This document shows, piece by piece, positions 1-64,000 of a DNA stretch of 64,000 bases. How positions within the stretch are numbered: the stretch's first letter is position 1; each line of letters opens with the position of its first letter. The stretch comes from Amia ocellicauda (lineage: Eukaryota > Chordata > Actinopteri > Amiiformes > Amiidae), in the NCBI RefSeq assembly GCF_036373705.1, contig NC_089856.1, positions 14,476,501 to 14,540,500 on the forward strand. The letters run 5' to 3'. The translations under genes were made by a program, and so were the position numbers. The notes under the pieces were generated by a model. It saw nothing but the letters and a program-made list of their open reading frames with translations, had not been told where the DNA came from and made no database searches.

Positions 1-2073
1 CTGCATGAAACGGAAGGAAAGGTTTGCAGTCTGAGTGGATTATTCCTTTCTGTCCGAAACAGTCACGGTTTGTCGTCTGTTCTCTCACAAGTGGTCAGAA
101 GCAGTCCGTCTTTTTTTGACCGTTCTGGGGTTTTCACCGTGTTTTGGATTCCTGGCGTTTGCATGTGCTTTCCTGAGCCGTGCTGATTCGTAGATTGAGA
201 TGGATGTCTACATCGTCAGCTGTGTTAGGAGGACGGGAGAGATAGAGAGTGCAGGATCCACCTGTGGTCCCCATGGCGGTATAAGGGGATGTAACCGTTG
301 CTCGATGAATACTGCTACAGCCCTTCAGATACGCCATAAGATATCTCCAAATGCTTTTCACAGCAAAAGGGGAGAAAACTAATCGTAGGCCTTGTCGAGC
401 AGGAGGGTCTTCAGCCTGGTTCTAGGTCATGAGAGAGAGAGTTCTGGAGTCTGGGAGCCTGTCATTGAGAGGATCGAGTGCCAGAAGAACCCGACCTGTA
501 AAAGGGTCGATAGAGTACGTTTTGCATTGACAGAGCCCTCGGCTCCATTTGCAGCACGGCGCTGTATGACTTCTGCCAAATAAGAAAGCGCTGGAAGACG
601 CAGAGCCTTGATAGTCGGCAACAGTTTCTTGTAACTTACTGTCTGTGCCACTGGGAGCCCATGGAGGCTTAACAAAATTCGTGTCATGGGAGGTCGCAAC
701 CTCATGCAAGTCAGAACTCTAGCTGCACAATTTCTCACTAATTGCAGTTGATCTACAGTGGTCTTGCGTAGCTTGGCCACTTTCAGCTTTGGTTCGATCA
801 CCTATATTGCAGGGTAGATAAGTTGCGTTATTGGCTGGTCTCTCTTGCCACAGCGTTTGTCATCTTATCGTGGGCTGACACCTGGCAGATGAGATTCAAT
901 GTGGACAAGTGCAAGGTATTACAGGCAGGTAACAAAAATGTCCACTAGCATTTCACTAGAGGAGGAACACAAGAGGAAGACGTAACGCACGAGAAAAAAC
1001 CTAGACGTTGATGTGGACTCATCACTTTCCCCATCCAAACAATGTGGGGAGGCAATAAGAAAGGCCAACAAAATGCTAGGGTACATTGTCAAAAGCGTTC
1101 AATTTCAAACAAGGGAAATCATGTTACGACTGTACAATGCACTAGTTAGACCTCATCTGGAATAGTGTGCACAGCGCGTCAAGAAAGAAATCGCTGCTCT
1201 CGAGGCAGTTCAGAGGCGAGCAACCAGACTTTCTCCTGGCTTGAAGGGTATGTCATACTCGGAGAGACTGAGGGATCTGAACCCTTTCACCCTGGAACAG
1301 AGACGACTACGTGGGAACTTGATTCAAGTCTTCAAAATCGTGAAAGGCGGTGACCACATCAAACCAGAGGAGCTTTTCCAGATGGGCAGGGACGCACGCA
1401 CCCGGGGACACAAATGAAAATCGGCCTTCGAGGCACACAAGACAGCGAACAGGAGACGCTTCTTCACACAGAGAGTTGTTCCAATCTGGAACAAACTCCC
1501 CAGCGATGTGGTTGAAGCCCACAATTTGGGAACATTCAAGAACAGACTGGACGTGATCCTTGGATCGTCTGGGTATTAACAGAAACCAGGCGAGAACGAT
1601 GGGTCGAACGGCCTCCTCCCCTTGGTCAACTTTCTTATGTTTCCTATCTACGCTTGAGGAGCTACGTTTGACAACATGCAAGCATGCTGGCTATTCCACT
1701 GTCACCCAATGGTGCACAGGTGCTTTGGATGCTGCAAAGAGGCAGAAGTCGACGACTTCCGGGATTTCATCATGAACGCTAAGACATTGTGGGCATTACT
1801 TGTTCATAAGCCTGGGAGTCAAAAGTGAGGCTAATGCACCCTGAGTGGGAGGGCTGTTACGTTTCATGGGGATATGGCTCCAGGCTCTAATCGGTTAAGG
1901 CTATACTTTCAGGGATCATTTCTGTAGTCTGTGGCTAGAGAAATGCTTTTCTAGACTGAGTGGTCTTGCTGTCCACGAGGAAGAGTTCGGAGCATTCCCT
2001 TCTGAGCACGAGAAGAGCTTCAAACGCTGCTTTCTAGGAGCGGTTTGTAGCTATCGATGAGTGTTTCTGGGTT
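1..2073. repeat. Macrosatellite monomer 1 (2073 bp)
   Basis: Shares with monomer 2 the variant gattcgtagattgag, where all later copies read ttg instead of tag. It has private changes, including gaccgttctggg near 120 and gcgcgtcaag near 1176 (others gcgcttcaag). With monomer 2 it forms the most distinct left block. Confidence 0.95.
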
Positions 2074-4146
2074 CTGCATGAAACGGAAGGAAAGGTTTGC
2101 AGTCTGAGTGGATTATTCCTTTCTGTCCGAAACAGTCACAGTTTGTCGTGTGGTCTCCCACAAGTGGTCAGAAGCAGTCTGTCTTTCTTTGACCGGACCG
2201 GGGTTTTCACCGTGTTTTGGATTCCTGGTGTTTGCATGTGCTTTCCTGAGCCGTGCTGATTCGTAGATTGAGATGAATGTCTACATCGTCAGCTGTGTTA
2301 GGAGGACGGGAGATATAGAGAGTGCAGGATCCACCTGTGGTCCCCATGGCGGTATAAGGGGATGTAACCGTTGCTCGATGAATACTGCTACAGCCCTTCA
2401 GATACGCCATAAGATATCTCCAAATGCTTTTCACAGCAAAAGGGGAGAAAACTAATCGTAGGCCTTGTCGAGCAGGATAGTCTTCTGCCAGGTTTTAGGT
2501 CATGAGAGAGAGAGTTCTGGAGTCTGGGAGCCTGTCATTGATAGGATCGTGTGCCAGAAGAACCCGACCTGTAAAAGGGTCGATAGAGTACGTTTTGCAT
2601 TGACAGAGCCCTCGGCTCCATTTGCAGCACGGCGCTGTATGACTTCTGCCAAATAAGAAAGCGCTGGAAGACGCAGAGCCATGATAGTCGGCAACAGTTT
2701 CTTGAATCTTACTGTCTGTGCCACTGGGAGCCCATGGAGGCTTAACACAATATGTGTCATGGGAGGTCGCATCCTCATGCAAGTCAGAACTCTAGCTGCA
2801 CAATTTCTCACTAATTGCAGTTGATCTACAGTGGTCTTGCGTAGCTTGGCCACTTTCAGCTTTGGTTCGATCACCTATATTGCAGGGTAGATTAGTTGCG
2901 TTATTGGCAGGTCTCTCTTGCCACAGCGTTTGTCATCTTATCGTGGGCTGACGCCTGGCAGATGGAATTCAATGTGGATAAGTGCAAGGTATTACAGGCA
3001 GGTAACAAAAATGTCCACTAGCATTTCACTAGAGGAGGAACACAAGAGGAAGACGTAACGCACGAGAAAAAACCTAGGTGTTGATGTGGACTCATCACTT
3101 TCCCCATCCAAACAATGTGGGGAGGCAATAAGAAAGGCCAACAAAATGCTAGGGTACATTGTCAAAAGCGTTCAATTTCAAACAAGGGAAGTCATGTTAC
3201 GACTGTACAATGCACTAGTTAGACCTCAACTGGAATAGTGTGCACAGCGCTTCAAGAAAGAAATCGCTGCTCTCGAGGCAGTTCAGAGGCGAGCAACCAG
3301 ACTTTCTCCTGGCTTGAAGGGTATGTCATACTCGGAGAGACTGAGGGATCTGAACCCTTTCACCCTGGAACAGAGACGACTACGTGGGAACTTGATTCAA
3401 GTCTTCAAAATCGTGAAAGGCGGTGACCACATCAAACCAGAGGAGCTTTTCCAGATGGGCAGGGACGCACGCACCCGAGGACACAAATGAAAATCGGCCT
3501 TCGAGGCACACAAGACAGCGAACAGGAGACGCTTCTTCACACAGAGAGTTGTTCCAATCTGGAACAAACTCCCCAGCGATGTGGTTGAAGCCCACAATTT
3601 GGGAACATTCAAGAACAGACTGGACGTGATCCTTGGATCATCTGGGTATTAACAGACACCAGGCGAGAACGATGGGTCGAACGGCCTCCTCCCCTTGGTC
3701 AACTTTCTTATGTTTCCTATCTACGCTTGAGGAGCTACGTTTGACAACATGCAAGCATGCTGGCTATTCCACTGTCACCCAATGGTGCACAGGTGCTTTG
3801 GATGCTGCAAAGAGGCAGAAGTCGACGACTACCGGGATTTCATCATGAACGCTAAGACATTGTGGGCATTACTTGTTTATAAGCCTGGGAGTCAAAAGTG
3901 AGGCTAATGCACCCTGAGTGGGAGGGCTGTTACGTTTCATGGGGATATGGCTCCAGGCTCTAATTGGCTAAGGCTATACTTTCAGGGATCATTTCTGTAG
4001 TCTGTGGCTAGAGAAATGCTTTTCTAGACTGAGTGGTCTTGCTGTCCACGAGGAAGAGTTCGGAGCATTCCTTTCTGAGCACGAGAAGAGCTTCAAACGT
4101 TGCTTTCTAGGAGCGATTTGTAGCTATCGATGAGTGTTTCTGGGTT
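2074..4146. repeat. Macrosatellite monomer 2 (2073 bp)
   Basis: Close to monomer 1. Near 2960 it reads cagatggaattcaatgtgg, encoding QMEFNV, which matches the usual CR1/L2 LINE wording better than the QMRFNV of the other copies. It may therefore keep an older state. Confidence 0.95.
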
Positions 4147-6202
4147 CTGCATGAAACGGAAGGAAAGGTTTGCAGTCTGAGTGGATTATTCCTTTTTGTC
4201 CGAAACAGTCGCAGTTTGTCCTGTGTTCTCCCACAAGTGGTCAGAAGCAGTCCGTCGTTTTTTGACCGTGTTTTGGATTCCTGGCGTTTGTATGTGCATT
4301 CCTGAGCCGTGCTGATTCGTTGATTGAGATGGATGTCTACATCGTCAGCTGTGTTAGGAGGACGGGAGAGATAGAGAGTGCAGGATCCACCTGTGGTCCC
4401 CATGACGGTATAAGGGGATGTAACCGTTGCTCGATGAATACTGCTACAGCCCTTCAGATACGCCATAAGATATCTCCAAATGCTTTTCACAGCAAAAGGG
4501 GAGAAAACTAATCGTAGGCCTTGTCGAGCAGGAAAGTCTTCTGCCAGGTTCTTGGTCATGAGAGAGAGAGTTCTGGACTCTGGGAGCCTGTCATTGAGAG
4601 GATCGTGTGCCAGAAGAACCCGACCTGTAAAAGGGTCGATAGAGTACGTTTTGCATTGACAGAGCCCTCGGCTCCATTTGCAGCACGGCGCTGTATGACT
4701 TCTGCCAAATAAGAAAGCGCTGGAAGACGCAGGGCCTTGATAGTCGGCAACAGTTTCTTGTAACTTACTGTCTGTGCCACTGGGAGCCCATGGAGGCTTA
4801 ACAAAATACGTGTCATGGGAGGTCGCAACCTCATGCAAGTCAGAACTCTAGCTGCACAAATTCTCACTAATTGCAGTTGATCTACAGTGGTCTTGCGTAG
4901 CTTGGCCACTTTCAGCTTTGGTTCGATCACCTATATTGCAGGGTAGATTAGTTGCGTTATTGGCTGGTCTCTCTTGCCACAGCGTTTGTCATCTTATCGT
5001 GGGCTGACGCCTGGCAGATGAGATTCAATGTGGACAAGTGCAAGGTATTACAGGCAGGTAACAAAAATGTCCACTAGCATTTCACTAGGGGAGGAACACA
5101 AGAGGAAGACGTAACGCACGAGAAAAAACCTAGGCGTTGATGTGGACTCATCACTTTCCCCATCCAAACAATGTGGGGAGGCAATAAGAAAGGCCAACAA
5201 AATGCTAGGGTACATTGTCAAAAGCGTTCAATTTCAAACAAGGGAAGTCATGTTACGACTGCACAATGCACTAGTTAGACCTCATCTGGAATAGTGTGCA
5301 CAGCGCTTCAAGAAAGAAATCGCTGCTCTCGAGGCAGTTCAGAGGCGAGCAACCAGACTTTCTCCTGGCTTGAAGGGTATGTCATACTCGGAGAGACTGA
5401 GGGATCTGAACCCTTTCACCCTGGAACAGAGACGACTACGTGGGAACTTGATTTAAGTCTTCAAAATCGTGAAAGGCGGTGACCACATCAAACCAGAGGA
5501 GCATTTCCAGATGGGCAGGGACGCACGCACCCGGGGACACAAATGAAAATCGGCCTTCGAGGCACACAAGACAGCGAACAGGAGACGCTTCTTCACACAG
5601 AGAGTTGTTCCAATCTGGAACAAACTCCCCAGCGATGTGGTTGAAGCCCACAATTTGGGAACATTCAAGAACAGACTGGACGTGATCCTTGGATCATCTG
5701 GGTATTAACAGACACCAGGCGAGAACGATGGGTCGAACGGCCTCCTCCCCTTGGTCAACTTTCTTATGTTTCCTATCTACGCTTGAGGAGCTACGTTTGA
5801 CAACATGCAAGCATTCTGGCTATTCCACTGTCACCCAATGGTGCACAGGTGCTTTGGATGCTGCAAAGAGGCAGAAGTCGACGACTTCCGGGATTTCATC
5901 ATGAACACTAAGACATTGTGGGCATTACTTGTTCATAAGCCTGGGAGTCAAAAGTGAGGCTAATGCACCCTGAGTGGGAGGGCTGTTACGTTTCATGGGG
6001 ATATGGCTCCAGGCTCTAATCGGCTAAGGCTATACTTTCAGGGATCATTTCTGTAGTCTGTGGCTAGAGAAATGCTTTTCTAGACTGAGTGGTCTTGCTG
6101 TCCACGAGGAAGAGTTCGGAGCATTCCTTTCTGAGCACGAGAAGAGCTTCAAACGCTGCTTTCTAGGAGCGATTTGTAGCGATCGATGAGTGTTTCTGGG
6201 TT
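4147..6202. repeat. Macrosatellite monomer 3 (2056 bp, 17-bp deletion)
   Basis: This copy lacks 17 bp (the ccggaccggggttttca segment) near 4267. The deletion fuses minus-strand frames into an apparent 243-codon frame at 4107-4838, which is an artefact of the deletion, not a gene. From this copy on, the LINE segment reads gagcatttcc instead of gagcttttcc, until monomer 10. Confidence 0.95.
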
Positions 6203-8275
6203 CTGCATGAAACGGAAGGAAAGGTTTGCAGTCTGAGTGGATTATTTCTTTCTGTCCGAAACAGTCGCAGTTTGTCGTGTGTTCTCCCACAAGTGGTCAG
6301 AAGCAGTCCGTCTTTTTTTGACCGGACCGGGGTTTTCACCGTGTTTTGGATTCCTGGCGTTTGTATGTGCATTCCTGAGCTGTGCTGATTCGTTGATTGA
6401 GATGGATGTCTACATCGTCAGCTGTGTTAGGAGGACGGGAGAGATAGAGAGTGCAGGATCCACCTGTGGTCCCCATGACGATATAAGGGGATGTAACCGT
6501 TGCTCGATGAATACTGCTACAGCCCTTCAGATACGCCATAAGATATCTCCAAATGCTTTTCACAGCAAAAGGGGAGAAAACTAATTGTAGGCCTTGTCGA
6601 GCAGGAAAGTCTTCTGCCAGGTTCTAGGTCATGAGAGAGAGAGTTCTGGACTCTGGGAGCCTGTCATTGAGAGGATCGTGTGCCAGAAGAACCCGACCTG
6701 TAAAAGGGTCGATAGAGTACGTTTTGCATTGACAGAGCCCTCGGCTCCATTTGCAGCACGGCGCTGTATGACTTCTGCCAAATAAGAAAGCGCTGGAAGA
6801 CGCAGGGCCTTGATAGTCGGCAACAGTTTCTTGTAACTTACTGTCTGTGCCACTGGGAGCCCATGGAGGCTTAACAAAATACGTGTCATGGGAGGTCGCA
6901 ACCTCATGCAAGTCAGAACTCTAGCTGCACAATTTCTCACTAATTGCAGTTGATCTACAGTGGTCTTGCGTAGCTTGGCCACTTTCAGCTTTGGTTCGAT
7001 CACCTATATTGCAGGGTAGATTAGTTGCGTTTTTGGGTGGTCTCTCTTGCCACAGCGTTTGTCATCTTATCGTGGGCTGACGCCTGGCAGATGAGATTCA
7101 ATGTGGACAAGTGCAAGGTATTACAGGCAGGTAACAAAAATGTCCACTAGCATTTCACTAGGGGAGGAACACAAGAGGAAGACGTAACGCACGAGAAAAA
7201 ACCTAGGCGTTGATGTGGACTCATCACTTTCCCCATCCAAACAATGTGGGGAGGCAATAAGAAAGGCCAACAAAATGCTAGGGTACATTGTCAAAAGCGT
7301 TCAATTTCAAACAAGGGAAGTCATGTTACGACTGCACAATGCACTAGTTAGACCTCATCTGGAATAGTGTGCACAGCGCTTCAAGAAAGAAATCGCTGCT
7401 CTCGAGGCAGTTCAGAGGCGAGCAACCAGACTTTCTCCTGGCTTGAAGGGTATGTCATACTCGGAGAGACTGAGGGATCTGAACCCTTTCACCCTGGAAC
7501 AGAGACGACTACGTGGGAACTTGATTCAAGTCTTCAAAATCGTGAAAGGCGGTGACCACATCAAACCAGAGGAGCATTTCCAGATGGGCAGGGACGCACG
7601 CACCCGGGGACACAAATGAAAATCGGCCTTCGAGGCACACAAGACAGCGAACAGGAGACGCTTCTTCACACAGAGAGTTGTTCCAATCTGGAACAAACTC
7701 CCCAGCGATGTGGTTGAAGCCCACAATTTGGGAACATTCAAGAACAGACTGGACGTGATCCTTGGATCATCTGGGTATTAACAGACACCAGGCGAGAACG
7801 ATGGGTCGAACGGCCTCCTCCCCTTGGTCAACTTTCTTATGTTTCCTATCTACGCTTGAGGAGCTACGTTTGACAACATGCAAGCATTCTGGCTATTCCA
7901 CTGTCACCCAATGGTGCACAGGTGCTTTGGATGCTGCAAAGAGGCAGAAGTCGACGACTTCCGGGATTTCATCATGAACACTAAGACATTGTGGGCATTA
8001 CTTGTTCATAAGCCTGGGAGTCAAAAGTGAGGCTAATGCACCCTGAGTGGGAGGGCTGTTACGTTTCATGGGGATATGGCTCCAGGCTCTAATCGGCTAA
8101 GGCTATACTTTCAGGGATCATTTCGGTAGTCTGTGGCTAGAGAAATGCTTTTCTAGACTGAGTGGTCTTGCTGTCCACGAGGAAGAGTTCGGAGCATTCC
8201 TTTCTGAGCACGAGAAGAGCTTCAAACGCTGCTTTCTAGGAGCGATTTGTAGCTATCGATGAGTGTTTCTGGGTT
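6203..8275. repeat. Macrosatellite monomer 4 (2073 bp)
   Basis: Belongs to the homogeneous block of monomers 4-7, which share a run of seven T before gacc and gacgatataagg. It alone in this block has gtttttgggtgg near 7028, a variant otherwise typical of monomers 14-21. Confidence 0.95.
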
Positions 8276-10348
8276 CTGCATGAAACGGAAGGAAAGGTTT
8301 GCAGTCTGAGTGGATTATTCCTTTCTGTCCGAAACAGTCGCAGTTTGTCGTGTTTTCTCCCACAAGTGGTCAGAAGCAGTCCGTCTTTTTTTGACCGGAC
8401 CGGGGTTTTCACCGTGTTTTGGATTCCTGGCGTTTGTATGTGCATTCCTGAGCCGTGCTGATTCGTTGATTGAGATGGATGTCTACATCGTCAGCTGTGT
8501 TAGGAGGACGGGAGAGATAGAGAGTGCAGGATCCACCTGTGGTCCCCATGACGATATAAGGGGATGTAACCGTTGCTCGATGAATACTGCTACAGCCCTT
8601 CAGATACGCCATAAGATATCTCCAAATGCTTTTCACAGCAAAAGGGGAGAAAACTAATTGTAGGCCTTGTCGAGCAGGAAAGTCTTCTGCCAGGTTCTAG
8701 GTCATGAGAGAGAGAGTTCTGGACTCTGGGAGCCTGTCATTGAGAGGATCGTGTGCCAGAAGAACCCGACCTGTAAAAGGGTCGATAGAGTACGTTTTGC
8801 ATTGACAGAGCCCTCGGCTCCATTTGCAGCACGGCGCTGTATGACTTCTGCCAAATAAGAAAGCGCTGGAAGACGCAGGGCCTTGATAGTCGGCAACAGT
8901 TTCTTGTAACTTACTGTCTGTGCCACTGGGAGCCCATGGAGGCTTAACAAAATACGTGTCATGGGAGGTCGCAACCTCATGCAAGTCAGAACTCTAGCTG
9001 CACAATTTCTCACTAATTGCAGTTGATCTACAGTGGTCTTGCGTAGCTTGGCCACTTTCAGCTTTGGTTCGATCACCTATATTGCAGGGTAGATTAGTTG
9101 CGTTATTGGCTGGTCTCTCTTGCCACAGCGTTTGTCATCTTATCGTGGGCTGACGCCTGGCAGATGAGATTCAATGTGGACAAGTGCAAGGTATTACAGG
9201 CAGGTAACAAAAATGTCCACTAGCATTTCACTAGGGGAGGAACACAAGAGGAAGACGTAACGCACGAGAAAAAACCTAGGCGTTGATGTGGACTCATCAC
9301 TTTCCCCATCCAAACAATGTGGGGAGGCAATAAGAAAGGCCAACAAAATGCTAGGGTACATTGTCAAAAGCGTTCAATTTCAAACAAGGGAAGTCATGTT
9401 ACGACTGCACAATGCACTAGTTAGACCTCATCTGGAATAGTGTGCACAGCGCTTCAAGAAAGAAATCGCTGCTCTCGAGGCAGTTCAGAGGCGAGCAACC
9501 AGACTTTCTCCTGGCTTGAAGGGTATGTCATACTCGGAGAGACTGAGGGATCTGAACCCTTTCACCCTGGAACAGAGACGACTACATGGGAACTTGATTC
9601 AAGTCTTCAAAATCGTGAAAGGCGGTGACCACATCAAACCAGAGGAGCATTTCCAGATGGGCAGGGACGCACGCACCCGGGGACACAAATGAAAATCGGC
9701 CTTCGAGGCACACAAGACAGCGAACAGGAGACGCTTCTTCACACAGAGAGTTGTTCCAATCTGGAACAAACTCCCCAGCGATGTGGTTGAAGCCCACAAT
9801 TTGGGAACATTCAAGAACAGACTGGACGTGATCCTTGGATCATCTGGGTATTAACAGACACCAGGCGAGAACGATGGGTCGAACGGCCTCCTCCCCTTGG
9901 TCAACTTTCTTATGTTTCCTATCTACGCTTGAGGAGGTACGTTTGACAACATGCAAGCATTCTGGCTATTCCACTGTCACCCAATGGTGCACAGGTGCTT
10001 TGGATGCTGCAAAGAGGCAAAAGTCGACGACTTCCGGGATTTCATCATGAACACTAAGACATTGTGGGCATTACTTGTTCATAAGCCTGGGAGTCAAAAG
10101 TGAGGCTAATGCACCCTGAGTGGGAGGGCTGTTACGTTTCATGGGGATATGGCTCCAGGCTCTAATCGGCTAAGGCTATACTTTCAGGGATCATTTCTGT
10201 AGTCTGTGGCTAGAGAAATGCTTTTCTAGACTGAGTGGTCTTGCTGTCCACGAGGAAGAGTTCGGAGCATTCCTTTCTGAGCACGAGAAGAGCTTCAAAC
10301 GCTGCTTTCTAGGAGCGATTTGTAGCTATCGATGAGTGTTTCTGGGTT
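8276..10348. repeat. Macrosatellite monomer 5 (2073 bp)
   Basis: Member of the monomer 4-7 block. Private change ctacatggg near 9583 in the LINE segment. The tail reads gaggaggtacg, shared with monomers 6, 7 and 9. Confidence 0.95.
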
Positions 10349-12421
10349 CTGCATGAAACGGAAGGAAAGGTTTGCAGTCTGAGTGGATTATTCCTTTCTG
10401 TCCGAAACAGTCACAGTTTGTCGTGTGTTCTCCCACAAGTGGTCAGAAGCAGTCCGTCTTTTTTTGACCGGACCGGGGTTTTCACCGTGTTTTGGATTCC
10501 TGGCGTTTGTATGTGCTTTCCTGAGCCGTGCTGATTCGTTGATTGAGATGGATGTCTACATCATCAGCTGTGTTAGGAGGACGGGAGAGATAGAGAGTGC
10601 AGGATCCACCTGTGGTCCCCATGACGATATAAGGGGATGTAACCGTTGCTCGATGAATACTGCTACAGCCCTTCAGATACGCCATAAGTTATCTCCAAAT
10701 GCTTTTCACAGCAAAAGGGGAGAAAACTAATCGTAGGCCTTGTCGAGCAGGAAAGTCTTCTGCCAGGTTCTAGGTCATGAGAGAGAGAGTTCTGGACTCT
10801 GGGAGCCTGTCATTGAGAGGATCGTGTGCCAGAAGAACCCGACCTGTAAAAGGGTCGATAGAGTACGTTTTGCATTGACAGAGCCCTCGGCTCCATTTGC
10901 AGCACGGCGCTGTATGACTTCTGCCAAATAAGAAAGCACTGGAAGACGCAGGGCCTTGATAGTCGGCAACAGTTTCTTGTAACTTACTGTCTGTGCCACT
11001 GGGAGCCCATGGAGGCTTAACAAGATACGTGTCATGGGAGGTCGCAACCTCATGCAAGTCAGAACTCTAGCTGCACAATTTCTCACTAATTGCAGTTGAT
11101 CTACAGTGGTCTTGCGTAGCTTGGCCACTTTCAGCTTTGGTTCGATCACCTATATTGCAGGGTAGATTAGTTGCGTTATTGGCTGGTCTCTCTTGCCACA
11201 GCGTTTGTCATCTTATCGTGGGCTGACGCCTGGCAGATGAGATTCAATGTGGACAAGTGCAAGGTATTACAGGCAGGTAACAAAAATGTCCACTAGCATT
11301 TCACTAGGGGAGGAACACAAGAGGAAGACGTAACGCACGAGAAAAAACCTAGGCGTTGATGTGGACTCATCACTTTCCCCATCCAAACAATGTGGGGAGG
11401 CACTAAGAAAGGCCAACAAAATGCTAGGGTACATTGTCAAAAGCGTTCAATTTCAAACAAGGGAAGTCATGTTACGACTGTACAATGCACTAGTTAGACC
11501 TCATCTGGAATAGTGTGCACAGCGCTTCAAGAAAGAAATCGCTGCTCTCGAGGCAGTTCAGAGGCGAGCAACCAGACTTTCTCCTGGCTTGAAGGGTATG
11601 TCATACTCGGAGAGACTGAGGGATCTGAACCCTTTCACCCTGGAACAGAGACGACTACGTGGGAACTTGATTCAAGTCTTCAAAATCGTGAAAGGCGGTG
11701 ACCACATCAAACCAGAGGAGCATTTCCAGATGGGCAGGGACGCACGCACCCGGGGACACAAATGAAAATCGGCCTTCGAGGCACACAAGACAGCGAACAG
11801 GAGACGCTTCTTCACACAGAGAGTTGTTCCAATCTGGAACAAACTCCCCAGCGATGTGGTTGAAGCCCACAATTTGGGAACATTCAAGAACAGACTGGAC
11901 GTGATCCTTGGATCATCTGGGTATTAACAGACACCAGGCGAGAACGATGGGTCGAACGGCCTCCTCCCCTTGGTCAACTTTCTTATGTTTCCTATCTACG
12001 CTGGAGGAGGTACGTTTGACAACATGCAAGCATTCTGGCTATTCCACTGTCACCCAATGGTGCACAGGTGCTTTGGATGCTGCAAAGAGGCAGAAGTCGA
12101 CGACTTCCGGGATTTCATCATGAACACTAAGACATTGTGGGCATTACTTGTTCATAAGCCTGGGAGTCAAAAGTGAGGCTAATGCACCCTGAGTGGGAGG
12201 GCTGTTACGTTTCATGGGGATATGGCTCCAGGCTCTAATCGGCTAAGGCTATACTTTCAGGGATCATTTCTGTAGTCTGTGGCTAGAGAAATGTTTTTCT
12301 AGACTGAGTGGTCTTGCTGTCCACGAGGAAGAGTTCGGAGCATTCCTTTCTGAGCACGAGAAGAGCTTCAAACGCTGCTTTCTAGGAGCGATTTGTAGCT
12401 ATCGATGAGTGTTTCTGGGTT
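10349..12421. repeat. Macrosatellite monomer 6 (2073 bp)
   Basis: Member of the monomer 4-7 block. A change to gctggagg at 12000 removes the usual tail stop, leaving a 68-codon frame at 11970-12176 that shows the HCHPMVH motif discussed under findings. Confidence 0.95.
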
Positions 12422-14494
12422 CTGCATGAAACGGAAGGAAAGGTTTGCAGTCTGAGTGGATTATTCCTTTCTGTCCGAAACAGTCGCAGTTTGTCGTGTG
12501 TTCTCCCACAAGTGGTCAGAAGCAGTCCGTCTTTTTTTGACCGGACCGGGGTTATCACCGTGTTTTGGATTCCTGGCGTTTGTATGTGCTTTCCTGAGCC
12601 GTGCTGATTCGTTGATTGAGATGGATGTCTACATCGTCAGCTGTGTTAGGAGGACGGGAGAGATAGAAAGTGCAGGATCCACCTGTGGTCCCCATAACGA
12701 TATAAGGGGATGTAACCGTTGCTCGATGAATACTGCTACAGCCCTTCAGATACGCCATAAGATATCTCCAAATGCTTTTCACAGCAAAAGGGGAGAAAAC
12801 TAATCGTAGGCCTTGTCGAGCAGGAAAGTCTTCTGCCAGGTTCTAGGTCATGAGAGAGAGAGTTCTGGACTCTGGGAGCCTGTCATTGAGAGGATCGTGT
12901 GCCAGAAGAACCCGACCTGTAAAAGGGTCGATAGAGTACGTTTTGCATTGACAGAGCCCTCGGCTCCATTTGCAGCACGGCGCTGTATGACTTCTGCCAA
13001 ATAAGAAAGCGCTGGAAGACGCAGGGCCTTGATAGTCGGCAACAGTTTCTTGTAACTTACTGTCTGTGCCACTGGGAGCCCATGGAGGCTTAACAAAATA
13101 CGTGTCATGGGAGGTCGCAACCTCATGCAAGTCAGAACTCTAGCTGCACAATTTCTCACTAATTGCAGTTGATCTACAGTGGTCTTGCGTAGCTTGGCCA
13201 CTTTCAGCTTTGGTTCGATCACCTATATTGCAGGGTAGATTAGTTGCGTTATTGGCTGGTCTCTCTTGCCACAGCGTTTGTCATCTTATCGTGGGCTGAC
13301 GCCTGGCAGATGAGATTCAATGTGGACAAGTGCAAGGTATTACAGGCAGGTAACAAAAATGTCCACTAGCATTTCACTAGGGGAGGAACACAAGAGGAAG
13401 ACGTAACGCACGAGAAAAAACCTAGGCGTTGATGTGGACTCATCACTTTCCCCATCCAAACAATGTGGGGAGGCAATAAGAAAGGCCAACAAAATGCTAG
13501 GGTACATTGTCAAAAGCGTTCAATTTCAAACAAGGGAAGTCATGTTACGACTGCACAATGCACTAGTTAGACCTCATCTGGAATAGTGTGCACAGCGCTT
13601 CAAGAAAGAAATCGCTGCTCTCGAGGCAGTTCAGAGGCGAGCAACCAGACTTTCTCCTGGCTTGAAGGGTATGTCATACTCGGAGAGACTGAGGGATCTG
13701 AACCCTTTCACCCTGGAACAGAGACGACTACGTGGGAACTTGATTCAAGTCTTCAAAATCGTGAAAGGCGGTGACCACATCAAACCAGAGGAGCATTTCC
13801 AGATGGGCAGGGACGCACGCACCCGGGGACACAAATGAAAATCGGCCTTCGAGGCACACAAGACAGCGAACAGGAGACGCTTCTTCACACAGAGAGTTGT
13901 TCCAATCTGGAACAAACTCCCCAGCGATGTGGTTGAAGCCCACAATTTGGGAACATTCAAGAACAGACTGGACGTGATCCTTGGATCATCTGGGTATTAA
14001 CAGACACCAGGCGAGAACGATGGGTCGAACGGCCTCCTCCCCTTGGTCAACTTTCTTATGTTTCCTATCTACGCTTGAGGAGGTACGTTTGACAACATGC
14101 AAGCATTCTGGCTATTCCACTGTCACCCAATGGTGCACAGGTGCTTTGGATGCTGCAAAGAGGCAGAAGTCGACGACTTCCGGGATTTCATCATGAACAC
14201 TAAGACATTGTGGGCATTACTTGTTCATAAGCCTGGGAGTCAAAAGTGAGGCTAATGCACCCTGAGTGGGAGGGCTGTTACGTTTCATGGGGATATGGCT
14301 CCAGGCTCTAATCGGCTAAGGCTATACTTTCAGGGATCATTTCTGTAGTCTGTGGCTAGAGAAATGCTTTTCTAGACTGAGTGGTCTTGCTGTCCACGAG
14401 GAAGAGTTCGGAGCATTCCTTTCTGAGCACGAGAAGAGCTTCAAACGCTGCTTTCTAGGAGCGGTTTGAAGCTATCGATGAGTGTTTCTGGGTT
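12422..14494. repeat. Macrosatellite monomer 7 (2073 bp)
   Basis: Member of the monomer 4-7 block. It carries ggggttatcacc near 12548, the variant also found in monomers 8, 10 and 12, so it is a sequence mosaic between types. Confidence 0.95.
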
Positions 14495-16573
14495 CTGCAT
14501 GAAACGGAAGGAAAGGTTTGCAGTCTGAGTGGATTATTCCTTTCTGTCCGAAACAGTCGCGGTTTGTCGTGTGTTCTCCCACGAGTGGTCAGAAGCAGTC
14601 TGTCTTTCATTGACTGGACCAGGGTTATCACCGTGTTTTGGTTTCCTGGCATTTGCATATGCTTTCCTGAGCCGTGCTGATTCGTTGATTGAGATGGATG
14701 TCTACATCGTCAGCTGTGTTAGGAGGACGGGAGAGATAGAGAGTGCAGGATCCACCTGTGGTCCCCATGACGGTATAAGGGGATGTAACCGTTGCTCGAT
14801 GAATACTGCTACAGCCCTTCAGATATGCCATAAGATATCTCCAAATGCTTTTCACAGCAAAAGGGGAGAAAACTAATCGTAGGTCTTGTCGAGCAGGAGG
14901 GTCTTCAGCCTGGTTCTAGGTCATGAGAGAGAGAGAGAGAGTTCTGGAGTCTGGGAGCCTGTCATTGAGAGGATCGTGTGCCAGAAGAACCCGACCTGTA
15001 AAAGGGTCGATAGAGTACGTTTTGCATTGACAGAGCCCTCGGCTCCATTTGCAGCACGGCGCTGTATGACTTCTGCCAAATAAGAAAGCGCTGGAAGACG
15101 CAGGGCCTTGATAGTCGGCAACAGTTTCTTGTAACTTACTGTCTGTGCCACTGGGAGCCCATGGAGGCTTAACAAAATACGTGTCATGGGAGGTCGCAAC
15201 CTCATGCAAGTCAGAACTCTAGCTGCACAATTTCTCACTAATTGCAGTTGATCTACAGTGGTCTTGCGTAGCTTGGCCACTTTCAGCTTTGGTTCGATCA
15301 CCTATATTGCAGGGTAGATTAGTTGCGTTATTGGCTGGTCTCTCTTGCCACAGCGTTTGTCATCTTATCGTGGGCTGACGCCTGGCAGATGAGATTCAAT
15401 GTGGACAAGTGCAAGGTATTACAGGCAGGTAACAAAAATGTCCACTAGCATTTCACTAGGGGAGGAACACAAGAGGAAGACGTAACGCACGAGAAAAAAC
15501 CTAGGCGTTGATGTGGACTCATCACTTTCCCCATCCAAACAATGTGGGGAGGCAATAAGAAAGGCCAACAAAATGCTAGGGTACATTGTCAAAAGCGTTC
15601 AATTTCAAACAAGGGAAGTCATGTTACGACTGCACAATGCACTAGTTAGACCTCATCTGGAATAGTGTGCACAGCGCTTCAAGAAAGAAATCGCTGCTCT
15701 CGAGGCAGTTCAGAGGCGAGCAACCAGACTTTCTCCTGGCTTGAAGGGTATGTCATACTCGGAGAGACTGAGGGATCTGAACCCTTTCACCCTGGAACAG
15801 AGACGACTACGTGGGAACTTGATTCAAGTCTTCAAAATCGTGAAAGGCGGTGACCACATCAAACCAGAGGAGCATTTCCAGATGGGCAGGGACGCACGCA
15901 CCCGGGGACACAAATGAAAATCGGCCTTCGAGGCACACAAGACAGCGAACAGGAGACGCTTCTTCACACAGAGAGTTGTTCCAATCTGGAACAAACTCCC
16001 CAGCGATGTGGTTGAAGCCCACAATTTGGGAACATTCAAGAACAGACTGGACGTGATCCTTGGATCATCTGGGTATTAACAGACACCAGGCGAGAACGAT
16101 GGGTCGAACGGCCTCCTCCCCTTGGTCAACTTTCTTATGTTTCCTATCTACGCTTGAGGAGCTACGTTTGACAACATGCAAGCATTCTGGCTATTCCACT
16201 GTCACCCAATGGTGCACAGGTGCTTTGGATGCTGCAAAGAGGCAGAAGTCGACGACTTCCGGGATTTCATCATGAACACTAAGACATTGTGGGCATTACT
16301 TGTTCATAAGCCTGGGAGTCAAAAGTGAGGCTAATGCACCCTGAGTGGGAGGGCTGTTACGTTTCATGGGGATATGGCTCCAGGCTCTAATCGGCTAAGG
16401 CTATACTTTCAGGGATCATTTCTGTAGTCTGTGGCTAGAGAAATGCTTTTCTAGACTGAGTGGTCTTGCTGTCCACGAGGAAGAGTTTGGAGCATTCCTT
16501 TCTGAGCACGAGAAGAGCTTCAAATGCTGCTTTCTAGGAGCGATTTGTAGCTATCGATGAGTGTTTCTGGGTT
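14495..16573. repeat. Macrosatellite monomer 8 (2079 bp, long GA run)
   Basis: First copy from the left with three extra GA dinucleotides near 14930. The first 300 bp carry the tcattgactggacc variant shared with monomers 10 and 12, while the LINE half matches monomers 3-10. Confidence 0.95.
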
Positions 16574-16960
16574 CTGCATGAAACGGAAGGAAAGGTTTGC
16601 AGTCTGAGTGGATTGTTCCTTTCTGTCCGAAACAGTCGCAGTTTGTCGTGTGTTCTCCCACAAGTGGTCAGAAGCAGTCCGTCTTTTTTTGACCGGACCG
16701 GGGTTTTCACCGTGTTTTGGATTCCTGGCGTTTGTACGTGCATTCCTGAGCCGTGCTGATTCGTTGATTGAGATGGATGTCTACATCGTCAGCTGTGTTA
16801 GGAGGACGGGAGAGATAGAGAGTGCAGGATCCACCTGTGGTCCCCATGACGATATAAGGGGATGTAACCGTTGCTCGATGAATACTGCTACAGCCCTTCA
16901 GATACGCCATAAGATATCTCCAAATGCTTTTCACAGCAAAAGGGGAGAAAACTAATCGTA
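16574..16960. other. Monomer section A, unidentified (shown in monomer 9)
   Basis: The first 390 bp of the monomer. Plus-strand frames here (115 codons in several copies, for example 16608-16955) and the minus-strand 75-codon frame recur simply because the DNA recurs, and neither matches a family I know. On the minus strand it directly follows the antisense LINE reading frame, so part of it is probably that LINE's 3' untranslated region. That is inference. Confidence 0.5.
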
Positions 16961-16969
16961 GGCCTTGTC

Positions 16970-17374
16970 GAGCAGGAAAGTCTTCTGCCAGGTTCTAGGT
17001 CATGAGAGAGAGAGTTCTGGACTCTGGGAGCCTGTCATTGAGAGGATCGTGTGCCAAAAGAACCCGACCTGTAAAAGGGTCGATAGAGTACGTTTTGCAT
17101 TGACAGAGCCCTCGGCTCCATTTGCAGCACGGCGCTGTATGACTTCTGCCAAATAAGAAAGCGCTGGAAGACGCAGGGCCTTGATAGTCGGCAACAGTTT
17201 CTTGTAACTTACTGTCTGTGCCACTGGGAGCCCATGGAGGCTTAACAAAATACGTGTCATGGGAGGTCGCAACCTCATGCAAGTCAGAACTCTAGCTGCA
17301 CAATTTCTCACTAATTGCAGTTGATCTACAGTGGTCTTGCGTAGCTTGGCCACTTTCAGCTTTGGTTCGATCAC
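16970..17374 (-). pseudogene. Antisense LINE fragment (L2/Rex-like reverse transcriptase C-terminus), shown in monomer 9
   Basis: Minus-strand frame 17000-17374 (124 codons). The segment VDQLQLVRNCAARVLT, then SLHGLPVAQTVSYKKLL and LPALSYLAEVI, follow the order of the C-terminal part of L2-type LINE ORF2 (LQLVQNAAARxLT, SLHWLPVxxRIxFKxLL, APxYLxELL). It is degraded: the later RxFSxxAPxLWNxLP block survives only as RTLSTLLQVGFFW. Monomers 11 and 13-21 read KLPKTTVDQ, nearer to LINE wording than KLRKTTVDQ in the left copies. Equivalent fragments lie in every monomer, for example 427-801, 2500-2874, 4556-4930, 25304-25678 and 39833-40207. Not a gene; only the last part of the protein is present. 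Confidence 0.75.
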
Positions 17375-17439
17375 CTATATTGCAGGGTAGATTAGTTGCG
17401 TTATTGGCTGGTCTCTCTTGCCACAGCGTTTGTCATCTT

Positions 17440-18228
17440 ATCGTGGGCTGACGCCTGGCAGATGAGATTCAATGTGGACAAGTGCAAGGTATTACAGGCA
17501 GGTAACAAAAATGTCCACTAGCATTTCACTAGGGGAGGAACACAAGAGGAAGACGTAACGCACGAGAAAAAACCTAGGCGTTGATGTGGACTCATCACTT
17601 TCCCCATCCAAACAATGTGGGGAGGCAATAAGAAAGGCCAACAAAATGCTAGGGTACATTGTCAAAAGCGTTCAATTTCAAACAAGGGAAGTCATGTTAC
17701 GACTGCACAATGCACTAGTTAGACCTCATCTGGAATACTGTGCACAGCGCTTCAAGAAAGAAATCGCTGCTCTCGAGGCAGTTCAGAGGCGAGCAACCAG
17801 ACTTTCTCCTGGCTTGAAGGGTATGTCATACTCGGAGAGACTGAGGGATCTGAACCCTTTCACCCTGGAACAGAGACGACTACGTGGGAACTTGATTCAA
17901 GTCTTCAAAATCGTGAAAGGCGGTGACCACATCAAACCAGAGGAGCATTTCCAGATGGGCAGGGACGCACGCACCCGGGGACACAAATGAAAATCGGCCT
18001 TCGAGGCACACAAGACAGCGAACAGGAGACGCTTCTTCACACAGAGAGTTGTTCCAATCTGGAACAAACTCCCCAGCGATGTGGTTGAAGCCCACAATTT
18101 GGGAACATTCAAGAACAGACTGGACGTGATCCTTGGATCATCTGGGTATTAACAGACACCAGGCGAGAACGATGGGTCGAACGGCCTCCTCCCCTTGGTC
18201 AACTTTCTTATGTTTCCTATCTACGCTT
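17440..18228 (+). pseudogene. Plus-strand LINE fragment (CR1/L2-type reverse transcriptase C-terminus and 3' UTR), shown in monomer 9
   Basis: Reading along the plus strand one sees WADAWQMRFNVDKCKVL, then SLSPSKQCGEAIRKANKMLG, MLRLHNALVRPHLEYC, LEAVQRRATRLSPGLKGMSY, LRDLNPFTLEQRRLRGNLI, and finally FFTQRVVPIWNKLPSDVVEA. These are the ordered C-terminal blocks of CR1/L2 LINE ORF2 proteins. About eight residues usually present after YC are missing. A TGA after RTRGHK and a frame break near 17510 are present in all copies. The segment ends in the family-like 3' tail ggcctcctcccctt...ttcttatgtttcc. In most monomers the Tyr codon of LEYC is TAG; in this copy it is TAC. Catalytic motifs (FADD region) are absent, so this is a 5'-truncated fossil fragment carried as satellite DNA. 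Equivalent segments recur every 2073 bp. Confidence 0.88.
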
Positions 18229-18646
18229 GAGGAGGTACGTTTGACAACATGCAAGCATTCTGGCTATTCCACTGTCACCCAATGGTGCACAGGTGCTTTG
18301 GATGCTGCAAAAAGGCAGAAGTCGACGACTTCCGGGATTTCATCATGAACACTAAGACATTGTGGGCATTACTTGTTCATAAGCCTGGGAGTCAAAAGTG
18401 AGGCTAATGCACCCTGAGTGGGAGGGCTGTTACGTTTCATGGGGATATGGCTCCAGGCTCTAATCGGCTAAGGCTATACTTTCAGGGATCATTTCTGTAG
18501 TCTGTGGCTAGAGAAATGCTTTTCTAGACTGAGTGGTCTTGCTGTCCACGAGGAAGAGTTCGGAGCATTCCTTTCTGAGCACGAGAAGAGCTTCAAACGC
18601 TGCTTTCTAGGAGCGGTTTGAAGCTATCGATGAGTGTTTCTGGGTT
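18229..18646. other. Monomer section D, unidentified tail (shown in monomer 9)
   Basis: About 420 bp between the LINE 3' tail and the next monomer start. The plus frame encodes FDNMQAFWLFHCHPMVH and continues to a stop after KPGSQK. Only the HCHxxxH wording is suggestive of a known family (multicopper oxidases), see findings. The rest, including the block around gttacgtttcatggggatat, matches nothing I recognise. Confidence 0.45.
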
Positions 18647-20719
18647 CTGCATGAAACGGAAGGAAAGGTTTGCAGTCTGAGTGGATTATTCCTTTCTGTC
18701 CGAAACAGTCGCGGTTTGTCGTGTGTTCTCCGACGAGTGGTCAGAAGCAGTCTGTCTTTCATTGACTGGACCGGGGTTATCACCGTGTTTTGGTTTCCTG
18801 GCATTTGCATATGCTTTCCTGAGCCGTGCTGATTCGTTGATTGAGATGGATGTCTACATCGTCAGCTGTGTTAGGAGGACGGGAGAGATAGAGAGTGCAG
18901 GATCCACCTGTGGTCCCCATGACGATATAAGGGGATGTAACCGTTGCTCGATGAATACTGCTACAGCCCTTCAGATACGCCATAAGATATCTCCAAATGC
19001 TTTTCACAGCAAAAGGGGAGAAAACTAATCGTAGGCCTTGTCGAGCAGGAAAGTCTTCTGCCAGGTTCTAGGTCATGAGAGAGAGAGTTCTGGACTCTGG
19101 GAGCCTGTCATTGAGAGGATCGTGTGCCAGAAGAACCCGACCTGTAAAAGGGTCGATAGAGTACGTTTTGCATTGACAGAGCCCTCGGCTCCATTTGCAG
19201 CACGGCGCTGTATGACTTCTGCCAAATAAGAAAGCGCTGGAAGACGCAGGGCCTTGATAGTCGGCAACAGTTTCTTGTAACTTACTGTCTGTGCCACTGG
19301 GAGCCCATGGAGGCTTAACAAAATATGTGTCATGGGAGGTCGCAACCTCATGCAAGTCAGAACTCTAGCTGCACAAATTCTCACTAATTGCAGTTGATCT
19401 ACAGTGGTCTTGCGTAGCTTGGCCACTTTCAGCTTTGGTTCGATCACCTATATTGCAGGGTAGATTAGTTGCGTTATTGGCTGGTCTCTCTTGCCACAGC
19501 GTTTGTCATCTTATCGTGGGCTGACGCCTGGCAGATGAGATTCAATGTGGACAAGTGCAAGGTATTACAGGCAGGTAACAAAAATGTCCACTAGCATTTC
19601 ACTAGGGGAGGAACACAAGAGGAAGACGTAACGCACGAGAAAAAACCTAGGCGTTGATGTGGACTCATCACTTTCCCCATCCAAACAATGTGGGGAGGCA
19701 ATAAGAAAGGCCAACAAAATGCTAGGGTACATTGTCAAAAGCGTTCAATTTCAAACAAGGGAAGTCATGTTACGACTGCACAATGCACTAGTTAGACCTC
19801 ATCTGGAATAGTGTGCACAGCGCTTCAAGAAAGAAATCGCTGCTCTCGAGGCAGTTCAGAGGCAAGCAACCAGACTTTCTCCTGGCTTGAAGGGTATGTC
19901 ATACTCGGAGAGACTGAGGGATCTGAACCCTTTCACCCTGGAACAGAGACGACTACGTGGGAACTTGATTCAAGTCTTCAAAATCGTGAAAGGCGGTGAC
20001 CACATCAAACCAGAGGAGCATTTCCAGATGGGCAGGGACGCACGCACCCGGGGACACAAATGAAAATCGGCCTTCGAGGCACACAAGACAGCGAACAGGA
20101 GACGCTTCTTCACACAGAGAGTTGTTCCAATCTGGAACAAACTCCCCAGCGATGTGGTTGAAGCCCACAATTTGGGAACATTCAAGAACAGACTGGACGT
20201 GATCCTTGGATCATCTGGGTATTAACAGACACCAGGCGAGAACGATGGGTCGAAAGGCCTCCTCCCCTTGGTCAACATTCTTATGTTTCCTATCTACGCT
20301 TGAGGAGCTACGTTTGACAACATGCAAGCATGCTGGCTATTCCACTGTCACCCAATGGTGCACAGGTGCTTTGGATGCTGCAAAAAGGCAGAAGTTGACG
20401 ACTTCCGGGATTTCATCATGAACGCTAAGACATTGTGGGCATTACTTGTTCATAAGCCTGGGAGTCAAAAGTGAGGCTAATGCACCCTGAGTGGGAGGGC
20501 TGTTACGTTTCATGGGGACATGGCTCCAGGCTCTAATTGGCTAAGGCTATACTTTCATGGATCATTTCTGTAGTCTGTGGCTAGAGAAATGCTTTTCTAG
20601 ACTGAGTGGTCTTGCTGTCCACGAGGAAGAGTTCGGAGCATTCCTTTCTCAGCACGAGAAGAGCTTCAAACGCTGCTTTCTAGGAGCGGTTTGTAGCTAT
20701 CGATGAGTGTTTCTGGGTT
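18647..20719. repeat. Macrosatellite monomer 10 (2073 bp)
   Basis: Left third resembles monomers 8 and 12, the middle resembles monomers 3-9, and the tail after about 20290 carries the gcaagcatgctgg variant of the right half of the array. A clear mosaic at the boundary between two blocks. Confidence 0.95.
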
Positions 20720-22798
20720 CTGCATGAAGCAGAAGGAAAGGTTTGCAGTCTGAGTGGATTATTCCTTTCTGTCCGAAACAGTCGCGGTTTGTCGTGTGTT
20801 CTCCCACAAGTGGTCAGAAGCAGTCCGTCTTTCAATGACCGGACCGGGGTTTTCACCGTGTTTTGGTTTCCTGGCGTTTGCATGTGCTTTCCTGAGCCGT
20901 GCTGATTCGTTGATTGAGATGGATGTCTACATCGTCAGCTGTGTTAGGAGGACAGGAGAGATAGAGAGTGCAGGATCCACCTGTGGTCCCCATGACGGTA
21001 TAAGGGGATGTAACCGTTGCTCGATTAATACTGCTACAGCCCTTCAGATACGCCATAACATATCTCCAAATGCTTTTCACAGCAAAAGGGGAGAAAACTA
21101 ATCGTAGGCCTTGTCGAGCAGGAGGGTCTTCAGCCTGGTTCTAGGTCATGAGAGAGAGAGAGAGAGTTCTGGAGTCTGGGAACCTGTCATTGAGCGGATC
21201 GTGTGCCAGAAGAACCCGACCTGTAAAAGGGTCGATAGAGTACGTTTTGCATTGACAGAGCCCTCGGCTCCATTTGCAGCACGGCGCTGTATGACTTCTG
21301 TCAAATAAGAAAGCGCTGGAAGACGCAGGGCCTTGATAGTCGGCAACAGTTTCTTGTAACTTACTGTCTGTGCCACTGGGAGCCCATGGAGGCTTAACAA
21401 AATACGTGTCATGGGAGGTCGCAACCTCATGCAAGTCAGAACTCTAGCTGCACAATTTCTCACTAATTGCAGTTGATCTACAGTGGTCTTGGGTAGTTTG
21501 GCCACTTTCAGCTTTGGTTCGATCACCTATATTGCAGGGTAGATTAGTTGCGTATTTGGGTGGTCTCTCTTGCCACAGCGTTTGTCATCTTATCGTGGGC
21601 TGACGCCTGGCAGATGAGATTCAATGTGGACAAGTGCAAGGTATTACAGGCAGGTAACAAAAATGTCCACTAGCATTTCACTAGGGGAGGAACACAAGAG
21701 GAAGACGTAACGCACGAGAAAAAACCTAGGTGTTGATGTGGACTCATCACTTTCCCCATCCAAACAATGTGGGGAGGCAATAAGAAAGGCAAACAAAATG
21801 CTAGGGTACATTATCAAAAGCGTTCAATTTCAAACAAGGGAAGTCATGTTACGACTGTACAATGCACTAGTTACACCTCATCTGGAATAGTGTGCACAGC
21901 GCTTCAAGAAAGAAATCGCTGCTCTCGAGGCAGTTCAGAGGCGAGCAACCAGACTTTCTCCTGGCTTGAAGGGTATGTCATACTGGGAGAGATTGAGGGA
22001 TCTGAACCCTTTCACCCTGGAACAGAGACGACTACGTGGGAACTTGATTCAAGTCTTCAAAATCGTGAAAGGCGGTGACCACATCAAACCAGAGGAGCTT
22101 TTCCAGATGGGCAGGGACGCACGCACCCGGGGACAAAAATGAAAATCGGCCTTCGAGGCACACAAGACAGCGAACAGGAGACGCTTCTTCACACAGAGAG
22201 TTGTTCCAATCTGGAACAAACTCCCCAGCGATGTGGTTGAAGCCCACAATTTGGGAACATTCAAGAACAGACTGGACGTGATCCTTGGATCACCTGGGTA
22301 TTAACAGACACCAGGCGAGAACGATGGGTCGAACGGCCTCCTCCCCTTGGTCAACTTTCTTATGTTTCCTATCTACACTTGAGGAGCTACGTTTGACAAC
22401 ATGCAAGCATGCTGGCTATTCCACTGTCACCCAATGGTGCACAGGTGCTTTGGATGCTGCAAAAAGGCAGAAGTCGACGACTTCCGGGATTTCAACATGA
22501 ACGCTAAGACATTGTGGGCATTACTTGTTCATAAGCCTGGGAGTCAAAAGTGAGGCTAATGCACCCTGAGTGGGAGGGCTGTTACATTTCATGGGGATAT
22601 GGCTCCAGGCTCTAATCAGCTAAGGCTATACTTTCAGGGATCATTTCTGTTGTCTGTGGCTATAGAAATGCTTTTCTAGACTGAGTGGTCTTGCTGTCCA
22701 CGAGGAAGAGTTCAGAGCATTCCTTTCTGAGCACGAGAAGAGCTTCAAATGCTGCTTTCTAGGAGCGGTTTGAAGCTATCGATAAGTGTTTCTGGGTT
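20720..22798. repeat. Macrosatellite monomer 11 (2079 bp)
   Basis: Starts the right block. It carries cttgggtagtttgg (LPK in the antisense LINE, the common LINE wording) rather than cttgcgtagcttgg. It also has ggacaaaaatg and ttcaacatg, and the private start ctgcatgaagcagaagg. Confidence 0.95.
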
Positions 22799-24877
22799 CT
22801 GCATGAAACGGAAGGAAAGGTTTGCAGTCTGAGTGGATTATTCCTTTCTGTCCGAAACAGTCGCGGTTTGTCGTGTGTTCTCCCACGAGTGGTCAGAAGC
22901 AGTCTGTCTTTCATTGACTGGACCGGGGTTATCACCGTGTTTTGGTTTCCTGGCATTTGCATATGCTTTCCTGAGCCGTGCTGATTCGTTGATTGAGATG
23001 GATGTCTACATCGTCAGCTGTGTTAGGAGGACGGGAGAGATAGAGAGTGCAGGATCCACCTGTGGTCCCCATGACGGTATAAGGGGATGTAACCGTTGCT
23101 CGATGAATACTGCTACAGCCCTTCAGATATGCCATAAGATATCTCCAAATGCTTTTCACAGCAAAAGGGGAGAAAACTAATCGTAGGCCTTGTCGAGCAG
23201 GAGGGTCTTCAGCCTGGTTCTAGGTCATGAGAGAGAGAGAGAGAGTTCTGGAGTCTGGGAGCCTGTCATTGAGAGGATCGTGTGCCAGAAGAACCCGACC
23301 TGTAAAAGGGTCGATAGAGTACGTTTTGCATTGACAGAGCCCTCGGCTCCATTTGCAGCACGGCGCTGTATGACTTCTGCCAAATAAGAAAGCGCTGGAA
23401 GACGCAGGGCCTTGATAGTCGGCAACAGTTTCTTGTAACTTACTGTCTGTGCCACTGGGAGCCCATGGAGGCTTAACAAAATACGTGTCATGGGAGGTCG
23501 CAACCTCATGCAAGTCAGAACTCTAGCTGCACAATTTCTCACTAATTGTAGTTGATCTACAGTGGTCTTGCGTAGCTTGGCCACTTTCAGCTTTGGTTCG
23601 ATCACCTATATTGCAGGGTAGATTAGTTGCGTTATTGGCTGGTCTCTCTTGCCACAGCGTTTGTCATCTTATCGTGGGCTGACGCCTGGCAGATGAGATT
23701 CAATGTGGACAAGTGCAAGGTATTACAGGCAGGTAACAAAAATGTCCACTAGCATTTCACTAGGGGAGGAACACAAGAGGAAGACGTAACGCACAAGAAA
23801 AAACCTAGGCGTTGATGTGGACTCATCACTTTCCCCATCCAAACAATGTGGGGAGGCAATAAGAAAGGCAAACAAAATGCTAGGGTACATTGTCAAAAGC
23901 GTTCAATTTCAAACAAGGGAAGTCATGTTACGACTGTACAATGCACTAGTTAGACCTCATCTGGAAAAGTGTGCACAGCGCTTCAAGAAAGAAATCGCTG
24001 CTCTCGAGGCAGTTCAGAGGTGAGCAACCAGACTTTCTCCTGGCTAGAAGGGTATGTCATACTCGGAGACACTGAGGGATCTGAACCCTTTCACCCTGGA
24101 ACAGAGACGACTATGTGGGAACTTGATTCAAGTCTTCAAAATCGTGAAATGCGGTGACCACATCAAGCCAGAGGAGCTTTTCCAGATGGGCAGGGACGCA
24201 CGCACCCGGGGACACAAATGAAAATAGGCCTTCGAGGCACACAAGACAGTGAACACGAGACGCTTCTTCACAAAGAGAGTTGTTCCAATCTGGAACAAAC
24301 TCCCCAGCGATGTGGTTGAAGCCCACAATTTGGGAACATTCAAGAACAGACTGGACGTGATCCTTGGATCACCTGGGTATTAACAGTCACCAGGCGAGAA
24401 CGATGGGTCGAATGGCCTCCTCCCCTTGGTCAACTTTCTTATGTTTCCTATCTACGCTAGAGGAGCTACGTTTGACAACATGCAAGCTTGCTGGCTATTC
24501 CACTGTCACCCAATGGTGCACAGGTGCTTTGGATGCTGCAAAAAGGCAGAAGTCGACGACTTCCAGGATTTCATCATGAACGCTAAGACATTGTGGGCAT
24601 TACTTGTTCATAAGCCTGGGAGTCAAAAGTGAGGCTAATGCACCCTGAGTGGGAGGGCTGTTACGTTTCATGGGGATATGGCTCCAGGCTCTAATCGGCT
24701 AAGGCTATACTTTCAGGGATCATTTCTGTAGTCTGTGGCTAGAGAAATGCTTTTCTAGACTGAGTGGTCTTGCTGTCCACGAGGAAGAGTTCGGAGCATT
24801 CCTTTCTGAGCACGAGAAGAGCTTCAAATGCTGCTTTCTAGGAGCGGTTTGTAGCTATTGATGAGTGTTTCTGGGTT
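22799..24877. repeat. Macrosatellite monomer 12 (2079 bp, diverged LINE part)
   Basis: The LINE codon at 23967-23969 is AAG instead of TAG. Positions 24020-24260 hold more private substitutions than any other whole copy. The left third is nearly the same as monomer 8. Confidence 0.95.
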
Positions 24878-26950
24878 CTGCATGAAACGGAAGGAAAGGT
24901 TTGCAGTCTGAGTGGATTATTCCTTTCTGTCCGAAACAGTCACGTTTTGTCGTGTGTTCTCCCACAAGTGGTCAGAAGCAGTCCGTCTTTCAATGACCGG
25001 ACCGGGGTTTTCACCGTGTTTTGGATTCCTGGCGTTTGCATGTGCTTTCCTGAGCCGTGCTGATTCGTTGATTGAGATGGATGTCTACATCGTCAGCTGT
25101 GTTAGGAGGACGGGAGAGATAGAGAGTGCAGGATCCACCTGTGGTCCCCATGACGGTATAAGGGGATGTAACCGTTGCTCGATGAATACTGCTACAGCCC
25201 TTCAGATACGCCATAAGATATCTCCAAATGCTTTTCACAGCAAAACGGGAGAAAACTAATCTTAGGCCTTGTCGAGCAGGAGGGTCTTCAGCCTGGTTCT
25301 AGGTCATGAGAGAGAGAGTTCTGGAGTCTGGGAACCTGTCATTGAGAGGATCGTGTGCCAAAAGAACCCGACCTGTAAAAGGGTCGATAGAGTACGTTTT
25401 GCATTGACAGAGCCCTCGGCTCCATTTGCAGCACGGCGCTGTATGACTTCTGCCAAATAAGAAAGCGCTGGAAGACGCAGGGCCTTGATAGTCGGCAACA
25501 GTTTCTTGTAACTTACTGTCTGTGCCACTGGGAGCCCATGGAGGCTTAACAAAATACGTGTCATGGGAGGTCGCAACCTCATGCAAGTCAGAACTCTAGC
25601 TGCACAATTTCTCACTAATTGCAGTTGATCTACAGTGGTCTTGGGTAGTTTGGCCACTTTCAGCTTTGGTTCGATCACCTATATTGCAGGGTAGATTAGT
25701 TGCGTTATTGGCTGGTCTCTCTTGCCACAGCGTTTGTCATCTTATCGTGGGCTGACGCCTGGCAGATGAGATTCAATGTGGACAAGTGCAAGGTATTACA
25801 GGCAGGTAACAAAAATGTCCACTAGCATTTCACTAGGGGAGGAACACAAGAGGAAGACGTAACGCACAAGAAAAAACCTAGGCGTTGATGTGGACTCATC
25901 ACTTTCCCCATCCAAACAATGTGGGGAGGCAATAAGAAAGGCAAACAAAATGCTAGGGTACATTGTCAAAAGCGTTCAATTTCAAACAAGGGAAGTCATG
26001 TTACGACTGTACAATGCACTAGTTAGACCTCATCTGGAAAAGTGTGCACAGCGCTTCAAGAAAGAAATCGCTGCTCTCGAGGCAGTTCAGAGGCGAGCAA
26101 CCAGACTTTCTCCTGGATTGAAGGGTATGTCATACTCGGAGAGACTGAGGGATCTGAACCCTTTCACCCTGGAACAGAGACGACTACGTGGGAACTTGAT
26201 TCAAGTCTTCAAAATCGTGAAAGGCGGTGACCACATCAAACCAGAGGAGCTTTTCCAGATGGGCAGGGACGCACGCACCCGGGGACACAAATGAAAATCG
26301 GCCTTCGAGGCACACAAGACAGCGAACAGGAGACGCTTCTTAACACAGAGAGTTGTTCCAATCTGGAACAAACTCCCCAGCGATGTGGTTGAAGCCCACA
26401 ATTTGGGAACATTCAAGAACAGACTGGACGTGATCCTTGGATCACCTGGGTATTAACAGACACCAGGCGAGAACGATGGGTCGAACGGCCTCCTCCCCTT
26501 GGTCAACTTTCTTATGTTTCCTATCTACGCTAGAGGAGCTACGTTTGACAACATGCAAGCATGCTGGCTATTCCACTGTCACCCAATGGTGCACAGGTGC
26601 TTTGGATGCTGCAAAAAGGCAGAAGTCAACTTCTTCCGGGATTTCATCATGAACGCTAAGACATTGTGGGAATTACTTGTTCATAAGCCTGGGAGTCAAA
26701 AGTGAGGCTAATGCACCCTGAGTGGGAGGGCTGTTACGTTTCATGGGGATATGGCTCCAGGCTCTAATCGGCTAAGGCTATACTTTCAGGGATCATTTTT
26801 GTAGTCTGTGGCTAGAGAAATGCTTTTCTAGACTGAGTGGTCTTGCTGTCCACGAGGAAGAGTTCGGAGCATTCCTTTCTGAGCACGAGAAGAGCTTCAA
26901 ATGCTGCTTTCTAGGAGCGGTTTAAAGCTATTGATGAGTGTTTCTGGGTT
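24878..26950. repeat. Macrosatellite monomer 13 (2073 bp)
   Basis: Shares the AAG codon (26040-26042) with monomer 12, leaving a 134-codon LINE frame at 25890-26294. Private gtcaacttcttcc near 26626. Confidence 0.95.
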
Positions 26951-29029
26951 CTGCATGAAACGGAAGGAAAGGTTTGCAGTCTGAGTGGATTATTCCTTTC
27001 TGTCCGAAACAGTCACGTTTTGTAGTGTGTTCTCCCACAAGTGGTCAGAAGCAGTCCGTCTTTCAATGACCGGACCGGGGTTTTCACCGTGTTTTGGATT
27101 CCTGGCGTTTGCATGTGCTTTCCTGAGCCGTGCTGATTCGTTGATTGAGATGGATGTCTACATCGTCAGCTGTGTTAGGAGGACGGGAGAGATAGAGAGT
27201 GCAGGATCCACCTGTGGTCCCCATGACGGTATAAGGGGATGTAACCGTTGCTCGATGAATACTGCTACAGCCCTTCAGATATGCCATAAGATATCTCCAA
27301 ATGCTTTTCACAGCAAAAGGGGAGAGAACTAATCGTAGGCCTTGTCGAGCAGGAGGGTCTTCAGCCTGGTTCTAGGTCATGAGAGAGAGAGAGAGAGTTC
27401 TGGAGTCTGGGAGCCTGTCATTGAGAGGATCGTGTCCCAGAAGAACCCGACCTGTAAAAGGGTCGATAGAGTACGTTTTGCATTGACAGAGCCCTCGGCT
27501 CCATTTGCAGCACGGCGCTGTATGACTTCTGCCAAATAAGAAAGCGCTGGAAGACGCAGGGCCTTGATAGTCGGCAACAGTTTCTTGTAACTTACTGTCT
27601 GTGCCACTGGGAGCCCATGGAGGCTTAACAAAATATGTGTCATGGGAGGTCGCAACCTCATGCAAGTCAGAACTCTAGCTGCACAATTTCTCACTAATTG
27701 CAGTTGATCTACAGTGGTCTTGGGTAGTTTGGCCACTTTCAGCTTTGGTTCGATCACCTATATTGCAGGGTAGATTAGTTGCGTTTTTGGGTGGTCTCTC
27801 TTGCCACAGCGTTTGTCATCTTATCGTGGGCTGACGCCTGGCAGATGAGATTCAATGTGGACAAGCGCAAGGTATTACAGGCAGGTAACAAAAATGTCCA
27901 CTAGCATTTCACTAGGGGAGGAACACAAGAGGAAGACGTAACGCACGAGAAAAAACCTAGGTGTTGATGTGGACTCATCACTTTCCCCATCCAAACAATG
28001 TGGGGAGGCAATAAGAAAGGCAAACAAAATGCTAGGGTACATTGTCAAAAGCGTTCAATTTCAAACAAGGGAAGTCATGTTACGACTGTACAATGCACTA
28101 GTTAGACCTCATCTGGAATAGTGTGCACAGCGCTTCAAGAAAGAAATCGCTGCTCTCGAGGCAGTTCAGAGGCGAGCAACCAGACTTTCTCCTGGATTGA
28201 AGGGTATGTCATACTCGGAGAGACTGAGGGATCTGAACCCTTTCACCCTGGAACAGAGACGACTACGTGGGAACTTGATTCAAGTCTTCAAAATCGTGAA
28301 AGGCGGTGACCACATCAAACCAGAGGAGCTTTTCCAGATGGGCAGGGACGCACGCACCCGGGGACAAAAATGAAAATCGGCCTTCGAGGCACACAAGACA
28401 GCGAACAGGAGACGCTTCTTAACACAGAGAGTTGTTCCAATCTGGAACAAACTCCCCAGCGATGTGGTTGAAGCCCACAATTTGGGAACATTCAAGAACA
28501 GACTGGACGTGATCCTTGGATCACCTGGGAATTAACAGACACCAGGCGAGAACGATGGGTCGAACGGCCTCCTCCCCTTGGTCAACTTTCTTATGTTTCC
28601 TATCTACGCTTGAGGAGCTACGTTTGACAACATGCAAGCATGCTGGCTATTCCACTGTCACCCAATGGTGCACAGGTGCTTTGGATGCTGCAAAAAGGCA
28701 GAAGTCGACGACTTCCGGGATTTCAACATGAACGCTAAGACATTGTGGGCATTACTTGTTCATAAGCCTGGGACTCAAAAGTGACGCTAATGCACCCTGA
28801 GTGGGAGGGCTGTTACGTTTCATGGGGATATGGCTCCAGGCTCTAATCGGCTAAGGCTATACTTTCAGGGATCATTTCTGTAGTCTGTGGCTAGAGAAAT
28901 GCTTTTCTAGACTGAGTGGTCTTGCTGTCCACGAGGAAGAGTTCGGAGCATTCCTTTCTGAGCACGAGAAGCGCTTCAAACGCTGCTTTCTAGGAGCGGT
29001 TTGTAGCTATTGATGAGTGTTTCTGGGTT
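26951..29029. repeat. Macrosatellite monomer 14 (2079 bp)
   Basis: Nearly identical to monomer 15. The pair shares the private variants gtgtcccagaag, gacaagcgcaagg, tgggaattaac and gggactcaaaagtgacgc, so it is a recent duplication of one copy. Confidence 0.95.
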
Positions 29030-31108
29030 CTGCATGAAACGGAAGGAAAGGTTTGCAGTCTGAGTGGATTATTCCTTTCTGTCCGAAACAGTCACGTTTT
29101 GTAGTGTGTTCTCCCACAAGTGGTCAGAAGCAGTCCATCTTTCAATGACCGGACCGGGGTTTTCACCGTGTTTTGGATTCCTGGCGTTTGCATGTGCTTT
29201 CCTGAGCCGTGCTGATTCGTTGATTGAGATGGATGTCTACATCGTCAGCTGTGTTAGGAGGACGGGAGAGATAGAGAGTGCAGGATCCACCTGTGGTCCC
29301 CATGACGGTATAAGGGGATGTAACCGTTGCTCGATGAATACTGCTACAGCCCTTCAGATATGCCATAAGATATCTCCAAATGCTTTTCACAGCAAAAGGG
29401 GAGAGAACTAATCGTAGGCCTTGTCGAGCAGGAGGGTCTTCAGCCTGGTTCTAGGTCATGAGAGAGAGAGAGAGAGTTCTGGAGTCTGGGAGCCTGTCAT
29501 TGAGAGGATCGTGTCCCAGAAGAACCCGACCTGTAAAAGGGTCGATAGAGTACGTTTTGCATTGACAGAGCCCTCGGCTCCATTTGCAGCACGGCGCTGT
29601 ATGACTTCTGCCAAATAAGAAAGCGCTGGAAGACGCAGGGCCTTGATAGTCGGCAACAGTTTCTTGTAACTTACTGTCTGTGCCACTGGGAGCCCATGGA
29701 GGCTTAACAAAATATGTGTCATGGGAGGTCGCAACCTCATGCAAGTCAGAACTCTAGCTGCACAATTTCTCACTAATTGCAGTTGATCTACAGTGGTCTT
29801 GGGTAGTTTGGCCACTTTCAGCTTTGGTTCGATCACCTATATTGCAGGGTAGATTAGTTGCGTTTTTGGGTGGTCTCTCTTGCCACAGCGTTTGTCATCT
29901 TATCGTGGGCTGACGCCTGGCAGATGAGATTCAATGTGGACAAGCGCAAGGTATTACAGGCAGGTAACAAAAATGTCCACTAGCATTTCACTAGGGGAGG
30001 AACACAAGAGGAAGACGTAACGCACGAGAAAAAACCTAGGTGTTGATGTGGACTCATCACTTTCCCCATCCAAACAATGTGGGGAGGCAATAAGAAAGGC
30101 AAACAAAATGCTAGGGTACATTGTCAAAAGCGTTCAATTTCAAACAAGGGAAGTCATGTTACGACTGTACAATGCACTAGTTAGACCTCATCTGGAATAG
30201 TGTGCACAGCGCTTCAAGAAAGAAATCGCTGCTCTCGAGGCAGTTCAGAGGCGAGCAACCAGACTTTCTCCTGGATTGAAGGGTATGTCATACTCGGAGA
30301 GACTGAGGGATCTGAACCCTTTCACCCTGGAACAGAGACGACTACGTGGGAACTTGATTCAAGTCTTCAAAATCGTGAAAGGCGGTGACCACATCAAACC
30401 AGAGGAGCTTTTCCAGATGGGCAGGGACGCACGCACCCGGGGACAAAAATGAAAATCGGCCTTCGAGGCACACAAGACAGCGAACAGGAGACGCTTCTTA
30501 ACACAGAGAGTTGTTCCAATCTGGAACAAACTCCCCAGCGATGTGGTTGAAGCCCACAATTTGGGAACATTCAAGAACAGACTGGACGTGATCCTTGGAT
30601 CACCTGGGAATTAACAGACACCAGGCGAGAACGATGGGTCGAACGGCCTCCTCCCCTTGGTCAACTTTCTTATGTTTCCTATCTACGCTTGAGGAGCTAC
30701 GTTTGACAACATGCAAGCATGCTGGCTATTCCACTGTCACCCAATGGTGCACAGGTGCTTTGGATGCTGCAAAAAGGCAGAAGTCGACGACTTCCGGGAT
30801 TTCAACATGAACGCTAAGACATTGTGGGCATTACTTGTTCATAAGCCTGGGACTCAAAAGTGACGCTAATGCACCCTGAGTGGGAGGGCTGTTACGTTTC
30901 ATGGGGATATGGCTCCAGGCTCTAATCGGCTAAGGCTATACTTTCAGGGATCATTTCTGTAGTCTGTGGCTAGAGAAATGCTTTTCTAGACTGAGTGGTC
31001 TTGCTGTCCACGAGGAAGAGTTCGGAGCATTCCTTTCTGAGCACGAGAAGCGCTTCAAACGCTGCTTTCTAGGAGCGGTTTGTAGCTATTGATGAGTGTT
31101 TCTGGGTT
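29030..31108. repeat. Macrosatellite monomer 15 (2079 bp)
   Basis: Sister of monomer 14. The few differences include cagtccatct near 29134. Confidence 0.95.
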
Positions 31109-33181
31109 CTGCATGAAACGGAAGGAAAGGTTTGCAGTCTGAGTGGATTATTCCTTTCTGTCCGAAACAGTCACGTTTTGTCGTGTGTTCTCCCACGAGT
31201 GGTCAGAAGCAGTCTGTCTTTCATTGACCGGACCGGGGTTTTCACCGTGTTTTGGATTCCTGGCGTTTGCATGTGCTTTCCTGAGCCGTGCTGATTCGTT
31301 GATTGAGATGGATGTCTACATCGTCAGCTGTGTTAGGAGGACGGGAGATATAGAGAGTGCAGGATCCACCTGTGGTCCCCATGACGGTATAAGGGGATGT
31401 AACCGTTGCTCGATGAATACTGCTACAGCCCTTCAGATACGCCATAAGATATCTCCAAATGCTTTTCACAGCAAAACGGGAGAAAACTAATCTTAGGCCT
31501 TGTCGAGCAGGAAGGTCTTCAGCCTGGTTCTAGGTCATGAGAGAGAGAGTTCTGGAGTCTGGGAACCTGTCATTGAGAGGATCGTGTGCCAGAAGAACCC
31601 GACCTGTAAAAGGGTCGATAGAGTACGTTTTGCATTGACAGAGCCCTCGGCTCCATTTGCAGCACGGCGCTGTATGACTTCTGCCAAATAAGAAAGCGCT
31701 GGAAGACGCAGGGCCTTGATAGTCGGCAACAGTTTCTTGTAACTTATTGTCTGTGCCACTGGGAGCCCATGGAGGCTTAACAAAATACGTGTCATGGGAG
31801 GTCGCAACCTCATGCAAGTCAGAACTCTAGCTGCACAATTTCTCACTAATTGCAGTTGATCTACAGTGGTCTTGGGTAGTTTGGCCACTTTCAGCTTTGG
31901 TTCGATCACCTATATTGCAGGGTAGATTAGTTGCGTTTTTGGGTGGTCTCTCTTGCCACAGCGTTTGTCATCTTATCGTGGGCTGACGCCTGGCAGATGA
32001 GATTCAATGTGGACAAGTGCAAGGTATTACAGGCAGGTAACAAAAATGTCCACTAGCATTTCACTAGGGGAGGAACACAAGAGGAAGACGTAACGCACGA
32101 GAAAAAACCTAGGTGTTGATGTGGACTCATCACTTTCCCCATCCAAACAATGTGGGGAGGCAATAAGAAAGGCAAACAAAATGCTAGGGTACATTGTCAA
32201 AAGCGTTCAATTTCAAACAAGGGAAGTCATGTTACGACCGTACAATGCACTAGTTAGACCTCATCTGGAATAGTGTGCACAGCGCTTCAAGAAAGAAATC
32301 GCTGCTCTCGAGGCAGTTCAGAGGCGAGCAACCAGACTTTCTCCTGGCTTGAAGGGTATGTCATACTCGGAGAGACTGAGGGATCTGAACCCTTTCACCC
32401 TGGAACAGAGACGACTACGTGGGAACTTGATTCAAGTCTTCAAAATCGTGAAAGGCGGTGACCACATCAAACCAGAGGAGCTTTTCCAGATGGGCAGGGA
32501 CGCACGCACCTGGGGACAAAAATGAAAATCGGCCTTCGAGGCACACAAGACAGCGAACAGGAGACGCTTCTTCACACAGAGAGTTGTTCCAATCTGGAAC
32601 AAACTCCCCAGCGATGTGGTTGAAGCCCACAATTTGGGAACATTCAAGAACAGACTGGACGTGATCCTTGGATCACCTGGGTATTAACAGACACCAGGCG
32701 AGAACGATGGGTCGAACGGCCTCCTCCCCTTGGTCAACTTTCTTATGTTTCCTATCTACGCTTGAGGAGCTACGTTTGACAACATACAAGCATGCTGGCT
32801 ATTCCACTGTCACCCAATGGTGCACAGGTGCTTTGGATGCTGCAAAAAGGCAGAAGTCGACGACTTCCGGGATTTCGACATGAACGCTAAGACATTGTGG
32901 GCATTACTTGTTCATAAGCCTGGGAGTCAAAAGTGAGGCTAATGCACCCTGAGTGGGAGGGCTGTTACGTTTCATGGGGATATGGCTCCAGGCTCTAATC
33001 GGCTAAGGCTATACTTTCAGGGATCATTTCTGTAGTCTGTGGCTAGAGAAATGCTTTTCTAGACTGAGTGGTCTTGCTGTCCACGAGGAAGAGTTCGGAG
33101 CATTCCTTTCTGAGCACGAGAAGAGCTTCAAATGCTGCTTTCTAGGAGCGGTTTGTAGCTATCGATGAGTGTTTCTGGGTT
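31109..33181. repeat. Macrosatellite monomer 16 (2073 bp)
   Basis: First of the type with cacctggggac, aacatacaagc, ttcgacatg and cttattgtctg, shared with monomers 18-20. Private ggagatatagag near 31345 and cgaccgtac near 32236. Confidence 0.95.
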
Positions 33182-35260
33182 CTGCATGAAACGGAAGGAA
33201 AGGTTTGCAGTCTGAGTGGATTATTCCTTTCTGTCCGAAACAGTCACGTTTTGTCGTGTGTTCTCCCACAAGTGGTCAGAAGCAGTCCGTCTTTCAATGA
33301 CCGGACCGGGGTTTTCACCGTGTTTTGGATTCCTGGCATTTGCATGTGCTTTCCTGAGCCGTGCTGATTCGTTGATTGAGATGGATGTCTACATCGTCAG
33401 CTGTGTTAGGAGGACGGGAGAGATAGAGAGTGCAGGATCCACCTGTGGTCCCCATGACGGTATAAGGGGATGTAACCGTTGCTCGATGAATACTGCTACA
33501 GCCCTTCAGATACGCCATAAGATATCTCCAAATGCTTTTCACAGCAAAAGGGGAGAAAACTAATCGTAGGCCTTGTCGAGCAGGAGGGTCTTCAGCCTGG
33601 TTCTAGGTCATGAGAGAGAGAGAGAGAGTTCTGGAGTCTGGGAGCCTGTCATTGAGAGGATCGTGTGCCAGAAGAACCCGACCTGTAAAAGGGTCGATAG
33701 AGTACGTTTTGCATTGACAGAGCCCTCGGCTCCATTTGCAGCACGGCGCTGTATGACTTCTGCCAAATAAGAAAGCGCTGGAAGACGCAGGGCCTTGATA
33801 GTCGGCAACAGTTTCTTGTAACTTACTGTCTGTGCCACTGGGAGCCCATGGAGGCTTAACAAAATATGTGTCATGGGAGGTCGCAACCTCATGCAAGTCA
33901 GAACTCTAGCTGCACAATTTCTCACTAATTGCAGTTGATCTACAGTGGTCTTGGGTAGTTTGGCCACTTTCAGCTTTGGTTCGATCACCTATATTGCAGG
34001 GTAGATTAGTTGCGTTTTTGGGTGGTCTCTCTTGCCACAGCGTTTGTCATCTTATCGTGGGCTGACGCCTGGCAGATGAGATTCAATGTGGACAAGTGCA
34101 AGGTATTACAGGCAGGTAACAAAAATGTCCACTAGCATTTCACTAGGGGAGGAACACAAGAGGAAGACGTAACGCACGAGAAAAAACCTAGGTGTTGATG
34201 TGGACTCATCACTTTCCCCATCCAAACAATGTGGGGAGGCAATAAGAAAGGCAAACAAAATGCTAGGGTACATTGTCAAAAGCGTTCAATTTCAAACAAG
34301 GGAAGTCATGTTACGACTGTACAATGCACTAGTTAGACCTCATCTGGAATAGTGTGCACAGCGCTTCAAGAAAGAAATCGCTGCTCTCGAGGCAGTTCAG
34401 AGGCGAGCAACCAGACTTTCTCCTGGATTGAAGGGTATGTCATACTCGGAGAGACTGAGGGATCTGAACCCTTTCACCCTGGAACAGAGACGACTACGTG
34501 GGAACTTGATTCAAGTCTTCAAAATCGTGAAAGGCGGTGACCACATCAAACCAGAGGAGCTTTTCCAGATGGGCAGGGACGCACGCACCCGGGGACAAAA
34601 ATGAAAATCGGCCTTCGAGGCACACAAGACAGCGAACAGGAGACGCTTCTTAATACAGAGAGTTGTTCCAATCTGGAACAAACTCCCCAGCGATGTGGTT
34701 GAAGCCCACAATTTGGGAACATTCAAGAACAGACTGGACGTGATCCTTGGATCACCTGGGAATTAACAGACACCAGGCGAGAACGATGGGTCGAACGGCC
34801 TCCTCCCCTTGGTCAACTTTCTTATGTTTCCTATCTACGCTTGAGGAGCTACGTTTGACAACATGCAAGCATGCTGGCTATTCCACTGTCACCCAATGGT
34901 GCACAGGTGCTTTGGATGCTGCAAAAAGGCAGAAGTCGACGACTTCCGGGATTTCAACATGAACGCTAAGACATTGTGGGCATTACTTGTTCATAAGCCT
35001 GGGACTCAAAAGTGAGGCTAATGCACCCTGAGTGGGAGGGCTGTTACGTTTCATGGGGATATGGCTCCAGGCTCTAATCGGCTAAGGCTATACTTTCAGG
35101 GATCATTTCTGTAGTCTGTGGCTAGAGAAATGCTTTTCTAGACTGAGTGGTCTTGCTGTCCACGAGGAAGAGTTCGGAGCATTCCTTTCTGAGCACGAGA
35201 AGCGCTTCAAACGCTGCTTTCTAGGAGCGGTTTGTAGCTATCGATGAGTGTTTCTGGGTT
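33182..35260. repeat. Macrosatellite monomer 17 (2079 bp)
   Basis: In most of its length it belongs with monomers 14 and 15 (long GA run, ttcaacatg, gggaattaac, gggactcaaaag), yet it lies between two monomers of the other type (16 and 18). Confidence 0.95.
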
Positions 35261-37333
35261 CTGCATGAAACGGAAGGAAAGGTTTGCAGTCTGAGTGGAT
35301 TATTCCTTTCTGTCCGAAACAGTCGCAGATTGTCGTGTGTTCTCCCACGAGTGGTCAGAAGCAGTCTGTCTTTCATTGACCGGACCGGGGTTTTCACCGT
35401 GTTTTGGATTCCTGGCGTTTGCATGTGCTTTCCTGAGCCGTGCTGATTCGTTGATTGAGATGGATGTCTACATCGTCAGCTGTGTTAGGAGGACGGGAGA
35501 GATAGAGAGTGCAGGATCCACCTGTGGTCCCCATGACGGTATAAGGGGATGTAACCGTTGCTCGATGAATACTGCTACAGCCCTTCAGATACGCCATAAG
35601 ATATCTCCAAATGCTTTTCACAGCAAAACGGGAGAAAACTAATCTTAGGCCTTGTCGAGCAGGAGGGTCTTCAGCCTGGTTCTAGGTCATGAGAGAGAGA
35701 GTTCTGGAGTCTGGGAACCTGTCATTGAGAGGATCGTGTGCCAGAAGAACCCGACCTGTAAAAGGGTCGATAGAGTACGTTTTGCATTGACAGAGCCCTC
35801 GGCTCCATTTGCAGCACGGCGCTGTATGACTTCTGCCAAATAAGAAAGCGCTGGAAGACGCAGGGCCTTGATAGTCGGCAACAGTTTCTTGTAACTTATT
35901 GTCTGTGCCACTGGGAGCCCATGGAGGCTTAACAAAATACGTGTCATGGGAGGTCGCAACCTCATGCAAGTCAGAACTCTAGCTGCACAATTTCTCACTA
36001 ATTGCAGTTGATCTACAGTGGTCTTGGGTAGTTTGGCCACTTTCAGCTTTGGTTCGATCACCTATATTGCAGGGTAGATTAGTTGCGTTTTTGGGTGGTC
36101 TCTCTTGCCACAGCGTTTGTCATCTTATCGTGGGCTGACGCCTGGCAGATGAGATTCAATGTGGACAAGTGCAAGGTATTACAGGCAGGTAACAAAAATG
36201 TCCACTAGCATTTCACTAGGGGAGGAACACAAGAGGAAGACGTAACGCACGAGAAAAAACCTAGGTGTTGATGTGGACTCATCACTTTCCCCATCCAAAC
36301 AATGTGGGGAGGCAATAAGAAAGGCAAACAAAATGCTAGGGTACATTGTCAAAAGCGTTCAATTTCAAACAAGGGAAGTCATGTTACGACTGTACAATGC
36401 ACTAGTTAGACCTCATCTGGAATAGTGTGCACAGCGCTTCAAGAAAGAAATCGCTGCTCTCGAGGCAGTTCAGAGGCGAGCAACCAGACTTTCTCCTGGC
36501 TTGAAGGGTATGTCATACTCGGAGAGACTGAGGGATCTGAACCCTTTCACCCTGGAACAGAGACGACTACGTGGGAACTTGATTCAAGTCTTCAAAATCG
36601 TGAAAGGCGGTGACCACATCAAACCAGAGGAGCTTTTCCAGATGGGCAGGGACGCACGCACCTGGGGACAAAAATGAAAATCGGCCTTCGAGGCACACAA
36701 GACAGCGAACAGGAGACGCTTCTTCACACAGAGAGTTGTTCCAATCTGGAACAAACTCCCCAGCGATGTGGTTGAAGCCCACAATTTGGGAACATTCAAG
36801 AACAGACTGGACGTGATCCTTGGATCACCTGGGTATTAACAGACACCAGGCGAGAACGATGGGTCGAACGGCCTCCTCCCCTTGGTCAACTTTCTTATGT
36901 TTCCTATCTACGCTTGAGGAGCTACGTTTGACAACATACAAGCATGCTGGCTATTCCACTGTCACCCAATGGTGCACAGGTGCTTTGGATGCTGCAAAAA
37001 GGCAGAAGTCGACGACTTCCGGGATTTCGACATGAACGCTAAGACATTGTGGGCATTACTTGTTCATAAGCCTGGGAGTCAAAAGTGAGGCTAATGCACC
37101 CTGAGTGGGAGGGCTGTTACGTTTCATGGGGATATGGCTCCAGGCTCTAATCGGCTAAGGCTATACTTTCAGGGATCATTTCTGTAGTCTGTGGCTAGAG
37201 AAATGCTTTTCTAGACTGAGTGGTCTTGCTGTCCACGAGGAAGAGTTCGGAGCATTCCTTTCTGAGCACGAGAAGAGCTTCAAATGCTGCTTTCTAGGAG
37301 CGGTTTGTAGCTATCGATGAGTGTTTCTGGGTT
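35261..37333. repeat. Macrosatellite monomer 18 (2073 bp)
   Basis: Almost the same as monomer 16 after the first 200 bp. The beginning has gtcgcagattgtc, a private variant. Confidence 0.95.
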
Positions 37334-39406
37334 CTGCATGAAACGGAAGGAAAGGTTTGCAGTCTGAGTGGATTATTCCTTTCTGTCCGAAACAGTCACG
37401 TTTTGTCGTGTGTTCTCCCACAAGTGGTCAGAAGCAGTCCGTCTTTCAATGACCGGACCGGGGTTTTCACCGTGTTTTGGATTCCTGGCATTTGCATGTG
37501 CTTTCCTGAGCCGTGCTGATTCGTTGATTGAGATGGATGTCTACATCGTCAGCTGTGTTAGGAGGACGGGAGAGATAGAGAGTGCAGGATCCACCTGTGG
37601 TCCCCATGACGGTATAAGGGGATGTAACCGTTGCTCGATGAATACTGCTACAGCCCTTCAGATACGCCATAAGATATCTCCAAATGCTTTTCACAGCAAA
37701 ACGGGAGAAAACTAATCTTAGGCCTTGTCGAGCAGGAGGGTCTTCAGCCTGGTTCTAGGTCATGAGAGAGAGAGTTCTGGAGTCTGGGAACCTGTCATTG
37801 AGAGGATCGTGTGCCAGAAGAACCCGACCTGTAAAAGGGTCGATAGAGTACGTTTTGCATTGACAGAGCCCTCGGCTCCATTTGCAGCACGGCGCTGTAT
37901 GACTTCTGCCAAATAAGAAAGCGCTGGAAGACGCAGGGCCTTGATAGTCGGCAACAGTTTCTTGTAACTTATTGTCTGTGCCACTGGGAGCCCATGGAGG
38001 CTTAACAAAATACGTGTCATGGGAGGTCGCAACCTCATGCAAGTCAGAACTCTAGCTGCACAATTTCTCACTAATTGCAGTTGATCTACAGTGGTCTTGG
38101 GTAGTTTGGCCACTTTCAGCTTTGGTTCGATCACCTATATTGCAGGGTAGATTAGTTGCGTTTTTGGGTGGTCTCTCTTGCCACAGCGTTTGTCATCTTA
38201 TCGTGGGCTGACGCCTGGCAGATGAGATTCAATGTGGACAAGTGCAAGGTATTACAGGCAGGTAACAAAAATGTCCACTAGCATTTCACTAGGGGAGGAA
38301 CACAAGAGGAAGACGTAACGCACGAGAAAAAACCTAGGTGTTGATGTGGACTCATCACTTTCCCCATCCAAACAATGTGGGGAGGCAATAAGAAAGGCAA
38401 ACAAAATGCTAGGGTACATTGTCAAAAGCGTTCAATTTCAAACAAGGGAAGTCATGTTACGACTGTACAATGCACTAGTTAGACCTCATCTGGAATAGTG
38501 TGCACAGCGCTTCAAGAAAGAAATCGCTGCTCTCGAGGCAGTTCAGAGGCGAGCAACCAGACTTTCTCCTGGCTTGAAGGGTATGTCATACTCGGAGAGA
38601 CTGAGGGATCTGAACCCTTTCACCCTGGAACAGAGACGACTACGTGGGAACTTGATTCAAGTCTTCAAAATCGTGAAAGGCGGTGACCACATCAAACCAG
38701 AGGAGCTTTTCCAGATGGGCAGGGACGCACGCACCTGGGGACAAAAATGAAAATCGGCCTTCGAGGCACACAAGACAGCGAACAGGAGACGCTTCTTCAC
38801 ACAGAGAGTTGTTCCAATCTGGAACAAACTCCCCAGCGATGTGGTTGAAGCCCACAATTTGGGAACATTCAAGAACAGACTGGACGTGATCCTTGGATCA
38901 CCTGGGTATTAACAGACACCAGGCGAGAACGATGGGTCGAACGGCCTCCTCCCCTTGGTCAACTTTCTTATGTTTCCTATCTACGCTTGAGGAGCTACGT
39001 TTGACAACATACAAGCATGCTGGCTATTCCACTGTCACCCAATGGTGCACAGGTGCTTTGGATGCTGCAAAAAGGCAGAAGTCGACGACTTCCGGGATTT
39101 CGACATGAACGCTAAGACATTGTGGGCATTACTTGTTCATAAGCCTGGGAGTCAAAAGTGAGGCTAATGCACCCTGAGTGGGAGGGCTGTTACGTTTCAT
39201 GGGGATATGGCTCCAGGCTCTAATCGGCTAAGGCTATACTTTCAGGGATCATTTCTGTAGTCTGTGGCTAGAGAAATGCTTTTCTAGACTGAGTGGTCTT
39301 GCTGTCCACGAGGAAGAGTTCGGAGCATTCCTTTCTGAGCACGAGAAGAGCTTCAAATGCTGCTTTCTAGGAGCGGTTTGTAGCTATCGATGAGTGTTTC
39401 TGGGTT
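37334..39406. repeat. Macrosatellite monomer 19 (2073 bp)
   Basis: I see no difference between this copy and monomer 20 over the full length, which points to a very recent duplication or conversion. Confidence 0.95.
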
Positions 39407-41479
39407 CTGCATGAAACGGAAGGAAAGGTTTGCAGTCTGAGTGGATTATTCCTTTCTGTCCGAAACAGTCACGTTTTGTCGTGTGTTCTCCCACAAGTGG
39501 TCAGAAGCAGTCCGTCTTTCAATGACCGGACCGGGGTTTTCACCGTGTTTTGGATTCCTGGCATTTGCATGTGCTTTCCTGAGCCGTGCTGATTCGTTGA
39601 TTGAGATGGATGTCTACATCGTCAGCTGTGTTAGGAGGACGGGAGAGATAGAGAGTGCAGGATCCACCTGTGGTCCCCATGACGGTATAAGGGGATGTAA
39701 CCGTTGCTCGATGAATACTGCTACAGCCCTTCAGATACGCCATAAGATATCTCCAAATGCTTTTCACAGCAAAACGGGAGAAAACTAATCTTAGGCCTTG
39801 TCGAGCAGGAGGGTCTTCAGCCTGGTTCTAGGTCATGAGAGAGAGAGTTCTGGAGTCTGGGAACCTGTCATTGAGAGGATCGTGTGCCAGAAGAACCCGA
39901 CCTGTAAAAGGGTCGATAGAGTACGTTTTGCATTGACAGAGCCCTCGGCTCCATTTGCAGCACGGCGCTGTATGACTTCTGCCAAATAAGAAAGCGCTGG
40001 AAGACGCAGGGCCTTGATAGTCGGCAACAGTTTCTTGTAACTTATTGTCTGTGCCACTGGGAGCCCATGGAGGCTTAACAAAATACGTGTCATGGGAGGT
40101 CGCAACCTCATGCAAGTCAGAACTCTAGCTGCACAATTTCTCACTAATTGCAGTTGATCTACAGTGGTCTTGGGTAGTTTGGCCACTTTCAGCTTTGGTT
40201 CGATCACCTATATTGCAGGGTAGATTAGTTGCGTTTTTGGGTGGTCTCTCTTGCCACAGCGTTTGTCATCTTATCGTGGGCTGACGCCTGGCAGATGAGA
40301 TTCAATGTGGACAAGTGCAAGGTATTACAGGCAGGTAACAAAAATGTCCACTAGCATTTCACTAGGGGAGGAACACAAGAGGAAGACGTAACGCACGAGA
40401 AAAAACCTAGGTGTTGATGTGGACTCATCACTTTCCCCATCCAAACAATGTGGGGAGGCAATAAGAAAGGCAAACAAAATGCTAGGGTACATTGTCAAAA
40501 GCGTTCAATTTCAAACAAGGGAAGTCATGTTACGACTGTACAATGCACTAGTTAGACCTCATCTGGAATAGTGTGCACAGCGCTTCAAGAAAGAAATCGC
40601 TGCTCTCGAGGCAGTTCAGAGGCGAGCAACCAGACTTTCTCCTGGCTTGAAGGGTATGTCATACTCGGAGAGACTGAGGGATCTGAACCCTTTCACCCTG
40701 GAACAGAGACGACTACGTGGGAACTTGATTCAAGTCTTCAAAATCGTGAAAGGCGGTGACCACATCAAACCAGAGGAGCTTTTCCAGATGGGCAGGGACG
40801 CACGCACCTGGGGACAAAAATGAAAATCGGCCTTCGAGGCACACAAGACAGCGAACAGGAGACGCTTCTTCACACAGAGAGTTGTTCCAATCTGGAACAA
40901 ACTCCCCAGCGATGTGGTTGAAGCCCACAATTTGGGAACATTCAAGAACAGACTGGACGTGATCCTTGGATCACCTGGGTATTAACAGACACCAGGCGAG
41001 AACGATGGGTCGAACGGCCTCCTCCCCTTGGTCAACTTTCTTATGTTTCCTATCTACGCTTGAGGAGCTACGTTTGACAACATACAAGCATGCTGGCTAT
41101 TCCACTGTCACCCAATGGTGCACAGGTGCTTTGGATGCTGCAAAAAGGCAGAAGTCGACGACTTCCGGGATTTCGACATGAACGCTAAGACATTGTGGGC
41201 ATTACTTGTTCATAAGCCTGGGAGTCAAAAGTGAGGCTAATGCACCCTGAGTGGGAGGGCTGTTACGTTTCATGGGGATATGGCTCCAGGCTCTAATCGG
41301 CTAAGGCTATACTTTCAGGGATCATTTCTGTAGTCTGTGGCTAGAGAAATGCTTTTCTAGACTGAGTGGTCTTGCTGTCCACGAGGAAGAGTTCGGAGCA
41401 TTCCTTTCTGAGCACGAGAAGAGCTTCAAATGCTGCTTTCTAGGAGCGGTTTGTAGCTATCGATGAGTGTTTCTGGGTT
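39407..41479. repeat. Macrosatellite monomer 20 (2073 bp), last full copy
   Basis: Apparently identical to monomer 19. Its sequence type continues into the first 440 bp of the terminal piece. Confidence 0.95.
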
Positions 41480-42413
41480 CTGCATGAAACGGAAGGAAAG
41501 GTTTGCAGTCTGAGTGGATTATTCCTTTCTGTCCGAAACAGTCACGTTTTGTCGTGTGTTCTCCCACAAGTGGTCAGAAGCAGTCCGTCTTTCAATGACC
41601 GGACCGGGGTTTTCACCGTGTTTTGGATTCCTGGCATTTGCATGTGCTTTCCTGAGCCGTGCTGATTCGTTGATTGAGATGGATGTCTACATCGTCAGCT
41701 GTGTTAGGAGGACGGGAGAGATAGAGAGTGCAGGATCCACCTGTGGTCCCCATGACGGTATAAGGGGATGTAACCGTTGCTCGATGAATACTGCTACAGC
41801 CCTTCAGATACGCCATAAGATATCTCCAAATGCTTTTCACAGCAAAACGGGAGAAAACTAATCTTAGGCCTTGTCGAGCAGGAGGGTCTTCAGCCTGGTT
41901 CTAGGTCATGAGAGAGAGAGAGAGAGAGATAGTTCTGGAGTCTGGGAGCCTGTCATTGAGAGGATCGTGTGCCAGAAGAACCCGACCTGTATAAGGGTCG
42001 ATAGAGTACGTTTTGCATTGACAGAGCCCTCGGCCCCATTTGCAGCACGGCGCTGTATGACTTCTGCCAAATAAGAAAGCGCTGGAAGACGCAGGGCCTT
42101 GATAGTCGGCAACAGTTTCTTGTAACTTACTGTCTGTGCCACTGGGAGCCCATGGAGGCTTAACAAAATACGTGTCATGGGAGGTCGCAACCTCATTGCA
42201 AGTCAGAACTCTAGCTGCACAATTTCTCACTAATTGCAGTTGATCTACAGTGGTCTTGGGTAGCTTGACCACTTTCAGCTTTGGTTCGTTTACCTATATT
42301 GCAGGGTAGATTAGTTGCGTTTTTGGGTGGTCTCTCTTGCCACAGCGTTTGTCATCTTATCGTGGGCTGACACCTGGCAGATGAGATTCAATGTGGACAA
42401 GTGCATGGTATTA
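41480..42413. repeat. Terminal partial monomer 21 (934 bp)
   Basis: The first 440 bp match monomers 19 and 20. From the GA run at about 41910 on, private changes accumulate: a longer GA run ending in gatag, tataaggg, cggccccat, ctcattgcaag, gcttgaccac and gttcgttta. Homology stops at about 42413, inside the first part of the plus-strand LINE segment. Confidence 0.93.
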
Positions 42414-42440
42414 TTCATCTCCGACATAGAATTTTTTTTT

Positions 42441-42542
42441 CTCTTTCGTAGGACTTTTTATCTCCTACGTACGACTCTATCTCCTACGTAGTAGTTTTTT
42501 TTCTCCTAAGTACAACTTTCTTTCTCTTACGTAGGACTTTTA
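42441..42542. repeat. Five imperfect 20-bp repeats with core cctacgta at the array junction
   Basis: Just outside the array, the motif tctcctacgtangactttt occurs five times in a row with changes (starts near 42441, 42461, 42481, 42503 and 42523). Each copy carries a (c/t)ctacgta or close variant and a T-rich spacer. It is not related to the 2073-bp monomer. It may be a minisatellite or the subterminal part of an unidentified element whose end abuts the array. Confidence 0.75.
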
Positions 42543-43312
42543 TCGGGTTTTTTGTGCAGTTCATGTTGAGGTGCATGGTGCTAATTCATTAATGAGAGAC
42601 CGGTAAGTATTTTTACAATAGATGTGAGTCGTCATTGATAAACGCCGTCCCGTGACATCTGATGACATAAATAGTACTTATAATATGTGTACGGCACATT
42701 ATGAACCCTGCAGATCACAAAAGTTGATGAGGAATGTAGAGCACAGTGAAACCCTGCCAACACACAACGTTGCCACAACGTTGTAGCAGCGTCATTTACT
42801 TTTGTGTGTTATCTGGGAACCTGTATTGTGTAGGACTGTTTTACATTGTATTTAAGACATTATTTATATATTTTACTCTCTTTATTTCAAAAACAATAGT
42901 CGGAAGAAACATGAACCTTGTTGCTTTATACACATTAAATAAACAGTTCTTATAACTTGTTGTGATAAGAAAAAGTTATAAATGCGAATGAAACAATTTA
43001 AGTTTTGGTTTAACGCCCTTCCTGTGACCAACAGATTATGTCAATAATCCTGCTAATACAAACAAGCTAAAGATGGGCTGTAAATTTATCATTTAGAATT
43101 TGCATACTTTTATTTTGCATTTTAGACAGATGTCTTACTCACCCAGTCATACAAATCCATGGAAACCTTTTTAATTCTGTGCGTCCAGTTTGAAGACATT
43201 TGATTTTTTTTATAAATTATTAGTGAACACTAAATACATATGCCTAATGCAACAATAATATTTTTATATTGTAAATGGAACAAATAGTTGGACTCTATTA
43301 TTCATTTTACAG
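42543..43312. other. AT-rich stretch, no gene recognised
   Basis: I see no coding region. The short direct repeat acaacgttg occurs twice near 42770-42785. A possible splice donor (gaccggtaagt, 42599-42609) could belong to an upstream exon of the HECT pseudogene that follows, but the preceding bases show no recognisable protein. Confidence 0.4.
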
Positions 43313-43582
43313 TGCCAGAATCTGACCCTGGATCAATTGAGAGAAAACAAGGTATGTCTATTGATTGTAATACTTACTGTTCGATTTAATCTGCTTCCGT
43401 TTTCTGTCTGCCGTCTTTGTTTATGTATTCTGAACTTTTTTATGTTATTGTTTGTAACTGAATTTGTTATGAAAATGTTGAGGTTGTTACATTTGTAGTT
43501 CAGTTATTAGTAGATTTGATGTTATTCTCTGTAAACTCTGTACATTGCCTTGGATAAAGGCTTCTGTCTAATGTCTGTAACA

Positions 43583-43634
<52 letters not shown>

Positions 43635-45485
43635 AAGTAACTGTTCAGAAAAATATATTTGTTTATAATTTAAACCTGCATATGTCATGTATTTTTATGC
43701 AGCCTTGGAGTGCATGCAGACTCATTCAGTCATAGCATTTTCTATTTGTAATATTTTAATATTTTAATTATTTAAGGTTGATGCTGAAACATCAAGGAAT
43801 TGCTGACCCAACACTGGCTAAATACATTGTGAAGCTGGGTGACAGAGTTGCACTGAGGAATTTCTGTGCTTCACCGCAGTCTTCTAAAAAGAATAACACC
43901 AGGTGTACACACCTTTTTGAGGTCTTAAAGAACAAACTAGCCAGAATTGAAAACAAACATGCAGATCATCCACCAGTAAAGATGAACATTCTGAGAGCAA
44001 AAGTATCCGCAACGGAGAACAAAAATGATGGATCCACGACAAAAAACAAGTGAGGAAGCATCAGGGAGGTGGGATCCATAAGGTTGATGTTGCACGATCT
44101 GTTACAAAAAGCAAGTTACTTGCAGTTGCACAAGACTTATTTTTCCATAAAGGACAGTCTACAAAAGGCCATGCAGGTCAACTCAATTTTGATATTCTTG
44201 ATTTTAAAGAAACACCTCTCCCAGACAACGTATCTGTTGCAGATTGTTATAATATTTTCAAAACTGGCATTGTGACATTCTACCTACATACAGTTTGTGT
44301 AGGTGAATCAGAGGGCAGGAATGAAGATAACCACTGGACAGAATGCCAAAACATCGGCACTTCCATGCCAAGCCCAGTGGCTTCAACATCAGCAGACAAT
44401 GATGACTGATTTGTTACCAGTGAAAGTATGCTCATCTCAGCACTTTTACAGAGTGATGCATCAACTCAGAACCTCGTACCTCCAGTGTCAACAGAAAGTG
44501 AAATTCTTAGTGGTGCTATTGCTGCAGTTGGTAATTTCTAAGATTATGTTTTATGCTGCATGACCTAAGTGATACTGAGATTTCTCACACCACAAATGTT
44601 GATTTGGATGATACTATCCCTGTGGCACCAGTTCAAATGACCATTCATTGTGGCCCAATGGCTTTCACTGAGATTTGTGGTAACTTCAAGGATCCTACCA
44701 TCTTACATAAACAAGTCAACTTTGTGTACATTTTGCCAAATGGAGAAACTGAACAAGCACATGATGTGGATGTTTTAAATGATACATTGACAGAATTCTG
44801 GGAGGAGTTCTATAGTAGATGTACTGTTGGGAGGGATGTAAAGGTCCCATGTCTACGTCATGACCTAGGCATAGAAGAATGGGAAGCCATAGGCAGAGTG
44901 CTTGCTTTTGGGAGGAAGACGGTGGGGTACTGGCCAGTAAAGCTATCAAAATAATGTATTCATCACTGCCTCTTGCCTGAACTTATGCTCTCCAATGAGC
45001 AGTTAATTGATGACTTCTATAATTTAATTACTGTTCAGGATAAGGAAATCTTTCAATGTGCCATTGCAGACTTTCCCTCTGTCAACAGTGATGATATGAT
45101 AGAGGCACTGGACACACATGACTGCCGGACCAGAGTTACAGAGAGTAATATTCAATCAGTCCTGCTTGAAATTGCACACAAGGAAATGGTCCAGACACCT
45201 ATGTTTGTTTCTGACTGCTGGAGGGACATTCTGCAAGACCTGTTTACTGCAAATGAAAGGCTGGATGGCATCTACACAAAGCTCATCCCATCCAACAAAA
45301 GCATTGTCCACATGTTAGTGTTGCCTGACCCTGTCAACATGCATGGCAACGAGGTGGGCAAATATCTGAAAAGATATGTGAAAGAGTTGGATTTCCAGAA
45401 GTTACGTCTCTTCATTCGCTACTGTACTGGCTCAGATTTGCTGAACACGGACAACAATAAAGTTGGTACCAATGACGGAGTTTGA
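43313..45485 (+). pseudogene. SAM-like plus HECT ubiquitin-ligase gene, broken (G2E3-like family)
   Basis: A 39-bp exon (43313-43351) lies between a good acceptor (attttacag) and donor (gtatgt). It encodes QNLTLDQLRENK and is phase 0. The next exon begins at 43777 with VDAET and, after a frame break, LKHQGIADPTLAKYI and KLGDRVALRNFC, the end of a SAM-like domain. Then come RKHQGGG and LLAVAQDLFFHKGQSTKG (44050-44409), and a HECT domain part at 44553-45485 with EFWEEFYSR, VPCLRHDLGIEEWEAIGRVL, DCRTRVTESNIQ and LRLFIRYCTGSDLL. This order is that of the large fish family annotated as G2/M phase-specific E3 ligase-like. The reading frame is broken at least four times (near 43795, 44050, 44410-44550 and 44955). 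The domain stops before the block with the catalytic cysteine, so it cannot act as a ligase. Introns are kept, so it is not a processed copy. Confidence 0.85.
43505..43634 (+). repeat. L2-type 3' tail with (AAT)n microsatellite in the HECT pseudogene intron
   Basis: The sequence ttgccttggataaaggctt, followed by ctgtctaatgtctg and about sixteen aat units to 43634, resembles the conserved 3' tail shared by fish L2 LINEs and V-SINEs. No body of a SINE or LINE is evident upstream. The leucine-run and isoleucine-run frames here are only translated microsatellite. Confidence 0.6.
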
Positions 45486-46220
45486 ATATATATATTCAAT
45501 AAATATATTAATAACAACTCAGTTGTATTAAGAAGGAATGGTTTGAAATTTGTTTAGTTTATAATTATTGTACAATTCTGGCTTAAAGGAATTCACATTT
45601 TGTGACTATTTTTATTTTTGCAATGTGTCCTTCTCTGCCTTTGATAATTGATCTGTAGCAAGCTGACAGTTTGTGATTTATTTTTATAAAAATGTACATA
45701 TATTATACAGAATAGGCAACTGAAAATTCCACTTCTTAATTATTTTGTTTAATACGTTCATAAATTATAAGAATGGTAGGCCTACACAATTTTAAATTTA
45801 AGAAGTTATTTTCTCTGACATATGTATCAGACATTTGTTTCAAATATCAGGTGTTCATATCTGAAGTTTAATAAAAACAAACAATAATTATAGCTCAGGA
45901 ATCATAACAAATGGGGTTGAATTTAAAAATTATGTATCAGATTTATTTTTCCATTACTTTTCCATGATCATTTTTGGATTTTCCTTGATTAAATAATTTA
46001 TTCGTTTACAACACAAATGCTGGAAATAATTACACAGAAAATAATGAGGATATTGATAAACACAATACGAAAAAAAACATAATCGGCTTTTGTTATAATG
46101 GCCTCCTCCCCTTACAGCCATCCAATCCACCCACTTTAATAAAACATGCTACCATCAACTAATAAAGAGTACACAAAGATGTAAATGCAAAATTAAACCT
46201 AGTACTATCTGATCTGTAGT
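45486..46220. other. AT-rich stretch, no gene recognised
   Basis: Very AT-rich, with no open frame of note and no recognised repeat. The missing C-terminal HECT block is not found here. A short aatggcctcctccccttacag at 46096-46116 resembles the LINE tail wording of the array but is too short to call. Confidence 0.4.
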
Positions 46221-46289
46221 GTGGTTTTACTTGCCTGGTCTCAACAATGTGTCCCTCCTGAATTTCCTTCTGTTTCTCTCTCCCTTCCC

Positions 46290-46900
46290 AGGATTGGTGG
46301 CACTGGAGAGCCAGGTCCAGAGGCTGCCAAGCCTTATCGAGACCTACTTGCTACAACCTTGACTGGACCTTGGTGGCTAAGACTCCCTTTTGCGTATTTG
46401 CACCGTGCTTCCAGGTCTTGGACCTTGACTTTTTTTGGGGGGGTGGCACCAGGACAGGCTTAACTTTTAGTATAGTTTTAGTGTTTTTATTGCCTGTCTT
46501 TTAAACATTATTTTTTTGCTTGTTTTCTTTATGAATGATTGCTAGCGCAATCACCTATTATTAAAGGCGGTTTTAGTTATTGTTATTGTTAGTAATGGGG
46601 CCTCTAGCCCAGTGGACTTCGTGGCCCCCCCAGCAACCACTGTAATAAACTTTTTGTTTTGCAACTCTAAATATCGACTCTGTGGTGTGTACATTGGGAT
46701 CTTGCTAAGGCCTGCGCGGGGAGATGGGGGGATAGTGAGACCCCCTCTTTTCTGGAATAAAATAGGGGTGGCGTGGTCATGTGACAGTGGCAATTGTTCC
46801 CCCCTATGGTTACTGCTGAATGGCGGGTCATAAAAGTTTTGATCAGATACCGGCCAAGGTGCTGCTGTGTATAGTCCACAGACTGTTTCCCAATCATATA
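46290..46900 (+). mobile_element. Possible LTR-like or 3'-end element fragment
   Basis: GC-richer than its surroundings. It contains ggggcctctagcccagtgg, then gtaataaactttttgttttgc (a polyadenylation signal with a T-rich follower) and ctctaaatatcgactctgtg. That order resembles the R-U5 part of retroviral-type LTRs. A segment at 46823-46860 recurs at 61748-61788. I cannot define both ends or see a partner LTR, so the family and limits are uncertain. Treated as a fossil. Confidence 0.25.
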
Positions 46901-47460
46901 TTATTTGTAATGGTTGTGCAGGGGATACACCAATGTTGTTACTTTAACTGAAAACATTTAAACCCCAAACCAGTTCCTCGGTTGAGAAGAAAAGAAAAGT
47001 GAGAATGCCTTTGATTGTTGCGTTTTTTGTCATTTCTCAAACAATAGTATGCAGTATTCACATAAGGTTTTAATAAATAATTAGACTTGTGTTTTCTTTT
47101 TTCACATTCTCATACTATAATGATGGGGCTGAAACGTTTTCAATGAAATGAGATGAGACTAATCACAACTGGCGATAACATTTTAGTATTTCTGTACAGT
47201 TAATGGAATTGGTTGTGCTTTGTCTCAGTGAATATTTAATATCAAATAATAACAATGTGTTGTAGTAGTATTTTAATAGGTCACGATGTTATATTATGGT
47301 ATTACTATGAAAGTGTTTACAATGCAATATAAACGTTTTGATTATACCATGGTTTCACAATCTGACTACCTATTTTTTCTGTCAAATAGTAGGGCAAATC
47401 AGAATCTTCAAAACCAAAGTGAAGTGGGAGGTGAAATACTTGTCTTTGATATATTATTTT
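46901..47460. other. AT-rich stretch before the integrase exons, nothing recognised
   Basis: The open frames here are short and AT-rich. A plausible acceptor (ctgtcaaatag, ending 47390) could begin the first integrase exon, but the sequence after it up to 47460 matches no family wording I know. Confidence 0.35.
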
Positions 47461-47715
47461 TTCATTCAAAAAATAGGGGTAAAATATTTGGTTTGCCAAA
47501 AATGTAAATCTCCCGACATCAGCTTCTGGTATTCCTTTCCCAAGGATATACTAGAAAGAAAACTGCTGAACATACAGGATGTTCTACATCTTATATCTAC
47601 AAACGACTGAAGATTGAGGGTCTCTCACCAAGGAGCAAATTCAGCAGGATCACTGACAATGAATTGGATGAAGAGTTGAAGCTGTTACACAGATTATCCT
47701 AATGCAGGTGTTGAG

Positions 47716-48167
47716 GTATGTAATTATGTTTTATATACTGTGTGTATCTTCTTTATGTACTTGTGGAATAGGTTTTCTGTCTACCCTTCTCCTCACTCAA
47801 ATTGTGTTTACCAATATCAATTACGTTAGTCTGTTAACCAGAAATGTAAAGAACACTATGTTGCATATTCTGTGCTTGAAAAGACTTCACAAAATGTATA
47901 ACAAAACTAACAAGGGGAAAGGTTTATTAAGAAAGGGGACAAGAGTAAAAAGCTAGAATATGCACAAGAACACATAAATCATTCTGTGTAACAGTGGTCA
48001 GTAGCCAAAGGTACTTGGGGCAGATGACAGACGTTTGTACAGCAATGCACAGTAGACTTCAGAATTATTCACATCCTTTTTTATGATATGCAACACTGAT
48101 ACTCTTAGTTGTAATATTTCAATGTATGCAATAAATACAGACTATGTACATATACATATATAATATA
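47716..48167. other. Integrase intron 1, left part
   Basis: AT-rich intron sequence. A frame at 47702-47956 runs from the exon end into the intron and is not a gene. Confidence 0.5.
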
Positions 48168-49345
48168 TGTGGCCGGACCAGGAATGATGAGGCAATAAAA
48201 TGTTTGTGGTTTTTTAATTCCCCGACTGTACTCGAATGAGAACAGCGTTAATAATGTAATTTCAAGGATTAAAGGCAGTTGGAGGTTGTACAAAACAAAG
48301 GAATTACTTTCCCACTTGCCTTCATTTGTTGCATCTGATCTCAACTATTTGATTTAACAGTACACTATAGTACCCCTACACCATATCACAGTATGTAAAC
48401 AGCTGCCATAAACTGAGTTACACTCACTCTGATAAACTTCAGTTACCTCTCAACATTAGGCAACAATAATAGCTCTAGACAGGAACTCTAGACATTAAAC
48501 ACTTGACTCTACAATCTAGACAACAGTAATGTCTCTTTCTAAACAAAGAAAATAAAAAAGGATAAAAATATAAATAAATACATTCATTCAGCCACACAAT
48601 GCACAGTCATAACTCAAAGTAAAATATTAAAATTCACCAGAAAACATAAAATACATCCATACACTAAATATAGTTTTGCCAACACTTTGTACAATTACTC
48701 GAAACCAATATTATATAAATAAATCAGTAACTCACTGTCGTTCTAACGTGCAGTATACGCCCCAGGACACACACACACCAGGAACTCAGCATGTGTATCT
48801 CCCCTCTAAGTCAGCAGAAAAGTACAAAATGCACATCGTTTATTTACACAGTCAGTATACACCAGTATAATGTGATTTCATTTGTAAATACACTCTGTCG
48901 ACACTCATGCTGTCCCCGCTGGTCAGTGTTTCTCCCCAGCGTGGCGAAGATACACACACACCTGGCCACCAATCATCAGGAATCGGACGGAACACGAAAT
49001 CATCAAGTATGTACCTCGGTCTGCTAGTTAAGTCACTCTTTCATCTGCCGATCTTAATGACTATTTATGTATTTTACCGTAGTATATGGAGATATATTCC
49101 CTACCAATAAACCAAAATACACCTCTCGCAGTCTCTCTACTCTGCGGGACCGACACTTCCGCTTACTTTTCTTCTCGTAAAAAACTCAGCGCTCTTGCGC
49201 GATCTGACCCTTGTACTGCTCTTAAAGTGACAGTGCTGTTAAAGAAAAGAGAACGCTATTGCAGCAGGAATCCCACCAGCAACCATATAGCATTTTACAC
49301 GATATAACACTTTTTAACTCTGTACCCCTGGTTCACCTGGCTACA
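48168..49345. mobile_element. Candidate solo LTR or terminal-repeat element inside the integrase intron
   Basis: The segment begins tgtggccggaccagg and ends cctggttcacctggctaca. Thus it has TG...CA termini and imperfect inverted ends (tgtrgccrgg...accagg). Internally it is 1178 bp without a coding region. A cactttaagagcagta block lies in the reverse direction near 49210-49240. Target duplication is not clear; only tat flanks both ends. An LTR is the first choice, and a non-autonomous DNA element is the alternative. Relic, age not estimated. Confidence 0.4.
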
Positions 49346-49729
49346 TATGTATGTTGAAGGCTGTGCTCGGATGCCCGCTCTGCAACCTAATGAGTTACTG
49401 CATCACTAAGAGTTCCGAACACCTTGCCTTGGCCATGCATGTTAAACACATTGCACATCTCTCGCTCTCTCTCTTTCTCTCTCTATGTTATATTTCAAAA
49501 AGGTCTCTACTGCAGTGTACAGTTGAGTCAGAAAAAATAAAATGTCTGCTACTGTATTTCATGCAGCTGAAGATTGGTCAGAAGTGTTCTGTAATACATT
49601 TTCAAAATAATTTAAACCCGAGTATAACACAAAAACCCTTTTTCATTTCAGTCTTATATATTTATGTTTTCATATATCATATATATACCTTTACTATATT
49701 GACAGTACTTTAACATGCTTTTCCAATAG
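49346..49729. other. Integrase intron 1, right part
   Basis: Contains a pyrimidine-rich run ctctcgctctctctctttctctctct at 49460-49485 and AT-rich sequence ending in the acceptor ttccaatag at 49729. No gene. Confidence 0.5.
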
Positions 49730-50013
49730 ATGATGTTTGGGTTATTAAGAGCAAGAAGTGTATTTGTTCAAAGAAACCAACTTCGTAGCTCATTGACAAG
49801 GGTTGACCCAATTGGTACAGCTCAGCGATGGTCACAGGCCATTCAGAGAAGATCATACCATGCCGCATCACCAACCAGCATGTGGCATATGGACAGTCAC
49901 ATGAAGCTTACAAGGTAACTTCTGTCTTCATGACTTACTGAAAGATTAAATAAAAATAGAACAGCTCCCCCCCCCAAAAAAAAAAAAAACTTTCACTTGG
50001 ACAGAAAAAATAA

Positions 50014-50066
<53 letters not shown>
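50014..50066. repeat. (AAT)n microsatellite in integrase intron 2
   Basis: About seventeen uninterrupted aat/taa units, preceded by a C run and an A run at 49966-49990. Confidence 0.9.
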
Positions 50067-50067
<1 letters not shown>

Positions 50068-51155
50068 CACATTTCCAGCATGTTTCCAGTATTCAGAATC
50101 AATGCATGTGGTCATATATTTTGTAACTCCAGTCTAATGTATTTGTTATTATTTTTTAAAAGATGAATGTGTATATTTTCAGAATACCTAGACCATTATT
50201 ATGTATTAATTTGTCTGATGCCTGTAAAATTTGAATTACTTCTAAATATTACTAGTTTTCCTATTACAATAGCATTTTTTATGTAGTGCTAATAAACATA
50301 GTGTGATATTTTTTTGTATTTGTTTTCTCCATACATTTTCTTATCTTTCTTTTTTTTCTCCTTTGGGTAGGTGGGGATTTGTAGTACATGGTGCAATTGA
50401 TGGGTTCTACCATACTTGCACTGTGCTACAAACAATTATTCATCCACGGTCCTAAATGATTTCTCCAAAGCTGCTGTTCAACATGGATTACCGTCTAGGG
50501 CTCGGTCTGACCATGGTGGAGAAAATATACAGGTAGCCCTGCTTATGAATGCACTGAAGGGGTTACATCATGGCAGCCACATATAGCTGGAATGGAATGG
50601 TTCTTAGGTTCAGGGAATTTTATTACATGGAGGACATTGGTGTACTGGATGATGGAAATAATTTGCACAAAGGATGCCTGCAATTTGTTTACCATTCTGA
50701 AATTAGTGAACGATTGGAACTTTTCAGAAAAGGTTGGAATAAACATAAAATTAGAACTGAAAGCAACAGGACACCTGAACAAATTTGGTTTGATGGTCTC
50801 ACAGATACATTTAATGATTCTGGAGCAATTAACGTGAATGCACAAGACATTGCACAGAATTTAGTTTACATTTACAAAGAATAGGTGTTGAAATTACAGA
50901 TATTGAAATCAGAGAAACCAAAGAGTTGTTTAATCCACTGAATCTGTCTGTTGAACAACTCCAAATTTTAGAACAATCAGTTGAACCTGGTAGTGATATG
51001 AAAGATAAATACTTAAAAAACTTGAAAAAACAACTGAGTTCTTGGTATCTGGTACCCAAACATAAATGCCATGTTGAAGGCATGGTTCTTTTTTGCTGCA
51101 CACTAACTCCCATAGGGGCATATTTAAATACAGTAAATGTGCAGAAATAAAACAC

Positions 51156-51563
51156 GTTACTGTGTTTTACCTTGATGTTTATTTTTTATTTTTCTTAACA
51201 ACAAATGAGACTATTTAAAATGCTTTAATTAATCATAAATTCTCTGCCATTACATTTGTGCTTTTTATGCAATTACATAGATTGATACCTAACATCCTAC
51301 TCGCTACTGCTGTAGCCCAACTGTAGAATACAAAAAATAATGTAAACATAACACTACTAGAAAATCCTATACTTAAATTTCAAGTTACATGTTATATGTA
51401 GAACAAAATATGTATACACTTACACAATATTTATTTATTTATTTATTTATTTATCCCTACCTCAACTTCCTATCTAAAATGTGAGATTGAATGATAACTT
51501 TGTCTCGCTATCATGGATATCTGTTTCACAAGAAAAAATAACAGCTTCTCTTCAGCGAAAATA
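51156..51563. other. AT-rich spacer with (ATTT)n
   Basis: Holds a clean attt microsatellite at 51429-51464 and no coding region. If an integrase transposon terminus exists it should lie here, but I could not find one that pairs with a sequence on the left. Confidence 0.5.
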
Positions 51564-51877
51564 CACTGCTTAAAAACATTAAGGGAACACGTAATCATCA
51601 CAGTATAACACCAAGTCAATTAAACTTCAGGGATATTCATCTGTCCAGTTAGGAAGCCTAAGCAATTGTGAATTAGTGTCACCTGTTTTGGTGCAAATGA
51701 AAGTGATGGGAGCACGTCAATTCGTCGCCAACAATTCATCCCGCGACAATTCGCCCCCTACAATTAACTTATTACGGAGCCATAGAACATACACATGTGT
51801 ATATTCATTCTACTCTAATACTGTTTAACTCCAGGAAATTATATATTAAAAAAAAATGTACACTTAAGAAAATAACA

Positions 51878-51950
51878 AGTTCTGATCGGGATTCAAACCC
51901 AAATCACTATATTCTCAGTGCTGTTCCCTAACCACTGCACCAACTGATAT
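51878..51950 (-). other. tRNA-like relic (possible SINE head) within the fold-back loop
   Basis: Read on the minus strand: gttggtgcagtggttaggg resembles a Pol III A box, and gggtttgaatcccgatc resembles a B box and T arm, at tRNA-like spacing. The acceptor ends do not pair convincingly, so it is not a functional tRNA. Confidence 0.5.
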
Positions 51951-52225
51951 TATTAGCATGAAACCTATTTTAAGTAGCCTCCAGCCCTCGCTGCCAGCTG
52001 TCCTGACTATTTGTATAAAACTTAATTATTGGGGTTATAGTCTCAAGTTAATGTATCAATGAAAAACATAAAGTATAATAAATAATACAAAATAGTTGTG
52101 TGTCTGTGTGTATTTAAATTTATATTTATATAGCCTGCCTGCTATATATACACATGTGTGTGTTCTATGGCCCTGTAATAATTGAATGTACTCATGGTTA
52201 CAAATGCTAAAGTGGAGAATGTATA

Positions 52226-52425
52226 ATGATGGGGTCGAATCATCATGGGGATGAATTGTTGTTGAGGACAAATTGTTATAGGGGCGAATTGACACGGGGA
52301 CCAATTATTTCGGGGACGAATTGCCGCGGGGACCAATTATCGCGGGGACGAATTGTCCCGGGGGACAATTATCGCGGGGACGAATTGTCCCGGGGAACAA
52401 TTATCGCGGGGACAAATTGTCGTGG
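52226..52425. repeat. Minisatellite, about 16-17 bp unit (ggggacgaattgtcgc)
   Basis: About twelve imperfect units alternating cggggacgaattgtc and cggggaccaattatc. The left arm of the host fold-back holds only three such units in the opposite direction (51715-51765). The 205-codon frame across it is a translation of the repeat, not a gene. Confidence 0.9.
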
Positions 52426-52591
52426 ACCCGAAAGTGACAACAGGTGCACTGGAGAGGCAACAGCAAGACGACCCCCAAAAAGAGAATGGTTTAGCAGGTG
52501 GTGGCCACAGACAATTGCTCTCTCCTTATCCTTCCTGACTGATTCTTCTCTAGTTTTGCATTTTGCTAGTGTCCTTGTCACTACTGGTAGC

Positions 52592-53604
52592 ATGAGGCGG
52601 TACCTGCAGCCCATTCAGGTTGCACAGGTAGTCCAGCTCCTCCAGGATGGCACACCATCGCAAGAAGGTTTGCTGTGTCTCCCAGTACAGTCTCAAGAGC
52701 ATGGAGGAAATACCAAGAGACGGGCCATTACGCGAGGAGAGCTGGACATGGCAGTAGAAGGGCGTCAACCCACCAGCAGGACCAGTATCTGCTCCTTTGT
52801 GCGAGGAGGAACAGGAGGAGCACGGCAGAGCCTTACCAAATGACCTTCAGCGGGCTACTGGTGTGCATGTTTCTGACCAAACTGTCAGAAACAGACTCCA
52901 TGAGGGCCCGACGTCCTCTAGTGGGACCTGTGCTCACAGTCCAGCACCGTACAACTCGATTGGCATTCGCCAGAGAACACCAGAATTGGCATGTCTGCCA
53001 TTGGCACCTAGTTCTCTTCACAGATGAGAGTAGGTTCACACTGAGCACATGTGACAGACGTGAAAGAGTCTGGGGATGCCATGGTGAATGTTATGCTGCC
53101 TGCAACATCATCCATAACCGGTTTGGCAGTGGGTCAGTGATGGTCTGGGGAGTCATATCCTTGGAGGGTCGCACAGACCTCCACGTGCTAGCCAATGGTA
53201 CCCTGACTGCTGTTAGGTCCTGGGATGAAATCCTCAGACCCATCATCAGACCTTACGCTGGTGCAGTGGGCCCTGGGTTCCCCCTGGTGCAGCACAATGC
53301 CTGGCCTCATGTGGCCAGTGTGTGTAGGTAGTTCCTGGATGACGAAGGCATTAATGCCATTGACTGGCCCTCACATTCCCCAGACCTAAATCCAATTGAG
53401 AACCTTTGGGACGTCATGTATCGGTGCATCCGACGCTGCCAAGTAGCACCACAGACTGTCCAGGAGCTCACTGATGCCCTGATCCAAATCTGGGAGGAGA
53501 TCCCCCAGGACACCATCCGCCATCTCATCAAGAGCATGCCCAGACGTTGTCGGGAGTGCATACAGGCACGTGGGGGCCATACACACTACCGAGTCACATT
53601 TTAA
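52592..53604 (+). pseudogene. Tc1 transposase, defective
   Basis: Start ATG at 52592 (MRRYLQPIQVAQVVQLLQDG), end at the TAA after GGHTHYRVTF. A small deletion near 52650 shifts the frame, and the rest is read from about 52675: SPSTVSRAWRKYQETGHY (paired-type DNA-binding region), HVCHWHLVLFTDESRFTL with the first catalytic Asp, RFGSGSVMVWGVISLEGRTD, and SPDLNPIENLWD with the third acidic residue (Glu). Two compensating shifts lie near 52830-52900. An in-frame stop occurs at 53329 (VCR*FLDDEG). The second catalytic Asp, normally in VQDNARPH, is His here (VQHNAWPH). The copy is therefore dead in at least two ways. Roughly 340 codons, the normal family length. Confidence 0.92.
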
Positions 53605-53845
53605 GTTGCCGTGATGAAATTCACGCAAGTTGGAACAGCCTGTGATTTCAATTGTTTACTTTGATTTTCAATGTGAGTTTGAATCCAGCCCTCAGTCTGT
53701 TGTTGATTTTGGTTTCCATTGACCGTTGTTACGTCATTTTGTTCTCAACTAATTACACAGTGTACAGTAAAGATTTTAATCTTTAATATATTTCGTTCAT
53801 CGAGATCCGATGTGTGATTTAAGTGTTCACTGTTTTTGCTGTTCT

Positions 53846-54059
53846 GTGATTGTTTTTTAATTTGTACAAGCAGATGTTTCAAACCTGGTTTCTGACGATC
53901 TGCATCTCACACACACAATGACATTTTGCTAAGTTTTCTATTTTCTAAAGCAATTAAAATCCAGCAATTAAAAATAAAAATCTACATATACTTACTAATA
54001 ATTTACTTGTAAATAAGTGAGGGTTTTTTTTGTATTTTTTTGTATTTTGTTGGAAACAT
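53846..54059. other. AT-rich spacer, nothing recognised
   Basis: Between the Tc1 right end and the L1 fragment. No open frame of note. Confidence 0.5.
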
Positions 54060-54797
54060 CATACAGTTCTTTAGCAATCAATTCAACTTGGAGTAGGGAT
54101 CCATCTCTTAAAGATGAGGAGATATCCTGGGCTACTGTGTGGAATCACTTAAAATGTGCTCCTACAATTTTATTCATAAAACATATGTAACTTCTTCTAA
54201 ACAGTTTCAGATTAAGCTAACCTCTGATCCTTTGTGTAAGCTCTGTCCTCTGGGTACCATTGGCACTTTTTTTGAATATAGTATGGGAGTGCTCTGATGT
54301 GCTTGTGTTTTGGAATCATGTCACCTCTACTTTGTCTAAGATTCTTGCTAGACAGCTTCCTTGTTCTCCTAAAGATTTACTGTTAGACGATGATTTTAGC
54401 CCTTGTATTGTCCTTGAAGCAGAAGCAGATCTGGTTGGCTGGCCTCACAGCAGCAACAAAAGAAATGATAGCCCTTCATTGGTAGCCTTCGCATTCCCTT
54501 CCCTAGAATCAATGGATCCTTACTTTCCTTGACATTATTCATATGGACCTCTCTCCACCACCTAGATCCATGGTGCCAGGGAGGGGACTGTGTCTGCCTG
54601 GAGGTCAATGGCTTAAATCTTTGTTAAACAGACCCATAATCATTGACTGAATTTGGTTATTTGTGGTCCTTCTGAGGGTGAGTGGAGAATGGGGTGTTGG
54701 GTAGGGATCTCTGAGGGTTGTTTCATTGTTTTAATTTCTCAATGTTGTGTATCGTTTGAGTTTCTTGGAAAATAAAAACATTTGATCACAAAAAAGG
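54060..54797 (+). mobile_element. L1-like LINE, 3' end fragment
   Basis: The frame 54260-54532 encodes NIVWECSDVLVFWNHVTSTL and continues with SKILARQLPCSPKDLLL. The bases before it encode CKLC-like and LCPLGTIGTFF-like text in another frame, matching the CxxC...GTFxHMxWECP zinc-knuckle region at the C-terminus of fish L1 ORF2. In a third frame after it, agcaacaaaagaaatgatag corresponds to the AAKKMIA part. Frame breaks separate these blocks. A 3' untranslated part ends with tggaaaataaaaacatttga and an A-rich tail at about 54797. Strongly 5'-truncated, inactive. Confidence 0.75.
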
Positions 54798-56209
54798 GAA
54801 AACAAATTTTAATTACTGGAGTTAGCTTGCTTTTATTTTATTTCTCAAATTATTTTCTACCTAATTTCCCAATACATGAGGGATATACATGTTACAGGCG
54901 TCCTCTGAGAGCCATGCTGTCAACAGGCTCAGAGTTTAGACAGGGAAACCCATAGCGCTGACTGGAGAACAAGCACCGTCTCCCTGCCTCCATCTGGCAG
55001 GTGCCTGGTCAGCCACCACCAACCTGTAATCTGTTTTGTTTGTTTTTTAAGTAGGAAAAAGACAAAAAACATGAAGAGGAAAATCAGTCCTACATTAAAT
55101 GCAAATCTAAAGGGTTCTATTGATAAAGCTGCCAATGCACATACCAATTGAGATGGGATGATTGTTAGTGGTTACTCAATAAGGATCCTATATTGGCATC
55201 TGGGGGACGGAAGACTAAAATGCAGGTTAAAAAAAGTCAAGAAAATTGCATGCCCTTAATTATAATCCTAGTGTATAATACATTTACTTTCACATTTTAG
55301 CCGACTTGCACAGATATCAGCTTGAGGGAGCCCAGAATATAATAAAAACAATCACAGCAGAGGAGTAATTTCAACATGAACTACAATCACACATTTTTGT
55401 TTTGTTTGTTTCCTTCAGAAAATCAGGAAGGGGGAAAAAAAAGCCCAAGAAAAATCACATTAACGTGTCTTATAAATGCTTGCACTAATTGTTTGGTGAT
55501 CAAATATAGCTTCCAATAACTTCAATTTGACACACTAGTACAAATTAAAATAAGCTGGGAAATGTGCTCATATATGATTAAATCAATCTACTTTTGACAG
55601 GTTAAAATAATTCAGTGGGAAATTTTGTAAAGCTTTATGAATCAAGCCATGTCGGATTTTTTTTATGCACAAATCAGACTCCCTAGCTGGAGGTCAGTAA
55701 AGTAACAAATTATAGCATAGTCATTTTGAATGCATATTCATGACTCAGAATGGCTTTAATTTCCCTTTTAAAATCTTGTATTGATACAGTCTGTCTACTA
55801 CTGGTATTTCAAGAGAAGTGCTGCAAGTATGTACAATGGGTCTCTGTTGGCTACTGCAAAGTGTGCTGAAAGTTATGGTAATATCATCAGTTGGCAGGTG
55901 GTGGTGAACCTGTAACAAACTGTTAAAATCTGGTCATTTCTTCCCGATCTACTGACTTTATTAAGTCACGTAAATAATATGTAACTTCTTCCTCAGGTCT
56001 CAGATCTGATTCATTGGTAAAACAATTCATCCTGCTATGGGCATCCCCTGCCAATACCAGCATTAGATGGAGTCCACATCTAATTGTGACCAAAAAGCAG
56101 TCAAATGGGACACTGGAATTAATTATTATGGTCTTATGGTCTTATGAAATTACTCAAGAACAATGGTTTAATGACCAGTTCATTTATTGCCATGTGAACC
56201 AACTGTTCG
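54798..56209. other. Spacer without a recognised gene
   Basis: Apart from short, non-conserved frames (for example the minus frame 54929-55147), I see no coding region, repeat family or strong signal. A somewhat GC-richer patch lies at 54890-55030. Confidence 0.5.
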
Positions 56210-56239
56210 TTAAGATTTGTAGACCAAGGGGGGGCTGTG

Positions 56240-56762
56240 CATACCATTGACTGAAAAGAATGTTAGCAAATCCTCTTTCTCAGAATTTCCTAGTCTGTCA
56301 AAGTCTTTTATTGCTTTTTGAAGCAATGTTCGTTCAGGAGCAGTTACATAAAGCAGGAAGTCATCGAGAAGTATTTCCCTGTCAATTGTAGAGGTGTTGA
56401 ATATAGCTGAAAGCAGTGTTGATCTGCAAAACCTTGGGGTACACATCTATTTAGCTGACACGTGTGAGATAATACTCTACCCACAACTATGAAAATTTCC
56501 TGAGCTTGATGATACTGATTCAGTGGTATGCATGGTACAAGGGCATTTTCCCCTTTAAACCACTCTGCATATGCATGGTTCCAATAGGAGGAGAACAGAT
56601 CTTTCGGCAACCCACCGAAATCATCCTCTTCTTCCCCAGTAAAATGTACATGTAACCGAATATTAAGGAGGGCTGCTGTACTGTACATCTTCTGCATGTC
56701 TTTCAAGACAGTCTCCCTTCTGACTTCAATTGCAACTTCTTCCACCAGTAATTCTTCTAGCT
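56240..56762 (-). pseudogene. HECT-domain exon of a G2E3-like gene, one frameshift
   Basis: On the minus strand an exon starts at 56762 after a tttttcag acceptor with two bases completing a codon. It reads LEELLVEEVAIEVRRETVLKD, MQKMYSTAALLNIRLHVHF, EDDFGGLPKDLFSSYWNHAY, ENALVPCIPLNQYHQAQEIF and VVGRVLSHT, the N-lobe of a HECT domain. A one-base shift near 56430-56440 moves the frame to CRSTLLSAIFNTSTIDREIL, LLYVTAPERTLLQKAIKDFD and KEDLLTFFSVNGMHS. Similarity ends near 56240, and the C-lobe with the catalytic cysteine is not seen in the window. Its phase fits the 52-bp exon at 60683-60734 (phase 1), so both may belong to one gene. It could be a decayed host gene or a copy linked to a transposon; it belongs to a different branch from the plus-strand HECT pseudogene. 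Confidence 0.82.
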
Positions 56763-57350
56763 CTGAAAAACCTTTGCATAAAAAAGTTGATTATTAAGTG
56801 TCATATCAGCATTGAACTTTGAATCAAAGGCTGCCAAGGCATACATTTTTATTTGTATTAAATAATGTTTCCATTACCATATATACATACATATACATAC
56901 AAACACACACATACACACAATTTTTTTTTTTTTTCCACTAATGAAAACATTTTTGAGCAATAAATTTAACTTACTCTTATTAGCACTGAGGATATTGTAC
57001 ATTACTCTTGGTAAAACTTTTTTAGGACTCAAGTCACATACTCTTACAGGGATTCAAATTATTGTAAAGTATGATTCCTGCAATATGTATATTTTATGAA
57101 AATTGTCCTGGCTAATCAAACAATAATAATAAACTTACTTATCTTCTGCCATTAAAAGTGAAGATCCGCCATAATTTAATCATTTGTTTAATTTTATATT
57201 TAAAAAAAAAAAGCTTAAAGCACTGTTTTTTTCAACACAGACACTTCAACTGAAGTTCAAGCTAAAATCATGTATATTTGTGCATTTCTGTTTTATGTTT
57301 CCATGTGTTGCCACAACGTGTTATTTAAGTAGTGTGTATTGTTTTCATAT
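56763..57350. other. Intron-like AT-rich sequence
   Basis: Contains a tacata/acac-rich patch (56880-56920) and a T run at 56921-56934. The frame at 57184-57576 is AT-rich and runs into the L2 tail, so it is not a gene. Confidence 0.5.
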
Positions 57351-57352
57351 TT

Positions 57353-57737
57353 TATTATTATTATTATTATTATTATTCTTGGCAGACGCCCTTATTCAGG
57401 GCGACTTACAAAATATAAGCGCAATACAAAGTGCAAGAATACAGTTCAGTACAAGGCATCAAACATTACAAATTCAAATTTACATTATACAAAGCAATTC
57501 AAAGCATAATACAATTTACAACTTCCAATTTACACAAGTAATTACAATAAGTGAGGTCATACATCCTGGAAAGTAAAAGCTAAGTGTTGTCAAGATGCTA
57601 GGTCACAGTCAAGGGCTACAGGAAAGGGAGCAAGGGGGAAATCAATAATACAAGTATTAGTAATGCAAGAAGCATGGTAAAATGTTGTGAAGTGCTATCT
57701 TACAGGAGAGTAAAAGGACTAATATTACAAGTACTGT
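57353..57737 (-). mobile_element. L2-clade LINE, 3' part (untranslated region and tail)
   Basis: On the minus strand the end reads gtaagtcgccctgaataagg, then gcgtctgccaag and (aat)n, the classic fish L2/V-SINE 3' tail. The segment from 57377 to 57737 is its 3' untranslated region. It continues on the other side of a Tx1-like insertion (see 59886-60062). The junction is marked by the 18-bp target duplication. Confidence 0.82.
57720..57737. repeat. Target-site duplication, copy 1 (18 bp)
   Basis: taatattacaagtactgt, identical to 59886-59903. It flanks the Tx1-like LINE. Confidence 0.93.
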
Positions 57738-59885
57738 TTGTTGGGTTGAGTATTTTACATCATGAAAATTAAAACATACAATTTTAATGCTTGTGATTAA
57801 AATTTGTTAAAAAAAGAACAGCTCTAAAATCACTTAAAACTTTTAAAATCTTAATGTGATTTAAAGGAACCTAAATACCAAATAACTCAAAATATACATG
57901 TGCAATAAATCATTCAAAACAAACTGTGCAGAACAATGCACCAGATAAATCATAAAATAAACAAAACCATAAAAAAACAATCTGATACATTTTATAAATA
58001 AAAATCTAAACGGTCAATGCATTTGACAAACCAAAAAAACAAAACCACCAAACATTCAAAACAAAACTGAAACAAGTGCATTTTTAAAAGCAACCATTCA
58101 TCAATAAGAGTGATAAAAGATCTCAAACTCGGGCTCCAGCAAGGGAAGATGACCGTCCCCGGAGGCGGGGTTCCATCATGGGATCCTAAGCTCCCCCAGA
58201 TCTTGAAGATGCCAGTTCTTGAAGGCTTCCTCCTTGCTCCTCTGATGGATCTCCAAATTGACATAGTCTCTTACTAGTACCATGCCCCTCCACACGATGA
58301 CAACTGGGTCCAGCTCCTGCTTGTTAAAGAGACAGATGTTCCGTCCCTCCCACAGGGCCTGTTTCACTGTGCAGACGACACGCCACCAGCACCTCAGCAA
58401 TGAAGATGTTATTCCCTTTGCTGGACCGTAGAGGATCTGCTGGGCGGTCGCCCGTACAGGAACGGCAAACCTGCAGAGGAACAGGAAAAACAGGAGCCAG
58501 ACCCTGCAAGCGGAGGGGCAGTCCCTAAAGATGTGAGCCTCTGTCTCCCTTCCCAGGCAACCCTTGTAGGGGCAGGTGTCAAACGGGGCCAGGCCCCTTC
58601 TGTAAATGAACACTCGGGTGGGGAGACACCAACTCACGGCCATCCAGGAGACATCTTTCTGCGTGTTTGTGAGGCAAACATGCGTAGCGTTAGCCCAGAT
58701 AAACCGGCAGGTTTCGGGAGGAAAATATTCTATTCTGCTGGTCTCCAGCGCGGCTTTATGGAGGCCTACTTCGAGTGCAAAGGCTCGGAGCGCCCTGTAG
58801 AACAGCGGGGGATCCCACGAGTGTGGCCTGGTGTTATCCATGGCGCAGAGGCCGAGTGGTCTCAGGCTGCTGGCAAAGTAAAAGCGTTTCATGAAACCCA
58901 CTTTCTTGCCAGCAGCCTGGATGTTCTTTACCACATACGCCAGCCCCTGCACCTTAATGAGCCACACAACGTCCGGGACCCCCTACTTCCATCCAGGGCG
59001 CCCTTCACCATCTGCACTTGTTTCAGCCTCTCCATTTCACTCCCCCAGACAATCCAAAATATAATTCTATTCACCAATTTCGTGGTATGCCTGTCTGGGG
59101 GGAATATCATGCCGACGTAGAGAAGTATCAGGAAGAGGATGGCCTTTACGACCAGCACCTTACCAGTCATCGTCAAGGTCCTTGTGCTCCAGCCGTGGAT
59201 CTTCCTTTGGACCTTGGATAAGGCTTCCTCCCAGGTCTGGGTGCCCGTGTTGGTCCCATTGATCGTGATCCCCAGAACCTTGAAGAACGGCTTCATAGGG
59301 AACACGGTCGGTGCGCCCTGGCCGAGAGGCCATGCCTGAGAGAGGTAGACCTCGCTTTTGGCCTTATTGACAGCAGCCCCCGTCACCCTGCAGAAGCCGT
59401 CCAGCAGTTCCTCCACCCTGGCCACGGACGGCGTGTCCGTGCAGACCACAGCCACGTCGTCCATGTAGGCCAGGGCTTTCAGTTGCTCTCCGCTGGAAAC
59501 CTGTGACCCGGGCATCCCGGCAGATCACCTGCATGAACGGCTCCTAACAGAGGACATACAGCAGGGCCGACAGGGAACAACCCTGTCGAACCCCCGACCT
59601 GACCAGAAATGGTTTGGTCAGGTGGTGGTTCACGAGGACCCTGTTGCTTAGGCTGCTGTAACTGATCTTAACCCATCTTCTCAGGCCAAGAGCAAGACCC
59701 ATCCTCTCCATCACAAGCTGCAGGTATTCGTGGCCCACTCTATCGAAGGCTTTCTCCTGGTCCAAGCTGATCAGGACCAGGGGAAGCCTTCTCTTGTTCA
59801 AGTAGGCCACGACATCCCTGAGCAGCATGGCATTGTCGGCCACCGATCTCCCCCGGGCACCACAGACCTGGGCGCTGCACACTTG
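57738..59885 (-). mobile_element. Tx1-like (L1 group) LINE, 5'-truncated, inserted in the L2 copy
   Basis: 2148 bp on the minus strand between perfect 18-bp duplications. Reverse-transcriptase blocks appear in order: GRSVADNAMLLRDVVAYLN; PLVLISLDQEKAFDRV (motif A Asp); GVRQGCSLSALLYVLC (motif B); LKALAYMDDVAVVCTD (motif C, YMDD where YADD is usual); then AAVNKAKSEVYLSQAW and VLGITINGTNTGTQTWEEAL. The C-terminal part (58176-58967) has SWMAVSWCLPTRVFIYRRGL and CPYKGCLGRETEAHIFRDCP, a zinc-knuckle region. A stop after YVLC near 59545 and frame shifts near 59520 and 58930 break the frame. The endonuclease part is absent. The 3' end is aaatactcaacccaacaa without a poly-A tract. Confidence 0.9.
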
Positions 59886-59903
59886 TAATATTACAAGTAC
59901 TGT
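59886..59903. repeat. Target-site duplication, copy 2 (18 bp)
   Basis: taatattacaagtactgt, identical to 57720-57737. On the minus strand it overlaps the end of the L2 reading frame (FRQYL and stop). Confidence 0.93.
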
Positions 59904-60062
59904 CTGAAAACATGTGTCTTGAGTAATCACTGGAAGGAGGTCAAGGACTCTGCTGTTTTTACTTCGGTGTACGGAGTCAGTGACTGCCAGGAGAAGGGGG
60001 GCACTGAGCCTGCTGGTGCTTACTGCTGGTGCAGAGGTCCATGGGGCTGTTAAATACTTCAC
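59886..60062 (-). pseudogene. L2-clade LINE ORF2, C-terminal end (5' side of the split copy)
   Basis: In one minus-strand frame it reads TEVKTAESLTSFQ, an internal stop, LLKTHVFRQYL, stop. That is the normal end of fish L2 ORF2 proteins (TAESLxxFxRxLKTHLFRQYL). The L2 similarity fades at about 60000-60060. Confidence 0.72.
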
Positions 60063-60390
60063 CTGTAGCTAATTAGGATGGCAATCCCTCCCACGCAGGA
60101 CTGCTATAGCACAATTAATGGCCGCTTTATATCTGAATACAGACAAAGACCATGCCGGACACATAGCTTGTAGCAATGCTAAATAAATGCTAAATAATAA
60201 CAGCCTACAATGTAACCGCTTCTGATTTACAGAAAGTGCATGTCGAGTGTGCTATGTAAGTTGCTAATTAAATAACAAACAGTCACTGCCGTTACTACAA
60301 TACAGGTGCAAGATATATAATACTTAGCTAAACAAGTAACCATGTTGTGTTTGAGATTCTTTATTTAAACACTTGCAGTCTATTATGCTG
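60063..60390. other. Intron-like spacer, nothing recognised
   Basis: No open frame or repeat family recognised. Confidence 0.5.
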
Positions 60391-60525
60391 TTTCCAATGT
60401 GGTTTTACATGTCCCCTTCATCAGAACATCAGAAGAAAATTTCCCATCAATCTCCCGTTAATGTATGAATGATGAAAAATGCAGTTCTGAACTTCTGAAG
60501 GGGACATGTGAAGCCATCTTGGAAA
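60391..60525. repeat. Inverted repeat / hairpin, about 40-bp arms
   Basis: Left arm tttccaatgtggttttacat, then gtccccttcatcagaac (60391-60427). The right arm (60484-60525) is its near complement with a five-base bulge. The loop is 56 bp. Possibly the core of a MITE-like element, but terminal signals and a target duplication are not clear. Confidence 0.75.
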
Positions 60526-60682
60526 TGCAACAAAGCATGTCAAACATAATATCAAAATACACACTCTTTAGTTAAACAGTTGTAGCGACATGGGAACAGG
60601 TAACACACACATTGTTTCACACCTTTAGAGTAACAACTTAGAACAAGAAACAGGACCAGGTTTAGGGAAAAAGAAAGCTTAC

Positions 60683-60734
60683 CTCTGTCAAGACGGAATT
60701 TCTTCTCATCCAGGCGAGAGACATTAATCTGAAC
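60683..60734 (-). CDS. Candidate exon (52 bp) of the minus-strand HECT-family gene
   Basis: Minus strand: acceptor cattttttcag, then 52 bp encoding VQINVSRLDEKKFRLDR plus one base, then donor gtaagc. It enters in phase 0, matching the 81-bp exons upstream, and leaves in phase 1, matching the HECT exon at 56762, which starts with two bases. No known domain in so short a piece. Linking it to those exons is inference from phase, strand and order. Confidence 0.5.
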
Positions 60735-62639
60735 CTGAAAAAATGTGGTATGGTTATATATATATTTTGGAATCAGCAATGTTTTTCCTTTTTCACCCTC
60801 ATTTTATATAATTAATTTGATTAAAACGTGGTTCGTTGCAATTACTCCTTGTCTCTTTAGGAAGGATAAGACAAAGCATGTCCTCCATCCTCCAATACAT
60901 GCATTGGCCAAGCCAATCACTACTTTTTGCGAACTCAACCTTAGAGCTGTAAGCTAATGTTTCACTGTATATTGTCACATTTTATAAAATCAATAAGGTA
61001 TTAATTATGTATTGTTTTATTAATTCAATATTTTAATGTCACAGTATTATTCAGTACATACATTTTATATTTATTCAGCTTTATTTCAAGACAATTCAAA
61101 ATTACTGCTAAAATCCTTAAAATACAGAATGATAAATACTTCAGTAATGTACGGATGGTAATGTTTTGTATTGTTTTTACCGTTATAAACGTTTATACTT
61201 GTTATATACATTAATCAGGTAGGACTTGGTTTAGATTTTTGTGCTGACTTGGTGGGTATGTGCATGCACCTGGTTATTGCATACCTCAGTTATACTATTT
61301 TTTTAACAGGGTAAGTTGTATCGGAGTTTCACTATGAACTTTTTTTTAATAAATCTGCATTGGGACTAAACTATAGCCTAAGCTACAAGACTGCCATCAT
61401 GTGAATTATTTCACACTCATTTAGCATCATTTCCCATGCTAATCTTATTTTTATGTTAATACTGTATATGGTAAAAATAGACATCTAGTTTTTCAGACAA
61501 TGACAAATAACAGAAAAGTAAATAAATAAAAACAGTACCATTAACGTAAGTATATGTGGTTAAGCACTTTAAACATTTGCATGTCTTTTATAAAAATTAA
61601 GAATCACCGTGGCAGTGCCGGCATGTATATATGCAAATAGAGGTGCTGGAGGAGTTGACGAAGGAGACTGTGCTCTGTTATCTTTTTGATTTTCTAAGTA
61701 GGAGAAATTAAATTCTTACAATAACATTCCATTTTGTAAAGCATGGGCGGCGGGTCATCAAAGTTTTGATCAGGTCCTGGCCCAAGTGTGTCAAAACCAG
61801 TTGCTAGAGGGTAGTACTGTATTATCTGCTGTTTTTTTTGTTCCAACTACTAATCTTAATTATTTAATTGATAAAGGTTTACATGTTTAACATTTTAGTG
61901 TTGATTATTTGAAATGTGCCCTGAACCGGAGGAAAATGCATCCAATCAAATAAATGATGAGTACAATGTAACCCAGGGGTGTCAAACAATTCCTAACGGG
62001 CTGCATGGGCCTGCATGCTTTTCATTTCATCTGAGTCATCAACTACTTAATCAAATTATTTATAAAATTTAACATTTAAAAAACTATTTTGAGGTATTTA
62101 ACAGTTGATGATTCAAAATGGAATCTGGTTCATGGTAAAGTTACTCATTTTGGGGCCTGGATAGGTGTTTACATCTATGTAGCCAATTCAATAATTAGAC
62201 CAATTAAGTAATTGTAGACTTGGGTATTACGAAAACCAGCATACACACAGCTGGCCAGGAACTGGGTTTGACTCCCCTAATTTAGCCACTGAGGACTGGA
62301 CAGCCCATACTGTAGCTCCACCATTATATAATATGTTTAGATGTTCATCACCTCTGATGTGCCAGCTCCATTTTTTGCACTTTCATCATTGTCTATGTGA
62401 AGAAAGTCTTCAATTTCAAAAAATTGAATGTAAAAACAATTAATAAATATATAAAATAAGTTTGATCAAGAGTACACTGTGTTCTTTATGTAATGCGTTT
62501 AACTAAGCAGTATCTGTCCAACAAAACTCCACCGCTTTTTTCCAAAACTGCAGATTACATTATTAACATTTACCCAACAGTAATCTATTTAGGTCTTGAA
62601 ATTTAAAAGTTTGTTTTTGATGAACATCTCTAAATAACT
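60735..62639. other. AT-rich intron-like sequence
   Basis: No exon or transposon recognised over most of it. The segment at 61748-61788 repeats 46823-46860 (see findings). A gggctgcatgggcctgcatg block near 61999 belongs to no family I can name. Confidence 0.45.
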
Positions 62640-62644
62640 TGAAC

Positions 62645-62755
62645 ATTTCTGAGCATCTTGCGTCCTATGCCTGCTGGGATCGGCTCTGGCCTTTCTTCGT
62701 GACCCTCACCAGGATAAGTGGTTTAGAAAATTGATGGATGGATGGATGGATTTCT
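62645..62755 (+). repeat. LINE/SINE-type 3' tail with (GGAT)n
   Basis: cctatgcctgctgggatcgg, ctctggcc, gtgaccctcaccaggataag and tggtttagaaaattgatgg, followed by four ggat/gatg units. This wording is very common in fishes as the 3' tail of L2-clade (Maui-like) elements and derived SINEs. Only the tail is present. The family name is from memory and not certain. Confidence 0.6.
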
Positions 62756-63097
62756 GAGTATTAAATACATTGTCACAAACTTAAGGTTCTGAGTTTTCTT
62801 ATTGCACCAATTTGTGCATTGTCTGACTAGAAATATTCACAGCAATAACGTCACACCAAATATAGATACATGGAGAATATTGAAAGTACATTAAAACAAA
62901 ATTAACAATACAAATGAATTCCTGCAAATGAAAAGTACAAGTACAGTTTTTGTAAGAGTTTTTACAAACAGTGGCACACGAATCACACAGTGGTTCTATG
63001 CATCACTAAAAAGTACACATATTTTACTTTTTAAATTGATGCAAATCATCTAACAGGGATATTATTTAAAGGAAAAATCCACACATCAGTACTGTAC

Positions 63098-63178
63098 CTG
63101 ATCAACTGTTTCAGTCTGAGCCGCACCGGGGATTTCTGCCCTGTCCACTGACTGTTCGTTCAACATGACCGGTGTCCT
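63098..63178 (-). CDS. Candidate exon, 81 bp, second of a duplicated pair
   Basis: Minus strand: acceptor ctttcttcaacag, 27 codons in phase 0 (RTPVMLNEQSVDRAEIPGAA and QTETVDQ), donor gtacag. It is 81 bp like its partner at 63440-63520, with 18 of 27 residues identical by eye counting conserved blocks. No known domain. Being a multiple of three with phase 0 on both sides, it could be skipped or repeated without changing frame. Confidence 0.55.
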
Positions 63179-63439
63179 CTGTTGAAGAAAGATACACACA
63201 ATGTACATGTCATTATCAAGTAAATCCTTCAAACTCCCATTTAAAACAAGATTACAAATTAAGATCATGTTGATTTCTGATAAAATAAGTAATTTCCCTC
63301 ACTGACTGAACGTGTGTGTTCTGCTCCAAAAACAAAAAAGTCAGATAGACTAAATGGCAACACAAGGCACCATTAACCACTTTACTTAAGACAGCATTGC
63401 TAACACTGTGCTTGACTATAAATAAGCTTGTACACATGC

Positions 63440-63520
63440 CTGATCAAGTGTTTCTGTCTGAGCTGCACCAGGATTTTCTGACCTGCCCACTGACTGCTCG
63501 TTCAACATGACCTGTGCCCC
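63440..63520 (-). CDS. Candidate exon, 81 bp, first of a duplicated pair
   Basis: Minus strand: acceptor atttctttagcag, 27 codons (GAQVMLNEQSVGRSENPGAA and QTETLDQ), then gcatgt. The donor is therefore GC rather than GT if the exon ends at the same place as its partner. GC-AG introns exist but are rare, so this copy may be spliced poorly. Distance to the partner exon is 342 bp, and some flanking intron sequence also looks duplicated. Confidence 0.5.
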
Positions 63521-63779
63521 CTGCTAAAGAAATATGAACAATGTGTGTATCCTACGTTTGTTTCTCAAAGGTCCGCTACAGCTAGCTTCACAGTTGGGTA
63601 CACAGTTCACATATGCCGGTGTCGGTTGTGCGTAGAACCGGCTTTATATGAGATTTTGTTTTGGCAAATTCTACACTGTGCTCTAACATTGTCTACATTA
63701 TTGAAATGCATCCAAATGCTACTGTGCTTCCAACTCATTTTCCAGCTGTTGTTTTCACAGCTGTCCTTCCTCTCTCTCC

Positions 63780-63910
63780 TCGGCTGCTAAGTGTGTGACT
63801 GTGAGTGAGTTGGCTCGGCCCTCCCTCATGCTTCTTTGGTTCATTGGTTGACACTGCGTGTCTGATTGACAGGAACAACAGGTGAGGCTGTTAGTCTGAG
63901 CAGACAGTCA
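63780..63910 (-). promoter_or_regulatory. Possible promoter region of the minus-strand gene
   Basis: A GC-richer patch holding, on the minus strand, CCAAT-type boxes (caaccaatgaac near 63846 and tgtcaatcagac near 63867) and a purine-rich follower ccgaggagagagaggaagg near 63780. No TATA box. The position upstream of the duplicated exons fits a promoter, but the evidence is only motif-level. Confidence 0.22.
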
Positions 63911-64000
63911 GAATGAATGTGTGTGCGCTTGAGCATTTAGGCCTATATTATTTTGTTTCTTTTTTTGTTATTTGAATTAGTTTATTCTATTTTTTTAAAT

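Follow-up and report, generated by a model that had tools for sequence, protein, structure and literature searches.

U3 is required for the production of 18S rRNA in eukaryotes. Among the known systems close to the array described here are the U2-U5 snRNA and 5S rRNA arrays of fishes, with gene and spacer repeated head to tail. According to PMC3464664, U2-U5 linkage is the common situation among the fishes studied, and a SINE is linked to one 5S type in fish. The present array has the same layout, but its gene is U3 and its gene part is no more conserved than its spacer. In Euglena gracilis, according to PMC2784804, U3 genes are multi-copy and U5-linked, only one 3' stem-loop difference among the variants disrupts a standard pair, and genomic PCR for tandem U3 genes was negative. 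Several variants exist here too, although our copies stand head to tail and no U5 match was found within the window, that is, the 64,000-nucleotide stretch of contig C7 of Amia ocellicauda analyzed here. The literature matches listed, whose scope excluded subscription papers and preprints, contain no U3 macrosatellite or long tandem U3 array, which is a weak absence.

Another comparison lies within the same genome. The canonical U3 genes on contig C4, 201 or 205 nt long, belong to the same RNA family as the array copies and share boxes A'/A, B-like, and D; a PSE-like word lies near -59 in 3/4 of those examined and a 3' box in 4/4, and they are likewise multi-copy, with five copies in a 2556-bp tandem. 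They differ from the array type in having an intact box C, in the identity of the fetched copies to one another, and in sequence, the two types being 69-70% identical (~30% apart), with a GC content of 0.58-0.63 in the canonical genes vs 0.46 in the array type.

Extent and content of the array

Spacing of k-mers has its maxima at 2073 and 2079 bp; the window is periodic over bases 1-42,405 (1..42405, + strand). This section holds units 13-32 and, ahead of them, the U3 3' end of unit 12. The other 12 units start upstream, unit 12 crossing the first base of the window. The whole array, a single locus starting at C7:14,453,121, is a macrosatellite of 32 head-to-tail units of ~2.07 kb (2056-2085 bp, mainly 2073 or 2079) spanning 65,785 bp (65.8 kb), so that the long tandem array of 20 units with a ~2.07-kb monomer noted in an earlier, sequence-only reading of the window is borne out. 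Units 2-31 differ pairwise by a mean of 2.0% (range 0 to 3.3%). Amplification by unequal exchange, one of two routes proposed in that reading, is supported by the interleaving of unit families along the array and by the complete identity of the neighboring units 30 and 31; of the other, rolling-circle reinsertion, there is no sign, a search of the assembly having placed the non-LINE part of the monomer at one locus only (40 matches scored). None of the best-scored places was an element containing the monomer. No tRNA genes were found within the window.

A derivation of the monomer from LINE 3' ends, as proposed in that reading, is not supported. LINE-derived sequence makes up roughly 1.1 of 2.07 kb, and the remainder, nearly half, holds a full-length match to U3 snoRNA (RF00012) together with traces of control boxes. 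The match covers model positions 1-219 in 32/32 units, and thus in 20/20 units of the window, with scores of 118-135 bits against a curated cut-off of 34 bits. All copies lie on the + strand. The window opens on the 3' end of the unit 12 copy (1..39; whole copy C7:14476324-14476539), and complete copies follow in unit 13 (1897..2112, 130.5 bits), unit 14 (3970..4185, 129.3), unit 15 (6026..6241, 126.4), unit 16 (8099..8314, 122.3), unit 17 (10172..10387, 130.8), unit 18 (12245..12460, 130.7), unit 19 (14318..14533, 133.6), unit 20 (16397..16612, 134.8), unit 21 (18470..18685, 133.6), unit 22 (20543..20758, 123.2), unit 23 (22622..22837, 118.4, the minimum), unit 24 (24701..24916, 135.4, the maximum, with TGATGA as box C), unit 25 (26774..26989, 130.2), unit 26 (28853..29068, 131.1), unit 27 (30932..31147, 131.1), unit 28 (33005..33220, 133.7), unit 29 (35084..35299, 129.3), and units 30, 31, and 32 (37157..37372, 39230..39445, and 41303..41518, each 133.7).

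The LINE pieces occupy the spacer. On the + strand lies a 5'-truncated LINE 3' end of about 772 nt, which we take to be CR1-like from its 3'-end features; it starts at 869, 2943, 4997 and onward to 40274, 20 times within the window, and in its last occurrence (40274..41045) ends ~258 nt upstream of the last U3. A further such piece, represented by its start only, is truncated by the array's right-hand border (42361..42405, +). The piece is 82-84% identical to 38 dispersed places scored, of 4421 candidates, and its dispersed copies with reverse transcriptase upstream identify it as LINE, a longer copy (L007) matching RVT_1 at E 3.5e-5 and 24.0 bits, below the Pfam cut-off of 29.6. On the - strand, an older LINE 3' part with an open frame follows the last U3 (41901..42272; counterparts at 39833-40207, 37760-38134, etc.). 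Its 124-aa frame has 32-51% amino acid identity to 117 places outside the array (150 scored of 2906 candidates). Given that this piece itself has no Pfam match, it was classed through a homologue to which it is 39% identical over 84 aa. The homologue is a frame of 897 aa that matches both Exo_endo_phos and RVT_1, the endonuclease and reverse transcriptase of a LINE. The two protein fragments of different non-LTR elements in opposite orientation that had been recognized from the letters alone are thus both present and homologous to dispersed genomic places. Both are 3' parts of CR1-like or other LINEs, but they are truncated and are not the gene of the unit; they are passengers in the spacer of a gene array.

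Boxes, pairing, and present constraint of the array-type U3

Boxes A'/A, which pair with 18S rRNA, are canonical in the array consensus over nt 5-32 bar nt 28 (A->G), with a few units altered at nt 16, 26, 27, or 30. The consensus also retains box D (CUGA), which is altered in unit 2. Box C has lost its first U in most units, reading CGATGA in 27/32 and TGATGA in 5/32 (in unit 32, CGATGA replaces TGATGA at 41461..41466, +), and the array type also carries a GAC -> GGC change.

Around the U3 of unit 32, elements can be named after the parts of a vertebrate snRNA-type promoter, namely a PSE near -60, a distal octamer near -220, and a 3' box. A PSE-like box (CACCCTGAGT; 41243..41252, +) lies at -60 and matches that of the canonical gene C4:20083235 (-59) at 8/10 positions, and a degenerate 3'-box-like element (GTCCGAAACAGT; 41531..41542, +) scores 8/12; the shuffles that reach these values (6/2000 and 41/2000, respectively) give flattering counts, because the box words were taken from one canonical gene picked after the array was seen and the shuffles preserve base composition alone. 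The degenerate octamer (DSE; ATACAAGC, unit consensus ATGCAAGC) at 41082..41089 (+), position -221, is not above chance, its 5/8 being matched by 594/2000 shuffles. By the same words, a decayed relative at C7:17348105 scores 3/10 for the PSE and 6/12 for the 3' box, and the canonical gene C4:29855013 scores 5/10 for the PSE. On the strength of the PSE-like box at -60 and the degenerate 3' box, the U3 of unit 32 looks gene-derived rather than retroposed.

In a plain MAFFT alignment of array type and canonical U3, 34 stem pairs are unchanged, 10 differ at both positions, and 9 differ at one position, a coupling of change at paired positions (Fisher p 2e-5) that disappears in controls with slid partners (p>0.57); 3/10 of the pairs with two-sided change fail to be standard in both array type and canonical U3. 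Double-change pairs number 9 vs 3.9 in shuffles, a value reached by 0/500, and further pair types give no signal (18 observed vs 18.5 in shuffles). Alignments fitted to the Rfam structure, which favor structure and are distinct from the plain alignment behind the MAFFT-based counts, yield, against the consensus, 20 double changes that keep the pair and 3 that break it, with one-sided changes keeping it in 5 cases and breaking it in 5. The conserved stems of the array type are paired as well as those of two canonical genes, with standard pairs at 53/61 aligned in two array copies vs 52/60 and 46/55 in the latter. Folding energy is uninformative (z -0.96 for an array copy, z -1.55 for a canonical copy). 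Deamination alone (G->A plus C->T on both sides, pair kept) was rejected as the source of the double changes, since it leaves the few one-sided changes unexplained and since the decayed relative, compared with the array, shows no coupling (p 0.97), its changes being mainly one-sided and its pairs broken. Given that paired positions changed jointly, the array-type U3 appears to have diverged while functional.

Among present copies, variable sites are as frequent in the U3 part (27/216) as in the remainder of the unit (262/1857; p 0.60), in a test that is weak with only 216 U3 sites, and 8/14 recent changes at standard pairs break the pair. Canonical U3 copies, in contrast, are identical in 11/11 fetched (of 15), with 7 distinct flanks of 10 on the 5' side and 7 of 11 on the 3' side; some flanks being identical as well, this identity may stem in part from conversion or recent duplication. 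The U2/U5 array of this genome (9 units) is a control of little weight, as only 0/308 gene sites and 10/642 spacer sites vary. With pairing as good as in the two canonical genes and a consensus that preserves boxes A'/A and D, any decay of the U3 array would be recent.

Origin and status of the locus

Taken together, the locus is probably a second, divergent, once-functional U3 type that was amplified with LINE debris and is now relaxed or decaying. The canonical type and a promoter-bearing copy of the U3 gene would have split in the distant past, the copy staying in working order while its stems were altered pair by pair, mostly from G-C to A-U. A CR1-like LINE end would have inserted ~250 nt upstream of the U3, close to an older inverted LINE relic, and the block of U3 and LINE pieces would then have been amplified by unequal exchange, the timing of insertion and amplification being what we infer. 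The copies may now drift without detectable constraint, U3 being supplied by the C4 genes and the locus persisting in the form of a macrosatellite. Given that drift and the altered box C of most copies, constraint on this U3 locus was most likely relaxed recently, or the locus is decaying. Two U3 types ~30% apart, one of them a 66-kb array that has kept its structure and now drifts, would show a core RNA gene family splitting, with one branch becoming satellite. More broadly, kb-sized satellites regarded as transposon-derived merit scanning for RNA genes.

That the array is instead an active, specialized U3 locus, for example of oocyte type, is a possibility to be taken seriously but held as doubtful; it would be the counterpart of the 5S, 45S, and snRNA sets that zebrafish has in maternal and somatic form. 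The compensated divergence of the stems, the intact consensus boxes A'/A and D, and the PSE-like box all accord with activity; against it stand the absence of visible constraint within the array, the altered box C in 27/32 units, and the GAC -> GGC change. Pagano et al. reportedly dealt with maternal and somatic snoRNAs in zebrafish. For snRNA and rRNA, zebrafish has one set of maternal and one of somatic type (PMC11075544). The genome contains two U2 types, one in the large U2+U5 array and differing from a C18 copy at 27/191 positions, all beyond nt 73, but such U2-U5 arrays are, according to PMC3464664, usual in the fishes studied. Nor was a second intact 45S type found: a one-pattern search, run on poorly assembled rDNA, gave five 18S starts, four of them canonical and at contig ends. 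The remaining one, C6:20891440, is decayed and fragmentary; its similarity is clear only close to the start of 18S, and Rfam gives no SSU match for it. The fuller version, in which a canonical C4 set and an A-U-rich array set are both in use, the latter stage-specifically (e.g., in oogenesis) with the variant U2/U5 array, is unlikely. Expression of the array would make stage-specific ribosome assembly testable, and with two U3 RNAs in use the ribosome-making machinery itself would have a stage-specific guide RNA.

Very unlikely is a retroposed or long-dead U3 pseudogene, without function since the split and multiplied by chance. Decayed U3 copies do exist in this genome (C7:17348105, C18:22930362), and mammals express few of their many U3 loci (PMC5967550), yet the joint change at paired sites contrasts with the decayed relative, and a correctly spaced PSE-like box would not be carried along by a retroposed RNA. 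A satellite born of a nested LINE insertion with nothing else in it deserves hardly any credence; the two pieces are real, opposed, and about half of the unit, but they lie in the spacer of a gene array, and U3 in all units with promoter and 3' box traces refutes this as a full account. Finally, although misassembly is frequent for long near-identical repeats, an artefact is extremely unlikely here, the unit being found at no other place and the distinguishable units, with their patterned 2% mean difference, lying inside a 49-Mb contig with non-array sequence flanking either end.

The U3 array and its spacer

Each of the 20 tandem units in the window carries one full-length U3 snoRNA (RF00012), all on the + strand, by Rfam, and a genome search (63 candidates scored, 55 matches listed) finds U3 in 32/32 array units at 118-135 bits; a scan of the upstream sequence also shows array copies, one of them cut at the end of the stretch. 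The array fills bases 1 to 42,405 of the window, which spans C7:14,476,501-14,540,500, mostly in units of 2073 or 2079 bp (some 2056 to 2085), and the upstream sequence places its start at C7:14,453,121 (contig C7), for a total of 32 units and 65,785 bp in a 988-Mb genome whose repeat types suggest a ray-finned fish. The sequence-only reading, a macrosatellite of more than 42 kb with a 2.07-kb monomer built of LINE 3' ends, was right as an observation and half right as an interpretation, as every unit holds a divergent U3 with the LINE debris in its spacer: the array is a U3 gene array of divergent type. With the unit's non-LINE portion as query, 40 of 49 candidates in the genome were scored: the 32 array copies and eight U3 matches elsewhere.

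Units 2-31 are alignable end to end. Because unit families interleave (u3, u6, u11 and u13; u5, u10 and u12; u4 and u9; u7 and u14; u8 and u15), in the way that copying a block of about five units would produce, and because u30 is identical to u31, the comparison points to growth by unequal exchange inside the array, as had been proposed; of rolling-circle reinsertion, the other proposed route, no sign appeared elsewhere among the matches seen. At the left edge, before the first U3, most of the + strand LINE piece is missing and its last bases are kept, so that this edge reflects a deletion rather than an empty insertion site. A short T-rich repeat of 21-bp period (window 42417-42541) adjoins the right edge; farther along lie a 32-bp tandem repeat of 4.4 copies (52281-52422) and, on the - strand at 58176-60062, a LINE broken across three frames, with RVT_1 (one match above and one below Pfam's cut-off) and zf-RVT (below it).

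The + piece (about 772 nt) stops about 258 nt upstream of U3 and is 82-84% identical to dispersed copies (best 38 of 4421 candidates). In a longer copy it lies after a reverse transcriptase end with FADD, RVT_1 being under Pfam's cut-off, and its 3' end resembles elements that we take to be CR1. The oppositely oriented - piece encodes about 124 aa in an open frame, with at least 117 relatives outside the array, one of them within a frame of 897 aa that includes endonuclease and reverse transcriptase domains; the piece is old, since at the DNA level just two places outside the array are among the matches listed, at 74% and 71%.

Two U3 types and their paired changes

Contig C4 carries canonical U3: 15 copies score 147.7 bits, another scores 152.1 bits and five partial ones score 89-97 bits; decayed copies lie at C7:17348105-17348317 (L025:5105-5317; 73 bits) and C18:22930362 (36 bits). 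The C4 genes measure 201 or 205 nt and are GC-rich with box C intact, in two forms 92.5% alike, whereas the array copies are 216 nt long, lower in GC, and 69-70% identical to the C4 type. The decayed C7 copy, 2.8 Mb downstream of the array on the same contig, is nearest the array type (75.6%). Canonical genes occupy C4:19.57-20.23 Mb (L016-L024), with a spacing of mostly 13-19 kb at 20.08-20.22 Mb; five form a 2556-bp tandem on C4, and in the partial copies examined (two of the five) AT-rich sequence stands in place of the 5' part.

With the Rfam structure placed on a plain MAFFT alignment, an array copy and one canonical U3 differ on both sides at 10 pairs, on one side at 9 and on neither at 34, with 8 gapped (p 2e-5), and the other canonical form gives 10, 9 and 34 (p 5e-5), in a test that treats pairs as independent and is based on one branch. 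Sliding the pairing partners by 1 or 2 columns as a control gave p > 0.57. The decayed C7 copy shows 1, 24 and 35 against the array (p 0.97), where 17 of the 24 pairs changed on one side are broken, and 6, 25 and 21 against canonical U3 (p 0.67). At seven of the 10 pairs doubly changed between array and canonical U3 the pairing is standard in both types; at the other three it is not. Across ten sequences, 9 pairs are doubly changed against 3.9 in shuffles (0/500) and 1-2 when slid, and further pair types are not raised in that count (18 against 18.5). In structure-fitted alignments, 13 pairs are doubly changed between the array and C4:29855013; the C4 gene shows the Rfam consensus pair at 11 of them, which puts most of these changes on the array branch. 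Given such coupled changes across pairs, the array type appears to have functioned as U3 for a long period following its split from the canonical type.

Present state of the array copies

Variable sites within the array number 27 of 216 in U3 and 262 of 1857 elsewhere (p 0.60), or 26 and 198 with unit 1 left out (p 0.56). By contrast, the 11 canonical copies compared, out of 15 that scored alike, show no difference over 201 nt, although their flanks differ by a mean of 18.7% on the 5' side (10 compared, 7 distinct) and 10.5% on the 3' side (11 compared, 7 distinct). A U2+U5 array is a weak control, with nine units showing 0/191 and 0/117 variable gene sites against 10/642 in the spacer. Among recent variants that fall on paired positions in the U3 array, six keep the pair and eight break it, and one more lies at a pair already open; box C begins with C in place of U in 27/32 units, and the 5' GAC is GGC in all four copies inspected. 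Array U3 variation thus fits relaxed constraint, and the divergent array is most likely relaxed today. Any decay would be young, since array copies pair as well as canonical ones.

Of the elements that we take to be the PSE, octamer and 3' box of U3 genes, a PSE-like word stands at -59 in three of four canonical genes examined, a 3' box in all four, and an octamer near -220 matching at 6, 7, 8 and 8 of 8 positions, the reference words having come from one of those four. Array unit 32 has a PSE-like decamer at -60 (8/10; equalled in 6/2000 shuffles), a 3'-box-like element (8/12; 41/2000) and an octamer resemblance at chance level (594/2000), counts that flatter because the words were picked with both sequences known and the shuffles preserve base composition alone. 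The -60 word recurs in units 1 and 24, the two other array units inspected.

Other RNA genes

That the array is an active, stage-specific U3 is thinkable by analogy, since this genome carries two U2 types and in zebrafish 5S, 45S and snRNA each come as a maternal and a somatic set (PMC11075544; PMC5513064); however, looking for a second 45S type turned up no intact one. Relaxation today is still the likelier state. The U2 types comprise at least five copies on contig C18 (191.9 bits) and those of the U2+U5 array (175.1 bits), both counts being lower bounds (best 46 of 47,629 candidates); between one C18 U2 and one array U2 there are 27 differences in 191 positions, none of them within the first 73 nt. 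The U2+U5 snRNA tandem array, with a period of about 0.92-0.95 kb, lies on two small contigs (L041, C144:47001-53000; L042, C166:14001-19000), and U2-U5 linkage is described as the usual arrangement in the fishes studied (PMC3464664). Around C6:20891440 (L035) there is a decayed 18S rRNA 5' end, AT-rich upstream (GC 0.39 against 0.70 before canonical 18S, L038); it may be a remnant of a second type of rDNA.
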